A DNA stretch of 64,000 bases from a virus. A program made the translations under genes and the position numbers. Location: IMG/VR virus record IMGVR_UViG_3300035698_024657, positions 1 to 64,000 of that record; one strand, 5' to 3'. Below the pieces are notes generated by a model. The model made no database searches. It saw nothing but the letters and a program-made list of their open reading frames with translations, and was not told the origin of the DNA. Positions within the stretch are counted from its first letter, which is position 1, and each line of letters opens with the position of its first letter. Below, one piece after another: positions 1 through 64,000 of this stretch.

Positions 1-2
1 GT

Positions 3-293
3 GTCGACACAGACTTAATGCGTAATCCTAATACCCCCGCTGAAGCATACTGTAACTTAGTACAATACGAAACCGAAACAGTTAGAATACAGATAGCAGA
101 ACGTCCTAATATGCACCCTATGGTATTAGTCATCGCAGCAAAAGACAAACAAGCATCAGTACGATACGCAGCGTTAAATAATCCAAATATGCCAAAGCCA
201 CCGCCGAAGCCCCCAAATGCGTACTATAAAAAAATTACTGAAGAATGGGGTATAAGGGCGTGGTTCAACAAACTAAAAAGGTCCCTTAGATGA
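3..293 (+). CDS. LRV/HEAT-like repeat protein, 5' end outside window
   Basis: The frame is open to the left edge. An ATG lies at 18, but the upstream codons continue the repeat pattern, so the gene probably starts before the window. The protein shows two copies of a roughly 25-residue unit of the leucine-rich variant type: NPNTP, then a helix, then a VR-containing helix, then RPNMHP, then a second VR helix, then NPNMP. It ends in a Pro-rich stretch and a basic tail. Such repeats form helical solenoids that bind proteins or nucleic acid; the partner is unknown. Related repeats occur at 1078, 14003, 14250 and 19822. The stop overlaps the next start (ATGA). Confidence 0.6.
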   Translation, partial: VDTDLMRNPNTPAEAYCNLVQYETETVRIQIAERPNMHPMVLVIAAKDKQASVRYAALNNPNMPKPPPKPPNAYYKKITEEWGIRAWFNKLKRSLR

Positions 294-580
294 GTATCAT
301 TACAGATCTTGAAAACAAATGTGCATCGTTACAACAACAAATGCTCGACCTTAAAGGTGAACGCGATCAACTTAAGTCGGATAATATTATCCTACGTCAA
401 CAAGTCGAGGGGCGCGACGAAGCTATAGGGTGGATTAAAGAACATGCAATCGCAATGGATATCATTAGCAATCATAGCCCCGATGACGGTTTTGCTATGG
501 ACATGAGTGTTAAATCATTAGTGAAACGTATAGCCAAACAATCTCAAGCCTTCCTTGAGCGCATAGGAGAAAAATCATGA
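290..580 (+). CDS. Small coiled-coil protein
   Basis: This 96-residue protein starts by ATGA overlap with the upstream gene, which implies translational coupling. Residues 5-45 form a heptad-like coiled coil rich in Leu, Gln, Lys and Asp. The second half is predicted helical, with no motif I recognise. It has no signal peptide or membrane segment. The tight packing with 577 and 768 suggests one early operon of small regulators. Function unknown. Confidence 0.6.
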   Translation: MSIITDLENKCASLQQQMLDLKGERDQLKSDNIILRQQVEGRDEAIGWIKEHAIAMDIISNHSPDDGFAMDMSVKSLVKRIAKQSQAFLERIGEKS

Positions 581-771
581 GTAGGACCATCATCAAGATC
601 TGTAAGAACACCCGTTTAGAAGAAGTAGAAAAGAATGTCAATGATTGGCTCGCAAAAATGCATGAAGACTATCAAGGTGTTGAAGTAGTCAGTATGCGCC
701 AAAGTGTGCTTACGTTCAAGAACGAGATTAATTACATCCTCACAATTTGTGTTAAGTATCGCCAGCCATGA
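577..771 (+). CDS. Small protein, possibly Cse60-like
   Basis: This 64-residue protein overlaps both neighbours by four bases. The order is a short beta strand (TIIKIC), a helix containing LEEVEKNVNDWL, then two strands (VEVVSMRQSVLTF and NYILTICVKY). Length and strand-helix-strand-strand order resemble the small Cse60-type family found in Firmicutes and phages, but I recall this only as a general pattern. Function unknown. Confidence 0.55.
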   Translation: MSRTIIKICKNTRLEEVEKNVNDWLAKMHEDYQGVEVVSMRQSVLTFKNEINYILTICVKYRQP

Positions 772-1067
772 TAAATAAAGTAAAGGAAAAGGAAATCCGT
801 ATACAGACGGCATTAGGAAGTCTTGGTGAAGAATACCGTAATCACCTTTGTAGGGGGCAAACGCCCATAACGTCCAAAGGTACAAGAAAATGTATACTTT
901 GCGGATTAAAAAGAATACATAAAGGCGATAAATTTTACCAAGTAAACATGGGCTTATCGGGGTATCTTAAACCTTACATTATCAACATTTGTGAAACATG
1001 TAGTTGGTTACCCCTTCAGACGATTAACGCAATTATAGATAATCATAATAATGGGCTTATAAAATAG
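768..1067 (+). CDS. Zinc-ribbon protein with N-terminal IQxALG motif
   Basis: The protein has 99 residues. Residues 8-17 carry the recurrent motif KEIRIQTALG seen in many proteins of this window. Residues around 40-75 hold two Cys pairs, CILC and CETC, spaced as a small zinc ribbon or treble-clef site. The same arrangement, motif first and then Cys pairs, recurs at 3815 and 21821, so these look like one paralogous family. Start chosen by the ATGA overlap with the upstream gene. Role unknown; adaptor or regulator is an inference. Confidence 0.6.
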   Translation: MINKVKEKEIRIQTALGSLGEEYRNHLCRGQTPITSKGTRKCILCGLKRIHKGDKFYQVNMGLSGYLKPYIINICETCSWLPLQTINAIIDNHNNGLIK

Positions 1068-1077
1068 GATAGACAAG

Positions 1078-2073
1078 ATGCAAGAACTTCCTCCTCTACG
1101 TTCTAGAGATGAATGCGAGAAACAACTAAAAGTGGAACTGGCAGTAGGGGCTATCGACAATATTGATGGCCTAATTACACAGGGCCATGAAACTGCAATT
1201 GAATATGGGTGCCAACTACTCTTAGAAGAGATTAGACTCAAAGTAGCGGCAAGAACAAAATTGAAACCCAACATAGTGCAACACCTATTAAGGGATAGCG
1301 TCCCTAAAATAAGGCTGACTGTAGTAAGTACTAATTGGACAACATTAACACCGGGGCAACAAGAAGTATTCATCGCAGAAACTGCGGAAATATTCAAAGA
1401 AATACCCACACATGTGAAAGACAACGTACACAAAGGGTATTATCGCAGCGGAGAATGTTTCAACGAAGGCATTAGTATGCGTGCATTCGTCATAGAAGAA
1501 GCAATGTACGCCGCAATGGTAGCGCAAGACGAACAAAAAGTTCTAGACTATATTGACATAGTAGGACTAAGTATAGAAAACAATCAAAAGTTTCTACGAG
1601 ACTTAGACGTTTTTGTAAACATGCTCAAAGGTATGCCAAAAGTTTTCCACATGTTCTGGGAGAAAATAGGAAAAACTCGGCGCAACTTTATTCGACTAAT
1701 TTTAGCTCACCCCAATGAAGAGGTACGTCGAAAAGAAATTGAACGTATTTTAGATCCGGCAACACGAAAAGGTGATTTAAGTAACTGGAGAGAGTCAATT
1801 GGGGATGGTGACAGAAGTAGACCCCTCAAAGAAAAAATTCTACATTGCTGGGTAGATGATCCCAGTGTACAAATTAGAAGATACATTGCAGCAAATACGA
1901 CATGTGTTGAGGTACTCCGTAAACTCTCCTGTGATCTATCTACCTCAGTAACTGTGGTGGCCATGCCGAGACTACGAACCTATTCGAAACGAAAGAGCTA
2001 TTCAAAAGGTTACTCACAGATGTACAATGCAAGGAAGAAAGCAAAAAAAGAAGCAGAAGAAAATAATGGGTAA
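1078..2073 (+). CDS. LRV/HEAT-like repeat protein with IQxALG-like motif
   Basis: The protein has 331 residues. Residues 15-24 (KQLKVELAVG) fit the recurrent motif loosely. Segments near 50-90 and 255-300 carry helical repeats of the LRV/HEAT type: pairs such as IRLKVAARTKLKPNIV and VQIRRYIAANTTCVEVL. The last 35 residues are strongly basic (many Lys and Arg, YSKRKSYSKGYS), which suggests nucleic-acid contact. No catalytic motif is visible. It ends the first gene cluster, ahead of a 263-base AT-rich gap. Function unknown. Confidence 0.6.
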   Translation: MQELPPLRSRDECEKQLKVELAVGAIDNIDGLITQGHETAIEYGCQLLLEEIRLKVAARTKLKPNIVQHLLRDSVPKIRLTVVSTNWTTLTPGQQEVFIAETAEIFKEIPTHVKDNVHKGYYRSGECFNEGISMRAFVIEEAMYAAMVAQDEQKVLDYIDIVGLSIENNQKFLRDLDVFVNMLKGMPKVFHMFWEKIGKTRRNFIRLILAHPNEEVRRKEIERILDPATRKGDLSNWRESIGDGDRSRPLKEKILHCWVDDPSVQIRRYIAANTTCVEVLRKLSCDLSTSVTVVAMPRLRTYSKRKSYSKGYSQMYNARKKAKKEAEENNG

Positions 2074-2336
2074 AAATAGCCCGAGGAGCAGTAACCTCTA
2101 TTATATAGGGTAATTATAGAGGCTCTATAACTAATATAGATCCTAATATATTATTATAGATCTTCTGTATATAGTCTTCTGTTCTTAATATAACTGGGAC
2201 TTCGACCATTGGACAATCGAGGTAATTTCCTTGTAACTCGTTGGTAATCAAGAGGACACTAAAAATATTTGACCATTGGACAATTTTTACAAATCTGCTG
2301 AAATCTTGGACACGGTCAAGTACACATTAACATAGG
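2074..2336. other. AT-rich intergenic region with hairpin and repeats
   Basis: I see no credible gene here. The left part is very AT-rich, with an inverted pair CCTCTAT/ATAGAGG. The right part holds a 14-base direct repeat, listed separately. The region separates two gene clusters and is a reasonable place for a terminator and promoter or a binding site, but no clear sigma-70 promoter is visible. Confidence 0.45.
2204..2284. repeat. Direct repeat GACCATTGGACAAT, two copies
   Basis: Exact copies lie at 2204-2217 and 2271-2284, 67 bases apart. A weaker relative (TTGGACAC) follows near 2313. The centre CCATTGG is itself palindromic, as expected for a dimeric regulator site. A similar palindrome occurs at 11030. 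Confidence 0.5.
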
Positions 2337-2576
2337 ATGGATGATATGGACAAAGAAGTACTTGACATGTTTCATGCTCGAATAAATGAAATTATGCAAA
2401 CTCTTGAGGGAGCAAGAGACCAGGTTTCATTGGATGAGTACTTAGAAAGCCCCGCTACAGGTAAGTTGATAGTTCCAAAATTTGACGATGTGTCTTTAGA
2501 GGATCTTCAGCTTGAACTCGACACAGCTTTACAACAATTACAGGATTTTATAAACATAGTCGGTGAACACATATAG
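2337..2576 (+). CDS. Small acidic helical protein
   Basis: This 79-residue acidic protein is predicted to be two or three helices, with Leu-rich amphipathic stretches at 5-25 and 50-75 (LEDLQLELDTALQQLQDF). It has no Cys, signal peptide or membrane segment. It is the first gene after the repeat-bearing gap and so may be controlled by those repeats. I recognise no family. Confidence 0.5.
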   Translation: MDDMDKEVLDMFHARINEIMQTLEGARDQVSLDEYLESPATGKLIVPKFDDVSLEDLQLELDTALQQLQDFINIVGEHI

Positions 2577-2595
2577 TCAAAATAGGTAAGATTTT

Positions 2596-2626
2596 TTGAC
2601 TCTTTTGACTATAACGATTGTATAAT
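2596..2626 (+). promoter_or_regulatory. Candidate promoter
   Basis: TTGACT at 2596 and TATAAT at 2621 are separated by 19 bases, longer than the usual 17. It lies 31 bases ahead of the gene at 2658, which has an AAGGATAAG ribosome binding site. Weak support. Confidence 0.3.
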
Positions 2627-2657
2627 AAACAGAGCAATAATACTGAAAGGATAAGAC

Positions 2658-2897
2658 ATGCCGGCAACTTCCGAAGAAGCAGTTAAATATATCACAGACT
2701 CCTTGGTTACTGGTGAACTGCTTATGAAAGATGCGTGCAATGCTCTTGGATGGAGTTTTCCAAGAATTCGCTCAAGGGCGTTAACGATAGCCAAAAAGTT
2801 AGATGGTACAATCATAAAAGAGGCGCGCGGTAGGTATCGGCTTGAACCTAATACCACCAACGTACAAATACCATCTACTGATGAGGAAGAGGTTTAA
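2658..2897 (+). CDS. Small winged-helix-like DNA-binding protein
   Basis: The protein has 79 residues. The pattern is a helix with a Lys-Asp-Ala-Cys start (KDACNALGWSF), a recognition-type helix (PRIRSRALTIAKKL), then a short beta wing with a basic turn (IIKEARGRYRLEP). The same order appears in the C-terminal domains of the proteins at 7065 and 51952, so it may be a stand-alone member of that family. It has an acidic tail. It lies immediately upstream of the tmRNA-like locus. DNA binding is inferred. Confidence 0.55.
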   Translation: MPATSEEAVKYITDSLVTGELLMKDACNALGWSFPRIRSRALTIAKKLDGTIIKEARGRYRLEPNTTNVQIPSTDEEEV

Positions 2898-2899
2898 TT

Positions 2900-3110
2900 G
2901 GGGGTGAATGGTTTCGACAGTTTACTACTAACGCCCTTACGGGCCGTGCAGGTCATACTGGGCGGGTAAGCTGCACGCGGGCCATATCTCCGTCGCTTCC
3001 TACGCATAAAGGAACTATGATATGATAAACTTAATTGGGGGTGAATTAGATTCGATTGGAGAATGTTCCTATTTTCCAACACGCCGGTGCGATTCCGGCC
3101 ACCTCCACCA
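2900..3110 (+). ncRNA. ssrA: ssrA (tmRNA)-like locus, rearranged
   Basis: The 5' end GGGGGTGAATGGTTTCGAC is a typical tmRNA start: seven-base acceptor strand followed by the UUCGA signature. GTGCAGGTC and the complementary CTGCAC (2945-2976) suggest pseudoknot 1. A possible tag frame begins at GCG 2977 and reads AGHISVASYA before TAA at 3007, but it lacks the usual AA ending. The acceptor 3' strand CACCTCC plus ACCA ends at 3110. The total of 211 nt is short for a tmRNA. A second acceptor 5' strand at 3037 competes for the same 3' end, so this is probably a broken or rearranged gene rather than a normal one. Confidence 0.55.
3037..3110 (+). ncRNA. Stand-alone tRNA-like domain of tmRNA type
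   Basis: The 74-nt segment folds by itself. The acceptor is GGGGGTG with CACCTCC. The D region lacks a stem and carries the tmRNA signature ATTCGA. A 9-bp helix TTGGAGAAT/ATTTTCCAA is closed by the loop GTTCCT, where a tmRNA would carry its message part. The T arm is GCCGG-TGCGATT-CCGGC, and ACCA is encoded. It is not a normal tRNA because there is no D stem and no 5-bp anticodon stem with a 7-base loop. It looks like the tRNA-like domain of a tmRNA without a reading frame. The fold was read by eye. Confidence 0.6.
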
Positions 3111-3125
3111 ACTGTGGAGTTTATT

Positions 3126-3542
3126 ATGTCATTAGTTGATGCGTACACTGCGGGACTTTTCGATGGCGAAGGAACAGTTACATTATGTAAGAAGCAAGCA
3201 AGAGAATTTCGTGCACCTATAGTGCAGTTGGCTAGTACATCTCTTGAACTGTTAGAATTTCTTAAAGGTGAATATGGCGGCTATATTTCAAAGACAACAA
3301 AAAGAGAAGAACACCATAAACAGGCATGGATATGGTCTTGTATCTATGTGAAGGCAATAAACTTCTTTAAGCGTATCTACCCCTATATTAAGGAGGCTGC
3401 GAAAAGAGAACGGATCAGACTTCTTATCGAAGTGTACCCTCAAATTACTCGACGTAATGGAAAGTATACTGCAGATGAGAAGAAAGTGAAATTAGCTTTT
3501 GAGCGTACATTTTTTGGAGAAAGTAAATCATGGCGGAAATAG
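3126..3542 (+). CDS. LAGLIDADG homing endonuclease
   Basis: This 138-residue protein starts at the ATG after TTTATT. Residues 7-15 (TAGLFDGEG) are the LAGLIDADG helix with its catalytic acidic residue, followed by the usual beta strands and a second helical half. A single motif implies a homodimer. It lies 16 bases downstream of the tRNA-like domain and between two copies of the tmRNA 3' end, as expected of a mobile gene that inserted there. No group I intron core was recognised around it. Confidence 0.75.
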   Translation: MSLVDAYTAGLFDGEGTVTLCKKQAREFRAPIVQLASTSLELLEFLKGEYGGYISKTTKREEHHKQAWIWSCIYVKAINFFKRIYPYIKEAAKRERIRLLIEVYPQITRRNGKYTADEKKVKLAFERTFFGESKSWRK

Positions 3543-3793
3543 AAAAAGATAATAGAGGATTTCGACATGCGCCACCACGTACAGATTATGATAATGCCGT
3601 CTATTATGTCAAAGAAAGTAGTTTGGCAACCGATGCTGCAATAAGGTTATTTATTCGCGGCGGACCGCATACTAAAGAATCTGATTTACATTTAACTATT
3701 AGGCAGGCATGGGAACTTATTGATGATATCGCAACTATTTGTATGGCACATTATCAATTAACTAATGATAATTCTCCTGAAGATATATCATAA
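3530..3793 (+). CDS. Hypothetical protein in the ssrA insert
   Basis: This 87-residue protein overlaps the endonuclease gene by 13 bases and ends exactly where the second copy of the tmRNA 3' end begins. The N-terminus is charged (EIEKDNRGFRHAPPRTDYDNAVYY in two halves), and the rest is helical. No motif recognised. Its position suggests it travelled with the endonuclease. Confidence 0.5.
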   Translation: MAEIEKDNRGFRHAPPRTDYDNAVYYVKESSLATDAAIRLFIRGGPHTKESDLHLTIRQAWELIDDIATICMAHYQLTNDNSPEDIS

Positions 3794-3811
3794 TTCCCGC
3801 CACCTCCACTA
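3793..3811 (+). repeat. Second copy of tmRNA 3' end (remnant)
   Basis: ATTCCCGCCACCTCCACTA matches the 3' end at 3092-3110 in 17 of 19 positions. It keeps the acceptor strand CACCTCC and the 3' half of a T arm, but has ACTA instead of ACCA. It brackets the LAGLIDADG gene together with the copy at 3092. Confidence 0.6.
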
Positions 3812-3814
3812 AAT

Positions 3815-3997
3815 ATGACACAGAAAGAATTTGATATTCAACGGGCTCTTGGAGTAATTTCAATAGAGTATAAATTAGGTTTTTGTGATTCTTGTAAAAC
3901 ATGCCAGCCCTTCAGAAGAATTACGCCAAATAGCCGTTGGTACATTTGTTCTCCATGTCGCCAAATAGGAAGACATACGTATTTGGCACAGCATTAA
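3815..3997 (+). CDS. Short zinc-ribbon protein with IQxALG motif
   Basis: This 60-residue protein begins with the recurrent motif at residues 4-13 (KEFDIQRALG). Cys pairs CDSCKTC and CSPC fit a zinc ribbon. It has the same design as the protein at 768 and the one encoded at 21821. The start lies just after the tmRNA 3' remnant. Function unknown; a small adaptor is possible. Confidence 0.6.
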   Translation: MTQKEFDIQRALGVISIEYKLGFCDSCKTCQPFRRITPNSRWYICSPCRQIGRHTYLAQH

Positions 3998-4017
3998 CTA
4001 CGTGAAAGAGTAAACTA

Positions 4018-4224
4018 ATGGCGAGAGTTAGATTACCCAGAATATACAAAATCAATCTTTGTAGCGGCCACGTAGGGTTAATTTATGCTAAGTCGAAACC
4101 GGTGGCAAACAGGAGGGCAATATGTGAGTGGGGAGCAAATGTGAAAAGTGTAGAATCCGCAACTCCTGAAGATGTTGAATGGGTACGTGCTATGGGTGGA
4201 AATGTTCCAGAGATAGAAAGGTAA
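4018..4224 (+). CDS. Hypothetical small basic protein
   Basis: This 68-residue protein has a basic N-terminal half and an acidic C-terminal tail. The order is strand (YKINLCSG), strand (VGLIYAKS), helix (ANRRAICEWG), strand and helix (PEDVEWVRAMG). No family recognised. It starts 20 bases after the upstream stop and abuts the next gene by one base. Confidence 0.5.
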   Translation: MARVRLPRIYKINLCSGHVGLIYAKSKPVANRRAICEWGANVKSVESATPEDVEWVRAMGGNVPEIER

Positions 4225-4225
4225 T

Positions 4226-4504
4226 ATGCCAATAGATAGTCAAGGTAAGATAAAAGTAAGGGGAGGTTTCACCGTTGATGATGCGTGTGCATTTCTCGAA
4301 ATACTGTGCTCTGCTTCCGATCCTATAGGTGTAGCCGTTGGTGTGGAATCATCGCCTTATGATCTTGCAGCACAATATGGAGGGGACACAAAAGCAGGGA
4401 AAGTTCGCATATGGTTTTACGGCCGTAAAGAAGGTTCGCGAAAAATCACAAAGATCAAGGGAACGTTATATACAATGATAGTTTATAGATTAGCAGGAAG
4501 GTAA
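4226..4504 (+). CDS. Hypothetical protein
   Basis: This 92-residue protein looks like an alpha/beta fold. A helix (VDDACAFLEILCSA) is followed by strands (GVAVGVE, KVRIWFYGRK, LYTMIVYRL). It has no catalytic motif or membrane segment. It sits tightly between neighbours in a rightward operon. Function unknown. Confidence 0.5.
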   Translation: MPIDSQGKIKVRGGFTVDDACAFLEILCSASDPIGVAVGVESSPYDLAAQYGGDTKAGKVRIWFYGRKEGSRKITKIKGTLYTMIVYRLAGR

Positions 4505-4507
4505 AAG

Positions 4508-4897
4508 ATGACTTACAAAGAACTATTAGTTCAAAATGCTATAGGTACAACAAATGAATACGTCGTACAAATTCAAATACCCCTTAGAGCTGTCTCGACC
4601 TTATCTATAAAGGTTAATGCTATTTCAGAAGAACATGCGGTAGAACAGGCACAGCATCTCTGTGCAATACAATCACATGACGACATATTAACTCAAGCAG
4701 TTGGGGTCATCTCCGCACCCACTCGTCCGCCTATAATGGAGTTTGATGATGAACGTCAGTGGGAATTTGGGGCGGCTGAATGGTTCCCTTCTAAATCAGT
4801 TTCTGAACAATGTGGTAGTCTAACGGGGCGTATAACCCTTTCTGCGAACCCTTGCGAGGAGGTTCCTCGTCTATATAAACCAACAGGTGATAAATAG
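4508..4897 (+). CDS. Protein with N-terminal IQxALG-like motif
   Basis: The protein has 129 residues. Residues 4-13 (KELLVQNAIG) match the recurrent motif. The following region (YVVQIQIPLRAVSTLSIKVNA, split by turns) looks like beta strands with a helix EEHAVEQAQHLC, an arrangement common in small ferredoxin-like phage proteins. The C-terminal third has no recognisable fold. Its stop overlaps the next gene's GTG start. Confidence 0.5.
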   Translation: MTYKELLVQNAIGTTNEYVVQIQIPLRAVSTLSIKVNAISEEHAVEQAQHLCAIQSHDDILTQAVGVISAPTRPPIMEFDDERQWEFGAAEWFPSKSVSEQCGSLTGRITLSANPCEEVPRLYKPTGDK

Positions 4898-5178
4898 TGT
4901 CTGATATAGATGATCCTGTAGATAGACGAGATAAAGAAATAAGGGTGCACCTTGCTCTGGGTACATTGGATGTCAACAAATTCTCAGGTAAAGATCTGTT
5001 AGCCGTAAAATGTGTTGATACAATGTTAGCTATTAAACCCATATGGATTGAAAAGCGTCGCAATGATTATGTAGGCAAAAAGGGTTGGGAACATATTATG
5101 TTGGGACGGAGTCTCAACTTTTTCGGAATGCCCAGGGCACTGCGTAATGAAGAAATTCTACGTCAAGAAGAGATATAG
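4897..5178 (+). CDS. Protein with IQxALG-type motif
   Basis: This 93-residue protein starts with GTG, overlapping the upstream TAG. Residues 13-22 (KEIRVHLALG) are a good match to the recurrent motif with His in place of Gln. The rest is basic and helical with no known domain. After its TAG stop the same frame continues into a homing-endonuclease remnant. Confidence 0.5.
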   Translation: MSDIDDPVDRRDKEIRVHLALGTLDVNKFSGKDLLAVKCVDTMLAIKPIWIEKRRNDYVGKKGWEHIMLGRSLNFFGMPRALRNEEILRQEEI

Positions 5179-5304
5179 GGTAGAATTGTTTCGGAAGAAA
5201 CGAGGGAAAAATTAAGGGAAGCAAGGAAAGGCTACAAACATTCTGAAAAGACTAAACAAAAAATGAGTAAGTCGCACAAGAATAGGATAAATAATGGCTT
5301 CTAA
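5179..5304 (+). pseudogene. NUMOD3-type remnant of a GIY-YIG endonuclease
   Basis: The frame after the TAG at 5176 encodes SEETREKLREARKG and then HSEKTKQKMSKSHK, two NUMOD3-type DNA-binding repeats. They closely resemble the repeats in the complete GIY-YIG protein at 20600. No start codon or catalytic domain is present, so this is a decayed C-terminal fragment. It runs into the start of the ligase gene. Confidence 0.6.
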
Positions 5305-6205
5305 AATAACTGCGCCAATGTTAGCCGCCGCCCTCAAAGATGTAGCGCAATTAGACTTCTCTAAAGGATATTTAGCAACACAGAAGCTCGATGGTATTCG
5401 TGCATTGCTGCGTAACGGTAAACTTGTATCAAGAACCTTCAAAGACATCCGAAATAATCATATTAGGAAAATACTTGAAGAGGTTCTTCCCGAAGGTGCT
5501 GACGGTGAAATTGTTTGCCCAGGAGCATTTCAAGCAACTTCAAGTGGTGTAATGCGGGCAGACGGTAAACCTGAATTCACATACTATATGTTTGACTACG
5601 TTAAACATTCTTTAGATACTCCATACGTAGAACGTACACAACATATGCTCCAGTGGATGGTGGATAGAGGACCGGTATTAGAGCCAGGATTAGCAGTTAT
5701 TCAAATTCTTCTTCCTACAATCATTAAGGACCGCAAACATCTTGATCGATTTGAATCGACCTGCCTCGATGGCGGATTCGAGGGCGTGATCCTTCGTACA
5801 CCAGACAGTCCATATAAGTGTGGTAGATCTACCGCGAAGCAAGAGTGGTTATTGAAATTGAAAAGATTTTCCGATGATGAAGCAACGATCATTGGCTTTG
5901 CGGAGAAAATGCATAACGATAATGTGGCCACTAAAGATGAGCAAGGACATACTGTTAGGTCCGCACACAAGGAAAATAAACGACCTGCAGGAACGTTAGG
6001 TGCATTGATCGTCAAAGATATCAAAACTAAAATCGAATTTGAAGTAGGTACGGGGTTTTCCGACGCGCAGAGGCAAGAAATTTGGGACGACCAAAGTAAG
6101 TGGACTGGTCTTATAATTACCTATCGGCATTTTGAGATTAGTGGCGTTAAGGATAAGCCGCGCTTCTCCGCGTATAAAGGGATAAGGGATAAGGACGATA
6201 TGTAA
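5294..6205 (+). CDS. ATP-dependent DNA ligase
   Basis: This 303-residue protein has the nucleotidyltransferase motifs of ATP-dependent ligases. Motif I is KLDGIR, with nucleophile Lys31. DGE lies at 70-72, a FDYV motif III region at 100-103, EGVILR (motif IV) at 163-168 and LLKLKR (motif V) at 186-191. The C-terminal 110 residues fit an OB fold. It should seal nicks during phage replication and repair using ATP. Length is typical of compact T7-like ligases. A single-base overlap with the next start indicates coupling. Confidence 0.88.
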   Translation: MASKITAPMLAAALKDVAQLDFSKGYLATQKLDGIRALLRNGKLVSRTFKDIRNNHIRKILEEVLPEGADGEIVCPGAFQATSSGVMRADGKPEFTYYMFDYVKHSLDTPYVERTQHMLQWMVDRGPVLEPGLAVIQILLPTIIKDRKHLDRFESTCLDGGFEGVILRTPDSPYKCGRSTAKQEWLLKLKRFSDDEATIIGFAEKMHNDNVATKDEQGHTVRSAHKENKRPAGTLGALIVKDIKTKIEFEVGTGFSDAQRQEIWDDQSKWTGLIITYRHFEISGVKDKPRFSAYKGIRDKDDM

Positions 6206-6630
6206 TGGTATTTGATTGGGATAAAGAACGGGCGGCTATGCTTGAACGTCAACATATTAGGTGTCCTAAATGTAATCGTGTTGAAGATGATTCATGCGAG
6301 CTCGGTGAAGCAGACCTCATTACATACTGGGGCGAAGAAGGTCCTGTAGCGTGGCACTGTCCTAATTGTGAAACTGTCCTTCTGGTAAACGAGATCGTAA
6401 CTCGAGAATATGAAATTAAAGAAGTAGTGACTTCATACTTTGCCGTACAGTACACTGACGAAGAAGGCAACACCTGGTTATCTAATCCTGACATGAGAAA
6501 TACTAAAAGGGAAGACTGCCAGGGTGAGATGTATACGATGATGCAATTATGGAAAGGGCAACCATCTAAATGGTGGGACAAAGTACGTGAAGTGAAGATA
6601 ATAGAAATTGAAGTAGGCGCGCATTTGTGA
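6205..6630 (+). CDS. Zinc-ribbon hypothetical protein
   Basis: The protein has 141 residues. CPKC (residues 19-22) and CPNC (residues 51-54) form a four-Cys zinc site across an acidic insert. A beta-rich region and a helix follow (REDCQGEMYTMMQLWKG). It could bind nucleic acid or protein; no family is recognised. It lies directly after the ligase and overlaps the next gene's GTG start. Confidence 0.55.
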   Translation: MVFDWDKERAAMLERQHIRCPKCNRVEDDSCELGEADLITYWGEEGPVAWHCPNCETVLLVNEIVTREYEIKEVVTSYFAVQYTDEEGNTWLSNPDMRNTKREDCQGEMYTMMQLWKGQPSKWWDKVREVKIIEIEVGAHL

Positions 6631-7061
6631 CTCACCATAAACGCCCTCTTAACAATTTTTACAAAGTTCAACCGCCTACACGTATTCACCGCAGTCGGAA
6701 AACACGCAAGTGGAGTGTGATAGACCACGCAAACACGGTTCTTGCTGAAGGTCTTACGAAAGAGATTGCAGAAACATTTATGCAAGCCGTGAACTATTGT
6801 GGTACTGTTGTAGAGTTTACTAAAATGTTTGTAGAGTGGGAACATATAGTAACTTACCGTGAAGATGTCGACGAAAAGGAAAAGGGATTCCGTGAAGAAG
6901 TATACGGAGCAGCACGGGCGTTTTTACTTAGTGTTGGAATGATTGAACCCCCTCCACTATATGTAGATGGTTTTTCTGACTGGGAAACTCAACTAACAAA
7001 AGAGTTATACGCAAACATCAAAGATAGAAACAATAAGAATGGTAATGAGGATAAGGAGTAA
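6627..7061 (+). CDS. Hypothetical protein
   Basis: This 144-residue protein starts with GTG overlapping the upstream TGA. It has a basic N-terminal 30 residues, a small alpha/beta region (WSVIDHANTVLAEGLTKE, resembling a short sheet-helix repeat) and a charged C-terminus. No catalytic motif or membrane segment. Function unknown. Confidence 0.5.
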   Translation: MTHHKRPLNNFYKVQPPTRIHRSRKTRKWSVIDHANTVLAEGLTKEIAETFMQAVNYCGTVVEFTKMFVEWEHIVTYREDVDEKEKGFREEVYGAARAFLLSVGMIEPPPLYVDGFSDWETQLTKELYANIKDRNNKNGNEDKE

Positions 7062-7064
7062 ACT

Positions 7065-7748
7065 GTGAATCTTCTCTGGCATATAATAGTAGAAGCCGAT
7101 ATTCAGGGAGCATCTATTCAGGGGAAAATTTCCTGTCACGCTACTACTAAAGACATGGCTGCGAAACTCGCCAGACAAACCTTTATCAAATATCTCCGTA
7201 ACTCTGGAGTGTGGGCAGGCATAGAAGAAGTTGAGCTACCCGATGAAGAAGATAAAGAGAAGACTATACAAGTTACGCAATACGTTGCACCGTATTGGAA
7301 TCATGTAAAGGTTCTCAAATTTGTTACCCACGGAGACTATTCTTTTACGTACTGTGCAGAAGAACTCGAAAAAAATGCACGAGACCGAAATGGTGTTCCT
7401 GTACCTACCGCAGCTAAAAAGCGACGGACATCTGGAGAAGTTGCTATTGTGAAAAGGAAACAGAAGCAAAAACAACTTGACCATAAAGAAAAGAAGGTAG
7501 AACAGCAACAGAAGGCTGTGACAAATAAACAGAGTAAGGAAGACCTGCTGCGAACAGTTGAGAAACACTTTACGGTAGACACTGCACAGGTAATCAAAGA
7601 GGCTGCGATTGCACTTGATGAAACTTATCAACGTGTACGCTATGCACTATTCCAGATTAGAGATAAAGGATATGATTCTGTAGAATACGCTTTAGAACAA
7701 ACCAAGATCGACGGCAGCACAGCATTTAGGTTGATCAAGAAAGGTTGA
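7065..7748 (+). CDS. Protein with coiled linker and C-terminal winged helix
   Basis: This 227-residue protein starts with GTG after AAGGAG. The N-terminal 95 residues are alpha/beta with unknown fold. Residues 115-150 are a strongly basic, Gln-rich helix. The C-terminal 70 residues have a winged-helix pattern: IKEAAIALDETYQRVRYAL, then a beta wing and FRLIKKG. The same pattern ends the protein at 51952 and makes up most of the one at 2658. Probable DNA-binding regulator; target unknown. Confidence 0.5.
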   Translation: MNLLWHIIVEADIQGASIQGKISCHATTKDMAAKLARQTFIKYLRNSGVWAGIEEVELPDEEDKEKTIQVTQYVAPYWNHVKVLKFVTHGDYSFTYCAEELEKNARDRNGVPVPTAAKKRRTSGEVAIVKRKQKQKQLDHKEKKVEQQQKAVTNKQSKEDLLRTVEKHFTVDTAQVIKEAAIALDETYQRVRYALFQIRDKGYDSVEYALEQTKIDGSTAFRLIKKG

Positions 7749-7752
7749 TACG

Positions 7753-8127
7753 ATGACGCCACTCCAATACTTGTTGCTCTATCTTAGCCTGAACTTTATA
7801 CTGACAATAATTTGGTTAATTATCCCCTTAAGTGTAAATACAATACGCAAAAACGCTGGCCTTACTCCAAAACTGCGTATTTGGCCGATAGATGACTGTA
7901 TATATCATACGAAAGGCGTGGATACGCTCACAGGCACAGTAGGTGCCTTCTGTGTATCAACTGTAATTGCTACACCATTGTTGATTTCCTGCATAATATA
8001 TCGGGGTCTTCATACGCCCATAAAAAGGGTCTGCAAATATCTTAAAGGTATTATATGGTGGATAGTTACATCAAAAGAGGATAGAGTACAAGTCGCATTA
8101 GGTACAGTACCAGAAGAAGAGGAATAG
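7753..8127 (+). CDS. Inner-membrane protein with C-terminal IQxALG-type motif
   Basis: This 124-residue protein has a membrane segment at 7-28 (a hydrophobic run with LNFILTIIWLIIPL), a second at about 59-80 and an amphipathic helix after it. The cytoplasmic tail ends in KEDRVQVALGTVPEEEE, so the recurrent motif is at the extreme C-terminus here. The next gene is a paralogue with the same layout. It may tether a motif-binding partner to the membrane (inference). Confidence 0.6.
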   Translation: MTPLQYLLLYLSLNFILTIIWLIIPLSVNTIRKNAGLTPKLRIWPIDDCIYHTKGVDTLTGTVGAFCVSTVIATPLLISCIIYRGLHTPIKRVCKYLKGIIWWIVTSKEDRVQVALGTVPEEEE

Positions 8128-8130
8128 TAT

Positions 8131-8496
8131 ATGACCAATCCTATATTTCATGCAGAGCCGTGGATGATAATTACTTACTTCACAATTAACTGTATCATTT
8201 CTATGATATGGCTAGTTATCCCCGTAATAATAAACGCGAAGCGTCAAGAATATGAACTTCCTGCGGCAATGGTGATCTGGCCGATGCGACCCAAATTCTT
8301 TAGGAACTCTTGGCTAGGTTTAGCAATAAGATGTTTTATATCGGGTACGCTCATCGTGCTTCCTGCTATGTTCATATACATTATAGGCCATACTATTTAT
8401 CTTACTATCAATTGGGTAGCTAACTCATTGGCTTTTACTAAAGAAGATAAAGTACAAATCGCTATAGGCACATTACAGAAAAAGGATACGAAATAG
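8131..8496 (+). CDS. Paralogous inner-membrane protein with C-terminal motif
   Basis: This 121-residue protein parallels the upstream gene. It has a first membrane helix around 10-30 (INCIISMIWLVIPV), a central loop with VIWPM matching RIWPI in the paralogue, and a second membrane segment. The tail is KEDKVQIAIGTLQ. Its sequence has diverged strongly outside these points, so the duplication is old or the motif is under selection. Function unknown. Confidence 0.6.
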   Translation: MTNPIFHAEPWMIITYFTINCIISMIWLVIPVIINAKRQEYELPAAMVIWPMRPKFFRNSWLGLAIRCFISGTLIVLPAMFIYIIGHTIYLTINWVANSLAFTKEDKVQIAIGTLQKKDTK

Positions 8497-8498
8497 CT

Positions 8499-8801
8499 AT
8501 GGACTGTAGTTGCAGTTGTGAGATAGACTATGATAACCCTACAGGTTTTCATCGAACATCAATATATCGCGCAAAGAAAAAGTATCGATGTTGTGAATGC
8601 CACGAGGATATTCTACCTGGTAAACGATATCAATACGTGGTCGGCGTATGGGGTGAACTTTTAACGTACAGAACATGTATGACCTGCGTAAATATACGAG
8701 AACAACTTTGTCCACATGGATGGATTTACGAAGAATTAAACGAAGTAGTTTACGAATGTTTTGGTATAGGCCTTACTGAAGTACCAGAAGAAGAGGAGTA
8801 G
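8499..8801 (+). CDS. Cys-rich zinc-binding protein
   Basis: This 100-residue protein contains CSC near the start, CCEC with a following GKRY turn (residues 31-44) and CMTC (59-62). This looks like a zinc finger in which the first knuckle CxxC precedes a bound ligand loop. It ends in an EVPEEEE tail like that of the membrane protein at 7753. It starts two bases after that family, so a shared complex is possible. Function unknown. Confidence 0.55.
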   Translation: MDCSCSCEIDYDNPTGFHRTSIYRAKKKYRCCECHEDILPGKRYQYVVGVWGELLTYRTCMTCVNIREQLCPHGWIYEELNEVVYECFGIGLTEVPEEEE

Positions 8802-8878
8802 TGTCCGATGTAGAAAATAATTTGTCTTGGGACTATATTAATAGCTTAACCTTGGAAACCAATAACTTGTCATCGTAA
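8801..8878 (+). CDS. Possible 25-residue microprotein
   Basis: A GTG overlaps the upstream TAG stop (TAGTG) and is preceded by GAGGAG. The frame runs 25 codons (SDVENNLSWDYINSL and more) to TAA. The junction closely resembles the one at 4895-4899. Short length makes this uncertain. Confidence 0.3.
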   Translation: MSDVENNLSWDYINSLTLETNNLSS

Positions 8879-8892
8879 GATGAAGGAGTAAA

Positions 8893-10119
8893 ATGATGAA
8901 GTACAAAATTCCTATTCTTGTGTTACTTATTCTGGTAGCGTTCAGTGCGCTCGCAGTATTTGCCACCGGGGAAAAGGGAGATGATTCCGCTGTAGTAGTT
9001 GATCCAGAGACTACAGCAGTGGTGGAAGAACCTGTGATAGCTGAAGAACCTATTCCCCCTACAGCCGCACCGATTATAACGACTGATGAAAATCTTTCAA
9101 GTGTTGGAGGATTTGATTGCGCAGTAGCAAAAGGACAGGAAGCTCTTGTAGTATCTGAAGAAGCACTAGCCGCGATCCAAGTACTTGTGGATCAGTGGAA
9201 GGCAGATTCGAGTCTGGTACTTGTGCTGAAAGGGTACGCTGATGGTAATGAATATATGTTGGATCATGATGCAATGAATCCAGCAATTGCTTTAGGCCGT
9301 TGTGCAGTCGCGTATAAGATTGTAAACGGAATGGGCGCCACCGAGCTTGCACGTATTCGATACTTTGTTGAAGAGTTTGAAGAGTGTGGTCCAGAGTTCA
9401 GAGGATTTAACGTATCTCTGGAATCTTCTGCATGGGCGAGTACTGCAGCCTTTGCCGCATTGGAAATCTATGTAGATGATTTGGCAGCCGCATTAGCCCT
9501 TCTTGACCATGCAGTAATAACGAATACTTTCGCCATATCTAATAACGGTGCAAATATTGCAGTATTGACCAATACGTGTAACGACCTCACTGCGCAACTG
9601 GCCCTTATCGAAGCTAATCAATTCAACGTACAAATCGGCATAGGAATTACAGGATTCAATGAATTTCCGCTTGTTCCATCGATACACGGCGTAATCAGTA
9701 AGGGCAGGTGGGGCGTAGAATTAGATATGGCGCATTCCATCTTTGCAAAGTCTAAAAAGATGATACGGCCATATGGAGAAGGTGCAAAAGTGTATGGTGA
9801 CTTTGATACCTTTACACGTTTTGCGTCAGCTCGAATTTCATACTTATTCATGCAGGATGTACTTCTTGATGATATGTCCCTGTATCTCAAAGCAGGCTGG
9901 CATTGGAGTGAACAAAACACTTACGAATATAGCGGATATTACGCGTGGTTCGATGGACCAGAATTAGGTGCAGGTCTGGCGCTTCCAATTGGACGTAATT
10001 GGGATGTCACAGGCAATGTGTATTGGATTCCAGCTCGCCATACAGTATATCCTGATCCAACCCGTACGTGGGATACTGAACGCGCACGTTTTTCATTGAA
10101 TGTTTTAAAGACACTGTAA
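8893..10119 (+). CDS. Outer-membrane protein: OmpA-like domain plus beta-barrel
   Basis: This 408-residue protein has a signal peptide at 1-26 (hydrophobic VLLILVAFSALAVFA). An acidic Pro/Glu/Val linker follows. Residues 70-155 resemble an OmpA-type periplasmic domain: a strand LVLVLKGYADG, then a helix with an ALGRCAVAYKIV run, then a strand. The last 170 residues alternate polar and hydrophobic positions like beta-barrel strands, and the protein ends in Leu after a typical terminal strand. It heads a cassette of exported proteins. An outer-membrane protein in a phage suggests change of the host surface; virion or superinfection roles are possible. Confidence 0.6.
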   Translation: MMKYKIPILVLLILVAFSALAVFATGEKGDDSAVVVDPETTAVVEEPVIAEEPIPPTAAPIITTDENLSSVGGFDCAVAKGQEALVVSEEALAAIQVLVDQWKADSSLVLVLKGYADGNEYMLDHDAMNPAIALGRCAVAYKIVNGMGATELARIRYFVEEFEECGPEFRGFNVSLESSAWASTAAFAALEIYVDDLAAALALLDHAVITNTFAISNNGANIAVLTNTCNDLTAQLALIEANQFNVQIGIGITGFNEFPLVPSIHGVISKGRWGVELDMAHSIFAKSKKMIRPYGEGAKVYGDFDTFTRFASARISYLFMQDVLLDDMSLYLKAGWHWSEQNTYEYSGYYAWFDGPELGAGLALPIGRNWDVTGNVYWIPARHTVYPDPTRTWDTERARFSLNVLKTL

Positions 10120-10132
10120 ATAGGAGAGTGTA

Positions 10133-10921
10133 ATGAAGCCAAATAACAAGGGACTAATTTTGTTGGTTGTCCTGGGACTAATGATCTTCGGGGCAATGAG
10201 TTGTTCAGACAAGATGGATACGCCGGTCGGCCCTACCAAGGTCGATAGCACCCTCTATATCGACACAGTGATTAAAATCGAAGTCGACACGGTTTTCCGC
10301 GTAGACACTGTATTCGAGCCAAAGCTTATCTATGATACGACATATGTCATAATCTTCGACACAGTCACTCAAGTAGATACGGTAAAGGTTCCGGAATATA
10401 TTTATATGTACGATACTACGTACATCACTGAATATGATACTACATACGTCCCTGACTATGATACTATATACGCGATTAGGTACGATACCATATACTCTGT
10501 TGAGTACGATACGACATATATTGAATCGCCTCCAGATACTATAACTGAATACGATACGACAATTATATATGTACCCCAATACATAACCGATACGCTATAT
10601 GATACATTACCACCAGATACAGTTCCTGTCTATATTATAGATACAGTCTATCAAGTACATTACGATACTATATGGATAGATACCTGTGGAGATACGACGT
10701 ATATTGAACTTCCACCAGATACTGTGATAGTAACGGATACATTATACTTGCCTGACGGCTGGGTAATAATGTGTTGCATTAGTGGACCGGATAAATGTGA
10801 ATGTCCCGAAGGAGCGGAACCGATAGCAGTGGCACCATGCGATATTGCGGATCGTGAGGCTGAAGGTTGGCGTATTGCGGAACAAGGATCCCCTTGTTTA
10901 GAAGGGTGGTGTATACAATAG
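10133..10921 (+). CDS. Asp-Thr-repeat lipoprotein
   Basis: This 262-residue protein has a lipoprotein signal: a basic start, hydrophobic run, and lipobox GAMSC with acylated Cys24. Residues 35-215 are built of about twenty short DT units (such as VDTVF and YDTTYI), spaced about 8-10 residues apart, suggesting a repetitive beta fibre. The C-terminal 50 residues hold eight Cys (CCISG, CECPEG, CDIAD), likely disulphide-bonded. Such DT repeats are common in surface proteins of Bacteroidota-like bacteria. It shares an operon with the OMP upstream. A terminator follows. Confidence 0.65.
   Translation: MKPNNKGLILLVVLGLMIFGAMSCSDKMDTPVGPTKVDSTLYIDTVIKIEVDTVFRVDTVFEPKLIYDTTYVIIFDTVTQVDTVKVPEYIYMYDTTYITEYDTTYVPDYDTIYAIRYDTIYSVEYDTTYIESPPDTITEYDTTIIYVPQYITDTLYDTLPPDTVPVYIIDTVYQVHYDTIWIDTCGDTTYIELPPDTVIVTDTLYLPDGWVIMCCISGPDKCECPEGAEPIAVAPCDIADREAEGWRIAEQGSPCLEGWCIQ
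10326..10745 (+). repeat. Degenerate tandem repeat (DT-coding)
   Basis: Units like TACGATACGACATAT recur at intervals of about 24-30 bases. The repeats vary in third positions but keep the Asp-Thr codons, so selection is on the protein. Such repeats may expand or contract by recombination. Confidence 0.55.
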
Positions 10922-10955
10922 ATACCGTAGCACCTTAACATGTATTAGCACATGG

Positions 10956-10993
10956 GGAGATGCCTGTTTATATGGGCATCTCCTTTCTTTTTC
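10956..10993 (+). terminator. Rho-independent terminator
   Basis: The stem GGAGATGCC (10956-10964) pairs with GGCATCTCC (10975-10983), followed by TTTCTTTTT. It lies 35 bases after the lipoprotein gene and separates it from the next transcript. Confidence 0.85.
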
Positions 10994-11029
10994 AATGGAG
11001 CTATATTATATATAGATGAGATGCGACTG

Positions 11030-11041
11030 GTCCAATTGGAC
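11030..11041. promoter_or_regulatory. Perfect palindrome GTCCAATTGGAC
   Basis: This 12-bp palindrome lies between the terminator and the ribosome binding site (AAGGAG) of the next gene. It shares ATTGGAC with the direct repeats at 2204 and 2271, so a common regulator is possible. Confidence 0.35.
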
Positions 11042-11071
11042 TAGAATAACCCATAACAGTAAGGAGACTTC

Positions 11072-11350
11072 ATGAGACGCCCAAACATTTTACTACTATT
11101 TGGGACCGTACTGCTTCTGACTCTGTTTCTATCCGTCCCAGTTTTATCGGATCACACCTGGGGCGGTGAACAAGGTTTAGTAGACACTACAACTGCCTTG
11201 ACTGATCACAGTTGGGGAGGCGAACAAGGTACTCCGGCGTTTGATGATGGTGGGTGGGATGACCCCGCCATTCCAGAAGATGTGGACGATACCGGATGGG
11301 CTGATATTGAAAGCTATTTTCAGTATCTTGTCAACCTAATCGTTGAATAA
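11072..11350 (+). CDS. Small secreted protein with DH(T/S)WGGEQG repeats
   Basis: This 92-residue protein has a clear signal peptide (residues 1-26: basic start, LLLFGTVLLLTLFL core, VLS cleavage region). The mature part carries two copies of DH(T/S)WGGEQG at about 27 and 45, then an acidic Trp-rich stretch (GGWDDP, DTGWADI). No Cys. It is exported to the periplasm or surface as part of the envelope cassette. Function unknown. Confidence 0.6.
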   Translation: MRRPNILLLFGTVLLLTLFLSVPVLSDHTWGGEQGLVDTTTALTDHSWGGEQGTPAFDDGGWDDPAIPEDVDDTGWADIESYFQYLVNLIVE

Positions 11351-11362
11351 CAACTAACATGC

Positions 11363-11391
11363 AGTACTCCCCAAAAAATTTGGGGAGTACT
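11363..11391. terminator. Perfect 13-bp hairpin (possible bidirectional terminator)
   Basis: AGTACTCCCCAAA and TTTGGGGAGTACT are exact inverted repeats around an AAA loop, 12 bases after the upstream stop. No long T run follows on the plus strand, so termination is less certain than at 10956; an RNA-stability role is also possible. Confidence 0.5.
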
Positions 11392-11423
11392 AATGAAAAA
11401 TGTAAAAGGTAACATACAGAAAG

Positions 11424-11651
11424 ATGGGAACAAATGACAGTACACAGTTAACAGAAGCGCTACGCCACCTTAAACATGCATTAGCATGCGTTCATATATT
11501 CGAAGTGATTGATGGAAAAACTGGTGAAGGTTGCCCAGATTGCGAAGAGGCAACACACTTTTTAGAACAGTATGAAATAGTTAAGACGGAGGAAGAAGAA
11601 GAGGATGAAGAGGACAACTCTTCACATTGGTGGATCGCGTTTGGGGGGTAA
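11424..11651 (+). CDS. Small acidic Cys/His protein
   Basis: This 75-residue protein has a helix with LRHLKHALACVHIF, then CPDC and a following H, which could bind one metal ion. A run of Glu and Asp (about 55-65) precedes a Trp-rich end (SSHWWIAFGG). Its 3' end carries a GGGGGG that also serves as ribosome binding site for the PorV-like gene. Function unknown. Confidence 0.5.
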   Translation: MGTNDSTQLTEALRHLKHALACVHIFEVIDGKTGEGCPDCEEATHFLEQYEIVKTEEEEEDEEDNSSHWWIAFGG

Positions 11652-11656
11652 TCTAC

Positions 11657-12571
11657 GTGCAAAGGGGATGGAACAACGCCTTAATAGTTATAGTCTGTAT
11701 ACTTCTGCCTGCTTGTGTGTTCTCAAATTCTGGAGGACAAACAGCGGCAGATTTTTTACGTATTGGACTAAGTGCTCGCGCAGCCGGAATAGGAGATGCG
11801 AGCACAGCCTTCAGCAAAGGGGTAGAAGCAGCCTATTGGAATCCAGCAGGCTTAGTACTCCTAACGCCACGAGTGGAAATTTTATCGAGTCACTTTTTAT
11901 GGTATCAAGATATCAACGTAGATCACTGTGCGATCGCATACAGGTTACATCGGGGGATCGTTGTGGCCGCTTCGATTGTGTACGTCAATTATGGGGATAT
12001 CGATGGGTATGATATATCAGGTAATGCAACTGGAGAAAAACTCGACGCGTATGATCTTAGCGGAGCGTTCTCTACTGGAATACAATTATGGAAAGGATTT
12101 ACAGCCGGCGCAACCGTCAAGGTAATCAATCAACGCCTAATACACCTAAGCGCAAGAACAATCGCATTCGATTTTGGTTTACGTATGCAGCTTGGTACTA
12201 TAATATTAGGTGGCGCAGTTGTCAATCTTGGACCAGATATTGTTATTGGACATTACGCGGAAAAATTGCCCCTATCCTTCCGAGTAGGGACTTCTTTCAC
12301 TTTTTATAATGATGAACTATATACAGTATTCGATATTGATTTTCCAAAATATGGAATAATCTCTTTCCACACTGGTATAGAATATTGTATGCAAAAACGA
12401 TATTATCTTCGCACAGGCATAAAAATGCATATAAATACATTTCGACCTCAACCATCACTGGGTGCAGGTGTGAAATTTAACAATGTAACAATTAACTACG
12501 CATATGTTCCGGGAAATGGATTTATTCATGATCCACTGCATAAATTTTCGTTGACCTTGGGTATTATGTAA
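11657..12571 (+). CDS. PorV/PorQ-family outer-membrane beta-barrel
   Basis: The 304-residue product begins at GTG 11657, eight bases after GGGGGG; an ATG at 11627 in frame would bury the signal peptide. The signal peptide is followed by the family signature: DFLRIGLSARAAGIGDAS, then VEAAYWNPAGL. This is the conserved start of PorV/PorQ (UPF0164-like) barrels. The remainder alternates strands and ends with SLTLGIM. In Bacteroidota PorV carries type IX secretion cargo, and related barrels occur elsewhere. Finding it in a phage is unusual; it may reshape the host surface, alter secretion, or act in exclusion. Confidence 0.75.
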   Translation: MQRGWNNALIVIVCILLPACVFSNSGGQTAADFLRIGLSARAAGIGDASTAFSKGVEAAYWNPAGLVLLTPRVEILSSHFLWYQDINVDHCAIAYRLHRGIVVAASIVYVNYGDIDGYDISGNATGEKLDAYDLSGAFSTGIQLWKGFTAGATVKVINQRLIHLSARTIAFDFGLRMQLGTIILGGAVVNLGPDIVIGHYAEKLPLSFRVGTSFTFYNDELYTVFDIDFPKYGIISFHTGIEYCMQKRYYLRTGIKMHINTFRPQPSLGAGVKFNNVTINYAYVPGNGFIHDPLHKFSLTLGIM

Positions 12572-12633
12572 TATCATCAGGTCCCCGGACGAGACGATTC
12601 GAGTCCGGCAATATGTTAACAGGAGAGGGGAAA

Positions 12634-13011
12634 ATGTTTGAAACTTTGAAAAAACAATGGCACATCTTGACTATGTTCGTTGCGATGATAACAATGATCG
12701 TTACCGGTGTAGTATGGGCAGGAGAATTTGTTGAAAAAATGGGCATGATGGAACAAATTCAGATGAAGCAAGCACAGAATGAAGAAAAGCTAATCAATTT
12801 AACTTTGAAGCTGTGGCAAATTGATCCCGAACAACGTCACAAATGGAGTATACTTCCAGTTGCACCAAAGATAGGAAAAGCTGGAGATACTATTACAAGT
12901 GAATGGGTAGCCCTAATAGATGATAGTTTACTTATACGATATAAATTCACACGGGACTCGGTTACTACAAGTCTTGCGGTAGATACATTGAGAGAACAGA
13001 ATACTCCATAA
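12634..13011 (+). CDS. Single-span membrane protein
   Basis: The 125-residue product uses the ATG at 12634 after AGGAGAGGGG. A membrane segment covers about 13-32 (ILTMFVAMITMIVTGVVW), followed by a Gln/Lys helix (IQMKQAQNEEKLINLTLKLW) and a short beta region. The layout, an N-terminal anchor plus periplasmic coiled part, would suit an i-spanin or an envelope tether. No decisive motif. Confidence 0.5.
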   Translation: MFETLKKQWHILTMFVAMITMIVTGVVWAGEFVEKMGMMEQIQMKQAQNEEKLINLTLKLWQIDPEQRHKWSILPVAPKIGKAGDTITSEWVALIDDSLLIRYKFTRDSVTTSLAVDTLREQNTP

Positions 13012-13018
13012 AAACTGC

Positions 13019-13151
13019 GGACTGTATAAGTATATTGCTTATACCTCTGCGGCGGCACTTATAGACGTAGAAGTGGCGAGTGATTGTATGCATCGATCAC
13101 GAGAAGCAGGAAGTATCCGATTACGACGGTAATCGGATACCTGCTTCTATA
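13019..13151 (+). ncRNA. Structured non-coding segment (possible sRNA or leader)
   Basis: Two hairpins lie in a 153-base gap. GTATAAG/CTTATAC spans 13024-13044. A larger one has GTATCCGATTAC/GTAATCGGATAC (13113-13140, loop GACG) extended by AGAAGCAG/CTGCTTCT (13102-13148) with a three-base bulge. No T run follows, so it is not a simple terminator. It could be an RNA-stability or leader element for 13165. Confidence 0.45.
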
Positions 13152-13164
13152 AAGGCACCAAATA

Positions 13165-13344
13165 ATGGATGATCTAAATAAACGGATTGAATACGCCAGA
13201 GAGCATATAGAGGATATAATGAAGGATCCTGCATGGCTAAAAAATCTAGAAGAATCCGATAAACGTCTTAAAGAGGATATCGAAAGGCGGAAACGTGAAA
13301 GTATAGTCTCATGGGAAGATCTAAATGAACCTACAACGATTTAA
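13165..13344 (+). CDS. Small charged helical protein
   Basis: This 59-residue ORF follows the structured segment. It is almost entirely charged helix (KRIEYAREHIEDIMKD, then LEESDKRLKEDIERRKR). No family recognised. The next ORF begins nine bases after its stop, and the four following small ORFs are tightly packed, which supports real translation. Confidence 0.5.
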   Translation: MDDLNKRIEYAREHIEDIMKDPAWLKNLEESDKRLKEDIERRKRESIVSWEDLNEPTTI

Positions 13345-13353
13345 GGAATAGTT

Positions 13354-13503
13354 ATGAATACGTTTTCGCTCGCAATAGCAATTGCGTTTATCGCAGGTAT
13401 GTTGCTCGGTGGGACATACGTATACAGAAAAACCATGGCGCGGATGAATCAGCTTTTCGAATCAGTGATGGAAGACCAGTTCCACAGTAAGGAAGAAAGA
13501 TAA
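13354..13503 (+). CDS. Single-span membrane microprotein
   Basis: The 49-residue product has an N-terminal membrane helix at 4-25 (AIAIAFIAGMLLGG) with a short cytoplasmic basic and acidic tail. It has the glycine-zipper look of small phage membrane proteins. The stop overlaps the next start by one base (TAATG). It could be a holin-like or regulatory peptide. Confidence 0.45.
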   Translation: MNTFSLAIAIAFIAGMLLGGTYVYRKTMARMNQLFESVMEDQFHSKEER

Positions 13504-13634
13504 TGAGTATGCAAGAGACGCGAGAAAAGATTGAAGCAATTTTGAAATCAATACATGAGAGGGAAATAGGCCATCCCCTCAACTATGAGAGTGAAGCAAT
13601 CCATATCATAACGCTTGTTCGTACGCATGGATAA
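13503..13634 (+). CDS. Hypothetical microprotein
   Basis: This 43-residue ORF is coupled to the upstream ORF by TAATG. It is helical and amphipathic (TREKIEAILKSIHEREIG), ending in ITLVRTHG. No motif known. It overlaps the next ORF by eight bases. Confidence 0.4.
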   Translation: MSMQETREKIEAILKSIHEREIGHPLNYESEAIHIITLVRTHG

Positions 13635-13752
13635 AGTTATGCGAAGAGTAATGTCGTTCCCTTTCGGGAAGGACAAAGATACGGCAAACAGTATTGCATG
13701 GGTAATTATCCTCATTGTGATTTTATCGTGGATGAAAGGGAAAGTATTATGA
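13627..13752 (+). CDS. Single-span membrane microprotein
   Basis: This 41-residue ORF has a basic N-terminus (DKVMRRVM) and a membrane helix at about 22-36 (NSIAWVIILIVILSW). The stop overlaps the next ATG (ATGA). It may be a phage membrane peptide; no specific family. Confidence 0.4.
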   Translation: MDKVMRRVMSFPFGKDKDTANSIAWVIILIVILSWMKGKVL

Positions 13753-14003
13753 CTATTGAAGAAGCCATTGCCCTAATGGACGAAACAGATGAGGGTTGGG
13801 CCAAAAAGGGTGAGTTACTTGCACCATTGGAAATCTTTAAGAAATACAAACCAGATTTTTGTCTCAAAGATTTGGAACCGGCACACGATGAGATTTACTT
13901 TCCAACGTTTGACGAAAAGATGACGAAAGACGATATTCTGTTTTTACATCGATGCGGCTTTCATCTGGATGAGTCATACGAATGCTGGGTGATGTTTACA
14001 TAA
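13749..14003 (+). CDS. Hypothetical protein
   Basis: This 84-residue product starts at ATG 13749 by ATGA overlap; a longer frame from 13698 would lie inside the upstream ORF. It is acidic and has several aromatics (YFPTFDEKM, FLHRCGFHLDESYECW). No family recognised. It couples to the next gene by TAATG. Confidence 0.5.
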   Translation: MTIEEAIALMDETDEGWAKKGELLAPLEIFKKYKPDFCLKDLEPAHDEIYFPTFDEKMTKDDILFLHRCGFHLDESYECWVMFT

Positions 14004-14260
14004 TGGCAAAAACTATCGCTCCACAATATAGAGTATATGATGAGCATATAACGCTCAAAGAATTCAAAATACAATATGCATTAGGGGCATTGCATTGGCA
14101 CAAACGCTACCATATGGCAGGCGACTCCACCACGCCTATAGAAATACTGGCTATTTTAGCTAAAGATCCGAACGACCTTGTACGCCGCAGAGCTAGGCAC
14201 AGTCCCTGTTGGAAGGGGCACAATTTCAGTTGGAGGAGGTCTCGGTTAAATGACGGTTAA
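14003..14260 (+). CDS. IQxALG motif plus LRV repeat protein
   Basis: The product has 85 residues. Residues 19-28 (KEFKIQYALG) are the recurrent motif. One LRV-type repeat follows: TPIEILAILAKDPNDLVRRRARHSP. The start is set by TAATG overlap with the previous stop. The protein ends with a Trp/Arg-rich tail. It is directly followed by a close relative at 14250, so this is a tandem duplication. Confidence 0.6.
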   Translation: MAKTIAPQYRVYDEHITLKEFKIQYALGALHWHKRYHMAGDSTTPIEILAILAKDPNDLVRRRARHSPCWKGHNFSWRRSRLNDG

Positions 14261-14477
14261 GGAATTCGAAATACAGTATGCATTAGGGTCGATAGACTGG
14301 CTGCATATGTATAACCTTGCAAGAAGTCAACGTACTCATCCAATTATATTGAGTACATTACGAGATAATCCAGATTATCTCGTCAGTCGAAGAGCAAAAC
14401 TTAACCCACGTACAAATAAGAATACAGTAAGGTATATTAAACGTAGCAACGCTACAGAAAGGAACCATGGATCTTAA
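14250..14477 (+). CDS. IQxALG motif plus LRV repeat protein
   Basis: The 75-residue product starts MTVKEFEIQYALG, a canonical example of the recurrent motif. One repeat follows (HPIILSTLRDNPDYLVSRRA), then NPRTNK, the opening of another unit. It overlaps its paralogue upstream by 11 bases. Related proteins lie at 14003 and 19822. The repeat could be a binding surface and the motif a docking tag; both are inference. Confidence 0.65.
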   Translation: MTVKEFEIQYALGSIDWLHMYNLARSQRTHPIILSTLRDNPDYLVSRRAKLNPRTNKNTVRYIKRSNATERNHGS

Positions 14478-14495
14478 AACACAATTAGGAACAAA

Positions 14496-16583
14496 ATGAA
14501 CGGCAACGAATCAACCTCAGAAATTTTGATGAATGCTCGGTACCTTATGAAAGGTGAAAATTGGACAGATTTAACTAAACGCGTAAGTACTGCAATCGCG
14601 GTGGCCGAGAAGACTCCAGAGCTACAAAAGGAGTGGGCCAAAAAGTTTGCTGATATTATACAGAAGAAAGAGTTCGTACCTGCCTCCCCGTTTATGATGA
14701 ACGCAGGGAAAAAAGAAGAAGGTATGAACAACCACCTTTTCTCTTGTTATGTTTTACCAGTAGAAGACTCTCTCGAACAAATTTACAAAACAATTGCCGA
14801 TGCTGCGAAAATATTTCAAGTAGCCGGTGGGGTAGGGTACGACTTTTCAACACTTCGACCCAAAGGATGTTCTACGTCTACATCTGGTGGAACAAGTTCA
14901 GGGCCCATGTCCTTTATGCGGGTATTCAACGCATCTTGTAATGAATTGAAAGCAGGGGGTCGACGTAAGGGCGCACAGATGGGTGTGTTCCGAATAGATC
15001 ATCCCGACATTGAAGAATTTATCAACGTCAAACAAGATTTAACACAATTAACTAACTTCAATCTCTCAATAGCTATTACCGATGCGTTTATGCTGGCAGT
15101 ACGTAATGATGAGATGATCATGCTGCAATTTGCGAGTCATCCTGAGAAAGATCATGAGGTTAGTGCAAAGTCTCTTTGGGATCAGATCGTAAAAGGGGCA
15201 TGGAGATGTGGCGAGCCGGGCGTCTTGTTTATCGACAGAATAAACGATAAAGATCCCATTGGAGGCATTTTTGCGACTAACCCCTGTGGAGAGATTCCTC
15301 TCCCTCCTTATGGTTGCTGTAATTTAGGCTCGATTAATCTGGCGCAGATGATCCGTAGGGGAAAATTCAATTGGGACCGCTACAAAGAGATTATTCATAT
15401 TGCTATTCGTTTCCTCGACAATGCAATTGACGTAAATACCTACACGTTGCCTGAAATTAAAGAGCAACAATTAAACCAACGTCGCGTAGGTTTAGGTGTT
15501 ATGGGCTTGGCTGACTTATTCGTCAAGTTAAGTATTGCTTACGACTCCAAAGAAGCGCGTGAAATGAGTGAGGAATTAGCGAGGATACTGCACGAAACCT
15601 CAAAAGCCGCGTCAGAAGACTTATCTAAAGAGAAAGGCGCGTTTCCTGCGCAGAATAGCAGTAAATTGAAGGATTCTTTACCTATTCGTAATGCTACACG
15701 TACCGCGATCGCACCAACTGGATCAATTAGCATTGTTGCAGAATGTTCTTCGGGAATTGAACCTATTTACGCGATAACTCTCGAAAGGCGCCACGATTTA
15801 GCAGACCATGATGTAATCGTCGAAATCAATCCACTATTCCTTGAAATTGCAAAGAAGCAGCAGTTCTATTCAGAAGCCCTTATTGCAGGAATCCGCGAAA
15901 ATAACGGATCTTGCCAAGGCGTAGAAGGTGTACCAGAGGATGTTCAGAATATCTTCAAGATTGCTGCAGATATTAAACCAAAAGATCATGTAGAGCAATT
16001 GGCGGTTTGGCAAGGAAATATTGATAGTGCAGTTAGTAAGACTATCAATTTAGCCTCTTCTGCTACGGAAGAAGATATTGAGCACATCTTCTCAATGGCC
16101 TACGATCTTGGATGCAAAGGTATTACCGTGTACCGTGATGGATGTAGAGGTGCACAAGTTCTTGCTTCTGGAATACAGAAACTGGAGCGACCTGATGTAG
16201 TGCCAGGTAAGACCATCCGTGTTCCTACCAGTTTAGGTACAATGTATATTACCGTCGGTGTTATAGAGGGTCGGCCATTTGAAGTCTTCGTTAGTCTACG
16301 AACCGGAGGAACAAATGCGGGTGCTGATGCAGAGGGTCTGGCACGAATGGTCTCTCTTGCACTGCGAACGAAAGTAAGCGTCTATGACATCGTTAAACAA
16401 CTTAAGGGAATTGGATCAGGTGCAGCTGTCTTCCATAAAGGAAGGGTAATCACGTCTATCCCTGATGCTATAGCTTATGCGCTGGAGAAATATTTCCTGG
16501 ACTCAAAAGTCGCACATCCAGATGATCATGCACAATTTGCGAGCGGCTCCGAAGGCATGTATTGTAAAGATTGCGACGATTAA
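14496..16583 (+). CDS. nrdJ: Adenosylcobalamin-dependent ribonucleotide reductase (class II)
   Basis: This 695-residue protein reduces ribonucleotides to deoxyribonucleotides for phage DNA synthesis. Signature parts are SCYVLP with Cys84, the finger-loop motif NPCGE at 262-266 with the thiyl-radical Cys264, GCCNLGSINLA just after, and PTGSIS in the barrel. The C-terminal region 570-670 matches the TSCPD-like extension of NrdJ enzymes, and the tail ends in CKDC, the expected redox pair. There is no small R2 subunit nearby, consistent with class II. The enzyme needs B12, which must come from the host or environment. Confidence 0.9.
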   Translation: MNGNESTSEILMNARYLMKGENWTDLTKRVSTAIAVAEKTPELQKEWAKKFADIIQKKEFVPASPFMMNAGKKEEGMNNHLFSCYVLPVEDSLEQIYKTIADAAKIFQVAGGVGYDFSTLRPKGCSTSTSGGTSSGPMSFMRVFNASCNELKAGGRRKGAQMGVFRIDHPDIEEFINVKQDLTQLTNFNLSIAITDAFMLAVRNDEMIMLQFASHPEKDHEVSAKSLWDQIVKGAWRCGEPGVLFIDRINDKDPIGGIFATNPCGEIPLPPYGCCNLGSINLAQMIRRGKFNWDRYKEIIHIAIRFLDNAIDVNTYTLPEIKEQQLNQRRVGLGVMGLADLFVKLSIAYDSKEAREMSEELARILHETSKAASEDLSKEKGAFPAQNSSKLKDSLPIRNATRTAIAPTGSISIVAECSSGIEPIYAITLERRHDLADHDVIVEINPLFLEIAKKQQFYSEALIAGIRENNGSCQGVEGVPEDVQNIFKIAADIKPKDHVEQLAVWQGNIDSAVSKTINLASSATEEDIEHIFSMAYDLGCKGITVYRDGCRGAQVLASGIQKLERPDVVPGKTIRVPTSLGTMYITVGVIEGRPFEVFVSLRTGGTNAGADAEGLARMVSLALRTKVSVYDIVKQLKGIGSGAAVFHKGRVITSIPDAIAYALEKYFLDSKVAHPDDHAQFASGSEGMYCKDCDD

Positions 16584-16600
16584 TAATTTGGAGATAAATA

Positions 16601-16942
16601 ATGGCAGATAATGAAACCACAGTTTTACCGGATGGTAGTGCATTTTGTACAGCAAGTTTCCCTCTACCAAAAGACCATTGGATATATTCTGACAAATACG
16701 CAAAATCACCTATGCCGATGCAAATGGGTGTAGATAATCCTGCGCGAAAAGAATTTACAGAAATGCTACGGGAAGCGGGAAGATACGCAGTCCACGGAGC
16801 AACAATGGCAGGAAAGGAAATGGATTTTGATCCAGATGCATTGATTCAAAATCTTATTGTAGGATTTCTCGGCTATCACACATTTGACGGGTCACTTGAA
16901 TCCGACATCGTCAATAGAGCGGTTCCCGACGAGGATAAATAA
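16601..16942 (+). CDS. Hypothetical protein downstream of RNR
   Basis: This 113-residue protein follows the reductase with an 18-base gap. It begins with a beta-like section (ALPDGSAF style, LPKDHWIYSD), then helices (RKEFTEMLREAGRYAVHGA and DALIQNLIVGFLGY). No catalytic motif. Spacing suggests the same transcript as nrdJ. Function unknown. Confidence 0.5.
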   Translation: MADNETTVLPDGSAFCTASFPLPKDHWIYSDKYAKSPMPMQMGVDNPARKEFTEMLREAGRYAVHGATMAGKEMDFDPDALIQNLIVGFLGYHTFDGSLESDIVNRAVPDEDK

Positions 16943-16943
16943 T

Positions 16944-17207
16944 ATGCCATATATTCCTTCAAAGGATCGAGATAAACTTGATCCACGAATCGATGGATTA
17001 TTTACAGTACTCAAAGATCAGCCTCCCGGAGAGTTGAATTACTCGATTTCGAAATTAATTTGGAAGTTGTTCGAGCACGAAAAAAGCTACTCAACCATAG
17101 CTACACTTGTGGGCACATTAGTTTTAGTAATTTTTGAATTTGTTCGGCGTAAAGTAAATACTTATGAGGACACTAAAATAATTCAAAACGGGGATATCTC
17201 TGTATGA
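16944..17207 (+). CDS. DUF6899-like small protein with membrane segment
   Basis: The 87-residue product starts at ATG 16944, next to the upstream stop. The start MPYIPSKDRDKLDPRIDGL and the PPGELNYSISKLIW section match the small phage family I recall as DUF6899, whose function is not known. Residues 52-70 (TIATLVGTLVLVIFEFVRR) could be a membrane helix. Family assignment is from memory. Confidence 0.6.
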   Translation: MPYIPSKDRDKLDPRIDGLFTVLKDQPPGELNYSISKLIWKLFEHEKSYSTIATLVGTLVLVIFEFVRRKVNTYEDTKIIQNGDISV

Positions 17208-17293
17208 TTCGAAAAGAACTATATTAGTAGTCAAGCAGGATAAGTAATATTGTTAGACGTAATAAACGAAAACATTACAACAAATGAAATAGG

Positions 17294-17326
17294 GCCTGAG
17301 GGAACGTACTCAGGCTTTCCTGCTTT
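17294..17326 (+). terminator. Rho-independent terminator
   Basis: GCCTGAG (17294-17300) pairs with CTCAGGC (17309-17315), followed by TTTCCTGCTTTT. It lies 86 bases after the gene at 16944 and ends the reductase transcript. Confidence 0.7.
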
Positions 17327-17341
17327 TATCTCAAATTCCCC

Positions 17342-17370
17342 GCACACTTCTCCTATCTTACAGGTATAAT
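17342..17370 (+). promoter_or_regulatory. Candidate promoter -10 element
   Basis: TATAAT at 17365-17370 lies 29 bases before the kinase gene, with an AAGGAG site between. The -35 region is poor. Its location after a terminator supports a new transcript start; a phage sigma factor may not need a -35. Confidence 0.4.
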
Positions 17371-17398
17371 ATATATAAGGATTATACAAGGAGAAAAC

Positions 17399-17905
17399 AT
17401 GAGTAAAATGTATTTGATGGTTGGCAACATAGGTACAGGAAAAACTACGACTACAACAGTATTGATGCAGGATACCCGTAATGTCCTCACCGTGTCAGAT
17501 GATGCTATCGCATTAGCTCTCAATGGTGGGTACTATGGTCATGATATTTGGACCGATAAACATTGGCCGCTATATTCCCGGATCAAGGGAGAAATCGCCC
17601 GTGCGACATTAGAAACAGACTTTGACGTAGTCATAGATGGTACACATATGTCAATAAAAAGTCGTAAACGTTTTATTGACATAGCAAAAGAACTTGACGT
17701 CCCGGTAATTGCATACGTACATAGAAACTCGGCAGAAGGTCTTGCCCGGAGATTGGCAGATCCCAGAGGATCTAATTTAGATGTATGGCGAGAAGTACAT
17801 GCAAGGTTTGAAAAAAGTTTTGAAGACCCTACTACAGATGAAGGCATTAAAACTATAATTGACGGCGCACTTATGCGTATACCTGGACTCTCTAATGCAA
17901 ATTGA
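17399..17905 (+). CDS. P-loop kinase, polynucleotide-kinase-like
   Basis: This 168-residue protein has a Walker A GNIGTGKT at 9-16, DDAIALAL after the next strand and VVIDGTHM as the second acidic strand, followed by an Arg-containing lid (RRLADPRG). This is the pattern of T4 polynucleotide-kinase-type AAA_33 kinases, which phosphorylate 5'-OH ends. Its neighbour at 18061 is an RNA ligase, so the two probably form an RNA repair pair. No phosphatase domain is fused. Small-molecule kinase activity cannot be excluded. Confidence 0.7.
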   Translation: MSKMYLMVGNIGTGKTTTTTVLMQDTRNVLTVSDDAIALALNGGYYGHDIWTDKHWPLYSRIKGEIARATLETDFDVVIDGTHMSIKSRKRFIDIAKELDVPVIAYVHRNSAEGLARRLADPRGSNLDVWREVHARFEKSFEDPTTDEGIKTIIDGALMRIPGLSNAN

Positions 17906-18068
17906 TCCTTGTCCTACTTGTAATCATACTGAGTTAGAAGTACGACAAGGGTGGTGCACTTATTATGTTTACTGTACACACTGTAATACAAGTGGACCAG
18001 AAGATACTAATAAAGTGCGCACAATCCGAGAATGGAATAAAATAAGAGAAAGGGTTACCCATGAATAA
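17895..18068 (+). CDS. Lar-like zinc ribbon protein
   Basis: The 57-residue product starts at ATG 17895, overlapping the kinase gene. Two knuckles, CPTC and CTHC, flank a beta sheet (WCTYYVYC), and the end has an IREWNKI pattern. This is the layout of small Lar-family restriction-alleviation proteins, where a modified xxWN motif closes the domain. Role in blocking host restriction is inferred. It overlaps the ligase start. Confidence 0.6.
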   Translation: MQIDPCPTCNHTELEVRQGWCTYYVYCTHCNTSGPEDTNKVRTIREWNKIRERVTHE

Positions 18069-19029
18069 GGAAGAGTGGCGGGAGAAATTAGAAGAACGTG
18101 GCGAGAGTGTACTGATTGATGGAATTTCAAAATATCAGCATGTTTCCCGCATTACTAATGATGAAACTGAAGGATTACTCGACGGCGAAGTAATCGTACA
18201 GAATAAGATTGATGGTGCAAACTTTAACGTGGCATGGACCTCGGAACGCGGCCACATTATTGCATCGAGGAATAGCGCTAAAAGTCTTGGTGGTGAGCCT
18301 AAAGTAGGTTTTCGCGGTGCAGTAGAATACTGTCTAAATCATCCCGGTATAATGCTCATTAGTAAAAGATTCATTCTTCGCGGTGAATGGTTAGTAAGGC
18401 ATAGTCTAAATTATCCAAAAGACAGTATGCACCACTTCTACGTATTTGATGTGCAACGATATGAGGATCATTCATACTTACATCCAGATGCATATATCCC
18501 GCTATTAGAAAAATACAGTATTAGGTATATTCCGATACTCGCAAGATTGACAAACCCCTCAATAGAAGAATTGACTAAATTAGTCGAGGGTCCGGATGAG
18601 TTTGGTGCAGAGCAAAAAGAAGGCATCGTAATTAAACGATACGACTTCGTCAATAAGTATGAGCGTGTGCAATGGGGTAAAATCATTCATCCATCTTTTG
18701 AAATAAAGAATAAGCTTGTATTTAAGCCGAAGAATGCGGATGACATTACAATCAAATTCGCATCCGAAACCGTTACGCAACATTTAGTACTAAAGACGAT
18801 TGAAAAAGTTAAATCAGAAGATCCTGATGGAAATATCAACATTAAACAAATGGCTCAAATCTTGGGCTTAGTTTGGTACGATGTGTTTCACGAAGATTTA
18901 TGGAACTTTGTACGTGATCAAAAAGTAAGTGATTTCAATTTCCACGATGCAAGGAAATTAGTCTATCAGGCTACTCGAGAAATAGCGGTGGCATATTTTA
19001 ATGGTACATTGGATACGCCCAAAGTTTAA
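18061..19029 (+). CDS. RNA ligase
   Basis: This 322-residue protein is a nucleotidyltransferase of the RNA ligase 2 type. The nucleophile is Lys49 in NKIDGANF (motif I). Further motifs are a RNS motif (ASRNS), FILRGEW (motif III region), EGIVIKRYD (motif IV) and VFKPK (motif V). The C-terminal domain (about 100 residues) is helical. With the kinase at 17399 it would rejoin RNAs, for example tRNAs cut by host anticodon nucleases. That role is established for T4 and inferred here. Confidence 0.8.
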   Translation: MNKEEWREKLEERGESVLIDGISKYQHVSRITNDETEGLLDGEVIVQNKIDGANFNVAWTSERGHIIASRNSAKSLGGEPKVGFRGAVEYCLNHPGIMLISKRFILRGEWLVRHSLNYPKDSMHHFYVFDVQRYEDHSYLHPDAYIPLLEKYSIRYIPILARLTNPSIEELTKLVEGPDEFGAEQKEGIVIKRYDFVNKYERVQWGKIIHPSFEIKNKLVFKPKNADDITIKFASETVTQHLVLKTIEKVKSEDPDGNINIKQMAQILGLVWYDVFHEDLWNFVRDQKVSDFNFHDARKLVYQATREIAVAYFNGTLDTPKV

Positions 19030-19112
19030 CTGGCCACAGAAGAAGAGACTTCCGAAATGGGTAAAAGGTAGAACATGGCCAAAGCGAAAATCACAAAGAT
19101 AGAAAGAATATT

Positions 19113-19289
19113 ATGCAAACTTTCATTAATCCTAAGGTTATATTAGCCACTACTCACGAAGGCCATTTAATCGCACTGAAAAAAGAAGACAGTAGAAATG
19201 CGGAAATTCTATTTGAAATTGATTTTCCTTCGATAAAAGGGCATGATGTATGGTCAGAGATTGTTGATCATTTAATAAACGCTAAATGA
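19113..19289 (+). CDS. Hypothetical small protein
   Basis: This 58-residue ORF begins at ATG 19113 and ends by ATGA overlap with the exonuclease gene, which supports it. It has short strands (VILATTHEGHLIAL, ILFEIDFP) and a helix (HDVWSEIVDHLINA), the look of a small alpha/beta regulator. Function unknown. Confidence 0.5.
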   Translation: MQTFINPKVILATTHEGHLIALKKEDSRNAEILFEIDFPSIKGHDVWSEIVDHLINAK

Positions 19290-19825
19290 GATACGTAGTT
19301 ATAGATTTAGAGTGCACCTGCTGGGAACGTGGGGATAAAAATAGGCAACCTCACGAGATCATCGAAATAGGCGCAGCCTTCCTTGATGAAAAATATCAAC
19401 TTATCAAAACATTCTCACAATTCGTCAAGCCGGCGGATAATATAGAATTGACTGAGTACTGTACTGAGTTAACTACGATTACCCAAAAAGATATCAACAA
19501 CGCACCACCTCTCTCTGTCGCTGTAAGTAAATTAGAGGAATGGATGGGGCCCGTTGATGATATCACTTTCTGTTCGTGGGGGTATTTTGATAAAGCTCAA
19601 CTCATTGATGAGTGCAATTTGCACGGGATAACTTACCCATTTACAGATGATCATATTAACATTAAGACCAGATTTTCTGCAAAACTACAAAGAACAAAAA
19701 AGATTGGCGTAAAGAAGGCATTACGTATCCTTGGAATACCTTTTGAAGGTACTCCACATCGCGCGATTTCTGACGCAATAATGACCGCAAAGATATTTAA
19801 ATTTATTATGGAAATACCTGCATGA
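19286..19825 (+). CDS. DEDDh 3'-5' exonuclease (ERI-1/KapD-like)
   Basis: This 179-residue protein has the exonuclease motifs in order. Exo I is IDLECT (D6, E8), Exo II is CSWGYFDK with its Asp, and Exo III is PHRAISDA with catalytic His and Asp near 157-162. The Cys-Thr after the first acidic pair and the WG in Exo II are typical of ERI-1-like RNA exonucleases. It would trim RNA or DNA 3' ends. It lies in the RNA-repair and RNase H group. Confidence 0.85.
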   Translation: MRYVVIDLECTCWERGDKNRQPHEIIEIGAAFLDEKYQLIKTFSQFVKPADNIELTEYCTELTTITQKDINNAPPLSVAVSKLEEWMGPVDDITFCSWGYFDKAQLIDECNLHGITYPFTDDHINIKTRFSAKLQRTKKIGVKKALRILGIPFEGTPHRAISDAIMTAKIFKFIMEIPA

Positions 19826-20055
19826 CTACTAAAGAATTTGAAATACAATATGCTCTCGGAATACTGTCTGAAGACCAAAAATTTAAAATGGCCAAGAACG
19901 TACAGACTTCAAGACGTGTCTTATCTATTCTTGCTAATGATATTAACCTGGCCATCAGGATCAGGATACACGATAACCCCAATACTCCCTGGACTACGGT
20001 AAATATGATATGGAATCGAGACAGGATGCAGATAATGCAATCAGGATTAGTATGA
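19822..20055 (+). CDS. IQxALG motif plus LRV repeat protein
   Basis: This 77-residue protein starts MTTKEFEIQYALG, nearly identical to the start of the protein at 14250. The LRV-type repeat SRRVLSILANDINLAIRIRIHDNPNTP follows in two parts, with the NPNTP turn. It is the third member of the tandem family, at a separate site. It overlaps the exonuclease upstream and the RNase H downstream. Confidence 0.65.
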   Translation: MTTKEFEIQYALGILSEDQKFKMAKNVQTSRRVLSILANDINLAIRIRIHDNPNTPWTTVNMIWNRDRMQIMQSGLV

Positions 20056-20603
20056 ATAAATCCGAAGCCGAAAACCCTTATGCACGGACACCATTACGTG
20101 TACGCGCTGTTGATGGTCCCACTTTTCCAATACATGCCCAAGAAGACGTGGATCTTGATTGTCTGGACCCAGAATTTCTCCACGTATGGTGTGACGGTGG
20201 AGGCAACTGCGGTCCTGCATCTTTGGGGGTAGTAGTCGTTGATAAGGGTACAGTAATTATGACATTCGGTATTTTTTTAGGCGCACATAACCAAACAAAT
20301 AATATTGCAGAATTGAATGCTATTTGGAAAAGTCTTCGACTCGTTAAACATTTATTTAGGCCAGTTAAAATTTATTCTGATTCGGCATATGCGATTAACT
20401 CAATTTGCGAAATATTTCACGGTAAAAAGAATAGAGAATTAATAGATAGTATAATTGATTATACTAAACAATATCCGGTTTCAGTAGAATTTGTCAAAGT
20501 ACGGGGACATTCAGGATTAATATATAATGAAATTGCAGATTCAATTGCGAGCTGGTTTTTAAGTGAACATAAAAACAAGAAGAAGGGAAGAAAAAGTAAA
20601 TGA
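20052..20603 (+). CDS. Ribonuclease H type I
   Basis: The 183-residue product starts at ATG 20052 by ATGA overlap. Catalytic residues are visible: Asp in WCDGGGN, Glu in NIAELNAI, Asp in IYSDSAYA, His in VRGHSGL and Asp in EIADSIA. It has a 45-residue N-terminal extension and a basic tail. The enzyme degrades RNA in RNA-DNA hybrids, such as replication primers. It overlaps the homing endonuclease downstream. Confidence 0.85.
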   Translation: MNKSEAENPYARTPLRVRAVDGPTFPIHAQEDVDLDCLDPEFLHVWCDGGGNCGPASLGVVVVDKGTVIMTFGIFLGAHNQTNNIAELNAIWKSLRLVKHLFRPVKIYSDSAYAINSICEIFHGKKNRELIDSIIDYTKQYPVSVEFVKVRGHSGLIYNEIADSIASWFLSEHKNKKKGRKSK

Positions 20604-21286
20604 GTCACTTCTATGTTTATATGTATTTAGACCAGAATAATGTTCCTTTTTATATTGGAAAAGGTAATGGTAATCGATACAAAGTGCAATCTCATTTACG
20701 CGAAGACCAGGCATTTCTAAAGAATAAGATCAATAAAGTAGGTAATTCTAATGTTAAGATCCACTTCCTCCATAAAGATATTTCTGAAGAAGAAGCTTTT
20801 CGTTGGGAGAGATACTGGATTAAGTACATTGGACGTAGAGATCTAAAAGAAGGTACTCTCTGTAACTTGACCGATGGTGGAGAAGGACAATCGGGTTTTA
20901 TTCATTCTGAAGAATCTAAACAAAAGATGCGTAAAGCTCATAAAGGTGAAAAGAATTCTATGTATGGTAAATCCCATACAGAAGTAGCGAAGCAAAAAAT
21001 GTGCACCATACACAAAGGTAAAACTCATTCTGATGAAACCCGCGAAAAGATGAGTAAATCCCAAAAAGGGCGAAAACATCCAGAAGGGACTAAACAGAAA
21101 ATGAGTAAAACTAAAAAAGGTAAAACTCATTCTGTTGAAACTAAACGAAAAATCAGCGATGCTACGAAAGGTAAGCGAATAGGTAAAAAGAACCCTATGT
21201 ATGGTAAACGACATACTCCAGAAACTCGGCAGAAAATGCGCAATGCTAAAGAAAAGAAGAAAAATGGGAAAAATGGAGCTGCGTGA
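20600..21286 (+). CDS. GIY-YIG homing endonuclease with NUMOD3 repeats
   Basis: The 228-residue product has the N-terminal catalytic domain with YVYMYLD, FYIGKGNG (the GIY/YIG strands) and a helix containing the catalytic Glu (EEAFRWERYWIKYIG). A linker and five or six NUMOD3 repeats of the type (H)SxETxxKMSKxxKGxxH follow, for DNA contact. It lies free between genes rather than in an intron, and overlaps both neighbours. A decayed relative lies at 5179. Confidence 0.85.
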   Translation: MSHFYVYMYLDQNNVPFYIGKGNGNRYKVQSHLREDQAFLKNKINKVGNSNVKIHFLHKDISEEEAFRWERYWIKYIGRRDLKEGTLCNLTDGGEGQSGFIHSEESKQKMRKAHKGEKNSMYGKSHTEVAKQKMCTIHKGKTHSDETREKMSKSQKGRKHPEGTKQKMSKTKKGKTHSVETKRKISDATKGKRIGKKNPMYGKRHTPETRQKMRNAKEKKKNGKNGAA

Positions 21287-21602
21287 AATTGAAGTACAGC
21301 GGGCTTTGGGCCTAACCGAATTTTACTGGATTACATTATGGACAGGTATGGGGAAACGGGAAGAACATCTAAATTTGGATCAATTATTTCATGAAGTTTT
21401 TCCGGTAGCCGCGCGTTACGTAAATGGGCAATATACCTGTTTTTCTGTAGAATCCTCGCCTAAAGAGTTGAAAGTATTTACATCTCGTCTCCATAATGAA
21501 TTACATTCATTATATAAGCAATTACATATCAAGATATATAAAGGGGTCTCGGATAAGGGTGACCTTGTTTGCCATAAATGGATAGGATATAACGCATCAT
21601 GA
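21273..21602 (+). CDS. IQxALG motif protein
   Basis: The start at ATG 21273 gives MELREIEVQRALG, matching the position of the motif in its relatives (residues 4-13). The upstream in-frame region lies inside the endonuclease gene. The remaining 95 residues form an unknown alpha/beta domain with aromatic residues (FYWITLWTGMG) and a helix LHNELHSLYKQL. It ends by ATGA overlap with the next gene. Confidence 0.55.
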   Translation: MELREIEVQRALGLTEFYWITLWTGMGKREEHLNLDQLFHEVFPVAARYVNGQYTCFSVESSPKELKVFTSRLHNELHSLYKQLHIKIYKGVSDKGDLVCHKWIGYNAS

Positions 21603-21844
21603 AAGTACGCGGAGATGATCATCCAGGAATTTTGACTCTTGCCGAGATACAGGCACAATTAGCCGTAGGTTCCCTAGTTAAACGCGATTTGCATCGCATG
21701 GTACATGATTATGAGTGTTCTCGCTTCTATTTACCTGAAAACGTCGTAGCCTTCCTTGAAGGTTATTTCGGTAGAACTATTCGTAATAAGAATAAGTTTT
21801 ATTTTCGCGAAAAAGAGGAATCATCCGTAAAAGAACGGGATTAA
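21599..21844 (+). CDS. IQxALG-like motif protein at convergent junction
   Basis: This 81-residue protein has the variant motif AEIQAQLAVG at 15-24. The rest is basic and helical (VKRDLHRMVHDYECS, VVAFLEGYFG). It is the last rightward gene. Its final 24 bases overlap the end of the leftward gene at 21821, so the two transcripts collide with no terminator between them. Confidence 0.5.
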   Translation: MKVRGDDHPGILTLAEIQAQLAVGSLVKRDLHRMVHDYECSRFYLPENVVAFLEGYFGRTIRNKNKFYFREKEESSVKERD

Positions 21845-22099
21845 TTGACTTGAATTGCATTCTGGACAATGTTGAGATTCCTCTGTTACTATCGTATAGC
21901 TTACGATATGCGTCCAGTATCTTCCGCCCCTCTGCAACTTTGTAGGCTTCTGTACTGTTTTGAGCCCACCTAATGGTGTCACTAATCTACATTCTTCACA
22001 TAATACACATTTAATTGTGCCTAATGCGAGTTGGATTCTTATTTCTTTTTCTGTTAGTTTACCTTCTTCAGAAATCGAAGATTTTGTATTGGTAGTAAT
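21821..22099 (-). CDS. Zinc-ribbon protein with IQxALG motif; unusual start
   Basis: The leftward frame contains EKEIRIQLALGTI followed by CVLCEEC and CPEC, exactly the motif-plus-zinc-ribbon design of the proteins at 768 and 3815. No ATG, GTG or TTG is in frame before the motif. The ATT at 22099-22097 lies seven bases after GGAGG, so an ATT start is possible; otherwise the gene is 5'-damaged. It would have 92 residues. Its 3' end overlaps the rightward gene at 21599, and the start lies inside the end of the next leftward gene. Confidence 0.5.
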   Translation of the reverse strand: MTTNTKSSISEEGKLTEKEIRIQLALGTIKCVLCEECRLVTPLGGLKTVQKPTKLQRGGRYWTHIVSYTIVTEESQHCPECNSSQLIPFFYG

Positions 22100-22682
22100 A
22101 CCCTCTCCCTCCTTTACCTAATATCAGCCCTACCGAGTGTTTCTTCCACGAAATGTCACCCATTAATACCACTTCTTCAAGATGATCCCATCCTACTCCT
22201 GCCGCGATTGCGAGCCCGAGCTTTTTCTTAAGCGGTTGATAATTTTCATTGAGAAGTATTGCAATTGGGCCCACATCAGGTATAGTAGTTACCTTAACTT
22301 TACGGAAATCACGCTTATCGGGGAATTCTAAGCTAACTGACAGACTACGGTGCTTAATGTCCCATTCCCATTGATCATTGCGCGTATTCACTGAAGCTAA
22401 ACCGTGTACGAGCGGAGTATCGAATGAGCTCTTATATGTACCGTAATGATGGATGACGGTAGTAGAATCGTCAACTACTATAGTATCTGCATCTGCGTAT
22501 ACTGTATCGCTTACTGTGATATACGTGGTATCAAATACTGTAAGAGGGATTTCGACTGTAACTGTATCGATTACTTGTTCAGACAGGGCCGTTTCTAAAT
22601 GGTCAATTTTACTTGTGGCCCAAAACCACCCACATGCGATGGCGATGATTAGTCCCACTAATACCCAACGTTCGAACGTCAT
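22068..22682 (-). CDS. Membrane-anchored Asp-Thr-repeat protein
   Basis: The 204-residue product has an N-terminal membrane anchor (RWVLVGLIIAIACGWFW). A DT-rich region follows (VIDTVTVEIPLTVFDTTY, SDTVY, ADTIVVDD), of the same type as the lipoprotein at 10133. The C-terminal half looks like short beta strands and ends in aromatics (YYYQYKIFDF). It would reach from the inner membrane into the periplasm. A structural or lysis (spanin-like) role is possible. Confidence 0.5.
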   Translation of the reverse strand: MTFERWVLVGLIIAIACGWFWATSKIDHLETALSEQVIDTVTVEIPLTVFDTTYITVSDTVYADADTIVVDDSTTVIHHYGTYKSSFDTPLVHGLASVNTRNDQWEWDIKHRSLSVSLEFPDKRDFRKVKVTTIPDVGPIAILLNENYQPLKKKLGLAIAAGVGWDHLEEVVLMGDISWKKHSVGLILGKGGRGYYYQYKIFDF

Positions 22683-22741
22683 ATCTTTACCTTCCTATTT
22701 GGGCAGGCCCACTTTACTTTACTTTACTTCAGGTTTTGGCG

Positions 22742-23110
22742 TCAACGATTTTCTAATTGTATCGTTACTTTATCCAATTTACTGGTGACTTTGCGAAACT
22801 CGTGCATCTGTTCTTGTACGTGGGTTTTAAGATCAAGTAAATGTATATTTGACATCACTGTGTGTTCTGCTAATTTATCAATAGACTGCTTGATCTCTAC
22901 AAGGATCTTATTATTAAAATCTACATCTTTCGTCAATAGTGCTAAATGGACTGCAATGCGTTCTTGGATATTTTGTATATTTGCAGCTTTGCCATTTCCG
23001 CCATTTCTTTTTTCTTTTATACCATCATACGCTAACTTTGTACCCAAAGTTAGCACAGATGCGAACACACCTGTAGCAATTAGTGTCGGTAACTGCGCTG
23101 CAAATTCCAT
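22742..23110 (-). CDS. Single-span membrane coiled-coil protein
   Basis: The 122-residue product has a membrane segment at about 7-27 (LPTLIATGVFASVLTLG), a Gly/Asn linker and an extended coiled coil to the end. Residues 47-57 (QERIAVHLALL) resemble the recurrent motif with Leu in place of Gly. Topology is like i-spanins or phage membrane tethers. It lies among other small membrane genes near the convergence point. Confidence 0.45.
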   Translation of the reverse strand: MEFAAQLPTLIATGVFASVLTLGTKLAYDGIKEKRNGGNGKAANIQNIQERIAVHLALLTKDVDFNNKILVEIKQSIDKLAEHTVMSNIHLLDLKTHVQEQMHEFRKVTSKLDKVTIQLENR

Positions 23111-23147
23111 ATTGTCTCCTCAAGAATGCGTGTAGGTTACCGATCAA

Positions 23148-23480
23148 TTATGCATACGTCCCATAAACAATGATTGAAGCGCCACCATCCTCATCATAAT
23201 ACGAAAGAGGTGCCATTACGGGCAGGGCGGTCTCGAGCATGTCAACATTTGGATAACTTCCAGAAGTAACATGATAAAACACGTCGTTATCTTTATCTCG
23301 TATCTGGAGCTCTCCACGATCGCCGGTAATTGCGCCACTCCAACCAATACCTGTAACCATTATAGTGCGGTCGGTAGCGTCTGCGCCTATAACTGTCCAT
23401 GCAGCAGCGGCACTTGAGGCCACTTTATTTGCGGGGCTATTAAAAAGGTCTCCATGACCATGCGCGTATATTATAGACAT
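23148..23480 (-). CDS. Hypothetical beta-rich protein
   Basis: The 110-residue product is predicted beta-rich: AAWTVIGADATDRTIMVTG, GELQIRDKDNDVFYHVT and SIIVYGTYA, with Gly turns. It has no signal peptide. Small beta sandwiches of this type are often virion decoration or fibre components, and it is close to the structural block. No family recognised. Confidence 0.45.
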   Translation of the reverse strand: MSIIYAHGHGDLFNSPANKVASSAAAAWTVIGADATDRTIMVTGIGWSGAITGDRGELQIRDKDNDVFYHVTSGSYPNVDMLETALPVMAPLSYYDEDGGASIIVYGTYA

Positions 23481-23483
23481 TTC

Positions 23484-23795
23484 CTACTTCTCCGGATTTG
23501 TATGTGTATTATTATCATTATCATTTTCAACTATACCTGAACGATTCATTAATCTGTTTCGCAATTTATCAAGCCGTACTGGTGAAAAAATCTTTGCACC
23601 TACATTACCTGAAATATAAATGCCGAAGATCCACGCCCAAAACCAAAAAACTTGCTCGCCCGTGGCTTTGCCCGCAAAACACAATACAAGGGCGCCAAAA
23701 TAGAGTAGAGCAAAACCAACAAGCTTTCGCGTATTCCACTTGGACTCCGCCAGTTTTTGCCCATTAGTTTTTTGTTTTCTCCGGCGACGCGACAT
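23484..23795 (-). CDS. Two-span membrane protein, holin candidate
   Basis: The 103-residue product has a basic N-terminus (SRRRRKQK), two hydrophobic segments (LVGFALLYFGALVLCF and VFWFWAWIFGIYI) and a polar C-terminal tail. Size and topology fit class II holins, and neighbours include single-span coiled proteins. No endolysin is visible in the window, so the lysis role is only a guess. Confidence 0.4.
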   Translation of the reverse strand: MSRRRRKQKTNGQKLAESKWNTRKLVGFALLYFGALVLCFAGKATGEQVFWFWAWIFGIYISGNVGAKIFSPVRLDKLRNRLMNRSGIVENDNDNNTHTNPEK

Positions 23796-23842
23796 GTACT
23801 TTTATCCCTATTTCTATATAGAAGTAGTTCACTTTAAACCAT

Positions 23843-25138
23843 TTAGATCAATTCGCCCAATGCCTGGTTTTCCACATAAGCATACGGTGAAGGACCAGCG
23901 GCGTCAATGTGCTGTACATTAATTTTATACCTGAACGTCATTCCACGTTTAGGGTGTACACCACAAAAATGTTGACACGCTTCAGAACTTGTAAACATTC
24001 TACCTACGCTAAACTCATTGCCACCAATAAGAGAGCCATTAATTACTAACTCACCTTTGACTCTGTCTAAAAGACCATAATTGTGGAAGTGGCCTAACAT
24101 GATATAATCAAAGTGCTGTTCCTTCGAAGCTAACAATTCCTTAAAGTTCGCCACCATACGTTGAATGCCATACCATGGAATACCCAGGTTCGACATAATA
24201 TTATCACCGTGTAGTAGTAGAAAATTATGATTATTGACCTCGTGAACATACCAGAAGCTTTTTGGAATAATAAATTTGACATTCTTCTGATTGACTAACA
24301 ATGCACTTAGCATCTGATAGCATATGTAGTCCCAATTAACATAACGTGCCTTAAACCTCGGTTTCTTATGTAACCGTCCATGATTGCCAATGACTCCAAC
24401 AAATTCAATTTCTTCGAATTCAACCGCTAATTCTCGGACCATCTGCGCAACTATGTACGCTAAATTCATGGTCCACTCGACTACGTTACCGTCAGCACTT
24501 TCAACCAGTTCCTCATGAATTGTACCTGAAACCCAGTCACCTAAACCCAGAATATGGAGCTTACGGAACTTATATCCCTGCAGCTTGTTCTGCGAAATGT
24601 CAACTACCGCCTCTACCAGAGCTTTCAAACGATGTGACATGATGTGGAAGTTATACTCATTCAATCCCGCAAGCTCTTCAGATTTAACCACTTCACCTGC
24701 GTGAATATCTCCAAGATTGAGGATAAGTTCCTCTTCAGATGGTTTGTCGAGTTCGGACGATCTGGGTTTAGGCGAAGATACTTCGGGAAAGGCATGAATA
24801 TGCTCTTGCACGTACTCAGTGAGAACCTCTTGAGTACTGGTCGCTTTAATTGCGTGCTTATATTTCTTTAGAAGGATACCCTTTTCAGCTTTCACGCGAG
24901 TAAGTTCAATGTCCTTCTTGACGATTGTTTTAGACTCTTCTACGGTAGGAATCGCAAACGTCCTTTCACATTCTGTGAGAGATAACCCTAAGCGCCCAAT
25001 TTTCCGTTCCACGGCATCGTATGTTCGCGCATTGCCAAACTTCACATTCATTTTAGCTAAAAAATCTTGGGGATGTTTACCCAGGGTCACTTGTTTGTCT
25101 AAATACTTCTCTTCGGGTACTGTCCATTTAATCGACAT
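23843..25138 (-). CDS. Calcineurin-like metallophosphoesterase
   Basis: The 431-residue product has the five phosphoesterase signatures in order: LGDIHAG, GLGDWVSG, GVIGNHG, LLHGDN and LGHFHN. These coordinate two metal ions. The N-terminal 60 residues (WTVPEEKYLDKQVTLG, TYDAVERKIGRLGL) look like a SANT/Myb-type or HTH DNA-binding fold, so it could be a DNA phosphoesterase. It sits between virion genes and small membrane genes. Substrate unknown. Confidence 0.75.
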   Translation of the reverse strand: MSIKWTVPEEKYLDKQVTLGKHPQDFLAKMNVKFGNARTYDAVERKIGRLGLSLTECERTFAIPTVEESKTIVKKDIELTRVKAEKGILLKKYKHAIKATSTQEVLTEYVQEHIHAFPEVSSPKPRSSELDKPSEEELILNLGDIHAGEVVKSEELAGLNEYNFHIMSHRLKALVEAVVDISQNKLQGYKFRKLHILGLGDWVSGTIHEELVESADGNVVEWTMNLAYIVAQMVRELAVEFEEIEFVGVIGNHGRLHKKPRFKARYVNWDYICYQMLSALLVNQKNVKFIIPKSFWYVHEVNNHNFLLLHGDNIMSNLGIPWYGIQRMVANFKELLASKEQHFDYIMLGHFHNYGLLDRVKGELVINGSLIGGNEFSVGRMFTSSEACQHFCGVHPKRGMTFRYKINVQHIDAAGPSPYAYVENQALGELI

Positions 25139-25151
25139 ACATTACTTTCCT

Positions 25152-27236
25152 TTATTCAGCTATTTCCAGATTAAGGCCCAATGCTTTTGCAATTTCCTGC
25201 ACTTGATCGGGACGTAAATCCATATCATCGGTAATCCGTTTAATTTGTCGGAGAACCTCTAAATACTTGTACCTTTCAACAATTTTAAAGATGATGTTTC
25301 CTTTTGACCAATTACTATTTTCACCAATCAAAGAATCCTCATTATCGAATGCCTCTTGTCGTTTTTGCTTTAAGTTTGTATACTCTACCTTAAGTGCCTT
25401 TAATTCATCATCAATTTCACGTAATTTATCCGCAATTTGCGTATACCGAGTAGCGGCATTTTCTGGCGTAATTACTTCATTGAGTAATGCATAATCAATA
25501 ACGTTTTTACGTGCATCCGCAATATGTTGATTAATGCGGGCCATAAATTCTGCAGCTTCATCCAATGCAGGATCAATTACCTCTTCTGTTAAATTTACTG
25601 CCTTACCTGGAGGAATAAGCCACACATCGTGGCCCATATCATAAAGTTCTTCTTTTTGTTCAGTAAGTTTCTTTTCATCTCCAGGGGGCATCACATAATA
25701 CGTCAGAGGATGCTTTGTACCAGGCAATTGGATTTTATTTAATGTCCACCAAAATACGTCGTGGAGATCTTGCCACATTTCTTGGGGATCAGCCTTAGCT
25801 TTATCTGGATTAAGTGCAGCTAAATCTATCCAATCCACAATAACGTGTATATCAATATCAGAGGTATTATTATAGGAGTACGTCGCAGTAGACCCAGTAT
25901 AGAACATATTCTTAACCCACTGCTCGGGCTTAATATATCCGCCCATATACGCTACATAGGATAAAAAGTTTTCAATGATATGTAATTTTATATCAGGTTT
26001 CAGCATTGGTAAATCATCTCGACCGATATCCCAAATTGCGGGATCGAGAGTAGACCGGGGTTCATCTAAAATACTTGCAAGTCGCGCATTTTTAATGTGC
26101 ATAGGCTTTTGAAATATAACTTCAATATCGTCGGGGATAGTCTCCATCTCCTCATATTGAGTTGACTCAGTCACCTTTTCCCATACTCGCGTATATCCCC
26201 AATCATTTAATTCATTAATAATTGGCTGAAGTGTGACTACTGAGTCAAGTAATCTAACTTTACCTCCAGGAAGTAGTGCATTATCTATATTATGTGCAGC
26301 TTGTAAAAGTTGTGCTGCATACTCTTCCTTAGATATCCCCCTATATCCCAGATTACTAATTACATTACTCACATTGATAAAAGATTTAGGACTTAATTCT
26401 AGAGAAGTAGTTATATCCCCTTTATCTCCTTCTATATAAGGATGATCTGGGTATTCATCCATATCAGGACCATATAGATCTACAACTGTCAATCCTTTAT
26501 GAAATGGGGATTCACCGCCACCAAAATCATATCCCTCTATATCCGTTGGGACAGCTTTACGGTAAGCCGCATCATACTCTTCTGGAAATGCGCGCACTCT
26601 CCAATCATAGTCATACCTATCTTCTTTGTCCCCACTAATTTTCTTTATACTTGAGGTTACTTCATTGAGTGCGCCGCCCTTACTCGATTTTTCCTGGACT
26701 TCTTTTTCTTTTTTCTTGTTCCAGGAATGCGGGTAGTCGAGGGATTCTCTGATCGGGACTGCCATGGCAGCAGTTTTTTCAACTTGTTGAGTATCGCCAT
26801 CTTTACTCCTTAAATTCAACGCAATTACTTTACGTTTACGCATATTGAGACCTCTTTGCCTCTGATGGTACTCTGATAAGAAATCTTCATTGAAGTCGTG
26901 TACGAGATGTTCATCCGTAAATGGTAAACCCTTAAGAGGTCTTAACCAATTCGAAGGTTCAGGATAAATATTATCTACCTTTTTAGGATCGCCTGAGTGC
27001 CCTTGTCCACCCGTACCCGCTTCAGGTTGAGTTTCACCAGGAATAGGATCACGATCAAGTTCTGATGGAGTATGATAATCCTCCATCGTATGTTGCTCGC
27101 CACGAGGTTTAGTCCACGGCGCTTTTGGCGCAGTATGGGGCACAGGTCCAGATACATTAGACCCTGGATAAGTTGCCTCATCCCGTGGGGGATTATCCCA
27201 TGAAGTTTTTCGCATATTTAAATTACCTGCAATCAC
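25152..27236 (-). CDS. Multi-domain virion-associated protein with nucleotidyltransferase-like domain
   Basis: The 694-residue product begins with the leader-like NLNMRK at 5-10; a second copy GLNMRK is at 129-134. The N-terminal 130 residues are Pro/Gly-rich and disordered. Residues 250-330 may be a methyltransferase-like fold (VVDLYGP, then LLPGGKVRLLDS). Residues 395-470 match a phage nucleotidyltransferase type: LDPAIWD, KPDIKLHIIENFLSYV, then GST at 448-450 and SDIDIHV at 459-465. A long coiled coil follows. Activity is unproven. The leader suggests packaging in the capsid. Confidence 0.6.
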   Translation of the reverse strand: MIAGNLNMRKTSWDNPPRDEATYPGSNVSGPVPHTAPKAPWTKPRGEQHTMEDYHTPSELDRDPIPGETQPEAGTGGQGHSGDPKKVDNIYPEPSNWLRPLKGLPFTDEHLVHDFNEDFLSEYHQRQRGLNMRKRKVIALNLRSKDGDTQQVEKTAAMAVPIRESLDYPHSWNKKKEKEVQEKSSKGGALNEVTSSIKKISGDKEDRYDYDWRVRAFPEEYDAAYRKAVPTDIEGYDFGGGESPFHKGLTVVDLYGPDMDEYPDHPYIEGDKGDITTSLELSPKSFINVSNVISNLGYRGISKEEYAAQLLQAAHNIDNALLPGGKVRLLDSVVTLQPIINELNDWGYTRVWEKVTESTQYEEMETIPDDIEVIFQKPMHIKNARLASILDEPRSTLDPAIWDIGRDDLPMLKPDIKLHIIENFLSYVAYMGGYIKPEQWVKNMFYTGSTATYSYNNTSDIDIHVIVDWIDLAALNPDKAKADPQEMWQDLHDVFWWTLNKIQLPGTKHPLTYYVMPPGDEKKLTEQKEELYDMGHDVWLIPPGKAVNLTEEVIDPALDEAAEFMARINQHIADARKNVIDYALLNEVITPENAATRYTQIADKLREIDDELKALKVEYTNLKQKRQEAFDNEDSLIGENSNWSKGNIIFKIVERYKYLEVLRQIKRITDDMDLRPDQVQEIAKALGLNLEIAE

Positions 27237-27245
27237 GTTTGCCGC

Positions 27246-29522
27246 TTACTTTTTCTTCTTATCGCTCTTGCCAAGAAATAGTCTACCGGGGGCACCTGGG
27301 CCAGCACCGGGAGCAGCATTAAATTCAGTTACGCCAGTCATTGCTGATTGAAAATTCTCATCATCTGGGAATGTAGGTGCAGGGGCAACCATAGGTTGTT
27401 CTACCGCAGGAGCTAATTTAAAATACTCTACCATCTGCGCAGCTTCTTCTGGCGAATACTGCCCAGCAGCAACAGCCGCCTGAATCTCTTCGTATGTAGG
27501 CACGGCGGCGTGCTTCATATTAAGAGGCAACTTCTTCATAGAAAGACGCATACGTCCTCTATCAAATCCACTAGAATCTTCACCCTGGTAAGCAGGAGTA
27601 TTAGTTAACTGTTGCTCATTAGTATCGTAACGTTTTTTCGGCATAGTTGGCCTCTTTGGATCTTGATTTATTGGCTTAATTGGTGGTTGTTCTATTGTAG
27701 CTGCACGTTCTTCAGGAGTCTCTGTAATCGGTGCAGAAAATTCTGCAATTTTTTCGCGGACTCTTGATTTCATATTGTTGCTCATAGTTCTTCCCGGAGT
27801 GAAACCGCCACCTTCGTTATCTGCCTGATCCATATAGGGCATGACTGGGCGTTTTGCTCTTTCACGGGGCGGATTTTTAGCATCAAAGCCATCACGATTT
27901 CCTTGCTGTGGTTCTACATCATATGGACCAGTACGGGGACCATATGTACCACCTGGGGGCGCGCCCTTTTGAAGATCATGAAGAGAATCATCTGGAGTAG
28001 GCTTCCCTACAACGGTGGCCAAAATCGGAGATATTGCATCAACTAATGATTTTTTGGCCCGTGTAACCGTACCAAACCTGCGTCTAAGCGTATTGCATTC
28101 TGCAGAAGTCTTACCGTGCTGAATTACCAGGTCACCTGCACGAAATTTCGAATACGCTTTACGGAACAGAGTGAATGTTAACCACTTCCCAGCATTATCA
28201 AAAGAGAATGTAGAAAACAGATCATTGTCCGCAGTTTTTTGCATTAAGTTAATAGCATTTGCAAGATAGTTTTCATCTGATTGTCCACCTAATGGTCCAA
28301 CCGCAAGCAGATTACCTTGATCACCGTCACCTGGAGTACGCCCAGAAGGACGATTATGAAATTGCCACCTGTCCTCACGCCTTCTTACCGGCGCCTTAGT
28401 AGGAGAATCACCAGATGTCCATTCATATTCCCACTCAGGGCCACCAGGACCAGTAACATCGCCTATCGCGTCTTTACGCATATTCAGATTAGCGGCTTCA
28501 CGGCCTTTATCCTTCTCTCTCTGCGCACGTTCGTTTTCACGGTATTCTCTTTCGACACGTTGTTGGACATTTTCTTTCGGTGGAGCGGCCCAACCTTTAA
28601 TAACATCTTCTGCAGATTTACCAGTACGTTTTGCATCATCAAACGCATTCTGATCGATCCTCTTTTCATTTAACAATCCCATTAACCCAGTGATGCGTTT
28701 CTTTTCTGCACGCTGTTCTGGAGTACTACGTGGTGCACTGGGCGGCTGGTCAATAACAGATTGCCCTTCCATCGATAACATAGTATTAGAAAGCATACTC
28801 ATTACCTTACGGACACGCTGCATATCAAATACTAAATCCAAATACTGCTGCCCGCGATCAGTCATAAACCAATCTTTTGCCTTTTCTAACTCTTGTTTGG
28901 TATTCGCCTTCATTAAATTCAGGGCAAGTTTCTCCGCCTTGGCACGATCATTAGGCGTTCCACTCTCAAATAGCTTTTGTGCCCGTTCTTTAAGTAAGAT
29001 AGGTAAATCGGAAGAAGCAATCATGGATTGAGCAGTTTCAACATCAACATCATTGATACTTGTTGATAATGGTGTTAAAGCCTCAATTACCCCACCGATA
29101 ACTTCAGGCGGCCCAAATTTGGCCAACTGCCGCTCTTCTCTTTGCCCTTGAGGAGTCTCCTTTTTCAGCAAATCCTTCATAATATCACGAAAAGAATCAG
29201 GAACTGCGGGACCATCTTTAGCTGGAGGAGCCTTTTTCTGCTGCTCGCGCTTTTTCGCAAGTTCTTCAGCAGACATGGGATTGTATGCTTCTTCAACCTC
29301 TCCACGTTGTCCGGCAGGCGCACCCGGCAAAGATCTTACTGGGGTAAGCGCATCTTCAGGAGGTAAAGCGGGATGAGGTTTTGGTGCAGGCACCTCTTTT
29401 TTTACCCCTAAATCGTTTTTCGTTTCATCATCTAACGAATCGCTAAGGAGGGTCGCCTTTTTGGTTATAGGATCAATTATCCTTGCGTCCAAATTGTAAC
29501 GTTTCACTATTTTCCTCCTCAA
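27246..29522 (-). CDS. Large virion protein with LNMRK modules
   Basis: The 758-residue product is mostly charged and Pro-rich with helical blocks. LNMRK is at 346-350, followed by Ala/Gly/Pro-rich sequence, and LSMKK plus LNMKH occur near the C-terminus, before AAVPTYEEIQAAVAAG (an oligomer-like helix). The tail ends in a Lys run. There is no enzymatic motif. It is in the virion gene block next to other proteins with the same pentapeptide. Scaffold, inner-body or portal-associated roles are possible. Confidence 0.55.
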   Translation of the reverse strand: MRRKIVKRYNLDARIIDPITKKATLLSDSLDDETKNDLGVKKEVPAPKPHPALPPEDALTPVRSLPGAPAGQRGEVEEAYNPMSAEELAKKREQQKKAPPAKDGPAVPDSFRDIMKDLLKKETPQGQREERQLAKFGPPEVIGGVIEALTPLSTSINDVDVETAQSMIASSDLPILLKERAQKLFESGTPNDRAKAEKLALNLMKANTKQELEKAKDWFMTDRGQQYLDLVFDMQRVRKVMSMLSNTMLSMEGQSVIDQPPSAPRSTPEQRAEKKRITGLMGLLNEKRIDQNAFDDAKRTGKSAEDVIKGWAAPPKENVQQRVEREYRENERAQREKDKGREAANLNMRKDAIGDVTGPGGPEWEYEWTSGDSPTKAPVRRREDRWQFHNRPSGRTPGDGDQGNLLAVGPLGGQSDENYLANAINLMQKTADNDLFSTFSFDNAGKWLTFTLFRKAYSKFRAGDLVIQHGKTSAECNTLRRRFGTVTRAKKSLVDAISPILATVVGKPTPDDSLHDLQKGAPPGGTYGPRTGPYDVEPQQGNRDGFDAKNPPRERAKRPVMPYMDQADNEGGGFTPGRTMSNNMKSRVREKIAEFSAPITETPEERAATIEQPPIKPINQDPKRPTMPKKRYDTNEQQLTNTPAYQGEDSSGFDRGRMRLSMKKLPLNMKHAAVPTYEEIQAAVAAGQYSPEEAAQMVEYFKLAPAVEQPMVAPAPTFPDDENFQSAMTGVTEFNAAPGAGPGAPGRLFLGKSDKKKK

Positions 29523-29540
29523 TATTCACCAGAACATGTA

Positions 29541-30179
29541 TTAAGCTACATGTTCAGTATCGTTAGAAACTATAGGCGTTTCCAACAATACCGCTTGTTC
29601 GGTTAATTTAAAAGTGTATGTACCGGTATACTCAAATTTCGGGCAATCTACCTGGACTACTTTACACCCTTTATCGATATATTGTTTTTCTTGTTCGGCT
29701 AAATGGACCATTGCATTTTGTACTGATGGTAAATCTTGAATATCATATATGTCAGATTCAAGAGACCGCGTAATGGTAACATTATCTGCAGTCTTCTCCC
29801 CTTTATTATTATCACGTCGGAATTCACTCAAAGTTTCGAATGCTATAAAATCATCCCCTTGCAATGCATATGCAGCAGACTCTTCTGATGGGATTACGGC
29901 ATCTACAGGAGGTGCCTCACTTTTCATAGGACTATCATCATCAGAAGTAGCAACTATTTTAAGTACGACAGTATTCTCGCCAATAAATTCTACGCCCACT
30001 TGACTACATTCTATAGGTTCGTATTCATTACCGTTCCAATTTACTAACAATTTTGTAACACTCACAGGAACTGCTCCTTTCGGGGATTTACTAAGATTAA
30101 GGACAATTTGAGTAGGATCTTGGCCAAATCTTAACTTTTCCGGGGTCTTTAATAATGTTGCATACATGTCATCAGTCAT
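29541..30179 (-). CDS. Hypothetical virion-block protein
   Basis: The 212-residue product has an N-terminal beta region (DPTQIVLNLSKSPKGAVPVSVTKLLV), an acidic Ser/Glu linker and a second beta part at the end (KFEYTGTYTFKLTEQAVLLETP). It may be a head or neck component, but no family is recognised. Confidence 0.45.
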   Translation of the reverse strand: MTDDMYATLLKTPEKLRFGQDPTQIVLNLSKSPKGAVPVSVTKLLVNWNGNEYEPIECSQVGVEFIGENTVVLKIVATSDDDSPMKSEAPPVDAVIPSEESAAYALQGDDFIAFETLSEFRRDNNKGEKTADNVTITRSLESDIYDIQDLPSVQNAMVHLAEQEKQYIDKGCKVVQVDCPKFEYTGTYTFKLTEQAVLLETPIVSNDTEHVA

Positions 30180-30181
30180 AA

Positions 30182-30586
30182 TTAGTATCGAGGTACAAAA
30201 AAGGTTTCAAGTAATTGTACGTCCGAAATATTCGACAAAAAGAAACTCTTAATAGTATCAGCATTAATATCGTGTAACCAAAGGTATCCTGCAGGATGAC
30301 TTCCTGCGCCACCTACTTCATAGGGTTCACCTACGTACTGTTTAAGCTCTCCTCGTCTATTAGTATATTCAATTTGTAAATGTTGACTATTCGCAATCGC
30401 AAACGGAATTAATTCAAGAGGACTAAGAATCTCTTCCTCGGGCAGAATCTGTTCCGATGGCTCAACTATCTCCTCAGAATTAGCTAATGCGGCAAGTCGC
30501 CCCAATTCCTCAGGTGTAAGTTCAAGGTTTTCACCATTATCGAAATCTTCTTCAAAGAAAGGGGAATCATATTCATCTTCAGACAT
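30182..30586 (-). CDS. WYL-like domain protein
   Basis: The 134-residue product has an acidic N-terminal half. The C-terminal 80 residues have a WYL-type pattern: LQIEYTNRRGELKQY, EPYEVGG, YLWLHDINADTIKSFFLSNI and LLETFFVPRY. WYL domains bind nucleic acid or small ligands and are common in regulators. Here it lies between virion genes and TerL. It abuts the next genes closely. Confidence 0.6.
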   Translation of the reverse strand: MSEDEYDSPFFEEDFDNGENLELTPEELGRLAALANSEEIVEPSEQILPEEEILSPLELIPFAIANSQHLQIEYTNRRGELKQYVGEPYEVGGAGSHPAGYLWLHDINADTIKSFFLSNISDVQLLETFFVPRY

Positions 30587-30649
30587 CTATTTTCCCCTTC
30601 TACATCGCCGTTTGCATTTACTGCATTTTTTCTTATTATCTTCAGACAT
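30587..30649 (-). CDS. Cys/Lys-rich microprotein
   Basis: This 20-codon ORF (MSEDNKKKCSKCKRRCRRGK) stops directly before the WYL-like gene, whose N-terminus also begins MSED. The three Cys and basic residues suggest a zinc or nucleic-acid ligand. It could also be a leader peptide or a truncated copy. Confidence 0.35.
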   Translation of the reverse strand: MSEDNKKKCSKCKRRCRRGK

Positions 30650-30668
30650 CTTTATCTATAATACCTTC

Positions 30669-31115
30669 TTAAAATCGGAGAGACGCCGCAAAACTATTAC
30701 TCTTTATCTCTGCAAACAATGCTTTATCCCATACACCCATACATTTTGCTAAACGTTTCGTCGCAGTCCATGTACGTTGCTCGTCATTTCGCCGATATAC
30801 TGAATTATTCGTGTATTCTTTCATATTCTTAATACGCTGCTTTTGGGTCATTCCCCGGTCCTCAAAATAATGACAATATTCGTGCATGAGTACACACATA
30901 AGGGAAAGTTGTGTCGCTGCTGTAAATGTACAATCATACGGTATATCTATCTCAATATAGGTCTTTTTCTTTAAGATGACAGTAGAGCCTGTAATCTCAG
31001 TATCGTGCTGACCAAACCTCACAAATATTTTTGGACGTATCTCGCATAGATTATTTAATGTTTTTTGCAGTTTTTCAACATATTGTACGATTGGCCAATA
31101 TGAACGAGATACCAC
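30669..31115 (-). CDS. HExxH metallopeptidase-like protein
   Basis: The 148-residue product has HEYCH in LMCVLMHEYCHYFEDRG, the zincin motif of SprT/ImmA-type peptidases. A third ligand is not obvious. It starts right after TerL and may process virion proteins or degrade a host factor. Since several neighbouring virion proteins have candidate cleavage-type leaders, a maturation role is an attractive but unproved idea. Confidence 0.6.
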   Translation of the reverse strand: MVSRSYWPIVQYVEKLQKTLNNLCEIRPKIFVRFGQHDTEITGSTVILKKKTYIEIDIPYDCTFTAATQLSLMCVLMHEYCHYFEDRGMTQKQRIKNMKEYTNNSVYRRNDEQRTWTATKRLAKCMGVWDKALFAEIKSNSFAASLRF

Positions 31116-31117
31116 AA

Positions 31118-34100
31118 TTACCTTCTCCCTATACGATGACCTACTTTCCTCATTGCGGCCGCCGCTGGGCCACTTTGTCCCTCATTTCGAAATAAGCCCG
31201 GGGTACGTAAACCTGAACGGTGTTTTCCTACTGATTGATGCTTAACCGGCCTGCCAGTCTGCTTGAATAAGTCTTTATATACGGATTTATCACCAGATTG
31301 ATACAATCCATGACGATATACTAAATTTGCAAGAATATCTGCCCAGTCATCCGTTTGTATTGGACCACTATCAGCGTGACCATATCTAACAATATCACCC
31401 GTAGTCGTCTTCGTTAAGTATTTTAATTCGAGTTGCAATTGCTCTACCCAACCTGAAACATATACAGGTGCCTTCGCAAAAGTATCTAGAGGAGGTTGAC
31501 TGAAACAATGCACTTGGCCTAAATTCAATTTCTCCAAGAAATTAGTGTACATTATATTTTTGTACTTGTTAGTGAAGAAGGTTTCAAGTGCGGCATATCC
31601 CGCATTTCGCAAATCAAGGATACTTTGCATAGAATTCCATTGATCGAATACAATTTCCAATAACGTTCCTTGATAACTCAAATGCGCTGCCAGCGCTTTG
31701 ATAAATTGAGTTACTTTTCCGACATCAACAGGAACTTGAACAACTTTGCCGGTAACTTGATTGTGCACTGCTTTAGGTCTAAATCCTTGAAGACCGTCAA
31801 CAATAACATTACCGCCTTCACAATGTCCCCAACCAATAGCATACGTATCACTTTTAGATGCGGGATCAACAGAAATAATATATTGACTTGCCCATTTACC
31901 TAAATAAGTCATCCGTAAATGAGGTTTGATCATTTCGTCAATCCGTTCAGAATTAATGAACGAAGTACTTGGTTCACCGAAACGTGCACCATATTCCATA
32001 TTGGCGCCAACTGGATCTTTCTTGAAATCAGAATCAAATACTTTTCTCGGGTACTTTGGATTACATTCCCATGTGGATAATTGCATCAACAAATAGTTTT
32101 CATTTGTCTCAACCATTCCACCAGTTTGCTCACTACCTCCAGCAAGGCAATAGTTCCTATAAAATTCTCCGCCCTTTTCCCTGGGTGAACTGATCATAAT
32201 GACCTTACCATCAAAGATCTCTTTATCAGCCATGATAAAGTCTTTGGTGGAAGGTGACAACGCTTTGAGCATGGCGTAATCTGTTTGGGGCATTTCTGCT
32301 AAAATGTCTTCTTCAGTGGCCCCACCGCCTACTGTTTTAGTACGCTCAAAGTGGGCAAACTCATCAAGGATTAAACATATAATAGCTTTACCACGTTTCG
32401 ATGCGGCAGACGTAGTAAATGCAGCTACCATGATAGAACCTTCTAATAGGTTCTTCTTCGTTACGCCTTTTGCGCGGGCCTCATTATATTTACGAATCCT
32501 ATCATTTTCATATAAATCAGCGGGAGTGAATAAACGAAGCTCTTCAGAGTTATCCTTACTCCAATCTACGTATTTTTCAAAGAAAGGTATACGGCGAATG
32601 TTATCCTTACACAGTCTGAAAGGATCCTGCGCCTGTGAACCATCCTTCGCACAGTTATGTACAAAAATACCGTCAGCAAAAAAATTATGCGTTTCCATAA
32701 CTTCAATATCATAAGTTTTTTGAATACCTAATGCAGAAATTTCTCGAATACGCGTCCACTTAAGACCATCGCAAATTAAATGATTTTTAAATTCTTTATT
32801 AGTCCCATTTTTTGATATTGTAAACCGCCAAATTGGGCCTTCTCCGTAATTCGTACGCATATAAAATGTTGTTACGTTCGAAACATTCCAGCCAACGGAA
32901 ATGCATAAATCTCTTAAAGACCTAATTAATTCTTCATTTGATAAAGAAATTGTAGTAATTCCATTCGTTCCTTGATGGCCATCACTATGAATTACTCCCT
33001 TTAAAAGTGCAATTTTTAACGTATCCTGTAACCCGAAAACCCATGAAGGTAATTTTTTAGTTTTGGCTCCCCTATCAAAGCCCCATTGTAAAATATTATT
33101 ACACGCAACTGTAGAATGTACACGGTAAAAATAATTATGCGTGCCAACACCTATAAAATTGGGGTCCTGAAATTTTACTGGCGAAAACCACGCGATTTTT
33201 GCCTGATCTATATATTTCTGCTTTTCAATATCCGTATCGGGAAGGGCAATAGTTAACACGCCACTTGTAGGATTTTCAGCCCTACCACAGAAACAGATAC
33301 TCCCATCGCCTAAATACAACCCTAATTGTTCCATAATTTCTAAAGTTGCTTGCGCGCCATTAGGAAGAGAGCTCCCAGATTGTTCGGGAACATCAGTTAA
33401 AATTCCAATATAATCACCTACACGTAGCGCAGATGCGTCAACCCATTCAGGTTTACGGGGATTCGCAGGATTGACTCCTTTAGAAAGTCTATAAAATCTA
33501 TGTTTCCAACTGGACTCAATTGTACGATTGCCTGTTTTAATTTCAAGGATTTCCTTTTCCCCTGATTCCCAAATATGCTTAATTGTAGAAGTTTGAAGAC
33601 CTTTCTCTCCTTTAGAAAGAATAGAGTCGCCTGATTCTAATTCACATATTCTTTTAGTGTCTCCCGCAGGTAAAGTTACTCGAGAATTTGCTGATAAACA
33701 GTTAACAATCCAAATTGGGTGTCGTCTACGAATATTGTAATACGCTTGAGGATCACCCTTGCAGATAAGCTTATATGCTTCGTATGTTTGAATAAACGAG
33801 ATCAGACTACTCTTACCAGAACGTCGTCCCAATACAAGTATAAGAATTTCTACGAACTTTAGAGGATCACGTTTTGCGAGCTCCCAATCAATCTGCCATA
33901 CATTTTTCATAATGTCGAGGACAGTTTGTTCTTCCTCTGAGAGGGGATATTTCTCCCATAGGCCATAAATTACTTTGATGAGCAAAGATTGGAAAGGAAA
34001 TAGCCGTTCACCTAAATACTTAGAGGAGGTACAAAAGATATACGCGTCGACTTCATTGATCGCCGCAGTTGCGGCCACGCGCGATTTATATTGAGTATCA

Positions 34101-34147
34101 ACGGTCGATTTAAAAGTAAATGGTTTTTGGGATTGAGATTTCGGCAT
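31118..34147 (-). CDS. terL: Terminase large subunit with intein
   Basis: The 1009-residue precursor packages DNA. The ATPase has LGRRSGKSS (Walker A, about 106-114) and, after the intein, ICLILDEFAHF (Walker B). The nuclease part has SVDPASKSD and FDQW with downstream acidic residues. An intein occupies residues 150-498, between WIVN and CAKDGSQAQ, leaving about 660 residues after splicing, a normal TerL size. The start is coupled to an upstream micro-ORF by a TAATG overlap. Confidence 0.9.
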   Translation of the reverse strand: MPKSQSQKPFTFKSTVDTQYKSRVAATAAINEVDAYIFCTSSKYLGERLFPFQSLLIKVIYGLWEKYPLSEEEQTVLDIMKNVWQIDWELAKRDPLKFVEILILVLGRRSGKSSLISFIQTYEAYKLICKGDPQAYYNIRRRHPIWIVNCLSANSRVTLPAGDTKRICELESGDSILSKGEKGLQTSTIKHIWESGEKEILEIKTGNRTIESSWKHRFYRLSKGVNPANPRKPEWVDASALRVGDYIGILTDVPEQSGSSLPNGAQATLEIMEQLGLYLGDGSICFCGRAENPTSGVLTIALPDTDIEKQKYIDQAKIAWFSPVKFQDPNFIGVGTHNYFYRVHSTVACNNILQWGFDRGAKTKKLPSWVFGLQDTLKIALLKGVIHSDGHQGTNGITTISLSNEELIRSLRDLCISVGWNVSNVTTFYMRTNYGEGPIWRFTISKNGTNKEFKNHLICDGLKWTRIREISALGIQKTYDIEVMETHNFFADGIFVHNCAKDGSQAQDPFRLCKDNIRRIPFFEKYVDWSKDNSEELRLFTPADLYENDRIRKYNEARAKGVTKKNLLEGSIMVAAFTTSAASKRGKAIICLILDEFAHFERTKTVGGGATEEDILAEMPQTDYAMLKALSPSTKDFIMADKEIFDGKVIMISSPREKGGEFYRNYCLAGGSEQTGGMVETNENYLLMQLSTWECNPKYPRKVFDSDFKKDPVGANMEYGARFGEPSTSFINSERIDEMIKPHLRMTYLGKWASQYIISVDPASKSDTYAIGWGHCEGGNVIVDGLQGFRPKAVHNQVTGKVVQVPVDVGKVTQFIKALAAHLSYQGTLLEIVFDQWNSMQSILDLRNAGYAALETFFTNKYKNIMYTNFLEKLNLGQVHCFSQPPLDTFAKAPVYVSGWVEQLQLELKYLTKTTTGDIVRYGHADSGPIQTDDWADILANLVYRHGLYQSGDKSVYKDLFKQTGRPVKHQSVGKHRSGLRTPGLFRNEGQSGPAAAAMRKVGHRIGRR
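32654..33700 (-). mobile_element. Intein with LAGLIDADG endonuclease in terL
   Basis: The 349-residue intein begins CLSANSRVTLPAG and ends FADGIFVHN before the C-extein Cys499. Block B is atypical: SSWKHRF instead of TxxH. Endonuclease motifs are LGLYLGDG and LLKGVIHSDG. All splicing residues (Cys1, His-Asn end, Cys+1) are visible. Insertion between Walker A and Walker B means the packaging ATPase works only after splicing. Confidence 0.85.
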
Positions 34148-34218
34148 TACTTATCCTTTATCCAAAAATCATCTATTTCCGGGCATTTATTAAATTTGGC
34201 GCTATTTTCCCCGGGCAT
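34147..34218 (-). CDS. Micro-ORF coupled to terL
   Basis: This 23-codon ORF (MPGENSAKFNKCPEIDDF and further) starts in the TAATG overlap with the gene at 34218 and ends in the TAATG overlap with terL. Overlap at both ends supports translation or translational coupling for terL. Confidence 0.4.
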   Translation of the reverse strand: MPGENSAKFNKCPEIDDFWIKDK

Positions 34219-35228
34219 TATATTTCACCCTCGAAGAAAATCGCGTTCTTGATAGCATTATATAAAGACTGACGTAATTCAGCACTTTCCTGTAATACAG
34301 GATTGTTTGATTGGTTTATATACATAGAAAAACCTTCATCCAAGAATTGATTGACTAACGTCGATGCCTCACTAAAACGAATTTTATCTGCATCTTCTTG
34401 TATGACATTCGCACCATCCGGACCAGTAACTCCCTGTTCAGATAATCCGCTCCATATATAGTTAATGACGAATGACTCCGCCTCTTTATACATTAGAGAT
34501 TGATCTGCTTCGGATCCTTTATAGGTTTCATCAGGAAATTCTATGCCCCCAATTTCATAGGAGGTCTTTTTCATATTTAAAGACGTAGATTTAAAAGTTA
34601 AACTGTGTGGGCCTTCAGTGAGCTCATCTGGATAAATTTCATCGACTGCTCGATGGGTTTCATCTACGCCTAACATCCACGGTTCATAATTGGAATGATT
34701 CTGAACGAAACTATTTACCGCCCAATCTACTGCCTGATGCATTAATTGTGCAGTAGCACCCGTTTGTACAAGTTCTATTTGATTAGTATCTACTGCCCAT
34801 GAAAGGACTTTAAACATTAATCCATCAAAAACATCTTCATCGCCATGTTCATTATATTGCTCTTGTCCTAGAGCTAAATTTGCTTCAAGTGTAGAATATA
34901 GAAATCTACCAAAGTCTTCTACACTTGAAGCGGTTTTCTTCATATTCAACTTACTTGCCATTGACGGAAAAGTTAAATCTATTTCTTCTACGGGCGCCTC
35001 GCCTTCGGTCGTAGTAAGTAAGCCATTCATATGCGCCTCATGGATCAATTCAAGCGCTTGCTCAGGCCCACCATCCATATTCTCTACTAATGACGCCAAG
35101 TCATAAGAAGGCTGTCCTTCAAACATACGAAGTAAAGTATCCATCGATGTATGTAAAGAATCAGTCATTCGCTGTTGTCCTCTCGGCGTCAAAAACGTTG
35201 TCGCTTTTTTACGAAGGTTTAACGACAT
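34218..35228 (-). CDS. Modular virion protein with three LN(M/L)(K/R)K leaders
   Basis: The 336-residue product is best started at ATG 35228 (AGGATATTTCAA before it), giving MSLNLRKKATTF. Two more copies, KLNMKKTA and SLNMKKTS, divide it into three modules of about 90-125 residues, each helical and acidic. The motif is at the N-terminus here and repeats inside. A packaging or cleavage signal is inferred. It lies just upstream of terL. Confidence 0.55.
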   Translation of the reverse strand: MSLNLRKKATTFLTPRGQQRMTDSLHTSMDTLLRMFEGQPSYDLASLVENMDGGPEQALELIHEAHMNGLLTTTEGEAPVEEIDLTFPSMASKLNMKKTASSVEDFGRFLYSTLEANLALGQEQYNEHGDEDVFDGLMFKVLSWAVDTNQIELVQTGATAQLMHQAVDWAVNSFVQNHSNYEPWMLGVDETHRAVDEIYPDELTEGPHSLTFKSTSLNMKKTSYEIGGIEFPDETYKGSEADQSLMYKEAESFVINYIWSGLSEQGVTGPDGANVIQEDADKIRFSEASTLVNQFLDEGFSMYINQSNNPVLQESAELRQSLYNAIKNAIFFEGEI

Positions 35229-36009
35229 TTGAAATATCCTCATACTGCGCGTCTACAGCTTTATTGGGATCAAGTATCGGAGCAATTTCACCATCAAGTA
35301 AATCGCCTAACTGTTCTTTTACCCTTTCTCGAGTAATTGAATCGGGTATCTCTTTAACCAGTACATCCATAAATTTTGCGGTAAACGCGAGGAATGAGCG
35401 CTGAACCGTCGCGATATATTGGATACTCACCTGTTTTACATATAAGTCTGCATCAACTTGGATATGCTTCAATAAGTCCTGTTGAAAGCCCCTATATGCG
35501 ATTTCTAAATCACTTATGAGCTTTCTACGGATGGCTAAATCAGCATCATCTAAAATGCCACCATTTATCTTCTCTTCTTTATTAAAGCGTTCGATTTCCG
35601 ACTGTAGGTAAAAAAGATTTTGAAGTCGCTGCTTATACAACTTATCAGCAGCAGTCATCTTATCAAAGTCTTTATCATATTCTTGGCGATACAACGCTTT
35701 GGTCACGTCACTATATTCTTCATCTGATACTAACGCTAATGCGGTTTCCCTACCTGCCTTAACTGCTGCAATAGGAGAAACGTGTTGCTTATGTGAATGA
35801 ATGTTCGTAGGAGTCAACGGTGACTCAAAGAGATGTCCCCAATTCGCAATAATTTGCGAACTGGGCGTAGATGTAAGTATCGCCTGCGTTATTTCGTCAC
35901 GTGCTGTAGATTTACAAATCTTACACGTAGCGGACACAACCATTGTACCGCCCTCAATAAGGGAAGCATTAGTTGGGCGACCTACTTTTCTACCGGTATC
36001 AGATGACAT
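35209..36009 (-). CDS. Possible small terminase or DNA-binding protein
   Basis: The 266-residue product has a CKIC pair near residue 29 and a basic N-terminus (GRKVGRPTNAS). ITQAILTSTPSSQIIANWG and PTNIHSHKQH resemble a homeodomain-like HTH used by small terminases. A long helical region follows (LYKQRLQNLFYLQSEIERFNK). Position before TerL fits. Uncertain without structure comparison. Confidence 0.5.
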   Translation of the reverse strand: MSSDTGRKVGRPTNASLIEGGTMVVSATCKICKSTARDEITQAILTSTPSSQIIANWGHLFESPLTPTNIHSHKQHVSPIAAVKAGRETALALVSDEEYSDVTKALYRQEYDKDFDKMTAADKLYKQRLQNLFYLQSEIERFNKEEKINGGILDDADLAIRRKLISDLEIAYRGFQQDLLKHIQVDADLYVKQVSIQYIATVQRSFLAFTAKFMDVLVKEIPDSITRERVKEQLGDLLDGEIAPILDPNKAVDAQYEDISNVVKPS

Positions 36010-36032
36010 TCATTTTCTCCTTATCTTCTCAT

Positions 36033-39000
36033 CTATGCCGCTAACGCAACATTCAATTCTTGTACATCACCAAGTAAGCCTGCTACCGTATTGTACGTAT
36101 TTTGGTATAACGTAGCTAAATATGTATCCGTTTCTGTTGCCGCATTTTTGTTCGGCCACTGCTTATATTGACCAACAGTCAATTCTGTCATTTTATCAAG
36201 ATTTGCTTGCGCCTCTGCAAGAGCTTGCTCAGCCTTTACGCCAAATTTCTCAAGAAGGACCTTAACTTGAGTAGAAGGAGTTAACCTTTTATTCACTACA
36301 GCTTCGGCATAATACCCAATCTGATCTCCAGTTTGAATAAGTTCCTGATCCAATGCGCTCATCAACTCTACAAGCGCTTTCGTCGCACGTAATTGATTAT
36401 TACTTTCATCACCAATTTGTGCCTGAATAGGAGCAATTTGCTGCTGAAGTTCAATTTGCAGTCGATTAACTTCCAACTTTAATTGATCTACTCTGGTCTT
36501 ACTTGTAGCAAGACTTTGCATCAATTCCGCTTGTTCGGGTGACGCCTCAGGAGGTGCTGAATCATCTACACCAGGCGATTTCTGTTTCAACATTTTCGGA
36601 GGATCAATACGCATAGCAGGTTCAATAGATTCACCCGCTGCAGGAGGGACCTCTTCCGGCTCACCCCCATCAGATTTACCAAATGGCCACACTGCAGTTT
36701 TCGTCAGTTTTTCACCAGAGGCTTGTCGATCTTTTGCTGCGCGATATTCCGCCAGTTCTTGGCGTTTCACTTGATAACATTGACCGCACATACCATGAGA
36801 TTGAACCGTCGCATATTCTTCATCCGAAATCTTTCGAATAGGCAATCCTGTAGCATCATCGTAGGTACTCCTACAATATGAACATACATGATCCAGGCCT
36901 TCAGGATTGCCTTCAAAATCCATCCCCATAGCTTTACGATCTTGTCGTGCAGTAACCTTTAACGCTGCGAATAACGAATCGGTATCAGTTACTTCACCTT
37001 GTTCCGCTTTCGCCTCTTCTTCCATCTTATCCAAACGTGTATAATAATCAGGAATTTCCTTCAGATGGTCTTTAGCAATCTCTTCAGCTAATGCCATGTC
37101 AACAGTATGTTCCTTTTCAATTTCAACACCCATGGCAAGTTCTTCAGGATCGAAATCTGAAGATGGGTCACCATCAGCTAATCCGCCCGGCAATTTATCA
37201 TCGGTAGCTTCCTCTTTTTTTGCAAAGGGAAGTGAACCTTCCCCTCTAGCTTTTCCCTCGGCGCCCCTTTCACCTTCTATAGGCGGGGTAATCACTTCTT
37301 TTTGAACGGGCATTTGTTTGAACAGATCCCCCAGTTTCTCTTCAGCACGTTTCCTCAATACTTCTGGATCAATAGCAGCGTGTGCAGTAGGGAAGATCGC
37401 ATCGCGGTCAACTTTGAACGTATCAACTAACGATTGCAATTCTTCAAGAGCATATCCACCATCTTTCAATTTCTGGAGATCTACCTTTGTTGGTGGAATA
37501 TTTCCAGCTCTTATATAATCCTGTACTATGCCCTTTAAACGACTATAATTGATAGGATTCTGTCCGACAGTATCGCCACCAAGATCAACTCCAGTTGCTT
37601 CCGCTTCCTTTTGAATAGTTGCTTCAGTGGTTTTACCTTTAAACATGGTTGAGTATTCACGCTCATTCATAGGAAGGATACCACCATCGGTATCTTCATA
37701 CTTCCCACCGAACTCTGTTTCAAACTCGTCAGTAGTTGCAATTGAATAATCGGGATCCGGATCAGTAATTGGTGTTAAGGTATCTTTATCGCGCAGTGCA
37801 AGCTTAATTTTGCTTGATGCAAGCGCATTAGCAGCAGTCTTATGCGCATTTTGCGAAGCTACCATAAGCCCTTCGCCTTTATCCAGAGAAGTGTTATACG
37901 AATCTATATAGGTGTCAACCCACTGATCCATTTGAGAAGATGTCATACCGTCAAAAGCAAACTCTGCTTTAACTATTTCCGCAGTAGTATGGAGGTGCCT
38001 GACGTTATCCATTTCCGCTTGCTTAATTAACTCAGCTGCCTTATTTGCAAGAATATCAGGAGCAGGAGCAGGAGCAATGTCACCTACAAGTGCTTGCCCC
38101 ATTTGATCAAACTCTGCTTGGGTAATTAAAGCCTGTCCTTGGGTCGCATCACGTACCGTCGCATATGCTTCTGGGAAAGCTAACCCGTCCTCAACTGCAC
38201 GATAAAGCGCTTCAACTCCTACCTGGTTCCATGAATTGTCAATAGGCGCGCTTTCCTGCATCCCGTCAAACTGGGGAAATTCTGCTTTCTTTTTCATATT
38301 CAATTTACGAGCAAAACCTTGCCCGTTACTTTGAGAATACTGCAACCATTTTTGATGTAATCTCGGAGCAATTTCCCCTGATAGATTAGTTATCTCAGGA
38401 GTTATTTTAGCAAGATTATCTCCCTGGTCAATATTCATTACAGTATTCGGTGGAAATAATTCTCTAGGCAATTCATATACAAATTCTTGAATTATTGCCA
38501 TTGGATCCTCAGTACCACTTTGCAACCATTGCAAAGTGGTAGAATCAGATATTAACATACTCCAGTATTCTTCAGTTATTTGATCTAAAATATCTGCTTT
38601 CTTTTTCATATTCAATTTACGAGAAAGTCCCAGGCCATTCATAAATGCTCCACCACCCATATTTTGGCTGGCTGGTGCAGGAGGTGCGCCAATTGGAGTA
38701 GCCCCTGCAGGAGTTCCCTGATACTTCGTAAGTACGTCTTTCATCGCCTGCACATCTTCAGGAGCGGTCACTCCCATACCTTGGATTGTCGCATCCATTG
38801 CAGCGGGATCTAGATTTTCTGCAGTTTTGGTAATCCCACTTTTACTCGCAGAAATTTCTCTGAAACGTGTAATATCCGGATCTCTATAAGTCAATGATGG
38901 TATAACTGCATCAGACATCACCGCATCGTACAATTTACCTGATGTAAGATCCGTAATTGCCTCTTTTGTTAAAGGATATTCTGTACCTGAAAGCGTCTTA

Positions 39001-39605
39001 AAGGTACGCGGATAAATGAGCTTACCTCGCGGATCAAGCCCAGCTTGAATAACTATACGATTTCGGGTATTATTGAAATCCATGAACTCTACGGTAAATT
39101 CAGCACCTTTCGCAGTTTTTGGTTGTCCCGGAAACTTTTGCGAACGTATACCGCGTTGAAACTTCAATTGAGGATTATCAATACCGAATTGTTGAATATA
39201 TTCTCCAGTACTTTGAACAAGCCTACCGTAAATAGCTTTATCTACCCACGTGTTAATTCCTCTACTGGGTGCACGATTATTATCTTGATATCTATCAGCC
39301 CGATTGACAATACTTGTATTATCTCGAACAACGGCAGTCGTACCCTCACGAAGGATCCCTGCGCATTTCGGGCATTCTATATAAGTACTACCTTTCCTTA
39401 CCGCCTGTTTAACTTGTTTCTCAACGTCGCTTGAAGTAAATTGTAACCTGCATTGAGGACAAGTATAGGAAGTAACCACTTTCCGTGAATGTGTAGGCAA
39501 ATTAACATGAAAAGCTTTTTGCTGTTCTGCCTCCTTACCCACAACTTGTTTAAGCTTAGTAACATCCAACCATTTTGGACGCCTTGGTTGATTTGGATTA
39601 TTCAT
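36033..39605 (-). CDS. Very large modular virion protein
   Basis: The 1190-residue product has zinc ribbon CPQC/CPKC at 49-81 and a second one (CSYC ... CGQC) near 915-950. LNMKK copies at 331-335 and 435-439 bound a 100-residue module. Several helical, Ala/Glu-rich blocks follow and a C-terminal coiled coil. No portal or capsid signature is recognised. It may be a polyprotein processed at the LNMKK sites, or a large internal protein. Confidence 0.5.
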   Translation of the reverse strand: MNNPNQPRRPKWLDVTKLKQVVGKEAEQQKAFHVNLPTHSRKVVTSYTCPQCRLQFTSSDVEKQVKQAVRKGSTYIECPKCAGILREGTTAVVRDNTSIVNRADRYQDNNRAPSRGINTWVDKAIYGRLVQSTGEYIQQFGIDNPQLKFQRGIRSQKFPGQPKTAKGAEFTVEFMDFNNTRNRIVIQAGLDPRGKLIYPRTFKTLSGTEYPLTKEAITDLTSGKLYDAVMSDAVIPSLTYRDPDITRFREISASKSGITKTAENLDPAAMDATIQGMGVTAPEDVQAMKDVLTKYQGTPAGATPIGAPPAPASQNMGGGAFMNGLGLSRKLNMKKKADILDQITEEYWSMLISDSTTLQWLQSGTEDPMAIIQEFVYELPRELFPPNTVMNIDQGDNLAKITPEITNLSGEIAPRLHQKWLQYSQSNGQGFARKLNMKKKAEFPQFDGMQESAPIDNSWNQVGVEALYRAVEDGLAFPEAYATVRDATQGQALITQAEFDQMGQALVGDIAPAPAPDILANKAAELIKQAEMDNVRHLHTTAEIVKAEFAFDGMTSSQMDQWVDTYIDSYNTSLDKGEGLMVASQNAHKTAANALASSKIKLALRDKDTLTPITDPDPDYSIATTDEFETEFGGKYEDTDGGILPMNEREYSTMFKGKTTEATIQKEAEATGVDLGGDTVGQNPINYSRLKGIVQDYIRAGNIPPTKVDLQKLKDGGYALEELQSLVDTFKVDRDAIFPTAHAAIDPEVLRKRAEEKLGDLFKQMPVQKEVITPPIEGERGAEGKARGEGSLPFAKKEEATDDKLPGGLADGDPSSDFDPEELAMGVEIEKEHTVDMALAEEIAKDHLKEIPDYYTRLDKMEEEAKAEQGEVTDTDSLFAALKVTARQDRKAMGMDFEGNPEGLDHVCSYCRSTYDDATGLPIRKISDEEYATVQSHGMCGQCYQVKRQELAEYRAAKDRQASGEKLTKTAVWPFGKSDGGEPEEVPPAAGESIEPAMRIDPPKMLKQKSPGVDDSAPPEASPEQAELMQSLATSKTRVDQLKLEVNRLQIELQQQIAPIQAQIGDESNNQLRATKALVELMSALDQELIQTGDQIGYYAEAVVNKRLTPSTQVKVLLEKFGVKAEQALAEAQANLDKMTELTVGQYKQWPNKNAATETDTYLATLYQNTYNTVAGLLGDVQELNVALAA
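38281..38622 (-). repeat. Exact 30-bp direct repeat coding RKLNMKKKA
   Basis: Two identical 30-base copies lie at 38281-38310 and 38593-38622, 312 bases apart. Each codes the same leader-like peptide. Identity at synonymous positions means recent duplication or gene conversion. Confidence 0.75.
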
Positions 39606-39639
39606 TATACCCTCATTTATCCTTAGTACTTATTAACAT

Positions 39640-41946
39640 TTAAAAGTTTACGGGAACGTTCATGCCACTAAGATCTTCTGCGCCACCATCAGGCTGTCCA
39701 CCGACTTGACCTGGTTGGGGTCCTTGGCCTGGACCCATTTGACCAGGTTCTGGTCCTACAGGCGGCTGCTCGGCGCCCTCTAATGCAATTGGTGGAGCTT
39801 CTTCTTGATCATAGTCAATAGTGATCTTTTTGTTTTCTGGATCAAGTTCAATATTGACCTTTGGTGCAGCTTGTTCAAACGGTACCGCTTGGTCAGCTAA
39901 ATTCTCTTGGAGGGCAGTCTGTAATTGATTTGGATCAGGTTCACCTGGTCCAGGATTCTTAACTTCCCAACCCATAGGATCTACATCCATTCCGCCAGGA
40001 TATCCTCCACCACCACCACGTAACGTTTCCATACCAGGAAGGTCTAACGCAAATCGCTGACCAGAGGCAGTTTTAAAAATCGTGAATGCAAAAGCATCGC
40101 CAGCAGTTGAAAGTAACTGATCAGGATACTTATAACCAAGATTATTTAATCCATTACGTAACAGATCCCAATTGATTGTAGGGAAAGTTGTTGCGTGTTG
40201 GGTAATAAGGTGGGCTGCGGGCGCAGGAACACTATATTGATGATTCATTACATTTACTGCATCACTTACAAACTTTTGACGATCACGTAAAGTACCAAAC
40301 GTAGTAGGCTTCACGACAGCAACATTTATGTGCGAATCGATAGCTTCGCCAAGTTTTGCGGTCGCCATAGAATGCGCATCTGCTTTAGCTTGTGCAAGAT
40401 TACCTTGCATATCCCAGATATCAGTCTCGGGTGCTTTAGGAGGTGCAAATTCTTCTGTAGTAGGCGCTTCTGCCTTCTCATCAGCAGCAGTCGTATACAA
40501 CCACTCACTCAATAAGTTTTTATCTTCTGAAGACAATACCTGTTGAAGCTCAACAGGTAAGTATCGAGACATATACGTAACGATCGCCTGCTTAACTAAA
40601 GTATTTTCAAACTCAGCCGTGACGGTAGTGCCGGGTGCCTCTACTTCATGATTACGCAATGCCTGAGATACCATTCCATCTACAAACTCAAGTGCCGCGG
40701 TTTTAATGTTATCAAACCTATGGTCAAGTACAGCAGTCTTCTTAGTGCCTTCATCATCTGATGATCGCACAGGAGACGCATCCATAGGTAAAGCAGAAAC
40801 GGGCGCGTCAAAACCAGTATTAGGATTAATTTTCATGATATCGGTATCATAAATAAGATCAGGTTCTTGTGAACCAAAATCAATCATGTAAAACTTGCCT
40901 AGTTTTTTATCAAAACTAACATTAACAATTGTACCATGTTCGCCCGTACTCTTTTTCTGAACTTGATCACCAATATTTAACTGCCGCCCACGCTTTACAA
41001 ATCCTTCAAAATGTGCAAACTGACTTGCAGGCATTGAAGTGCCCGCAGACATTTCGGATGAAGAAGGATTGGCTTTAATTGATGGAGGAAAAGACTCGGG
41101 CATTCCACCCATACCTGAAGGAGATTCCATTCCCGGCGTAGGTGCCCCCGCATCTGAGCCATCGGGCATTATGGGCGGTTGTGGATATGCACCCTTCATA
41201 TAATCCCGGAACATCTTAGTATCATTAGGATCACTTGGATCAGTAGTAATATTTTGGATCGTAATACCGGTTTTGGTTATTTTACATAAATCTTGAATCC
41301 GTGCAGATAATTCTTGACCACCTTGAGATTCAAAATGTATATATGTACCATCATGGCTAAATCGGGTAATTTTTCCGCCGATGTTTTTATGTGAAAACAT
41401 CCGTACATCATCACCTACGGCAATTTCTCTATGATCTTTAACTGTAGTGAGATCAGTATTTTCAACCCAAAAAGATGTCCCATCATCAAAAGTCAATTGT
41501 GACTTTACAGGATCAGCAGCAGTTACTTCACCGCGCTTACCTTTATATTTATTATGGACGGACTCTCTGTGCCTCGGAGTAACTTCAACCAAATCACCGG
41601 GGTGCATAATGATTGCGTCTTTTGCAATTGATGCAACTTTAGTTATGCCTTTCGCAGCAGCCTTCAAGCCACGTAAAATGGTATCGTTTTGATCAGTATA
41701 ACAAACTAACCAATCCTCCCCATTAATTGCCTCAACGGACCAAATATTGCCCGCATCTACGTCATTTTTATGTTGAAAAACATCGAAACCGATTTTACGA
41801 AAACCTTGTGCTTTAGCATCTGCAAGTAGTACATGACCGGCTTTACGTAAAGCGTTTTTACGTTGATCTACGTTGCCCTGGTTAATCTTACTTAGGATCT
41901 GGCGACGTTGTTGAACTATCTCTTGCCGCGTGTTCGGCAGTTTCAT
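39640..41946 (-). CDS. Large virion-block protein with SH3/KOW-like domains
   Basis: The 768-residue product starts at the ATG at 41946, eight bases after GGAGGG; an upstream in-frame ATG at 41961 is less likely. Two beta modules with KOW/SH3-like features are seen: MHPGDLVEVTPRHRESVHNKYKGKRG, split by turns, and LNIGDQVQKKSTGEHGTIVNVSF. A helical region and a Pro/Gly-rich C-terminus (PGQMGPGQGPQPGQ) follow. No LNMKK copy. Tape-like, portal-linked or internal roles are possible. Confidence 0.45.
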   Translation of the reverse strand: MKLPNTRQEIVQQRRQILSKINQGNVDQRKNALRKAGHVLLADAKAQGFRKIGFDVFQHKNDVDAGNIWSVEAINGEDWLVCYTDQNDTILRGLKAAAKGITKVASIAKDAIIMHPGDLVEVTPRHRESVHNKYKGKRGEVTAADPVKSQLTFDDGTSFWVENTDLTTVKDHREIAVGDDVRMFSHKNIGGKITRFSHDGTYIHFESQGGQELSARIQDLCKITKTGITIQNITTDPSDPNDTKMFRDYMKGAYPQPPIMPDGSDAGAPTPGMESPSGMGGMPESFPPSIKANPSSSEMSAGTSMPASQFAHFEGFVKRGRQLNIGDQVQKKSTGEHGTIVNVSFDKKLGKFYMIDFGSQEPDLIYDTDIMKINPNTGFDAPVSALPMDASPVRSSDDEGTKKTAVLDHRFDNIKTAALEFVDGMVSQALRNHEVEAPGTTVTAEFENTLVKQAIVTYMSRYLPVELQQVLSSEDKNLLSEWLYTTAADEKAEAPTTEEFAPPKAPETDIWDMQGNLAQAKADAHSMATAKLGEAIDSHINVAVVKPTTFGTLRDRQKFVSDAVNVMNHQYSVPAPAAHLITQHATTFPTINWDLLRNGLNNLGYKYPDQLLSTAGDAFAFTIFKTASGQRFALDLPGMETLRGGGGGYPGGMDVDPMGWEVKNPGPGEPDPNQLQTALQENLADQAVPFEQAAPKVNIELDPENKKITIDYDQEEAPPIALEGAEQPPVGPEPGQMGPGQGPQPGQVGGQPDGGAEDLSGMNVPVNF

Positions 41947-42115
41947 GAGCAGTCCCTCCATTTATATTATCAGTATCATTTTGAACACTATGAACAGTAT
42001 TACCGCATTCACCGCAAACAGTTTCATCCCCTGTTGCAGAAAGGGTTACGCGTGTGCCACATTGACATAACCGAGTTACTGAGGTTACTGTTGAGGCTAC
42101 TTTCTTTGTAAGCAT
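41888..42115 (-). CDS. Small zinc-ribbon protein
   Basis: The 75-residue product has CQCG and CGEC, separated by 14 residues, as a zinc ribbon, with a polar Ser/Thr/Asp tail. Its end overlaps the next gene by 59 bases. It is the first gene after the promoter-like site at 42142. Possibly a regulator or virion factor. Confidence 0.55.
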   Translation of the reverse strand: MLTKKVASTVTSVTRLCQCGTRVTLSATGDETVCGECGNTVHSVQNDTDNINGGTAHETAEHAARDSSTTSPDPK

Positions 42116-42141
42116 AATACTCCATCCTTTAATTACTCTAT

Positions 42142-42159
42142 GTTAATATTATAGTTAAC
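42142..42159 (-). promoter_or_regulatory. Candidate promoter/operator: -10 within inverted repeat
   Basis: On the minus strand GTTAACTATAATATTAAC contains TATAAT flanked by GTTAA/TTAAC arms. It lies between the terminator and the virion gene block, and next to an XRE-type repressor gene. Binding at the arms would cover the -10 element. Confidence 0.5.
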
Positions 42160-42160
42160 T

Positions 42161-42205
42161 ATTTTGGAAAACTAAAAAGGGGGTTGTCCCCCCATTTTCC
42201 AAAAT
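42161..42205 (-). terminator. Rho-independent terminator
   Basis: On the minus strand GGGGG-ACAA-CCCCC is followed by TTTTT (42174-42193). An outer 11-bp stem ATTTTGGAAAA/TTTTCCAAAAT (42161-42205) encloses it. It ends the replication-side transcript after the repressor-like gene. Confidence 0.75.
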
Positions 42206-42224
42206 TATATGAAATTGTACAAAA

Positions 42225-42473
42225 TTACTCGGTATCGTCGGATAAACCGAGAAGAGTGTCGGCAGAAACCTGGACGTAAAGACACAGTTTCTTGAAATTC
42301 AGTAAACTTGGACTACGTTTACCTTCAAGATAATCCCGCATTTGTTGGGGATTGATTTGAAGTTTTTCTCGAATGGTCTTGAATTTACGGGCAGATGGAG
42401 GCAATTTAGCGAAGGCCACCTTCAATAAGGCGTGATGCATCACGAACCATCCATCGAATCCGTCTTTAATCAC
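42225..42473 (-). CDS. XRE-family HTH regulator
   Basis: The 82-residue product has the cI/XRE helix-turn-helix at about 32-78: FKTIREKLQINPQQMRDYLEG, split as two helices, then KRSPSLLNFKKLCLYVQVSADTLLGL. The last part is the classic SADTLLGL end of the domain. It precedes a terminator and an operator-like site, suggesting control of the virion operon. Confidence 0.8.
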   Translation of the reverse strand: MIKDGFDGWFVMHHALLKVAFAKLPPSARKFKTIREKLQINPQQMRDYLEGKRSPSLLNFKKLCLYVQVSADTLLGLSDDTE

Positions 42474-42990
42474 GATTTAAGGACCATTTAATTCCCCCCG
42501 CAACATAAATGGGGGCAGCTTTTAAAAGGTCGGAAATATAAATAGGTAGAACACCTAAATGGCCCACCGGCAAATTCAACATTCGAAGTGCGTCGTATAC
42601 GCCATCGACTTTTTCGGGATCTGGTACATCTAACGTATTAGTTAATAACGATTTAAACGTATCTACACTTAAAAAGATTGCAACAGGTTGCCTGTCTTGA
42701 TTTGCAAGAATTATGCGCTGTTTTGCAATTGCATTGAAGAGTAACGGCTCATCATTAATCAATTGTGCCACAACTGCATCTCTAATTCCCTCAAGTACTT
42801 CTTCAGTATCTTTTAATGTGCCTAATTCATTATTTCCCAACTTTAACCGCTTTATTGCCCATTGACGTACGATCTGCCCAAAATCTCCTCGAGACATCAA
42901 GGAAATTATCAAAGCGGTCATAAATATTGAAGTTCCTGCCACTATACTCAGGAGCCATACAGGAGCCATAGAATTTAGACTGTCTACCAT
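42466..42990 (-). CDS. Membrane-anchored hypothetical protein
   Basis: The 174-residue product has one membrane helix at about 12-32 (LLSIVAGTSIFMTALIISL) and a cytoplasmic domain of about 140 residues with alternating helices and strands (QPVAIFLSVDTFKSLL, LGVLPIYISDLL). No enzymatic motif is found. It overlaps the repressor gene by eight bases. Confidence 0.5.
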   Translation of the reverse strand: MVDSLNSMAPVWLLSIVAGTSIFMTALIISLMSRGDFGQIVRQWAIKRLKLGNNELGTLKDTEEVLEGIRDAVVAQLINDEPLLFNAIAKQRIILANQDRQPVAIFLSVDTFKSLLTNTLDVPDPEKVDGVYDALRMLNLPVGHLGVLPIYISDLLKAAPIYVAGGIKWSLNRD

Positions 42991-42993
42991 AAT

Positions 42994-43578
42994 TTAACCT
43001 TTCACTAACAACGTACGACGTTTAACTTCGTTCAACAAGTCATCTATAGGTATTTGACTTAAATCAATAACTTCTCTATCTCTTATACACTTAATAAATC
43101 GAATAAGTTCCAGAAAATGATGTCTTGGAACAACATAATGTATAGAATTGCCGAAATGTCCATCAGCCCAACAATATTTCCGCAACCCCACTTCATTCGG
43201 ACGTATGCCCTTAAATTTGATTGCCACAATCGATAAACGGTTATTATGTTCTGCTTCATGAAGCGCTTGATCGACCCACTCTTTCTTGACCGAGAAGCTT
43301 CGCATCGGTCGACCAGTGTCAGCCTTCTTTTTGCTTGCCGTCTTGTAATGTTTGCACTCTATGAGCACGTCTTTTGGCGATAAGCCTAGTTTTGCGAGCT
43401 CTAAGGAGACGTCGCCTTCCAACATACTCTGCGCACCAGTTTTTGTGGAATTTTTTGATCTGCCCGATCCTTCTACGCGAAAGATTAGATCGTCGCAGCG
43501 ACTTTTTTCGATGTCCGGAAATGCAGCGCGCCAAAAATCCACCTCCTCTATCTCAAAAGAGTATCCTTTATTACCCAT
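42994..43578 (-). CDS. PD-(D/E)XK nuclease-like protein
   Basis: The 194-residue product has an EGDVSLEL strand-helix and VLIECKHYK, the E-x-K signature of the PD-(D/E)XK fold, after a DDLIFRVEG region. Neighbouring basic residues are suited to DNA. It may be a Holliday-junction or repair nuclease, or a host DNA degradation enzyme. It overlaps the next gene's stop by one base. Confidence 0.65.
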   Translation of the reverse strand: MGNKGYSFEIEEVDFWRAAFPDIEKSRCDDLIFRVEGSGRSKNSTKTGAQSMLEGDVSLELAKLGLSPKDVLIECKHYKTASKKKADTGRPMRSFSVKKEWVDQALHEAEHNNRLSIVAIKFKGIRPNEVGLRKYCWADGHFGNSIHYVVPRHHFLELIRFIKCIRDREVIDLSQIPIDDLLNEVKRRTLLVKG

Positions 43579-43817
43579 TAGTTACCTTCTAATTTCCACC
43601 ATTTTCGCCAACCGTATAAATTTGACACCACAAGAATTATATTCAGGACTAAAATAGGCCAAAGGGTAAAATAGATACAATAGGTAATTATGCATATGTT
43701 CGATATTAACCATACCCCCCAGCATGACATCTTCTTATGCGCATTGAGTAATAGTCCGCCAATACGACATGCTGCGCCTATCCAGCCAATAATCTCAACA
43801 ATACTACTGGTGCCCAT
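43578..43817 (-). CDS. Three-span small membrane protein
   Basis: The 79-residue product has three hydrophobic segments: IIGWIGAACRIGGLLL, GVWLISNICIITYCIYF and PILVLNIILVVSNLYGW. The sequence pattern GW..A..R..G, then W..SN..I.Y..W and N..L...N.YGW resembles PnuC/SWEET-like half-transporters, though this is only a visual match. It could move a nucleotide precursor. Confidence 0.45.
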   Translation of the reverse strand: MGTSSIVEIIGWIGAACRIGGLLLNAHKKMSCWGVWLISNICIITYCIYFTLWPILVLNIILVVSNLYGWRKWWKLEGN

Positions 43818-44290
43818 TATATTTCTTGATCGAACAACTTTTTCATATATGCAAGTGCTTGCGACTCTTCTACAAAGATCACACTAGCCGCTTCCTGTAC
43901 AAAGGCATGATCATGAAGATTTTTATCTTCCATTACAACTACTACGTATTTTCCAAGTAGTGCTGCCCATGCTAACTCCATCATACATCCGATTGAAACG
44001 GCTTTTGCCCCAGTAAGATCCACGTAAGCAATATCACTATGCTGGACCATCCACTTATCTCGTGCAAAGATTGAATGGGGTGAAGCCACACCGCCATAGT
44101 CGCAGCGTTTTGTAAACGTCTCAGCACCTTCAACAGACTTGTGCAATTCACTCTTACCTGTCATAGGCTGAAGCACCTCGAAGCCAATAGCTTCTAGGGT
44201 AGTTTTGATATTCGTATAATACCCTGCAACCTCATCCCATGTAAGCCCACTAATCGGATGGGAACAATATACTCTAAACTTTTTCTGCAC
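43817..44290 (-). CDS. Nucleoside 2-deoxyribosyltransferase-like protein
   Basis: The 157-residue product starts with a VYCSHPISG strand-loop and has IFARDKWMVQHSDIAYVDLTGA and GCMMELAWAALLGKYVVVVM, the characteristic Rossmann-like order of the NDT family, with the catalytic-type Glu in MMELAWA. It could salvage deoxynucleosides or cleave modified nucleotides. It starts next to a dNMP kinase group. Confidence 0.7.
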   Translation of the reverse strand: MQKKFRVYCSHPISGLTWDEVAGYYTNIKTTLEAIGFEVLQPMTGKSELHKSVEGAETFTKRCDYGGVASPHSIFARDKWMVQHSDIAYVDLTGAKAVSIGCMMELAWAALLGKYVVVVMEDKNLHDHAFVQEAASVIFVEESQALAYMKKLFDQEI

Positions 44291-44293
44291 GCT

Positions 44294-44527
44294 TTACTCC
44301 TCGTATTGGTAAATAGCATCTTTAACATATTGTTGAATTTCCTCAAGAGAATCCATCACATCAATCGCATCTAATATAATTTGCTTATCGTTGGCATTAA
44401 TGTTTGAAGTGCACGCGCATTTATGTACATGTGCATACGCAACGTGTGCCGTTTTCGCTTTTTGTACTTGCCTCTGTACTTTACGTAGAATCGACACTTT
44501 TTGCTTACTCATCCCAATTTTCCCCAC
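44294..44527 (-). CDS. Small His/Cys helical protein
   Basis: The 77-residue product has a basic N-terminal helix (SKQKVSILRKVQRQVQKAK), then HVAYAHVHKCACT with several His and Cys that could bind metal, then an acidic helix. No family recognised. Confidence 0.45.
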   Translation of the reverse strand: MGKIGMSKQKVSILRKVQRQVQKAKTAHVAYAHVHKCACTSNINANDKQIILDAIDVMDSLEEIQQYVKDAIYQYEE

Positions 44528-44532
44528 GTAAC

Positions 44533-45099
44533 TTACGCCAATTTTAATATTTCAGTAAAGATTAAGTCGACGATCTCATCAATAGAACATTCAGGTGAAG
44601 TTTCTAAATCAAAAAAGCCCGTACCCTCTATATCGTCAAATCCTGTTTCAGAAGGATGGTCTAAATTAACAGTACCTTTATTGCCCTCGGTATCTCGAGA
44701 TAATTGTAACTCTCGGGTAGTCACAAGACGCACTGTTTTGAAACCGTGCTCACGTAAACGTTCAACCTCTCCTGAAAATCTGCAATCATCACAAATATAA
44801 AAATCATACTCACCTTCATCTTGCAAATCTTTCAAATCAGCCAGCATAAGGTTAACCCAAAAATCTTCCGTACCGAAATACTTACCTGCAAATTTTCGCA
44901 TTATTTCAGTGCCCATATATTGCATCGCAGGACGATCATGGCGATCATAGCCCCGAGCAAGAAGAACTTTTAGCCAATGTGCAAGACTGAGGCGTTTTGC
45001 ATAGTGTTTACGTGCCGCCATTCTTGCGATTATTTCACGAGTAACATATGTTTTACCCGAGCGCATTTTCCCGGAAATTAAAAGGTTAGGTATGGCCAT
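44533..45099 (-). CDS. Deoxynucleoside monophosphate kinase
   Basis: The 188-residue product has GKMRSGKT (Walker A, 10-17), FYICDDCRFSGEVERLREHG and HPSETGFDDI. These match T4 gp1-type dNMP kinases that phosphorylate dNMPs, including modified ones. It supports dNTP supply together with RNR and dUTPase, and the adjoining NDT-like protein. Confidence 0.75.
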   Translation of the reverse strand: MAIPNLLISGKMRSGKTYVTREIIARMAARKHYAKRLSLAHWLKVLLARGYDRHDRPAMQYMGTEIMRKFAGKYFGTEDFWVNLMLADLKDLQDEGEYDFYICDDCRFSGEVERLREHGFKTVRLVTTRELQLSRDTEGNKGTVNLDHPSETGFDDIEGTGFFDLETSPECSIDEIVDLIFTEILKLA

Positions 45100-45211
45100 T
45101 TTGTTCCTCCTTCCTATCTTTTTTAACTTTATGTGCAGTCCAATAAACCGTTACCGCTGAACGGATAACATCCCATACGATCATCCCTATTAATACAAAT
45201 AACCAGTCCAT
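45086..45211 (-). CDS. Single-span membrane microprotein
   Basis: The 41-residue ORF begins MDWLFVLIGMIVWDVIRSA, a single membrane helix, followed by a basic tail. It has an AGGTGAT site and overlaps the dNMP kinase start by 14 bases. It directly follows the Rad50-like C-half gene's start region. No function known. Confidence 0.45.
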   Translation of the reverse strand: MDWLFVLIGMIVWDVIRSAVTVYWTAHKVKKDRKEEQNGHT

Positions 45212-45214
45212 ATA

Positions 45215-45850
45215 TCACCTAATATACGATACACCTTTTTTCTGGTGCACTTCAATTGTATTAGTTGCAAATTCCATCAATTTTTCATTATGCGTAATAA
45301 GAATTATTTGACGATCAAATTGTTTCGATACTTCAGTCAAAAATTTTCCAAATGCCCCAACATGTTGTGCAGATACATTTTTTCCGGGTTCATCTAAAAT
45401 TAACGGACCTTTGAGGTTCATCAATTGCATAATGATTATACGTAACGAAATACTAATCACGTCTGCAATACCACCACCATACGTAATTAAAATCTCACCT
45501 CGAATTGGGTTTGTATCTACTCGAGATAAATCAAATTCAGCTTCAACCTGGTTTCTTTTGGTGATGAAATTAATATTGAATTGAATAGTAGGATCATCAA
45601 AAATATCGCGTAAACCTTGAGTCACCAAAAGTTCAACTTTCGCTTTAATGCGGTCACGGGAAACTATATTACATTGTTCCAATAACCGTAGAGATGCTTC
45701 AAGGGAAGTGTTCTCCTTTTTCGCAGCATCACATTTGGCGAGAGCCGTAACAAGTGAGTGCTGCGCGGCAGATTTTTCACCATCAAATTTAGCTAATGCC
45801 ACCTTCGTGGTAGTAAGTTTATCTAATAACGTATCTAATTGGTGTGACAT
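45215..45850 (-). CDS. Rad50/SbcC-like ATPase, C-terminal half
   Basis: The 211-residue product begins with a coiled coil, then a lobe with TYGGGIADVISISLRI (the ABC signature region) and PLILDEPGKNVS (Walker B with catalytic Glu), then ILITHNEKL (switch His). There is no Walker A. It should pair with the Walker A half at 47996. Four genes lie between the halves. The start follows the 45852 coiled-coil gene by one base. Confidence 0.75.
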   Translation of the reverse strand: MSHQLDTLLDKLTTTKVALAKFDGEKSAAQHSLVTALAKCDAAKKENTSLEASLRLLEQCNIVSRDRIKAKVELLVTQGLRDIFDDPTIQFNINFITKRNQVEAEFDLSRVDTNPIRGEILITYGGGIADVISISLRIIIMQLMNLKGPLILDEPGKNVSAQHVGAFGKFLTEVSKQFDRQIILITHNEKLMEFATNTIEVHQKKGVSYIR

Positions 45851-45851
45851 A

Positions 45852-46091
45852 CTATAGGTCTACTGTAGAAAGTTGTACTTCAACCTCTTCAAACTTTTTT
45901 GCAATATCTTGCTGCAACGTTACAATACTATCTTTAATAGTTTGAACAGATTCACCCTGTTCTTCCATTTCTGCAATAATTTCAGCTCGACGTTGCTGTA
46001 AACTTTCTAATTGCGTAGTGGCCCGAATTTTCTCATTCCTATGTTTAATTACCTGTGCCTCTAACGCAGCCAATTCTGCTTCACTGTGCAT
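45852..46091 (-). CDS. Coiled-coil protein of the split Rad50 group
   Basis: The 79-residue product is nearly all heptad coiled coil (ELAALEAQVIKHRNEKI, QRRAEIIAEMEEQGES and on). It lies directly upstream of the Rad50 C-half and overlaps the primase gene. It may be a piece of the Rad50 arm or an independent bridging protein. Confidence 0.55.
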   Translation of the reverse strand: MHSEAELAALEAQVIKHRNEKIRATTQLESLQQRRAEIIAEMEEQGESVQTIKDSIVTLQQDIAKKFEEVEVQLSTVDL

Positions 46092-46800
46092 TACTACTCC
46101 TTAACAATTCGAGAAACGCATTTTTACCGTATTTAAGCATAAAACTAGCAGGATCTTCACCATCAGGAAGATTGACTGCAACTACATGTATTTTATTATC
46201 TAAATATACCTCATCAAGATACTTTTGCGCCTTTAACTGTGCTTTCTTTCCCGCATCATCTGCATCAAACACAATATATACCTTTTGTGCATAGCGCGCT
46301 AACGTTCTTGCCGCCGCAGGTTTAAACGCAACACCAGAAGAAGCGACTGTGCTAAGTAACCCATATTGATGCAAAATAAGTGCATCCATTTGACCTTCAA
46401 CCAATATTGCAGTACCTGTTTTAATGATCGCAGGCTTTGCTAAATGGTACAAATAAAGAAGTCTGCCTTTTTGAAATTTTGCAGATTCCTTTACATTAAT
46501 GTATTTCGCAGGCGCATTTATTAATGTACGCCCAGTCCAGCCTACAGGATGCCCAAAAGATGAATGAATTGGAAATATTAATCGATCATGGAAGCGTTTA
46601 CCTATTTTAGGTTGAGAAGGTGCATACCCTAATTGGTGTTTAATCACAGATTCTTTAGATACACCACGTGACTTTAAATACGCCTTCACCTCAGGTGCAG
46701 CCTTTAATTCTGCGTGATAATATTCAATTGCCATCTGAATTTTATCTATACCTAAAGCAAGTTGAATTTCTTTCTCTCTTCGTGTAAGATCATTCAACAT
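46081..46800 (-). CDS. dnaG: DnaG-type primase (no zinc domain), with IQxALG motif
   Basis: The 239-residue product contains the N-terminal part of the DnaG RNA polymerase domain (YLKSRGVS, IFPIHSSFG, GWTGRTL, AKYINVKES, KGRLLY) and the TOPRIM domain (LVEGQMDALILHQYGL, then VYIVFDADDAGKKA with Asp pairs). The zinc-binding domain and helicase-interaction domain are absent. Residues 8-17 (REKEIQLALG) carry the recurrent motif. It lays primers for replication. It overlaps the Mre11 gene. Confidence 0.85.
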   Translation of the reverse strand: MLNDLTRREKEIQLALGIDKIQMAIEYYHAELKAAPEVKAYLKSRGVSKESVIKHQLGYAPSQPKIGKRFHDRLIFPIHSSFGHPVGWTGRTLINAPAKYINVKESAKFQKGRLLYLYHLAKPAIIKTGTAILVEGQMDALILHQYGLLSTVASSGVAFKPAAARTLARYAQKVYIVFDADDAGKKAQLKAQKYLDEVYLDNKIHVVAVNLPDGEDPASFMLKYGKNAFLELLRSSNAQ

Positions 46801-47707
46801 ATGCTAACGCTTTAGTGATAACGGATTTCGGATACTTCCCTTCTTGTCCTACTAACATAATCAAATCTTTAAGATTATCATACTGCAGGGTACTTGCCTT
46901 TTCTTCTAATAACTGCATAAACGTATCAAAACTTCCGAACACTTCCGCAGCTTCGATTTCTTTAGTTTCAAACACATCTACTGGAACATTAAGTGGAATA
47001 AATTCCCAAGATTCTTCACCAACCTTATCAGTATCTACGATAATTATACCTGGCGAATACTGTCTTTGCACATTCTCAGTACGTCCTAAAGAACCTACAT
47101 TAATGACCGTAGTCTTACCTACCTGTACCGGTTTAAATCCTGGATGATAGTGCCCACATACAAGAAGATCTGCCCAGGTTACAATGTTTCGGACATCTGT
47201 ATACTTGCCAAATCCCCATGGTTCACTCATTGTCATTCCATGACAAATTTCTATTAAATATGCATCAGGGTCTACTTTACTCCTATAGTAATCTGTCATA
47301 GGGTGCTCATCAAGCCCATATGAATGTGATACCCCTGCAATTTGAGTATTCCTCCCAATTACTTGAGTATCTTTCAATAGTTTAACGGTGCCCGAAGCTA
47401 GTAAGGTTCCCAATCCTGTACGATATAGTGTATCATCATTGTACCCAAATTTATCATGAGACCCTACAATACTGTATATAGGTATCTGCCAATATGAAAA
47501 TACTTGCAAATAGTTATTTACTACGCTGGTCGACGGATCGGGCGAATCAAATAAATCTCCACCAATAAGAACTGCGTGAATTCCTTGGCTGGTAATAATT
47601 TGACCAATTTGGCGAAATTTTTCCCATAATGCCGCGGGATAATCATCTATTCTACTGCGAGGTGTGGACGCGCGAATATGTGCATCTGTAAAAATCAATA
47701 GTTTCAT
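46790..47707 (-). CDS. sbcD: SbcD/Mre11-like nuclease
   Basis: The 305-residue product has the metallophosphoesterase motifs DAHIR, GGDLFDSPD, GSHDK, EICHG and CGHYHPG, in order. With Rad50 it processes double-strand breaks and DNA ends. The small cap domain is at the C-terminus. It lies between the two Rad50 halves. Confidence 0.85.
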   Translation of the reverse strand: MKLLIFTDAHIRASTPRSRIDDYPAALWEKFRQIGQIITSQGIHAVLIGGDLFDSPDPSTSVVNNYLQVFSYWQIPIYSIVGSHDKFGYNDDTLYRTGLGTLLASGTVKLLKDTQVIGRNTQIAGVSHSYGLDEHPMTDYYRSKVDPDAYLIEICHGMTMSEPWGFGKYTDVRNIVTWADLLVCGHYHPGFKPVQVGKTTVINVGSLGRTENVQRQYSPGIIIVDTDKVGEESWEFIPLNVPVDVFETKEIEAAEVFGSFDTFMQLLEEKASTLQYDNLKDLIMLVGQEGKYPKSVITKALAYVE

Positions 47708-48003
47708 TGTTTCTTACGCCGAGAAGGCCTCTTCGGTAATTGTTTCTGTGCTGCGTGCGCCGTAAATTCGGCCATCAATGTTGGAAATTGATGTTGGTCA
47801 AATTTATGTCGCATAATAGCGTTCTGTTCTTCAAGAATATTTACACGACTTTGCACTTCTTCTAATTCCCCTAACATGCCTATTTTAGTGGATACAAGCT
47901 TAATAACATCTTCATCAAGTTCAGTAATCTTTACAACAAGTCTATGGATAATTTCATTCGTAATACGTTCAGTGTCAGATGCAGTCTGTTTAGGCTTACT
48001 CAC
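47704..48003 (-). CDS. Coiled-coil protein between Mre11 and Rad50 N-half
   Basis: The 99-residue product is heptad-rich (IIHRLVVKITELDEDVIKLV, LEEVQSRVNILEEQNAIMR) with a basic C-terminus (KRPSRRKKQ). It overlaps both neighbours (4 and 8 bases), so it is in the same operon. It may replace part of the missing Rad50 arm. Confidence 0.55.
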   Translation of the reverse strand: MSKPKQTASDTERITNEIIHRLVVKITELDEDVIKLVSTKIGMLGELEEVQSRVNILEEQNAIMRHKFDQHQFPTLMAEFTAHAAQKQLPKRPSRRKKQ

Positions 48004-49105
48004 AGTAGTCCCCTATATGGTGCGTTTGTTGTTTACAGGTTGGGCAAATTTTCATTTTACGTAACAATGTAGTCCATGCAACTTCTGCTGCATCAATGTT
48101 ATGATCAAAATCTATCCTTGATAATTGTGAAATATCCGCATCAATTTGCGTAAGTGTATTTGTACGATTTTGGAGAAATGCAATTTTTTGAATATCACTA
48201 CGTAGATCATCAAAATTAACTGCAATATCTTCACGTGACTCAGGAAAACCATCAATATCTTGAGTATTCTTATCTAAAGTATTCGTAAGAGTTTGAAGTT
48301 TCGCCAAACGCAGTACATTTTCCCTTATTTCTGGAAAATCTACAACAATATCGGGTAACGTGGTCAATTTTTTTACAAGTACTCTACCCGCGTCACAGAT
48401 CAATTCATATCGAGCACGAAGATGAGTTAATGCAGTTAACTTATTCTCCATTTCTGTAAGTTTTTGTAGCGCCATTTGCACAGTTTTACATATTGCGTGA
48501 CCTGGCGTAGTATCTTTGGAAGAGGCTACTTTTTCTTGTGCCTCAACACTTTGTGCGGTAGCTACTCTTAACTCTTGATTTCCTGCGCGTATGTCGCGGT
48601 TCACTGCAACAATACCGCGATCTAACAGATGTAAACCGACAAGTCTACCAATTAATTTAGATCGGGTACCTGCAGACCCTCGAGAAATCATAAAAGGTGG
48701 ATCATGTTGATCTGAAAAATAGAGATCAATTTTATCACCGTTCTCAAGTTCAATGATGGACATTTCTAATACGCGTTGAATTTCTTCTGGAATTTCTCTG
48801 CCAAATCCACCATATTCTGCATCATCAAGAAAATATAAATTTTTTGACTGCGTAATTTGTCGGGTCAATGTATGCGACGTACCATCTTCTGCAATAAATT
48901 CTAAAGATAACGTCATAGTAGAGGCATCTCGATTAATAAAATCTTTGCCTGCCGGTAAATCCCTCACCAGCTTACGGAGTGCCCGCAAAATCGAAGATTT
49001 CCCTACATCAGTCTCCCCTATAATGGTGTTAAGACCATCGGTAAACTTTACCGTAGTGTCCTTATGCGCCTGATAATTTACTAAATGTAATGATATGAAT
49101 TTCAT
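47996..49105 (-). CDS. sbcC: Rad50/SbcC-like ATPase, N-terminal half ending in zinc hook
   Basis: The 369-residue product has the ABC head Walker A IGETDVGKSS and Q-loop region, then a coiled-coil arm. It ends CPTCKQQTHH, the Rad50 zinc-hook CxxC, with only twelve residues after it. Signature and Walker B motifs are missing and lie in the gene at 45215. The gene is thus split at the hook, the natural hinge of Rad50. Confidence 0.8.
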   Translation of the reverse strand: MKFISLHLVNYQAHKDTTVKFTDGLNTIIGETDVGKSSILRALRKLVRDLPAGKDFINRDASTMTLSLEFIAEDGTSHTLTRQITQSKNLYFLDDAEYGGFGREIPEEIQRVLEMSIIELENGDKIDLYFSDQHDPPFMISRGSAGTRSKLIGRLVGLHLLDRGIVAVNRDIRAGNQELRVATAQSVEAQEKVASSKDTTPGHAICKTVQMALQKLTEMENKLTALTHLRARYELICDAGRVLVKKLTTLPDIVVDFPEIRENVLRLAKLQTLTNTLDKNTQDIDGFPESREDIAVNFDDLRSDIQKIAFLQNRTNTLTQIDADISQLSRIDFDHNIDAAEVAWTTLLRKMKICPTCKQQTHHIGDYCE

Positions 49106-49114
49106 AGATTGGAA

Positions 49115-49139
49115 TGGGGGAAGTATTACACTTCCCCCA
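49115..49139 (-). terminator. Hairpin after ssb (attenuator-like)
   Basis: TGGGGGAAGT and ACTTCCCCCA form a 10-bp stem around a five-base loop, between the SSB-like gene and the Rad50 N-half. No clear T run follows in the minus direction, so partial termination is more likely than full. Confidence 0.5.
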
Positions 49140-49164
49140 TTTGAACAGTTACTACTAAAGGACT

Positions 49165-49752
49165 CTAAAAGCCAAAGTCCTCATCAGCATTCAATGCCTG
49201 CGGGTCAACGACGGCAGCCGTGCCCTGGACGGCGGTTGCCGTAGCCGGAGCAGGGGAAGGGGAAGCCACTTGTGCTGCTGCAGGAGCAGCCACCGCAGGC
49301 GCAGCGGTCGCGGGAGCGGCGGCAGGTGCTGTTGCTACAGGGGGAGGAACTGCCTGAGTTTGATCAGGTATGTATGCAGCGAGTGCAGTAACGTTCGAAT
49401 ACGTGGTCGTACGTTCTTGCCCATCAACCATAGACGGTTTGACGTTATTCGTAATTTGAACTTTGACCATTCTACCGATCAAATCGTCCAATTCAAATTC
49501 GTCATTTCCACCTAAAATGACCCCAAAAGCTTGTAACCATGAGAACATCTTACTCTTTGGTGACACTTTCATGCTACTCATTCCAGTAACGGTCGTGCCG
49601 ACGGCAGAAGGATCGTTCGGAGACTCTTTAATCACAAAAGACCATTTGATGTTTGCGCCAAATGTAGCGTGATTAGTCTCTTCAAGACTATCAAGTTGTG
49701 CAAGGTAAAAGCCTTCAGGAATCGGCTTGTTTTCTTGGTGGCGTACTTTCAT
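49165..49752 (-). CDS. ssb: Single-stranded DNA-binding-like protein
   Basis: The 195-residue product has an N-terminal OB-like region (PEGFYLAQLDSLEE, NIKWSFVIKES, MVKVQITNNVKP) and a 55-residue Ala/Pro/Val-rich linker, and ends NADEDFGF. An acidic tail ending in Phe is the protein-docking tail of SSBs. It lies next to RecA and Rad50 genes. The fold is inferred, the tail is plain. Confidence 0.65.
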   Translation of the reverse strand: MKVRHQENKPIPEGFYLAQLDSLEETNHATFGANIKWSFVIKESPNDPSAVGTTVTGMSSMKVSPKSKMFSWLQAFGVILGGNDEFELDDLIGRMVKVQITNNVKPSMVDGQERTTTYSNVTALAAYIPDQTQAVPPPVATAPAAAPATAAPAVAAPAAAQVASPSPAPATATAVQGTAAVVDPQALNADEDFGF

Positions 49753-49844
49753 TTTGAATTCCTCAACATTTTGGGTAAATTATTTTGCATATCCATATGG
49801 CATATGCATGCTTCATTCTGCGGTTTTCTTTTTCTCCTCATTTT

Positions 49845-50486
49845 TCATACTGTATTCTTATGTGGTAATGGTGAATGGGCTGCCGAGAGAGTCACTGAAG
49901 GCCCAGAGGTTCTACCAGTTCCACCGCTATCTAACGCGCGTTGAATTTCTCCGATTTCAATCTGTGTTTGTATCACAGTAATCTGTCGAGAAATATTTTT
50001 ATTGGTACTATCAAGTTTATCGAATTCGTTTTTGACAACCTTAGTAAATGTACGCGCCTGTGAAAGTGAACCATCAATGACAGTCACCGCAGCCTTCAAT
50101 TGGGCTAACAGTGAATTGCATGCACCTTCACGTAATTCTTTATTAGAAAAATCCTTTATCGGAGATGTAGGTAAGCGCCTATCGAATTCTGTCTTATATA
50201 ATGATGTAATCTTCTTAGATAACACATTAAGACCGTCTTCATTAATAATTGCTCTACTGAACACAGTAGCTGTACGTGTCTTAAGCGCATCAACCTGTGC
50301 AATTTGCATATTTAACACACCGATTACATCTGCACTGGGATCTGCAGATAATGTAACAGATTGCGCATTGAGCTCTTTTAAAAAGACATCGTACTGCAAA
50401 ATAGCGTAATTTGTATATTCATCAATAATTTCCTGTGCCCCGTCAATCGAAAGAAGTGCAATTGGAGTTAGATTTACTTCAATCAC
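49845..50486 (-). CDS. Hypothetical helical protein
   Basis: The 213-residue product is helical with coiled segments (QIAQVDALKTRTATVF, SLLAQLKAAVTVIDGSL, IQTQIEIGEIQRAL) and a Ser/Thr/Gly-rich tail. No domain recognised. The tail includes a direct Gly-Gly-Thr-Gly stretch. It lies between SSB and RecA genes, so it may act with them. It overlaps the next gene by eight bases. Confidence 0.5.
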   Translation of the reverse strand: MIEVNLTPIALLSIDGAQEIIDEYTNYAILQYDVFLKELNAQSVTLSADPSADVIGVLNMQIAQVDALKTRTATVFSRAIINEDGLNVLSKKITSLYKTEFDRRLPTSPIKDFSNKELREGACNSLLAQLKAAVTVIDGSLSQARTFTKVVKNEFDKLDSTNKNISRQITVIQTQIEIGEIQRALDSGGTGRTSGPSVTLSAAHSPLPHKNTV

Positions 50487-50790
50487 CGTTATTCTCCAAT
50501 CCCCTATTCACAGTCAATTCTCTGTGCATAATTGATTTACTTAATTCGATATCATTTTGACACGCTAAAGCAACGTCTTCGGCTAATGCACGTAACGTCA
50601 TTTTACCTAAAGAGGCCTTCATTTTTTGATAAGCTGCTTGACCTTCCGCAGTAGTTATATCAAGTGGAGGATCCAGTTCAATTTCAATTGAAGTGCCTCC
50701 GATTGACCAACTCCCGAAACCAAATGCAGAACCAACAGTTTTACCTGTGCCATGCTTGACCATTTTTGTAATCAATACCTTGCCGTTCAT
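50479..50790 (-). CDS. Hypothetical protein
   Basis: The 103-residue product starts with a strand-rich part with Gly (GTGKTVGSAFGFGSWSIGG) that resembles a P-loop only superficially, then beta strands (TSIEIELDPPLD) and a helical end. No real Walker A fold is evident. It lies right after recA. Function unknown. Confidence 0.45.
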   Translation of the reverse strand: MNGKVLITKMVKHGTGKTVGSAFGFGSWSIGGTSIEIELDPPLDITTAEGQAAYQKMKASLGKMTLRALAEDVALACQNDIELSKSIMHRELTVNRGLENNGD

Positions 50791-50810
50791 TAGTATCCTT
50801 TCTGTTACTT

Positions 50811-50841
50811 ATTATACATTATAAATAAGAGATTTGTGCAA
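50811..50841 (-). promoter_or_regulatory. Candidate promoter after recA
   Basis: On the minus strand TTGCAC and TATAAT are separated by 19 bases between recA and the next gene. Spacing is long, so support is weak. An AAGGA ribosome site follows. Confidence 0.25.
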
Positions 50842-50842
50842 A

Positions 50843-51955
50843 TTATTCTGCAGCTTCTCCCTTAAATTTAGGGAACTCTATATCTTCGGTATCCGCGGCA
50901 TCCTCCGAAGAATCTTCTGTACGGGTACCTATATGCTGTTCAAGGAGCAGGGCATATACCCGTGCTTGAAATTCTTCATCAGCCAAAGCTTCTTTAATCG
51001 CAGTAACGGTCGGATATTCAAGAACCTCATCACCTAAAGTGAGAAGATATCCTTTGGGTGACTTCTCATACATTTTCCTATTCTTAAGAATAGACATGAC
51101 GGATTTTACGGTATCCAATCCCTGGGTATAATTAATGAAAAACTCGCCCTCACGCAAAGGGGGTCCAAGTTTGTTCTTTTTGTTCTTCACTTCAATGGAG
51201 TGCCCAATAACATCACCGTGCTCGGTTACTTGCGACTGTGATTTCTTATTTACTCTATATCGTTGAGCCGCATAAAATTTTAGCGCTCTTCCCCCAGGAG
51301 TACTTTCAGGACTACCAAACATTACTCCGGGTTTCTCTCTAATCTGATTGATAAAAATACAACAAGGACCATCTGGGCCCTCTGGATCCAATGCACCTAA
51401 AGTGGCGACAATTTTTTGAATTCCTTTACTTGCTGCTCTGGCGGCTTCGGCCATATAGGCTTTGTCTATCGTGCCCTCAAGTTGTGCCCGAGGAATCATT
51501 GCTGCAAGCGAATCAATAACGATATATGTATACACACCCGAACGAATTGCTTCAATTATTACATCATAATTTTGTTCTGCGGTTAATCCCGCACTCACGA
51601 TATCGAAATAATTAAGATCAATTCCAAGAGTTTCTAACCACTCTACGGGAGTACCTCCCTCGATATCAAAATATAGTGCGGTTGACTTAAACATTTTCTG
51701 TGCATAGGCAACTGCACATAAAGACAATAAAGATTTACCGCTAGACTCGGGGCCATATATTTCAATTACCCTACCACTTGGAAATCCCCCACAACCTGTA
51801 GCGACGTCAAATGTAAAGATGCCTGTAGGAATAGAACGTACTGCGGGTAAGTCCGCTGCAGTATTTACAGTCACTCCTTCTTTCTTATACTTTACTTGAA
51901 ATGCGTCCTTAAATCCTTGACGCCCTTCACTCGGTTTACTCGCTTTTACCATCAT
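50843..51955 (-). CDS. recA: RecA recombinase
   Basis: The 370-residue product has GPESSGKS (Walker A, 68-75), YIVIDSLAAMIP (Walker B) and loop regions with INQIREKPG and GRALKFYAAQR. It promotes strand exchange in recombination and repair. Length is typical. The C-terminal tail is acidic (EDSSEDAADTEDIEF), as in bacterial RecA. It overlaps the upstream gene's stop by four bases. Confidence 0.9.
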   Translation of the reverse strand: MMVKASKPSEGRQGFKDAFQVKYKKEGVTVNTAADLPAVRSIPTGIFTFDVATGCGGFPSGRVIEIYGPESSGKSLLSLCAVAYAQKMFKSTALYFDIEGGTPVEWLETLGIDLNYFDIVSAGLTAEQNYDVIIEAIRSGVYTYIVIDSLAAMIPRAQLEGTIDKAYMAEAARAASKGIQKIVATLGALDPEGPDGPCCIFINQIREKPGVMFGSPESTPGGRALKFYAAQRYRVNKKSQSQVTEHGDVIGHSIEVKNKKNKLGPPLREGEFFINYTQGLDTVKSVMSILKNRKMYEKSPKGYLLTLGDEVLEYPTVTAIKEALADEEFQARVYALLLEQHIGTRTEDSSEDAADTEDIEFPKFKGEAAE

Positions 51956-52479
51956 TTTACCTCAATAATCTGCACAGTTTTATTTGCAGCGTTTTCTTTA
52001 TGTATTACATTATATTTTGACATAACATCAATCTTATCAATAGTATACTTTATTTGTTGATACCTTTTATCAAATTCTTGAGCTGCCTCAGATATTGTCC
52101 GAGGTTCCCTAAAATAGTCAATTAATGCAGGGATCAATTCAGTCGGAGTGAGCGTAGCATGTACGATAAGTTCTTTACATATTTTTCGAGATAGTGCCTC
52201 GTCAAAAGGAATAGTTTCTTTTGAAGTATACGTAGTAAGAAGTTTGAATTCGATACTAGGTGAAGTTTCACGGGTACTATACAGCGGATAATCCTTATCA
52301 AGAATACACGTCGTTCCCCATGGAGTAGCTACGATAATTTTTACCGTATTCTTCATAGTCACCAATACTCGATCATACCCCCATCCCGCGAAATTTCCGA
52401 TGTCGTCAATTATTGCAACCCCGCCCTGAGTAACGTATACTGTACCTACTTGAATATCATCAAAAGCAACTTGAGGCAT
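51952..52479 (-). CDS. Protein with C-terminal winged-helix-like domain
   Basis: The 175-residue product has a beta-rich N-terminal half (VGTVYVTQGGVAIIDDI, VKIIVATPWG) and a C-terminal winged-helix pattern (ISEAAQEFDKRYQQIKYTI, then VIHKENAANKTVQIIEV). The same helix-pair occurs in the proteins at 7065 and 2658. It is just upstream of recA in transcription order, so control of the operon is possible. Confidence 0.5.
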   Translation of the reverse strand: MPQVAFDDIQVGTVYVTQGGVAIIDDIGNFAGWGYDRVLVTMKNTVKIIVATPWGTTCILDKDYPLYSTRETSPSIEFKLLTTYTSKETIPFDEALSRKICKELIVHATLTPTELIPALIDYFREPRTISEAAQEFDKRYQQIKYTIDKIDVMSKYNVIHKENAANKTVQIIEVK

Positions 52480-52484
52480 ATTAA

Positions 52485-52988
52485 TTATACCTTAATTTCA
52501 TCAGATAATGGCGGAAGATCTATGTAGTTATGAATATAAGATACGGGCACCCATACAAATATATCAGATTTACCGTTAATCTCAAGATACTCTTCTTCAA
52601 ATATTGGTAAAGGTTTAAGGATGTCTGTAAATTTAAGGAGTGCCGCACGAGTACACGGAACATTCATCACAACAAGGTACGCCCTATCTGTTTTACTTAT
52701 ATTTGCTGCAGGATGATTATACACTTGATGGAAAAACGTTTCCCATTTTCGCCGGGGAATATGAATACGTGGTTCGGGATACCTTTCTTGCGTAGTCCAA
52801 CAAGAATTGTTAGTCAATTCTAAACCTACAATCTCCCCTGTTTGTAGATTTCTTGCACATACATCAATCTTATCATACGTGCCATTGACCACACATTCTA
52901 ATCCACGTTTTTGACAATATTTGACCATGGCTGCACGGGCAGTACTATCATCAAAAATTGAGTGTGGGTCAGCTGCGCGAATTATCAT
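52485..52988 (-). CDS. Possible PD-(D/E)XK-like nuclease
   Basis: The 167-residue product starts at ATG 52988 (GGAAGA upstream); longer in-frame starts lie inside the neighbouring gene. It has YDKIDVCARN and VGLELTNN, an acidic pair resembling the D...ExT/K core of restriction-type folds, followed by HIPRRKWETFF. Catalysis is not certain. It lies beside recA and the polymerase. Confidence 0.45.
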   Translation of the reverse strand: MIIRAADPHSIFDDSTARAAMVKYCQKRGLECVVNGTYDKIDVCARNLQTGEIVGLELTNNSCWTTQERYPEPRIHIPRRKWETFFHQVYNHPAANISKTDRAYLVVMNVPCTRAALLKFTDILKPLPIFEEEYLEINGKSDIFVWVPVSYIHNYIDLPPLSDEIKV

Positions 52989-53346
52989 CTGTATCTTCCT
53001 TTGAGTCATCTTCAATTTCATCGAGCATACTATACATATCACTAAACTTCGCTAAACGTGTACCCATTTCTACTATACTCGTTTCAAGATTTATTACTGA
53101 CGCATCGATATCCGACGTCTTCATCAAAATTGTTTGAATCAATCGAGTAAGTGACATAAAATTGAAATTAATTATACGTAAAAACTGTAGAACATCATCA
53201 AGGTCTGCAGGAACGGGGTTGTCCCCTACCATCTTGCTATGAATCTCTTGAACCTTTTTCTGCATTTCCCGTGCTTCTTTCATTCCTTCACCATCCATGG
53301 AGTCATCATCCCCGAACGGGAAATTGTTGTCAGGATCCCGTGCCAT
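52969..53346 (-). CDS. Acidic helical protein
   Basis: The 125-residue product has a very acidic N-terminus (DPDNNFPFGDDDSMDGEG), amphipathic helices (LDDVLQFLRIINFNFMSLTRL and on) and an acidic tail (DEIEDDSKEDTDD). Such acidity is common in DNA-mimic or adaptor proteins, but no family is recognised. Confidence 0.5.
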   Translation of the reverse strand: MARDPDNNFPFGDDDSMDGEGMKEAREMQKKVQEIHSKMVGDNPVPADLDDVLQFLRIINFNFMSLTRLIQTILMKTSDIDASVINLETSIVEMGTRLAKFSDMYSMLDEIEDDSKEDTDDNSRS

Positions 53347-53506
53347 TTTTTAACTCCTTCAGTTCTGCCTTGAGTAACCCATTATTTTGTTGCATACGTG
53401 CAGCATAAATTTTCCAACAAATTAAACAATCCTGCTTAGGTGGCGAACTTGCTTTATATCTTTTATGATCTTTGCATATCACAGTTATAATAGTCCGATT
53501 CTTCAT
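53330..53506 (-). CDS. Small Cys-pair protein
   Basis: This 58-codon ORF fills the gap between the polymerase and the next gene. Cys11, CLIC (27-30) and several His and Lys suggest a metal site: HKRYKASSPPKQDCLICW. It ends with an amphipathic helix. Its end overlaps the next gene by 17 bases. The spacing of Cys and the CW turn look conserved in type. Function unknown. Confidence 0.5.
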   Translation of the reverse strand: MKNRTIITVICKDHKRYKASSPPKQDCLICWKIYAARMQQNNGLLKAELKELKNGTGS

Positions 53507-53511
53507 ATAAT

Positions 53512-56316
53512 TTACGCGGCCTCATCTGCATAGAACTGCGCAAGTCCCGCGGCAATATCATCAGCGGAGATTTCGGTAAGGTCGCCCCAATTACGCCCAA
53601 TTTCAATCTCGGAGGCCATAGGTACTTTCATGTTTTCAACATTTTCAGTCATCTTCTGGTGACACATAGTCAATACTGCTTCCGCACATGCGGGCGCGAG
53701 TTCAAGAATAATAGAATCATGTACGGTCAAAATAAGGTGAGCTTCCCACTCGGGATGTTTACGCAATTCATCATATATCTTAATCAGCGCCACTCCGGTA
53801 AGGTCCGCAGCCCCTCCCTGAATAGGTGCATTCACTGATTGACGTAATGCCTCGGCCCATTTTTGTTTATCTGCAAATTTCATTTGCGCGTACGGGAGTC
53901 GTCGAACTCTACCAAAATATCCCGGAGAATGTCCAACAGATTCCGCATACTTTTTAGTAGTGGCTAACCATCTACGGGCAACAGGATACTTAGCAAAAAA
54001 CTGTTTAATAATCGATTCAGCCTCTTCTGTAGTGATTTTTACTTGTTTCGCTACAGATGCCGCACCCCTACCATACATCAATCCGAATACTACGAATTTT
54101 GCAGCAGACCTCTGGTCCTTTGTAACCTCTTTTTCCGGAATACCCCAAAATTGTGCAGCCGTTGCCCTATGGATATCTAAACCACTTTTAATGTCATTAA
54201 TCATATCCAGATCATTAGACAATTCTGCCCACATGCGGAATTCCGCCTGGGCATAATCCATTTGAGCAATAATCCAACCAGGATAAGTAGGAATAAAGGC
54301 CTTTTTAATGTCTTTGTTCGCTCTGGGAATATTCTGTAAATTTGGATCAGAACTACTAAGACGTCCAGTCACCGTAACATGTTGATTAAAATTCGTATGG
54401 ACCCGATCACCTTGCTTTGCCCTTTTTATCTGGCCTTTTACATATGTCTTATGTAACTTACTTAATGTGCGGTTCTCTGAAAGTGCCGCGACACATATAT
54501 GGCTATCCGTTAATGCCTCAAGTACTTCTTTATCGGTAGATAACCCAGCTTTGCCAGTTTTTTCAGGGAAGGGATGAACGAGACCAATCACATCAAACAA
54601 TAAAAGTCGAAGGTGATCATGAGAATTTACATTAAAGGGTATAGGCTTACCATAATGGACACCATAAGCCTTCTTAGTGAATTTCGGTTTCTTCTGAGTA
54701 AGCCCAGCTTTAAAATCTATAGTAGTCTTGAGAGTTTCCCAACGCTCTTCTGCCTTCTTTTGACTTTTCTTGAGTAACTTTTCACACGTTGTTGTAATCT
54801 CAGGCATACAAAGTAATGACTGCACAAGTGCTTCTAATTTTAGGGAATACCCTACATCTAATTTACGCAAATATGGAATGTTTACCTTTGCTCCACGGTG
54901 CTCCATGGCATCAAGTACTCTACGCTGCCTCATAACTAATTTATGATAATACCTAACCATATCAGTTTCAGGACGATTATTGTGCGAATACGCATATGTT
55001 GCAGCTTCTTTATGTAGGCGTCTCGTAAGTACATGAAATACGCGAAGGGTGGCATCTGCATCCATTGCGGCATACGGCCAAAGAATCTCCGTAGGAATAT
55101 CTGCGTAAGTAATATCCTTCTCGCGCAGTGCAAGATCTTCTAATTCTCCCTCAAGTTCTACAATATCTTGATTGATTTCAATTGATTCAGTATCGTCGGC
55201 CTTCTTGAGTATCTTCTTAAGGCCTTTTATCTTATCTTTACACGTTTTTTGATCTGCCTGCAATAATTTACGGCGATCAATCTTTAACTGCGTCTTACAT
55301 GCATCAAGGCCTTCATCATAATTACCCATATCCGTATATACGTTTGCCATTGCTTTTAAGCCCTTCAAATCGTTCGCATTTTCATCACATAACGATTGAA
55401 GTAACATAGTATCTTCCATTGGCCCAGCAATTTCAATACCTGCAGTTTTTAGGAATTTCGCGTCAAATGAAATATTTTGCGCGATCCAAGTAACGCTGGG
55501 ATCCCCATAAATATTGCAAAGAGCGGTATGTATCTCTGCAAGTTCCTCTTCCGTCCAAATTGTTGCTTCTTTATATCCCAATAATGGTAGAACTACCGCA
55601 GTATTTTCTTTCCATGAAAAAGAGTAACATAACAGACGATCTTTCACAAAATCAAACCCAGTCGTTTCGGTATCAAATACAATAGTCTTCTGTTCCCGCA
55701 TCTTTACCATTAATTTACGGAATTGATCAATAGTTTGAACGTATGCATACCGTACGGCAGATCTTGTAGGTGTTTCGCCCCGAGTAAGTTGACCAAATGT
55801 CTTAAAATGTTTCAGCGCTCTATCTTTATACGTGATATTCCGCTGTACGTACGACGGATGTACACTTACAAAAACTCGGTAAGAGGCAGAATCAGTTTTA
55901 TAGTTAATTACTTGTCCCGCAAGTTTCATTACTTGCGTTTGTCCGGTAATCGCCTCTAATGCATCACCACCTAAAGTAATGATGAATCTTGGTTTAACCG
56001 CATTAATCTCTTGATCTAAATAAGTACGACAAGCTGCACGCTCCTCTGTAGTACTTGGACGATTACCGGGAGGACGACATTTAGCCAAAGTGGTAATATA
56101 CACATTGGCTCGGGTTAACCCCATTGCATGGATAAATTCATCCAATAACTGGCCTGGTACGGATTTTGGGGCAAATTGTTTCCCTGTGCTATCTTCATGG
56201 TCGCCGGGTTCTCTTCCAATAATCATTACATCGCAAGGCGATGGGCCTTCCCCCCAAAGGCAGCGGGTATTTGCTCCCGGGCCAAGAGTACAAAGAGTAC
56301 AATTTGGATTCCTCAT
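53512..56316 (-). CDS. polA: DNA polymerase I with N-terminal uracil-DNA glycosylase
   Basis: The 934-residue product is a fusion. Residues 1-180 are a family 4-like UDG: C6xxC9, GREPGDHED (34-42), KCRPPGNRP with Cys80, Cys96 and VHPSYVQRN (152-160), the Cys set fitting an iron-sulphur cluster. Residues 185-460 are a 3'-5' exonuclease (FDTETTG with D215, E217; AMDADATLRVF). The polymerase has motif A MDYAQAEFRMWAE, motif B RSAAKFVVFGLMYG and motif C TVHDSIILE. It replicates phage DNA. A UDG-polymerase fusion of this general kind is known from SPO1-like phages, as I recall. Confidence 0.9.
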   Translation of the reverse strand: MRNPNCTLCTLGPGANTRCLWGEGPSPCDVMIIGREPGDHEDSTGKQFAPKSVPGQLLDEFIHAMGLTRANVYITTLAKCRPPGNRPSTTEERAACRTYLDQEINAVKPRFIITLGGDALEAITGQTQVMKLAGQVINYKTDSASYRVFVSVHPSYVQRNITYKDRALKHFKTFGQLTRGETPTRSAVRYAYVQTIDQFRKLMVKMREQKTIVFDTETTGFDFVKDRLLCYSFSWKENTAVVLPLLGYKEATIWTEEELAEIHTALCNIYGDPSVTWIAQNISFDAKFLKTAGIEIAGPMEDTMLLQSLCDENANDLKGLKAMANVYTDMGNYDEGLDACKTQLKIDRRKLLQADQKTCKDKIKGLKKILKKADDTESIEINQDIVELEGELEDLALREKDITYADIPTEILWPYAAMDADATLRVFHVLTRRLHKEAATYAYSHNNRPETDMVRYYHKLVMRQRRVLDAMEHRGAKVNIPYLRKLDVGYSLKLEALVQSLLCMPEITTTCEKLLKKSQKKAEERWETLKTTIDFKAGLTQKKPKFTKKAYGVHYGKPIPFNVNSHDHLRLLLFDVIGLVHPFPEKTGKAGLSTDKEVLEALTDSHICVAALSENRTLSKLHKTYVKGQIKRAKQGDRVHTNFNQHVTVTGRLSSSDPNLQNIPRANKDIKKAFIPTYPGWIIAQMDYAQAEFRMWAELSNDLDMINDIKSGLDIHRATAAQFWGIPEKEVTKDQRSAAKFVVFGLMYGRGAASVAKQVKITTEEAESIIKQFFAKYPVARRWLATTKKYAESVGHSPGYFGRVRRLPYAQMKFADKQKWAEALRQSVNAPIQGGAADLTGVALIKIYDELRKHPEWEAHLILTVHDSIILELAPACAEAVLTMCHQKMTENVENMKVPMASEIEIGRNWGDLTEISADDIAAGLAQFYADEAA

Positions 56317-56320
56317 TTAT

Positions 56321-56614
56321 TTAGTCTACCCCATTTTTAAGGTCTTCTCGTTGCTTCGCATCATGAATTTTTTCCATTTGCGCCGCGTCATCGTCTGCGC
56401 TTTGGTTTACTTTTGCAGTATAGTCAGGAAAACCACGTAATCGTTTATTCATATGTCGTCCTGTAAACTGGAAACCTGTACCACCGAAAGCGGTGTTTTT
56501 ACATGTTTCCTTACATGTAGGACACTGTGCGGTATGTTCTGCACTATCTGTGGACAGAGATTGTCTCTCTGTCCACATAAGGCCACATTTACATTGAAAT
56601 TTATATGTCGGCAC
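56321..56614 (-). CDS. FmdB-like zinc ribbon protein
   Basis: Starting at GTG 56614 gives VPTYKFQCKCG, the FmdB pattern (MPTYEYxC), with CPTC as the second zinc knuckle. The C-terminal 50 residues are a charged helix (NQSADDDAAQMEKIHDAKQ). The family is regulator-like, function unknown. The polymerase follows with a 4-base gap. Confidence 0.6.
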   Translation of the reverse strand: MPTYKFQCKCGLMWTERQSLSTDSAEHTAQCPTCKETCKNTAFGGTGFQFTGRHMNKRLRGFPDYTAKVNQSADDDAAQMEKIHDAKQREDLKNGVD

Positions 56615-56876
56615 GCAAAACACCCTGAGTTTTATAGATTTTGTACATATCCTTAATCATCTTACAAAAACTGGCTGCCTGGTCCATAGGAACATACTGA
56701 GTATCTGATGTAACATCATCCTCAATACATCCTCGAAAAACCAAGAAAGATAAGAAACCATCACTAAGGCCGAACAAATCTATCTTAATGTTATTTGAAA
56801 ATTTACTCGGAATCAACGACATTTCAAGTTCCGGTAAAAGTCCATCCTTTTCTACATCAGCGGCCCGTACTGCCAT
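56601..56876 (-). CDS. Hypothetical protein
   Basis: The 91-residue product is alpha/beta: beta strands (NNIKIDLFGLSDGFLSFLVF) and a helix (QAASFCKMIKDMYKIYKTQ). No family recognised. It overlaps dUTPase upstream and the FmdB-like gene downstream. Confidence 0.5.
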   Translation of the reverse strand: MAVRAADVEKDGLLPELEMSLIPSKFSNNIKIDLFGLSDGFLSFLVFRGCIEDDVTSDTQYVPMDQAASFCKMIKDMYKIYKTQGVLRADI

Positions 56877-57399
56877 GTCCCTTATCTCCTCGTTCTTTTA
56901 CAGGAAGCTTATCAATTCTCTTAAGTTCCGCGTGTTCCACTTTATGGAACAAAAGTTGTCCTATTTTATCACCCCTTTTAACGGAGATAGTTGCAGATGA
57001 TTGTACGCGTGACTCTCGCTCGATATGTCTTGCAAGATTCATCATCCATACACTAATTTCTCCAGTGTAGCCACTATCAATCACGCCGTGGTGTAACATT
57101 ATACCACGTTTACCATAACTGCTTCGGGTATTTATTTGGGCAAAAATGCCGTCAGGCAAATCGAGGTGCACACCTGTACGCACAAGATCCATACATCCGT
57201 GAGGAATATCTACATCTTCGAGCGCATACAAATCGTGTCCCGCATCATCGGCGTACCCTTGATCCGGGAGACTTGCTCCCGGATCAAGATAAACACCTAT
57301 TACATGTCCTGCTATTTGTACGTAATGCGTCTCTTCAGACGTTGAACAACTAAAAGCACATTCTTTGGCTATTCCGCCATTATTCTGTGACTCTGACAT
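56857..57399 (-). CDS. dut: dUTPase
   Basis: The 180-residue product, from ATG 57399 (just after the groEL stop), has the five trimeric dUTPase motifs: DDAGHDLYA (I), NTRSSYGKRG (II), GVIDSGYTGEI (III), GDKIGQLLF (IV) and ERGDKGHGSTG (V). It cleaves dUTP to dUMP, keeping uracil out of DNA and feeding dTMP synthesis. The N-terminal 30 residues are an extra Cys-containing tail. It complements the UDG domain of the polymerase. Confidence 0.9.
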   Translation of the reverse strand: MSESQNNGGIAKECAFSCSTSEETHYVQIAGHVIGVYLDPGASLPDQGYADDAGHDLYALEDVDIPHGCMDLVRTGVHLDLPDGIFAQINTRSSYGKRGIMLHHGVIDSGYTGEISVWMMNLARHIERESRVQSSATISVKRGDKIGQLLFHKVEHAELKRIDKLPVKERGDKGHGSTGR

Positions 57400-57400
57400 A

Positions 57401-59289
<1,889 letters not shown>

Positions 59290-59451
59290 CTACGTGGCAG
59301 GATCATGATGAAATCTTTCCTTTGTAGCATAATGATGAAATCTCTCATAAAACATGTATAAAATTTCATCTAATTTAACTACATCGTATATCCCCTGCAA
59401 TTCATTTTCATACGCCTTGTATACAGGTGCCCATTCAATTAATCCACTCAT
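59290..59451 (-). CDS. Hypothetical small protein
   Basis: This 53-codon ORF fills a 180-base gap. It begins MSGLIEWAPVYKAYENELQG and ends in a His-rich helix (MFYERFHHY, ERFHHDPAT) with a tandem RFHH. Its stop abuts the next gene's GTG. No known family. Confidence 0.45.
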   Translation of the reverse strand: MSGLIEWAPVYKAYENELQGIYDVVKLDEILYMFYERFHHYATKERFHHDPAT

Positions 59452-59472
59452 CAGTTACTGTAACCTTTCGAA

Positions 59473-60168
59473 TTACGGCGTATTTATATATTTTTCCCAT
59501 ACGGCATCAGACACTATAGGATCTTTCATATTATTTGCTTTAAATGCTGCCAATCGTTCATGGCAAGCATCACATATCATACACGGTTCCTCTCCCCCAA
59601 CGTAACACGTCCAAGTATGTTCATACGGTACTTTAAGATATTGGCCCACTCTAATTATTTCCTCCTTGGTAGAAGTAATAAACGGAGTATCAATTGCAAG
59701 ATCGTGAATAGTTCCAGCTAAAAGCATTAACTGCTGAAGGGCATCAAAATATACTGGCCGACAATCTTCATAATTAGCATGATCTTCAGCAGTTGGTCCC
59801 ATATAGATCATATTCAAATTATGCGCCTTACAATATGCAGCAGCCAAGAATGCAATAAATGTATTCCTATAAGGTACTACAGTATTGGCCTGTTTTTGTG
59901 TATCCTGTGCAGGTATCTCGAGAGTAGGATCAGTTAATGGTGAACCTCCGAACGCTGTGAGATCAAATGGTAAAATTCTATGTGGAACTTTTGTAATTTT
60001 ACAAAGATTTTGTGCACATAGCAATTCTTTAATATGCCGCTGCCCGTAATTAACGGAAACCGCGTGGACTTCTTCACATTGTTGGAGTGCTAAATATAAT
60101 ATCGTAGCACTATCCGCACCTCCGCTGAGTGTCACGACTGCTTTATTTTTCCGGGGCAACACACTCAT
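59473..60168 (-). CDS. queC: 7-cyano-7-deazaguanine synthase QueC
   Basis: The 231-residue product has the PP-loop SGGADSAT (15-22), NYGQRHIKEL, VPYRNTFIAFLAAAYC and the zinc set CYVGGEEPCMICDACHER. QueC converts CDG to preQ0. Together with FolE2 and QueD in this window it forms part of the 7-deazaguanine route used for tRNA queuosine or for DNA modification in phages. QueE is not seen in the window. Confidence 0.92.
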   Translation of the reverse strand: MSVLPRKNKAVVTLSGGADSATILYLALQQCEEVHAVSVNYGQRHIKELLCAQNLCKITKVPHRILPFDLTAFGGSPLTDPTLEIPAQDTQKQANTVVPYRNTFIAFLAAAYCKAHNLNMIYMGPTAEDHANYEDCRPVYFDALQQLMLLAGTIHDLAIDTPFITSTKEEIIRVGQYLKVPYEHTWTCYVGGEEPCMICDACHERLAAFKANNMKDPIVSDAVWEKYINTP

Positions 60169-60169
60169 A

Positions 60170-60610
60170 CTAAACTATCTCCTCATAAGGAAAGACTACC
60201 CATTGTTTCTCATTATCATGAACAAAGAAGGTAGGATCAAACTTCGTCACTTCTTTGTTACTATATACCGCAGCAGTTTGTATACGGAACCCTCTTTCTT
60301 TGAAAAATATCGAACATTTCGTAAAAGTTACTCCAGTATCTGCAATATCGTCAACAATCAAAAGACGCCGACTTACTACAGAAGATATCGGTAACCCAAT
60401 ACTACTTCGTTCACCTCCATCAGGTCGAAGAGAATGTGGATCAAATGCGAACATCGGAGTATCCAATTGGTGCGATAAACATACTCCTGGAACTAATCCG
60501 CCCCGAGTCAATCCGACTATCGCATCAAATCGCTCGTCTTTAAAATAGTAAGCAATTTTATGCACCGCGATAATATACTGATTCCACGACATGTGTATTT
60601 TATCAGCCAC
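60170..60610 (-). CDS. Phosphoribosyltransferase-like protein
   Basis: The 146-residue product has the PRPP motif LLIVDDIADTGVTF and the upstream FDAIVGLTRGGLVPGV loop, the type I PRTase order. The substrate could be a purine base or preQ-type base. Between QueC and FolE2 genes, it may salvage or attach a base, but that is inference. Confidence 0.75.
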   Translation of the reverse strand: MADKIHMSWNQYIIAVHKIAYYFKDERFDAIVGLTRGGLVPGVCLSHQLDTPMFAFDPHSLRPDGGERSSIGLPISSVVSRRLLIVDDIADTGVTFTKCSIFFKERGFRIQTAAVYSNKEVTKFDPTFFVHDNEKQWVVFPYEEIV

Positions 60611-60955
60611 TTATTTTCCCAATAACTTACGTACAGAATCGGTACGCAGGTAAATAGTATATATACGCTCTCGCCAATCACACTTTACAGAATACTTCTG
60701 CGGACCAACAGAAAACGCGTTTCGCTCCCCTACCTTTTGTACTAAATGCGCTAGTAACTTCGCACGAGTCCGTGCAGGGTCGAACTGGGGGGGTGCACAT
60801 ATACAGATTTCTACACAATCATTCTCCAAATCTTCAGGTTTTGGCGCCTCCAACCATATATAATTTCTCTTTGGCAAATTGGATGCCCGTTCACATAACC
60901 AATCTTTTATGTTACCTACGTCACCATCGTTGATAAATGCTCTATCCTGTCTCAT
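60611..60955 (-). CDS. Hypothetical protein in the 7-deazaguanine cluster
   Basis: The 114-residue product begins at ATG 60955, overlapping the FolE2 stop (ATGA); a GTG at 60967 lacks a spaced ribosome site. It is basic with several Cys (CVEICICAPP) and alpha/beta. No family recognised. Its place suggests a role in the pathway or in regulation. Confidence 0.5.
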   Translation of the reverse strand: MRQDRAFINDGDVGNIKDWLCERASNLPKRNYIWLEAPKPEDLENDCVEICICAPPQFDPARTRAKLLAHLVQKVGERNAFSVGPQKYSVKCDWRERIYTIYLRTDSVRKLLGK

Positions 60956-62823
60956 TCTAATACCCACTCCTTACTAATTGTTGCTGTTGCTTCATGTAAA
61001 TGTATAGACTCTTCAGCCGTACTCCTAATGTGATAATGCGCTACACCCTTCTCATCAAGCATAACCGCGACGTCACGTGCAAGGTCCTCCACAAACTTCG
61101 GATTTTCATAAGCGGTCTCAGTCACAAACTTTTCATCCTCCCGCTTTAACAGAGGATAAATAGGCGAACTCATCTGTCCTTCAAGAGCATCAATAATATC
61201 TTCGATCCAATAGAAATCTTCTGTAGGAACAAGACGTAACCTAACGGTATTACGTTGATTGTGTGCACCATACTGAGAAATCTCTTTCGAGCATGGGCAA
61301 AGATTCGTACCCATTACGCTAACTTCCATTACAAAAACATATTGCCCATTTACTTTCTTACCTATAAATGTGACGTCATATCCCTGCGTTCCTCTACTAT
61401 TAGATACTGGCGCAAATCGAGACACAAAGTATTTAAAGGCGATACTAATATAACCGTCTTGCGACTCCAAGCGTTTAAGCATATCTTCAATAACTTGTTC
61501 GAGATCTTTAGACGTAATCGTGCACGCTTCATATGCCATCAAAGTTTCCAGGAACCTCGAATTCCCACTCCAAATAGGTATTCCTTTCCTCCGAACCATT
61601 AGCGTATGATTTGGAACCGTACAGCAGTAAATTTTACCATTATAATCAACCCATTTATTTCGATTGGTACTCGTACCTTTTCGACTTGAATTGACAGTCG
61701 GCATAAGATTATTTGTCAGATAACCTACATAGTACACTGCACCAGGTTTAAATGCGTTCATAGGACGAGTATTGGGTTTAATATGTACGCCAATACCACA
61801 TTTAATTCCGATTTCTTGTAAATCATCAGCAAGACGCTGAGATGCAGTATAAAAAGATTTAGAAGTTTTCGTATGACTCCCATCACCTAACATATAGTAT
61901 TCGAAAAGAGTTTGTAAATAATCTATAGCAAGTTCTTTAATATCTTGCGGAATAAATCTTTCGGGAGACTTCTTCAATTTTTTAAAATATTCATACAACG
62001 TTTTATTTGATACAACTAAATTAAATGCACTACCATTTTTTGATATTGAAGAATTTATATCCTGATTTTTTAGGATATGTGCAAGTTCTTTTAGAATATT
62101 CTTATCAGAATTTGACCAAATTACCTGATATCCCCCAGAACGCGATTTATCTTTATGTGCACAACCTTCTGCTAAATAAAATCCGAGCAATTTCATAAAA
62201 CCTTGTACAGGAAATTGGTAAGTACTTCGCTTCTTAAATGTCTTCCGAGAAGTGGTAGTAATTTCAATATATTTAGGCGCCATGCCGCACCAATTACACC
62301 TTTTAGACATCCTATAAGTAGTTTTATCGAAAAATTCGTCAGCGCGCATTAATTCAGGAAAAATCTTAAACTTAGAATCAAACACCAAAAGATTATGATT
62401 AGGCGTTACACACAAATTAATGCCTCTACATTCGACGCTAAACATCTTCCCTTTATAAGTATCTTCAAAATACTTTGTAGGCTTTTTCCATACAAATTTC
62501 TCACCCGTGATAGAATTTCCGGGACGATCTAATGTAGCTACATAATCAGATTTACGAAGATCTTTAAAAAGAACCCATCCATGGCTTTTCGTAAGTATCT
62601 CAGTTTGATCGTCATAACACATATTGGCACCTTTCGTAGTCTCGTCAACTGAAACGTACATAGAAACATTTGCCTGTACAGGTTGCGCAATTACTTGGTC
62701 CTTCTGCCCAATTTTTAACGGAATACTAACATTCGTCACCCCTGCGCGACTAATGAACTTGCCTCGTGTATCTTTGATATTTTGAATATCTGGAAGATCC
62801 TTTCTATCAACTCTATCTGCCAT
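60952..62823 (-). CDS. folE2: GTP cyclohydrolase IB (FolE2) with intein
   Basis: The 623-residue precursor carries FolE2 exteins: SVDETTKGANM before the intein and SRFLETLM after it, with the metal/catalytic part NLCPCSKEISQYGAHNQR, split by the Cys-His site, downstream. FolE2 opens the pathway from GTP to dihydroneopterin triphosphate, the substrate of QueD, which is the next gene upstream. Removing residues 69-421 leaves 270 residues, the usual size. FolE2 does not need zinc specifically. Confidence 0.9.
   Translation of the reverse strand: MADRVDRKDLPDIQNIKDTRGKFISRAGVTNVSIPLKIGQKDQVIAQPVQANVSMYVSVDETTKGANMCYDDQTEILTKSHGWVLFKDLRKSDYVATLDRPGNSITGEKFVWKKPTKYFEDTYKGKMFSVECRGINLCVTPNHNLLVFDSKFKIFPELMRADEFFDKTTYRMSKRCNWCGMAPKYIEITTTSRKTFKKRSTYQFPVQGFMKLLGFYLAEGCAHKDKSRSGGYQVIWSNSDKNILKELAHILKNQDINSSISKNGSAFNLVVSNKTLYEYFKKLKKSPERFIPQDIKELAIDYLQTLFEYYMLGDGSHTKTSKSFYTASQRLADDLQEIGIKCGIGVHIKPNTRPMNAFKPGAVYYVGYLTNNLMPTVNSSRKGTSTNRNKWVDYNGKIYCCTVPNHTLMVRRKGIPIWSGNSRFLETLMAYEACTITSKDLEQVIEDMLKRLESQDGYISIAFKYFVSRFAPVSNSRGTQGYDVTFIGKKVNGQYVFVMEVSVMGTNLCPCSKEISQYGAHNQRNTVRLRLVPTEDFYWIEDIIDALEGQMSSPIYPLLKREDEKFVTETAYENPKFVEDLARDVAVMLDEKGVAHYHIRSTAEESIHLHEATATISKEWVLE
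61561..62619 (-). mobile_element. Intein with LAGLIDADG endonuclease in folE2
   Basis: The 353-residue intein starts CYDDQTEILTKSHGW and ends KGIPIWSGN before Ser422. Block B is CVTPNHNLL. Endonuclease motifs are LLGFYLAEG and FEYYMLGDG. The last residues are SGN rather than the usual HN, so the penultimate His is missing and the splicing mechanism may be variant. It interrupts the extein at the conserved GANM/SRF site. Confidence 0.85.
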
Positions 62824-62838
62824 TAATCTATCCCCATA

Positions 62839-63372
62839 TTAACCATTACTGGTATCAAACTGTGTCCCGTAGTCGCCCATCGTCTGCAATTGTTCTGTAG
62901 TAAATACCATCATTTCTTTAGTAAGTGTACCAAAGGAATGCGGAGTTTCCCATACCTTAACTTGCTGCAACCAGGCTAATCCTGGACGAAGCTCATTAAT
63001 CTGTATACAGATTGCACCCCAAATATAATGTAAAATATTCTCAACGGTAGGTGACTTCTTTGTCATTTTAAAATACTCAATATCATTGAGCAGTCTATGG
63101 TCCATCCGTTTGATTACGCCCTCTTCAAGAATACGTTTCAACTCCTTGAAATCAATAACAAAGCCGGTGCCTTCATCGATTTCGCCGCGTACAGTGACTT
63201 CAAGATGATACGTATGCCCATGTGGCTCTCGAATCTTTCCCGCATCGTCTTTATAAAGACTACATGCATGAAATGCTGCACGATTTTTTGCAATATCCCA
63301 CTCGTGATTAGCGAGATAATGAGATGCACCAAAATTTAAATGTTTAGTTACTTCTACAGTTGGCTGAGTCAT
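62839..63372 (-). CDS. queD: 6-carboxytetrahydropterin synthase QueD
   Basis: The 177-residue product has the zinc ligands His18 (FGASHYL) and HGHTYH (51-56), Cys37 (FHACSLY), and the DHRLLND and SPTVENI motifs of the PTPS fold. QueD makes CPH4 from dihydroneopterin triphosphate. It is larger than usual by a 30-residue C-terminal extension. It shares the operon with FolE2 (spacing 15 bases). Confidence 0.9.
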   Translation of the reverse strand: MTQPTVEVTKHLNFGASHYLANHEWDIAKNRAAFHACSLYKDDAGKIREPHGHTYHLEVTVRGEIDEGTGFVIDFKELKRILEEGVIKRMDHRLLNDIEYFKMTKKSPTVENILHYIWGAICIQINELRPGLAWLQQVKVWETPHSFGTLTKEMMVFTTEQLQTMGDYGTQFDTSNG

Positions 63373-63380
63373 AATAGCTC

Positions 63381-64000
63381 CTATATTAAGTCTTCCACAA
63401 TTTGTCTACACTTTTTAATGCGATTATTCATTGCATTTTGTGCAAGTTTAACCTCACGACTAATTTCACTTTTAGAGCAGCCTTGTAACATTAACTGCAA
63501 AATTGTATAGGTTGTCATATCTATAGTTTTTACGCGTTGCAGGAGTCGAGATACAATCTGCTTATTTTCAATATCCCTTAAGTAATCTGGCTGATGTGTA
63601 CTAAGGGGTAAACCGAGGCTCAAGGCAAGATCAAGGGAAAACGACAAATTAGGTAATTTTAAAGATGAACCACAAGTAGTACATTCTGCGGACGCCTTAG
63701 AAACTTGCTTAGTATTACACACATTACATATTTGATGGGGGTGACCACGTTGGTGCTGGATAAAATTAATTGTCTTATTTTTAAGCTGCCGTAACATTAA
63801 CCAATGAAATTTTTTGCCCGGCACAGGCTCCCAACGATTAAAAAGTCGCCACATGTCCGCAAGAAGAATTGCAAAAAGGTCATCAACGTTCCATGTGGAA
63901 TCCCGACACGCCTTGTACGCGACCTGTCGAATAATTGGCGTAGCAAGTTTAACGAAGTCCGTAAAATGCTGAGGATCCTTCGTACGGTGAAACTTTTGTG
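63381..64000 (-). CDS. Sigma-70-like factor with zinc insert (5' end outside window)
   Basis: The frame is open to the right edge, so the gene begins beyond it. The visible 205 residues begin with a sigma region 2-like segment: FVKLATPIIRQVAYKACRD, WNVDDLFAILLADMWRLFNRWEP and KFHWLMLRQLKNKTINFIQH. An inserted zinc ribbon follows (CNVCNTK, CTTCGSS). The end is a region 4-like HTH (MLQGCSKSEISREVKLAQNAM, IKKCRQIVEDL). It should direct RNA polymerase to phage middle or late promoters. Confidence 0.7.
   Translation of the reverse strand, partial: QKFHRTKDPQHFTDFVKLATPIIRQVAYKACRDSTWNVDDLFAILLADMWRLFNRWEPVPGKKFHWLMLRQLKNKTINFIQHQRGHPHQICNVCNTKQVSKASAECTTCGSSLKLPNLSFSLDLALSLGLPLSTHQPDYLRDIENKQIVSRLLQRVKTIDMTTYTILQLMLQGCSKSEISREVKLAQNAMNNRIKKCRQIVEDLI

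Follow-up and report, generated by a model that had tools for sequence, protein, structure and literature searches.

Why do roughly a dozen apparently unrelated proteins encoded in one 64,000-nucleotide stretch of phage DNA (the window; the first 64,000 positions of IMG/VR record IMGVR_UViG_3300035698_024657) carry the same short peptide? A preliminary description noted a recurrent motif in about 14 of them and proposed a shared tag that docks to a common hub, confers localization, or acts as a phage-specific protein-sorting signal. First, we asked whether the motif is real. The observation holds, and the motif is more extensive than described: the window carries 12 strict copies, all in frame in the ORFs originally named, plus one variant. 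Two further proposed members fared differently. The variant at 1120 scored 8.8 bits, below the cut-off of 15, whereas the weak form in the gene at 22742 (ERIAVHLALLTK) scored 3.9 bits and was rejected. The sites are as follows:

789..824 (+), tag KEIRIQTALGSL, residue 8 of ORF 768-1067 (Cys-rich, zinc-ribbon-like).
1120..1155 (+), possible degenerate tag KQLKVELAVGAI near the N-terminus of protein 1078-2073, below threshold.
3824..3859 (+), tag KEFDIQRALGVI, residue 4 of ORF 3815-3997 (Cys-rich).
4517..4552 (+), tag KELLVQNAIGTT, residue 4 of ORF 4508-4897.
4933..4968 (+), tag KEIRVHLALGTL, residue 13 of ORF 4897-5178 (GTG start).
8074..8109 (+), C-terminal tag KEDRVQVALGTV of the hydrophobic, apparently membrane protein 7753-8127, followed by 5 residues; the best-conserved stretch shared with paralog 8131-8496.
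8440..8475 (+), C-terminal tag KEDKVQIAIGTL of the hydrophobic, apparently membrane protein 8131-8496, followed by 6 residues.
14057..14092 (+), tag KEFKIQYALGAL, residue 26 of ORF 13982-14260 (LRV-like).
14259..14294 (+), tag KEFEIQYALGSI, residue 4 of ORF 14250-14477 (LRV-like), predicted as helix 3-12, the first helix of an alpha-solenoid.
19831..19866 (+), tag KEFEIQYALGIL, residue 4 of ORF 19822-20055 (LRV-like).
21282..21317 (+), tag REIEVQRALGLT in ORF 21201-21602 (Met three residues before the Arg).
21641..21676 (+), variant tag AEIQAQLAVGSL in ORF 21599-21844, supported by the iterated profile at 19.5 bits.
22013..22048 (-), tag KEIRIQLALGTI in a Cys-rich reading frame open from about 22117 downwards, with no in-frame ATG, GTG or TTG start (an ATT start or a frameshift is possible).
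46744..46779 (-), tag REKEIQLALGID, residue 8 of the DnaG-like primase 46081-46800.

Next, we assessed whether such a set could arise by chance and how far it extends. In the first profile scan, scores dropped from 25.8 bits at the 12th site to 12.5 bits at the next. A DNA-level pattern matched 16 times in the contig and 0 times when reversed, and within-protein shuffles gave 0.003 tagged proteins per proteome against 17 observed in contig G000. The preliminary description had missed the remainder of the contig (the whole contig, of 130 kb, carries 19 sites in all), as well as four related IMG/VR contigs carrying 25, 12, 5 and 2 more. In total, 63 sites scored at or above 15 bits in five contigs, with none in the reversed-sequence control. 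An independent profile HMM identified 18, 22, 12, 5 and 2 sites in the tagged contigs and 0 in six relatives. The tag is specific to one phage group and is absent from a 168-kb relative sharing 72 genes, and searches returned 0 sites in the untagged genomes G010, G012 and G013, Bacillus phage G, LR745208, Tunturi_5, Rctr197k and PaBG. Searches with three other codon versions of the pattern and a scan of 85,000 prokaryote genomes yielded only isolated matches apart from the contigs already identified, and no other IMG/VR contig showed an array. A tblastn search of a tagged LRV protein against 50,697 phage records returned no hit, and a scan with the protein encoded at 27246-29522 revealed no relatives.

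We then examined the architecture of the 63 copies. The element is a discrete module of 14-15 residues with the consensus Phi-[TSDN]-x-K-E-x-x-[VI]-Q-x-A-L-G-[TS]-Phi, in which the two positions after the Glu can also be written Phi-K. The Glu is invariant (63/63), followed by Ala (61/63), Gly (60/63) and Gln (59/63), and information falls to about zero outside positions -2 to 13. Its signals are those of a short helix capped at both ends: a hydrophobic staple with an aliphatic residue or Met at position -2, an S/T-x-x-E capping box with an N-cap residue of T, S, D or N in 54/63 copies, and a Gly as helix stop. A predicted structure of one LRV protein likewise gave a helix at residues 3-12 with block-mean pLDDT above 90, although a model of a C-terminal tag was poor (pLDDT 54). 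A search of the fold of the LRV protein against the PDB gave no significant match. Of the 63 copies, 50 were classed as N-terminal (usually Met-Thr-x-Lys-Glu), 7 as C-terminal, and 6 as internal or near the C-terminus.

To determine whether the tagged proteins are simply one duplicated family, we masked the tag and clustered the remainder, obtaining 43 families; this is a sequence-level count, and distant homology among the LRV-like members would lower it. C-terminal tags were the best-conserved stretch of otherwise diverged pairs. An ortholog of the tagged primase in G003, 78% identical, lacks the N-terminal extension carrying the tag, so the tag is an add-on. Codons at most conserved residues follow genome usage, indicating that selection acts on the protein. 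Thus, neither of the outcomes that had been set beforehand as refuting the observation was found, as the motif is strongly enriched and does not derive from a single duplicated family. Tagged genes form tandem arrays of variable small genes, whereas the virion and glycosyltransferase regions carry none; no tag lies in the 75-130 kb part of the contig, which holds the head and tail genes.

The proposed interpretation is therefore partly supported: a shared short tag on varied partners is borne out, docking to a common hub is the best-fitting reading but is inferred, and a phage-specific sorting signal remains possible. With moderate confidence, we favor a modular docking or targeting helix. What the sequences establish is the module itself, with its helix-start and helix-stop signals, attached to many unrelated proteins in one phage group, usually right after the start codon, sometimes as the last residues and sometimes between domains. 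That the face bearing E2, V5, Q6, A8 and L9 binds one conserved partner, either a phage hub or a host protein, and thereby recruits a diversified set of mostly small accessory proteins (zinc ribbons, LRV solenoids, membrane proteins, a primase) to one place is our inference, and the sequences show neither the partner nor the purpose of recruitment. A search for a phage-encoded hub, based on presence in tagged and absence in untagged relatives, yielded several lineage-specific genes, none with an informative domain. Moreover, in the LRV model the tag helix is confidently placed as the first solenoid helix; there it may be buried in its own protein and not free to dock.

A bolder version of this idea, which we raise only tentatively, is that a bacteriophage lineage evolved its own intracellular address code, in which one 15-residue, doubly capped helix, movable between the N-terminus, C-terminus and inside of proteins, brings roughly 15% of the phage's gene products, in over 40 families across the lineage, to a single dedicated hub. 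Phages of this size encode large numbers of small proteins of unknown function. A tag grouping some 44 of them in one genome would allow their function to be asked as a group, since identifying the one partner would place the whole set. If it is a targeting code, it would be, to our knowledge, the widest-used linear targeting signal in a phage and a ready-made tool for directing proteins. The tag also marks genes that can be followed as they gain and lose it.

Among the alternatives, the one that survives best, though unlikely, is that the tag originated as the N-terminal capping helix of LRV/HEAT-like solenoid proteins and spread by recombination at gene starts. In this view, it would cap the solenoid in cis in LRV proteins and, in other proteins, be either a passenger or bind the end of an LRV solenoid in trans. 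About a third of tagged proteins look LRV-like by eye, Pfam LRV (PF01816) is significant in one, the predicted model places the tag as the first solenoid helix, and the only PDB sequence hits are a HEAT-like helix of AlkD (SSKEFFIQKAIG, E 0.8, not significant). However, that is 1 of 20 tagged proteins searched, the tag precedes the repeats, and most tagged proteins show no LRV match. The C-terminal and internal copies, the zinc-ribbon and apparently membrane proteins, and an insertion ahead of a primase are not explained by duplicating one family; NADAR is also among the tagged proteins. Furthermore, a passive passenger would not stay this conserved when third codon positions vary.

Two further readings are less likely but not excluded. 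The tag could be a degron, a terminal helix read by a host or phage protease or adaptor so that early accessory proteins are short-lived. Its placement at either terminus, its predominance on small non-structural proteins and its absence from virion proteins are consistent with this idea, but six copies are internal or 18-114 residues from the end, and the specific E-V-Q-A-L-G pattern with double helix capping is not known from ClpX or Lon signals. Alternatively, it could be a capsid-targeting sequence (CTS) of the phage T4 type, loading small effector proteins into the prohead for injection. The 10-residue N-terminal CTS of T4 is shared by internal proteins (IPI-III) whose mature parts diverge, and is modular and exchangeable (PMC9026906); the phage studied here is a large myovirus with a head maturation protease domain, and its tag is likewise a short peptide on divergent proteins. 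Nevertheless, the CTS is N-terminal and cleaved, whereas 7 C-terminal and 6 internal copies were found here, including on hydrophobic, apparently membrane proteins, and a primase is also tagged; no common processing site was seen beside the tag, and no sequence resemblance to the CTS was noted. Chance, a repeated DNA or RNA element, or a reading-frame artifact is refuted by the reversed controls and shuffles, by third positions that agree at only 24-35% for I/V, A, L and G, close to codon usage, despite a mild bias in the codons for Lys-1 (AAA) and Leu-9 (TTA); no shared element or promoter was seen upstream of tagged genes.

Finally, we compared the tag with other targeting systems; nobody appears to have described this one. 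Bacterial microcompartment encapsulation peptides (PduP, PduD, PduL) are also 15-20 residue amphipathic helices at the N- or C-terminus of unrelated cargo, and a conserved Glu and aliphatic residues matter in PduP (PMC11157265). The consensus and one structure prediction fit such a helix, and 57 of 63 copies were classed as terminal, but the motif is far more uniform in sequence (about 26 bits over 12 positions); no shell domain was recognized among the proteins searched against Pfam and PHROGs, which did not cover every gene. Chimalliviridae phages are similarly large phages that must send many of their own proteins to one place, but import into their nucleus through the PicA pathway uses a recognition surface and no conserved signal sequence (PMC11087766), and the head protein of the phage studied here is of the Bacillus phage G type. 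A weak hit to phrog_9053 was discarded because it also appeared in unrelated control genomes. We also looked for a different tag in the untagged relatives: nothing comparable was seen in G010, and the repeated C-terminal peptide of G012 and G013 (LNKIKIEGKAYVK) lies in a set of proteins that also share their N-terminal parts, so they look like paralogs.

We first examined whether the recurrent peptide holds as a discrete element. All 12 strict copies named in the preliminary description were present in frame, and a profile built from them separated them from everything else in the window by a wide gap (25.8 against 12.5 bits). Of the less regular copies proposed there, the variant at 21641 survived iteration of the profile, whereas the variant at 1120 did not reach the threshold and the weak form in the 22742 gene was rejected. 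Thus, the observation held for the strict copies and for one of the variants. The tagged Cys-rich frame at 22048 (window 21859-22117, minus strand) has no ATG, GTG or TTG start; an ATT codon follows a good Shine-Dalgarno-like AAGGAGGG, or the frame may be reached by frameshift from gene 22068-22682. The window is the first half of a 130,254-base IMG/VR record (hereafter G000), the rest of which holds six more copies on the minus strand, at 67638, 67978, 71064, 71256, 71477 and 74984.

Next, we asked whether the same tag occurs in other phages by searching IMG/VR with a DNA pattern for the peptide. The search returned many single matches that read as chance, whereas two contigs held five or more copies (G001, 3300035698_012567, 59 kb; G002, 3300005253_000102, 54 kb) and one held two (G003, 3300035698_023018, 67 kb). 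The single match in a fourth contig (G004, 3300035698_013511, 31 kb) also proved real when that contig was read. With the iterated profile, the counts were 19 in G000, 25 in G001, 12 in G002, 5 in G003 and 2 in G004, giving 63 sites at or above 15 bits, with none in the same DNA read backwards. An independent 19-column HMM yielded 18, 22, 12, 5 and 2 sites, respectively. Strict matches in predicted proteins numbered 17, 11 and 7 in G000, G001 and G002, against 0 to 0.003 in within-protein shuffles. A fifth relative, found through the portal-like gene, has a tagged LRV-like protein (L187).

These are large contractile-tail phages, with a major head protein 37% identical to that of Bacillus phage G. 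The tag was missing from phage G, LR745208, Tunturi_5, Rctr197k and PaBG. It was also missing from G010, a 168-kb contig with a 73%-identical head protein that shares 72 genes with G000, and from the contigs G012, G013 and G008. The contigs G005 to G007, with 83-94% identical head proteins, showed none, although these are fragments that may not cover regions where tags would be expected. In G012 (13214-28020) and G013, repeated proteins share a C-terminal peptide, LNKIKIEGKAYVK, but they also share N-terminal parts and look like paralogs. Searches of IMG/VR with other codon versions of the pattern and a scan of about 85,000 prokaryote genomes gave only isolated matches. These results indicate that the tag array belongs to one lineage.

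We then analyzed the anatomy of the element across the 63 sites. Column information rises at position -2 and is about zero beyond position 13. Position -2 is Met, Leu, Ile or Val in 53 of 63 sites and position -1 is T, S, D or N in 54 of 63, followed by an invariant Glu at position 2, V/I (54), Gln (59), Ala (61), Leu (55), Gly (60), Thr/Ser (43) and a hydrophobic residue. By established helix-capping rules, S/T-x-x-E is an N-capping box, the hydrophobic pair at -2 and 3 is a hydrophobic staple, and the Gly is a helix C-cap; the element therefore looks like a self-contained three-turn helix. At 100 degrees per residue, the most conserved helical positions (E2 at 200, V5 at 140, Q6 at 240, A8 at 80 and L9 at 180) share one side, while positions 4 and 7 vary. 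For one LRV-like protein (14250-14477), the predicted structure has a helix at residues 3-12 with block-mean pLDDT above 90, ending at the Gly. A model of a C-terminally tagged protein, albeit poor overall, also shows a helix at the tag, at residues 60-68.

To assess modularity, we classified the position of each copy and clustered the proteins with the tag masked. Of the 63 copies, 50 were classed as N-terminal, most often with the start Met three residues before the Lys; 7 are C-terminal with 0-8 residues following; and 6 are internal or near the C-terminus, although the classes were assigned by simple length rules and a few are ambiguous. The masked proteins formed 43 clusters, the largest of five. 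Recognised partners are a DnaG-like primase, an LRV protein and a NADAR-LRV fusion, the last being an ORF of G002 (5096-5893, minus strand) in which a NADAR domain is fused to the tag and an LRV-like tail; zinc ribbons and membrane proteins were assigned by our own reading of the sequences. The primase is instructive, as its 78%-identical ortholog in G003 starts directly at the domain, whereas the G000 gene has an extra in-frame segment carrying the tag. In the paralogous membrane-like proteins 7753 and 8131, and in three related Cys-rich proteins, the C-terminal tag is the best-conserved stretch. Codons at the conserved residues largely follow genome usage, with a mild bias at Lys and Leu, and third positions agree in only 24-35% of pairs for I/V, A, L and G. 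What is preserved is therefore the peptide. Across G000 to G004, tagged genes less often have a Shine-Dalgarno-like site than untagged small genes in the same regions (18 of 63 against 55 of 116, Fisher p = 0.017).

Analysis of genomic placement in G000 showed that 12 tags fall among 48 genes in 1-22 kb, 6 among 14 genes in 67-75 kb, one (the primase) in the replication block, and none among 54 genes in 75-130 kb, which hold glycosyltransferase-like, head and tail genes. G000 and G001 overlap by exactly 127 identical bases at their left ends (window 1-127), the size of a k=127 assembly overlap, and gene order in G002 puts their right ends close together, suggesting that they are probably two pieces of one genome of about 190 kb. 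On that reading, one phage carries about 44 tagged proteins among about 299 predicted ORFs.

A peptide that is kept almost letter for letter on unrelated proteins, at either end or between domains, and that is gained or lost as a unit, is best explained as a docking or targeting helix read by one partner, a reading that we hold with moderate confidence. The module, its placement, its conservation and its lineage limits follow directly from the sequences, whereas binding in trans, the existence of a single partner and recruitment as the purpose are inferences. The interpretation offered in the preliminary description is in this sense partly supported: a shared short tag on varied partners is supported, whereas docking to a common hub is inferred and a phage-specific sorting signal is possible. 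No hub was found; the lineage-specific genes have no informative domains, and a host partner is equally possible. In LRV-like proteins, the helix may instead cap the solenoid in cis, which is a real weakness of the docking reading and gives the strongest, though still doubtful, alternative. A degron and a T4-like capsid-targeting signal are both less likely, because of the internal copies, the membrane-like proteins and the primase, although neither is excluded.

The closest parallels are the capsid targeting sequence (CTS) of T4 (PMC9026906) and microcompartment encapsulation peptides, which are amphipathic helices at either end of unrelated cargo and in PduP also depend on a Glu and aliphatic residues (PMC11157265). 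The tag works like these in outline, but we do not count it as a member of either: the N-terminal-only rule of CTS does not hold here, and no shell gene was seen among the proteins searched against Pfam and PHROGs. Nucleus-forming phages use a recognition surface with no conserved signal sequence (PMC11087766). Tagged proteins searched in Pfam and PHROGs had no hit covering the tag that we consider meaningful, the PDB search gave no significant hit, and our literature searches, which left out most subscription papers, returned no description of such a motif.

The contigs also carry the following features outside the tag itself.
Window 20600-21286 (plus strand), and G000 76388-76966 and 121564-122289: homologous proteins that look like GIY-YIG homing endonucleases, recurring in all five tagged contigs at different sites, including between tail/head genes.
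Window 57401-59074 (minus strand), G001 44773-45066 and G002 13813-14115: apparent phage-encoded GroEL-like (557 aa) and GroES-like proteins; no homolog of the GroEL-like protein was found in the untagged relative G010, but G012 and G013 have one.
Window 62839-63372 and 44533-45099 (minus strand): 6-pyruvoyl tetrahydropterin synthase family (QueD-like) and deoxynucleotide monophosphate kinase genes, hinting at modified DNA bases.
Window 10133-10921 (plus strand) and 11627-12571 (plus strand): a lipoprotein-like protein rich in YDTTY repeats and a PorV/UPF0164-like outer-membrane protein, hinting, by eye only, at a host of the Bacteroidota/FCB kind.
G000 72047-90894 (minus strand): a long run of nucleotide-sugar, epimerase and glycosyltransferase-like genes in a phage, shared with G003.

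Follow-up and report, generated by a model that had tools for sequence, protein, structure and literature searches.

tmRNA, the product of the ssrA gene, is the RNA that rescues stalled ribosomes, and a form of it reduced to the tRNA-like domain (TLD) with no message is described from phages, the mycobacteriophage DS6A being the named example of the "standard, no CDS" form (PMC4131195, PMC11915505). A 2025 database of 97,179 tmRNA sequences lists nine sequences of this form (PMC11915505), and in the papers that we examined, which were open-access only so that an earlier report of a wider class is not excluded, DS6A is the only phage named. DS6A-like TLD RNA strongly inhibits tmRNA in E. coli, and this inhibition did not need charging (PMC4131195, PMC11915505, citing Mao 2009). 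The TLD binds AlaRS, EF-Tu and SmpB, and a TLD fragment together with SmpB drives polyalanine synthesis without template in vitro (Shimizu and Ueda 2006, as cited in PMC3929946), whereas a TLD construct in which the 5' and 3' parts are joined by a UUCG loop has been used for crystallography (PMC3929946). Group I intron-form tmRNA genes with a LAGLIDADG endonuclease in the T-loop are also known, and all 883 known intron-form tmRNAs carry their intron in the T-loop, which is therefore an established hot spot (PMC11915505). Free-standing homing endonucleases are also found in phages, where they take part in intronless homing.

Here we analyze a locus of a large uncultured phage in which a message-less TLD lies between what are best read as the two halves of a second tmRNA gene, next to a LAGLIDADG gene. 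The window analyzed is a stretch of 64,000 nucleotides, the first 64 kb of the 130,254-base IMG/VR record IMGVR_UViG_3300035698_024657. A sequence-only reading had proposed that the locus is a broken tmRNA gene containing a self-contained 74-nt TLD and a homing endonuclease gene, that a mobile cassette carrying its own TLD had inserted into a phage ssrA gene, and that a charged domain without a tag frame could bind SmpB, EF-Tu or alanyl-tRNA synthetase and interfere with rescue.

Results

The observation itself was confirmed, with the coordinates and features of the sequence-only reading being right. The 16-nt direct repeat TTAATTGGGGGTGAAT occurs exactly at both tmRNA 5' ends and nowhere else in the window within two mismatches (0.09 matches expected), placing the mature 5' G's at 2900 and 3037, and the two 3' end copies are identical at 17 of 19 positions (0.01 matches expected with up to three mismatches), within a 25-nt repeat of 84% identity. 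ARAGORN and Rfam at gathering thresholds returned nothing. In E-value mode, however, RF00023 aligned end to end to the 74-nt unit only, with a score of 42.6 bits, just under the gathering cut-off, and an E-value of 3.4e-15, bridging a gap of 326 model positions where the message should be, so that the TLD of a full tmRNA is present in this unit while the mRNA-like domain with resume codon, tag and stop, flanked by pseudoknots, is absent from it. A covariance model scoring 2900-3110 as one ordinary tmRNA, or finding no fit for the 74-nt domain, had been named in advance as grounds for rejecting the proposal, and neither occurred. We also built a covariance model, R1, from 44 other message-less TLDs without this sequence; it scored the unit at 64 bits (E 3.9e-13), the only other match in the 130-kb record being weak (14.2 bits, E 0.37). 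The permuted two-piece form, in which the 3' acceptor piece precedes the 5' piece, was not found, as the best RF04321 match reached 17 bits (E 0.74), and no Intron_gpI match was obtained at E<=10 in 2600-4300. The RNA folds alone into a 7-bp acceptor, a 10-bp hairpin in the P2 position and a 5-bp T arm (-28.6 kcal/mol, z -3.3), and this local fold is also favoured in the minimum free energy structure of the 211-nt region. The acceptor, GGGGGUG/CACCUCC, contains G3-U70, the alanine identity pair, which had likewise been set beforehand as a feature to look for. The positions of all features are given in Table 1.

Table 1. Features of the hybrid locus, of the remainder of the window and of other loci mentioned in the text. 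Numbers preceded by L denote loci retrieved in the database searches.
Sequence	Position	Strand	Feature
Window	2894-2909	+	First copy of the 16-nt repeat TTAATTGGGGGTGAAT (start of the first tmRNA plus 6 upstream nt)
Window	2900-3036	+	5' part of a tmRNA gene (first tmRNA), acceptor/D-loop strand GGGGGTGAATGGTTTCGAC; no T arm and no 3' acceptor strand
Window	2919-2924 with 3026-3031	+	Candidate P2 of the first tmRNA (AGTTTA with TAAACT)
Window	2932-2936/2960-2964 crossing 2946-2951/2971-2976	+	Candidate PK1 of the first tmRNA (CGCCC/GGGCG crossing GTGCAG/CTGCAC)
Window	2992-3009	+	GTC followed by a short candidate tag, GCT TCC TAC GCA TAA (2995-3009)
Window	3031-3046	+	Second copy of the 16-nt repeat, start of the mini-TLD
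Window	3037-3110	+	Complete message-less TLD (mini-TLD), 74 nt, CCA encoded, G3-U70, P2-type 10-bp hairpin, T arm with T-loop UGCGAUU
Window	3092-3110	+	First copy of the 3' end motif
Window	3103-3119	+	Hairpin CTCCACCAACTGTGGAG (terminator-like)
Window	3114-3119	+	Shine-Dalgarno-like GTGGAG of the endonuclease gene
Window	3126-3542	+	LAGLIDADG homing endonuclease gene, 138 aa
Window	3530-3793	+	87-aa ORF of unknown function (phrog_3849, E 7.5e-6)
Window	3793-3811	+	Remnant of a tmRNA 3' end from T-loop A58 through acceptor (ATTCCCGCCACCTCCACTA)
Window	14496-16583		Ribonucleotide reductase
Window	50843-51955		UvsX-like recombinase
Window	53512-56316		DNA polymerase
Window	57401-59074		GroEL-like chaperonin
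L056	6093-6154	-	Pistol ribozyme (RF02679)
L073	13302-13377	-	Pistol ribozyme (RF02679)
L143	1621-1716	+	Pistol ribozyme (RF02679)
L053	6877-6958		Mini-TLD in a tRNA array
L053	7147-8346		ORF resembling a TROVE/Ro60-type protein
L032	3860-3941		Mini-TLD with inner P2-loop motif
L115			Mini-TLD with inner P2-loop motif
L131	2383-2466		Mini-TLD on a contig of a filamentous cyanobacterium
L138	7186-7269		Mini-TLD on a contig of a second filamentous cyanobacterium

Considering the remaining pieces of tmRNA, the first unit displays the 5' acceptor/D-loop strand, a possible P2, a possible H-type pseudoknot in the PK1 position and a reading frame that would be a very short tag (ASYA) after the usual resume context. 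These are readings from the sequence, and the pseudoknot is only suggestive, since 49 of 1000 shuffles gave one as good. The 3' fragment starts in the T-loop and ends CCAC; its CACCTCC pairs 7/7 with the GGGGGTG of the first unit, while its T-stem strand CCCGC does not fit the GCCGG of the mini-TLD. The first unit and the 3' fragment are thus best read as the two halves of one tmRNA gene, minus the short stretch between P2 and the T-loop, with the mini-TLD, the LAGLIDADG gene and the 87-aa ORF lying between them.

The endonuclease passes the Pfam cut-off for LAGLIDADG_3 (PF14528, 23.1 bits against 22.5), and its AGLFDGEG motif is invariant in four relatives; a search of solved structures returned none. 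Its closest relatives in IMG/VR, at 50, 49 and 41% identity (L122/L123, L124 and L125), all lie at a phage tmRNA gene: L124 and L125 directly beside permuted tmRNAs, and L122 inside an insertion that splits a standard tmRNA exactly in the T-loop (...GGGTTCGATT followed after the insertion by TCCCATCCGGTCCACCA), with a weak group I intron match (E 0.0098). Thus 3 of 3 independent relatives at 41% identity or more lie beside phage tmRNAs, against 0 of 36 more distant ones (38% or less) with a tmRNA above the gathering score nearby, a threshold that would miss weak TLDs such as the present one. A T-loop-directed, ssrA-specific endonuclease clade is therefore likely, although the evidence is genomic association only, cleavage and homing not having been assayed. 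In the window the acceptor 3' strand CTCCAC can pair with the Shine-Dalgarno-like GTGGAG of the endonuclease gene, so that TLD folding could expose that site, but this hairpin may be due to chance (one found, 1.0 expected in shuffles). The phage also encodes its own GroEL-like chaperonin, ribonucleotide reductase, DNA polymerase and UvsX-like recombinase.

To assess whether the mini-TLD is unique, we scanned IMG/VR with the pattern GGGGNNGN{7,9}TTCGAN{18,46}CRANNCN7CTCCACCA and obtained at least 120 loci, which together with the window gave 87 unique sequences of 62-84 nt. All 87 have 7/7 acceptor and 5/5 T-stem pairs, the unforced pairs vary in a compensatory way, with P2 and the T stem covarying, and unforced tmRNA-specific positions are kept (GG before UUCGAC, GGAC before the T stem). 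The forced G1, G2 and CCA positions are a limit of the pattern, so the true class is wider. Changing the 3:70 pair to G-C or to A-U gave 0 and 0 loci, while changing the neighbouring pair 4:69 to C-G gave 19, of which 17 pair fully. Lengthening the middle to 105-135 nt, in search of compact full tmRNA ancestors of the first unit, left only 3 poorly paired matches. In 84,980 bacterial and archaeal genomes there were 27 hits, of which only 6 pair fully and 21 were poorly paired, so the class is phage-enriched; this contrast, together with the RF00023 E-value, led us to reject chance as the origin of the mini-TLD. Two of the cellular mini-TLDs (L131 and L138) lie in or beside tRNA genes of filamentous cyanobacteria, where prophage regions were not sought. 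ARAGORN misses the class almost completely, with 3 overlapping calls in 121 loci, all wrong in form; the tmRNA calls over mini-TLDs in L056 and L097 were inspected and judged false.

In 23 mini-TLD records tested, many of them fragments, we found no SmpB, and the only strong tmRNA match was the mini-TLD, with no full-length tmRNA. None of the 120 other mini-TLD loci carries the endonuclease gene. Pistol ribozymes were detected in 3 of 10 scanned mini-TLD loci, in L056 about 106 nt upstream of the mini-TLD on the same strand, which may be a processing or marker association. In L053 an ORF that by eye looks like a TROVE/Ro60-type protein with a vWA-like motif (DGSGSM) starts 189 nt downstream of the mini-TLD; bacterial Y RNAs are also tRNA-like, but such an ORF was not found at other mini-TLD loci. 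The longer mini-TLDs (77-84 nt, for example those of L032, L053 and L115) share an inner P2-loop motif close to AAACC(G/A)AAGUGAAC, similar by eye to the canonical tmRNA stretch AAACCCAAGGUGCAUG, and possibly a conserved binding element. No DNA similarity to cultured phages was found for the 2.2-kb region nor for four mini-TLDs including this one, and no relatives of the flanking 331-aa protein were found; no intact relative of this phage was found.

Discussion

The explanation we favour, with moderate confidence, is that a phage tmRNA gene was interrupted at its T arm by an insert that ended up as mini-TLD, LAGLIDADG endonuclease and ORF, the endonuclease belonging to a clade that lives at phage tmRNA genes and probably cleaves the conserved T-loop/acceptor block. 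In this view the surviving functional RNA is the 74-nt TLD, which is expected to be cut out by RNase P, charged with alanine through G3-U70 and bound by host SmpB and EF-Tu; having no resume codon and no tag, it would occupy SmpB and stalled ribosomes without tagging and so dampen host trans-translation during infection, for which the DS6A-type RNA is a precedent. Our analysis demonstrates the sequence, the fold, the class-wide selection including G3-U70 and a dependence on host SmpB, the last resting on the absence of smpB from the records tested, whereas the processing, charging, binding and competition of the phage RNA with host tmRNA, for which no expression, charging or binding data were obtained, are deduced from the conserved features and from tmRNA biochemistry, and the cleavage site and the history of the insertion are likewise inferences. 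The interpretation of the sequence-only reading is hence supported in part: the 74-nt unit is a genuine message-less TLD, the endonuclease belongs to a small clade that sits at phage tmRNA genes, the first unit and the 3' fragment look like the two halves of one interrupted tmRNA gene and interference with rescue has an experimental precedent, but it was not shown that the TLD travels with the endonuclease, whose relatives sit at full-length or permuted tmRNAs instead, and that reading could not know that the mini-TLD is one of a large phage class.

Pure titration of SmpB explains why the inhibition by DS6A-type RNA did not need charging, but it does not explain the invariant G3-U70, which suggests that charging matters in nature, for ribosome entry or alanine transfer, or that the pair is kept for another reason, such as stability through SmpB/EF-Tu binding; G3-U70 is conserved in all tmRNAs (PMC3985003). 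An alternative, possible but tentative, is that the charged mini-TLD enters stalled ribosomes with host SmpB and transfers alanine to the nascent chain, possibly repeatedly, thus acting on stalled chains instead of merely sequestering SmpB; the invariance of 3:70 although 4:69 varies is in agreement with this, but the precedent for template-free addition is in vitro only. Extending this idea, which we consider doubtful, phages would encode on a large scale message-less alanine-chargeable TLDs with a viral alanine-tailing activity, and in this phage such an RNA gene would have been joined to an ssrA-targeting endonuclease that destroys competing phage tmRNA genes and replaces their output with the mini-TLD.

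It is unlikely that the whole locus is functionless debris of an ssrA gene broken by an endonuclease. The first unit lacks its 3' half, the 3' fragment lacks its 5' half, the mini-TLD has an unusual T-loop G55 and its RF00023 score is below the gathering cut-off; nevertheless, the mini-TLD keeps its full acceptor and T-stem pairing, G3-U70 and the encoded CCA, belongs to a class under clear structural selection, and its UGCGAUU loop recurs in other members. A tandem ssrA duplication, in which a second copy lost its message and the first its 3' end, or an attachment-site relic with the 3' fragment as an attP-like piece, also appears unlikely although a tandem arrangement followed by losses remains possible: the repeats at both ends and the frequent use of ssrA as an integration site would fit, but the two TLDs diverge right after the repeat and in the T stem (GCCGG against an implied GCGGG), so that there was no recent duplication, and the gene between the 3' copies is an ssrA-associated endonuclease. 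Least likely is a single tmRNA spanning 2900-3110, with the 5' GGGGGTG at 2900 pairing with the 3' strand at 3100-3106 and 3037-3082 as an internal insertion. Both 5' strands are identical over 10 nt, so either can pair, and candidate P2, PK1 and tag are present in the first unit, but we rejected this reading because the covariance model chooses 3037-3110, ARAGORN is silent, the local fold is favoured and the mini-TLD has its own P2-type hairpin.

These results show that message-less phage tmRNAs are a common, structurally constrained class in uncultured phages, in which the alanine identity pair is under strong selection, and this sets a sharp test between SmpB titration, where charging is dispensable, and an activity that needs charged RNA, for example template-free alanine addition. 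They also link a homing-endonuclease clade to the T arm of phage ssrA genes, giving a route by which tmRNA genes are broken and remodelled.

With respect to described systems, the TLD-only tmRNA as such is already known; the hybrid locus, the ssrA-associated endonuclease clade, and the size and constraint of the class are new. Like the DS6A RNA, the mini-TLD is a tmRNA tRNA-like domain with no message, in a phage and in normal, not permuted, order; its 74 nt fall within the length of about 65-85 nt taken for this type and it has G3-U70, although SmpB binding and inhibition of host tmRNA were not measured here and the DS6A sequence was not aligned; it is embedded in a broken tmRNA gene with an endonuclease, and the class of at least 120 loci is far larger than the nine database sequences. 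The group I intron-form tmRNA genes share an endonuclease gene at the T-loop, and L122 looks like this form, but in the window no group I intron is detectable, the endonuclease lies outside a complete TLD and the target gene is left in two halves. As with free-standing phage homing endonucleases, a small LAGLIDADG gene sits beside its presumed target with partial copies of the target around it, the target here being a tmRNA gene. Finally, the crystallographers' TLD construct has the same architecture as the short natural mini-TLDs with tetraloop-capped P2, which are natural phage genes with CCA and G3-U70 encoded.
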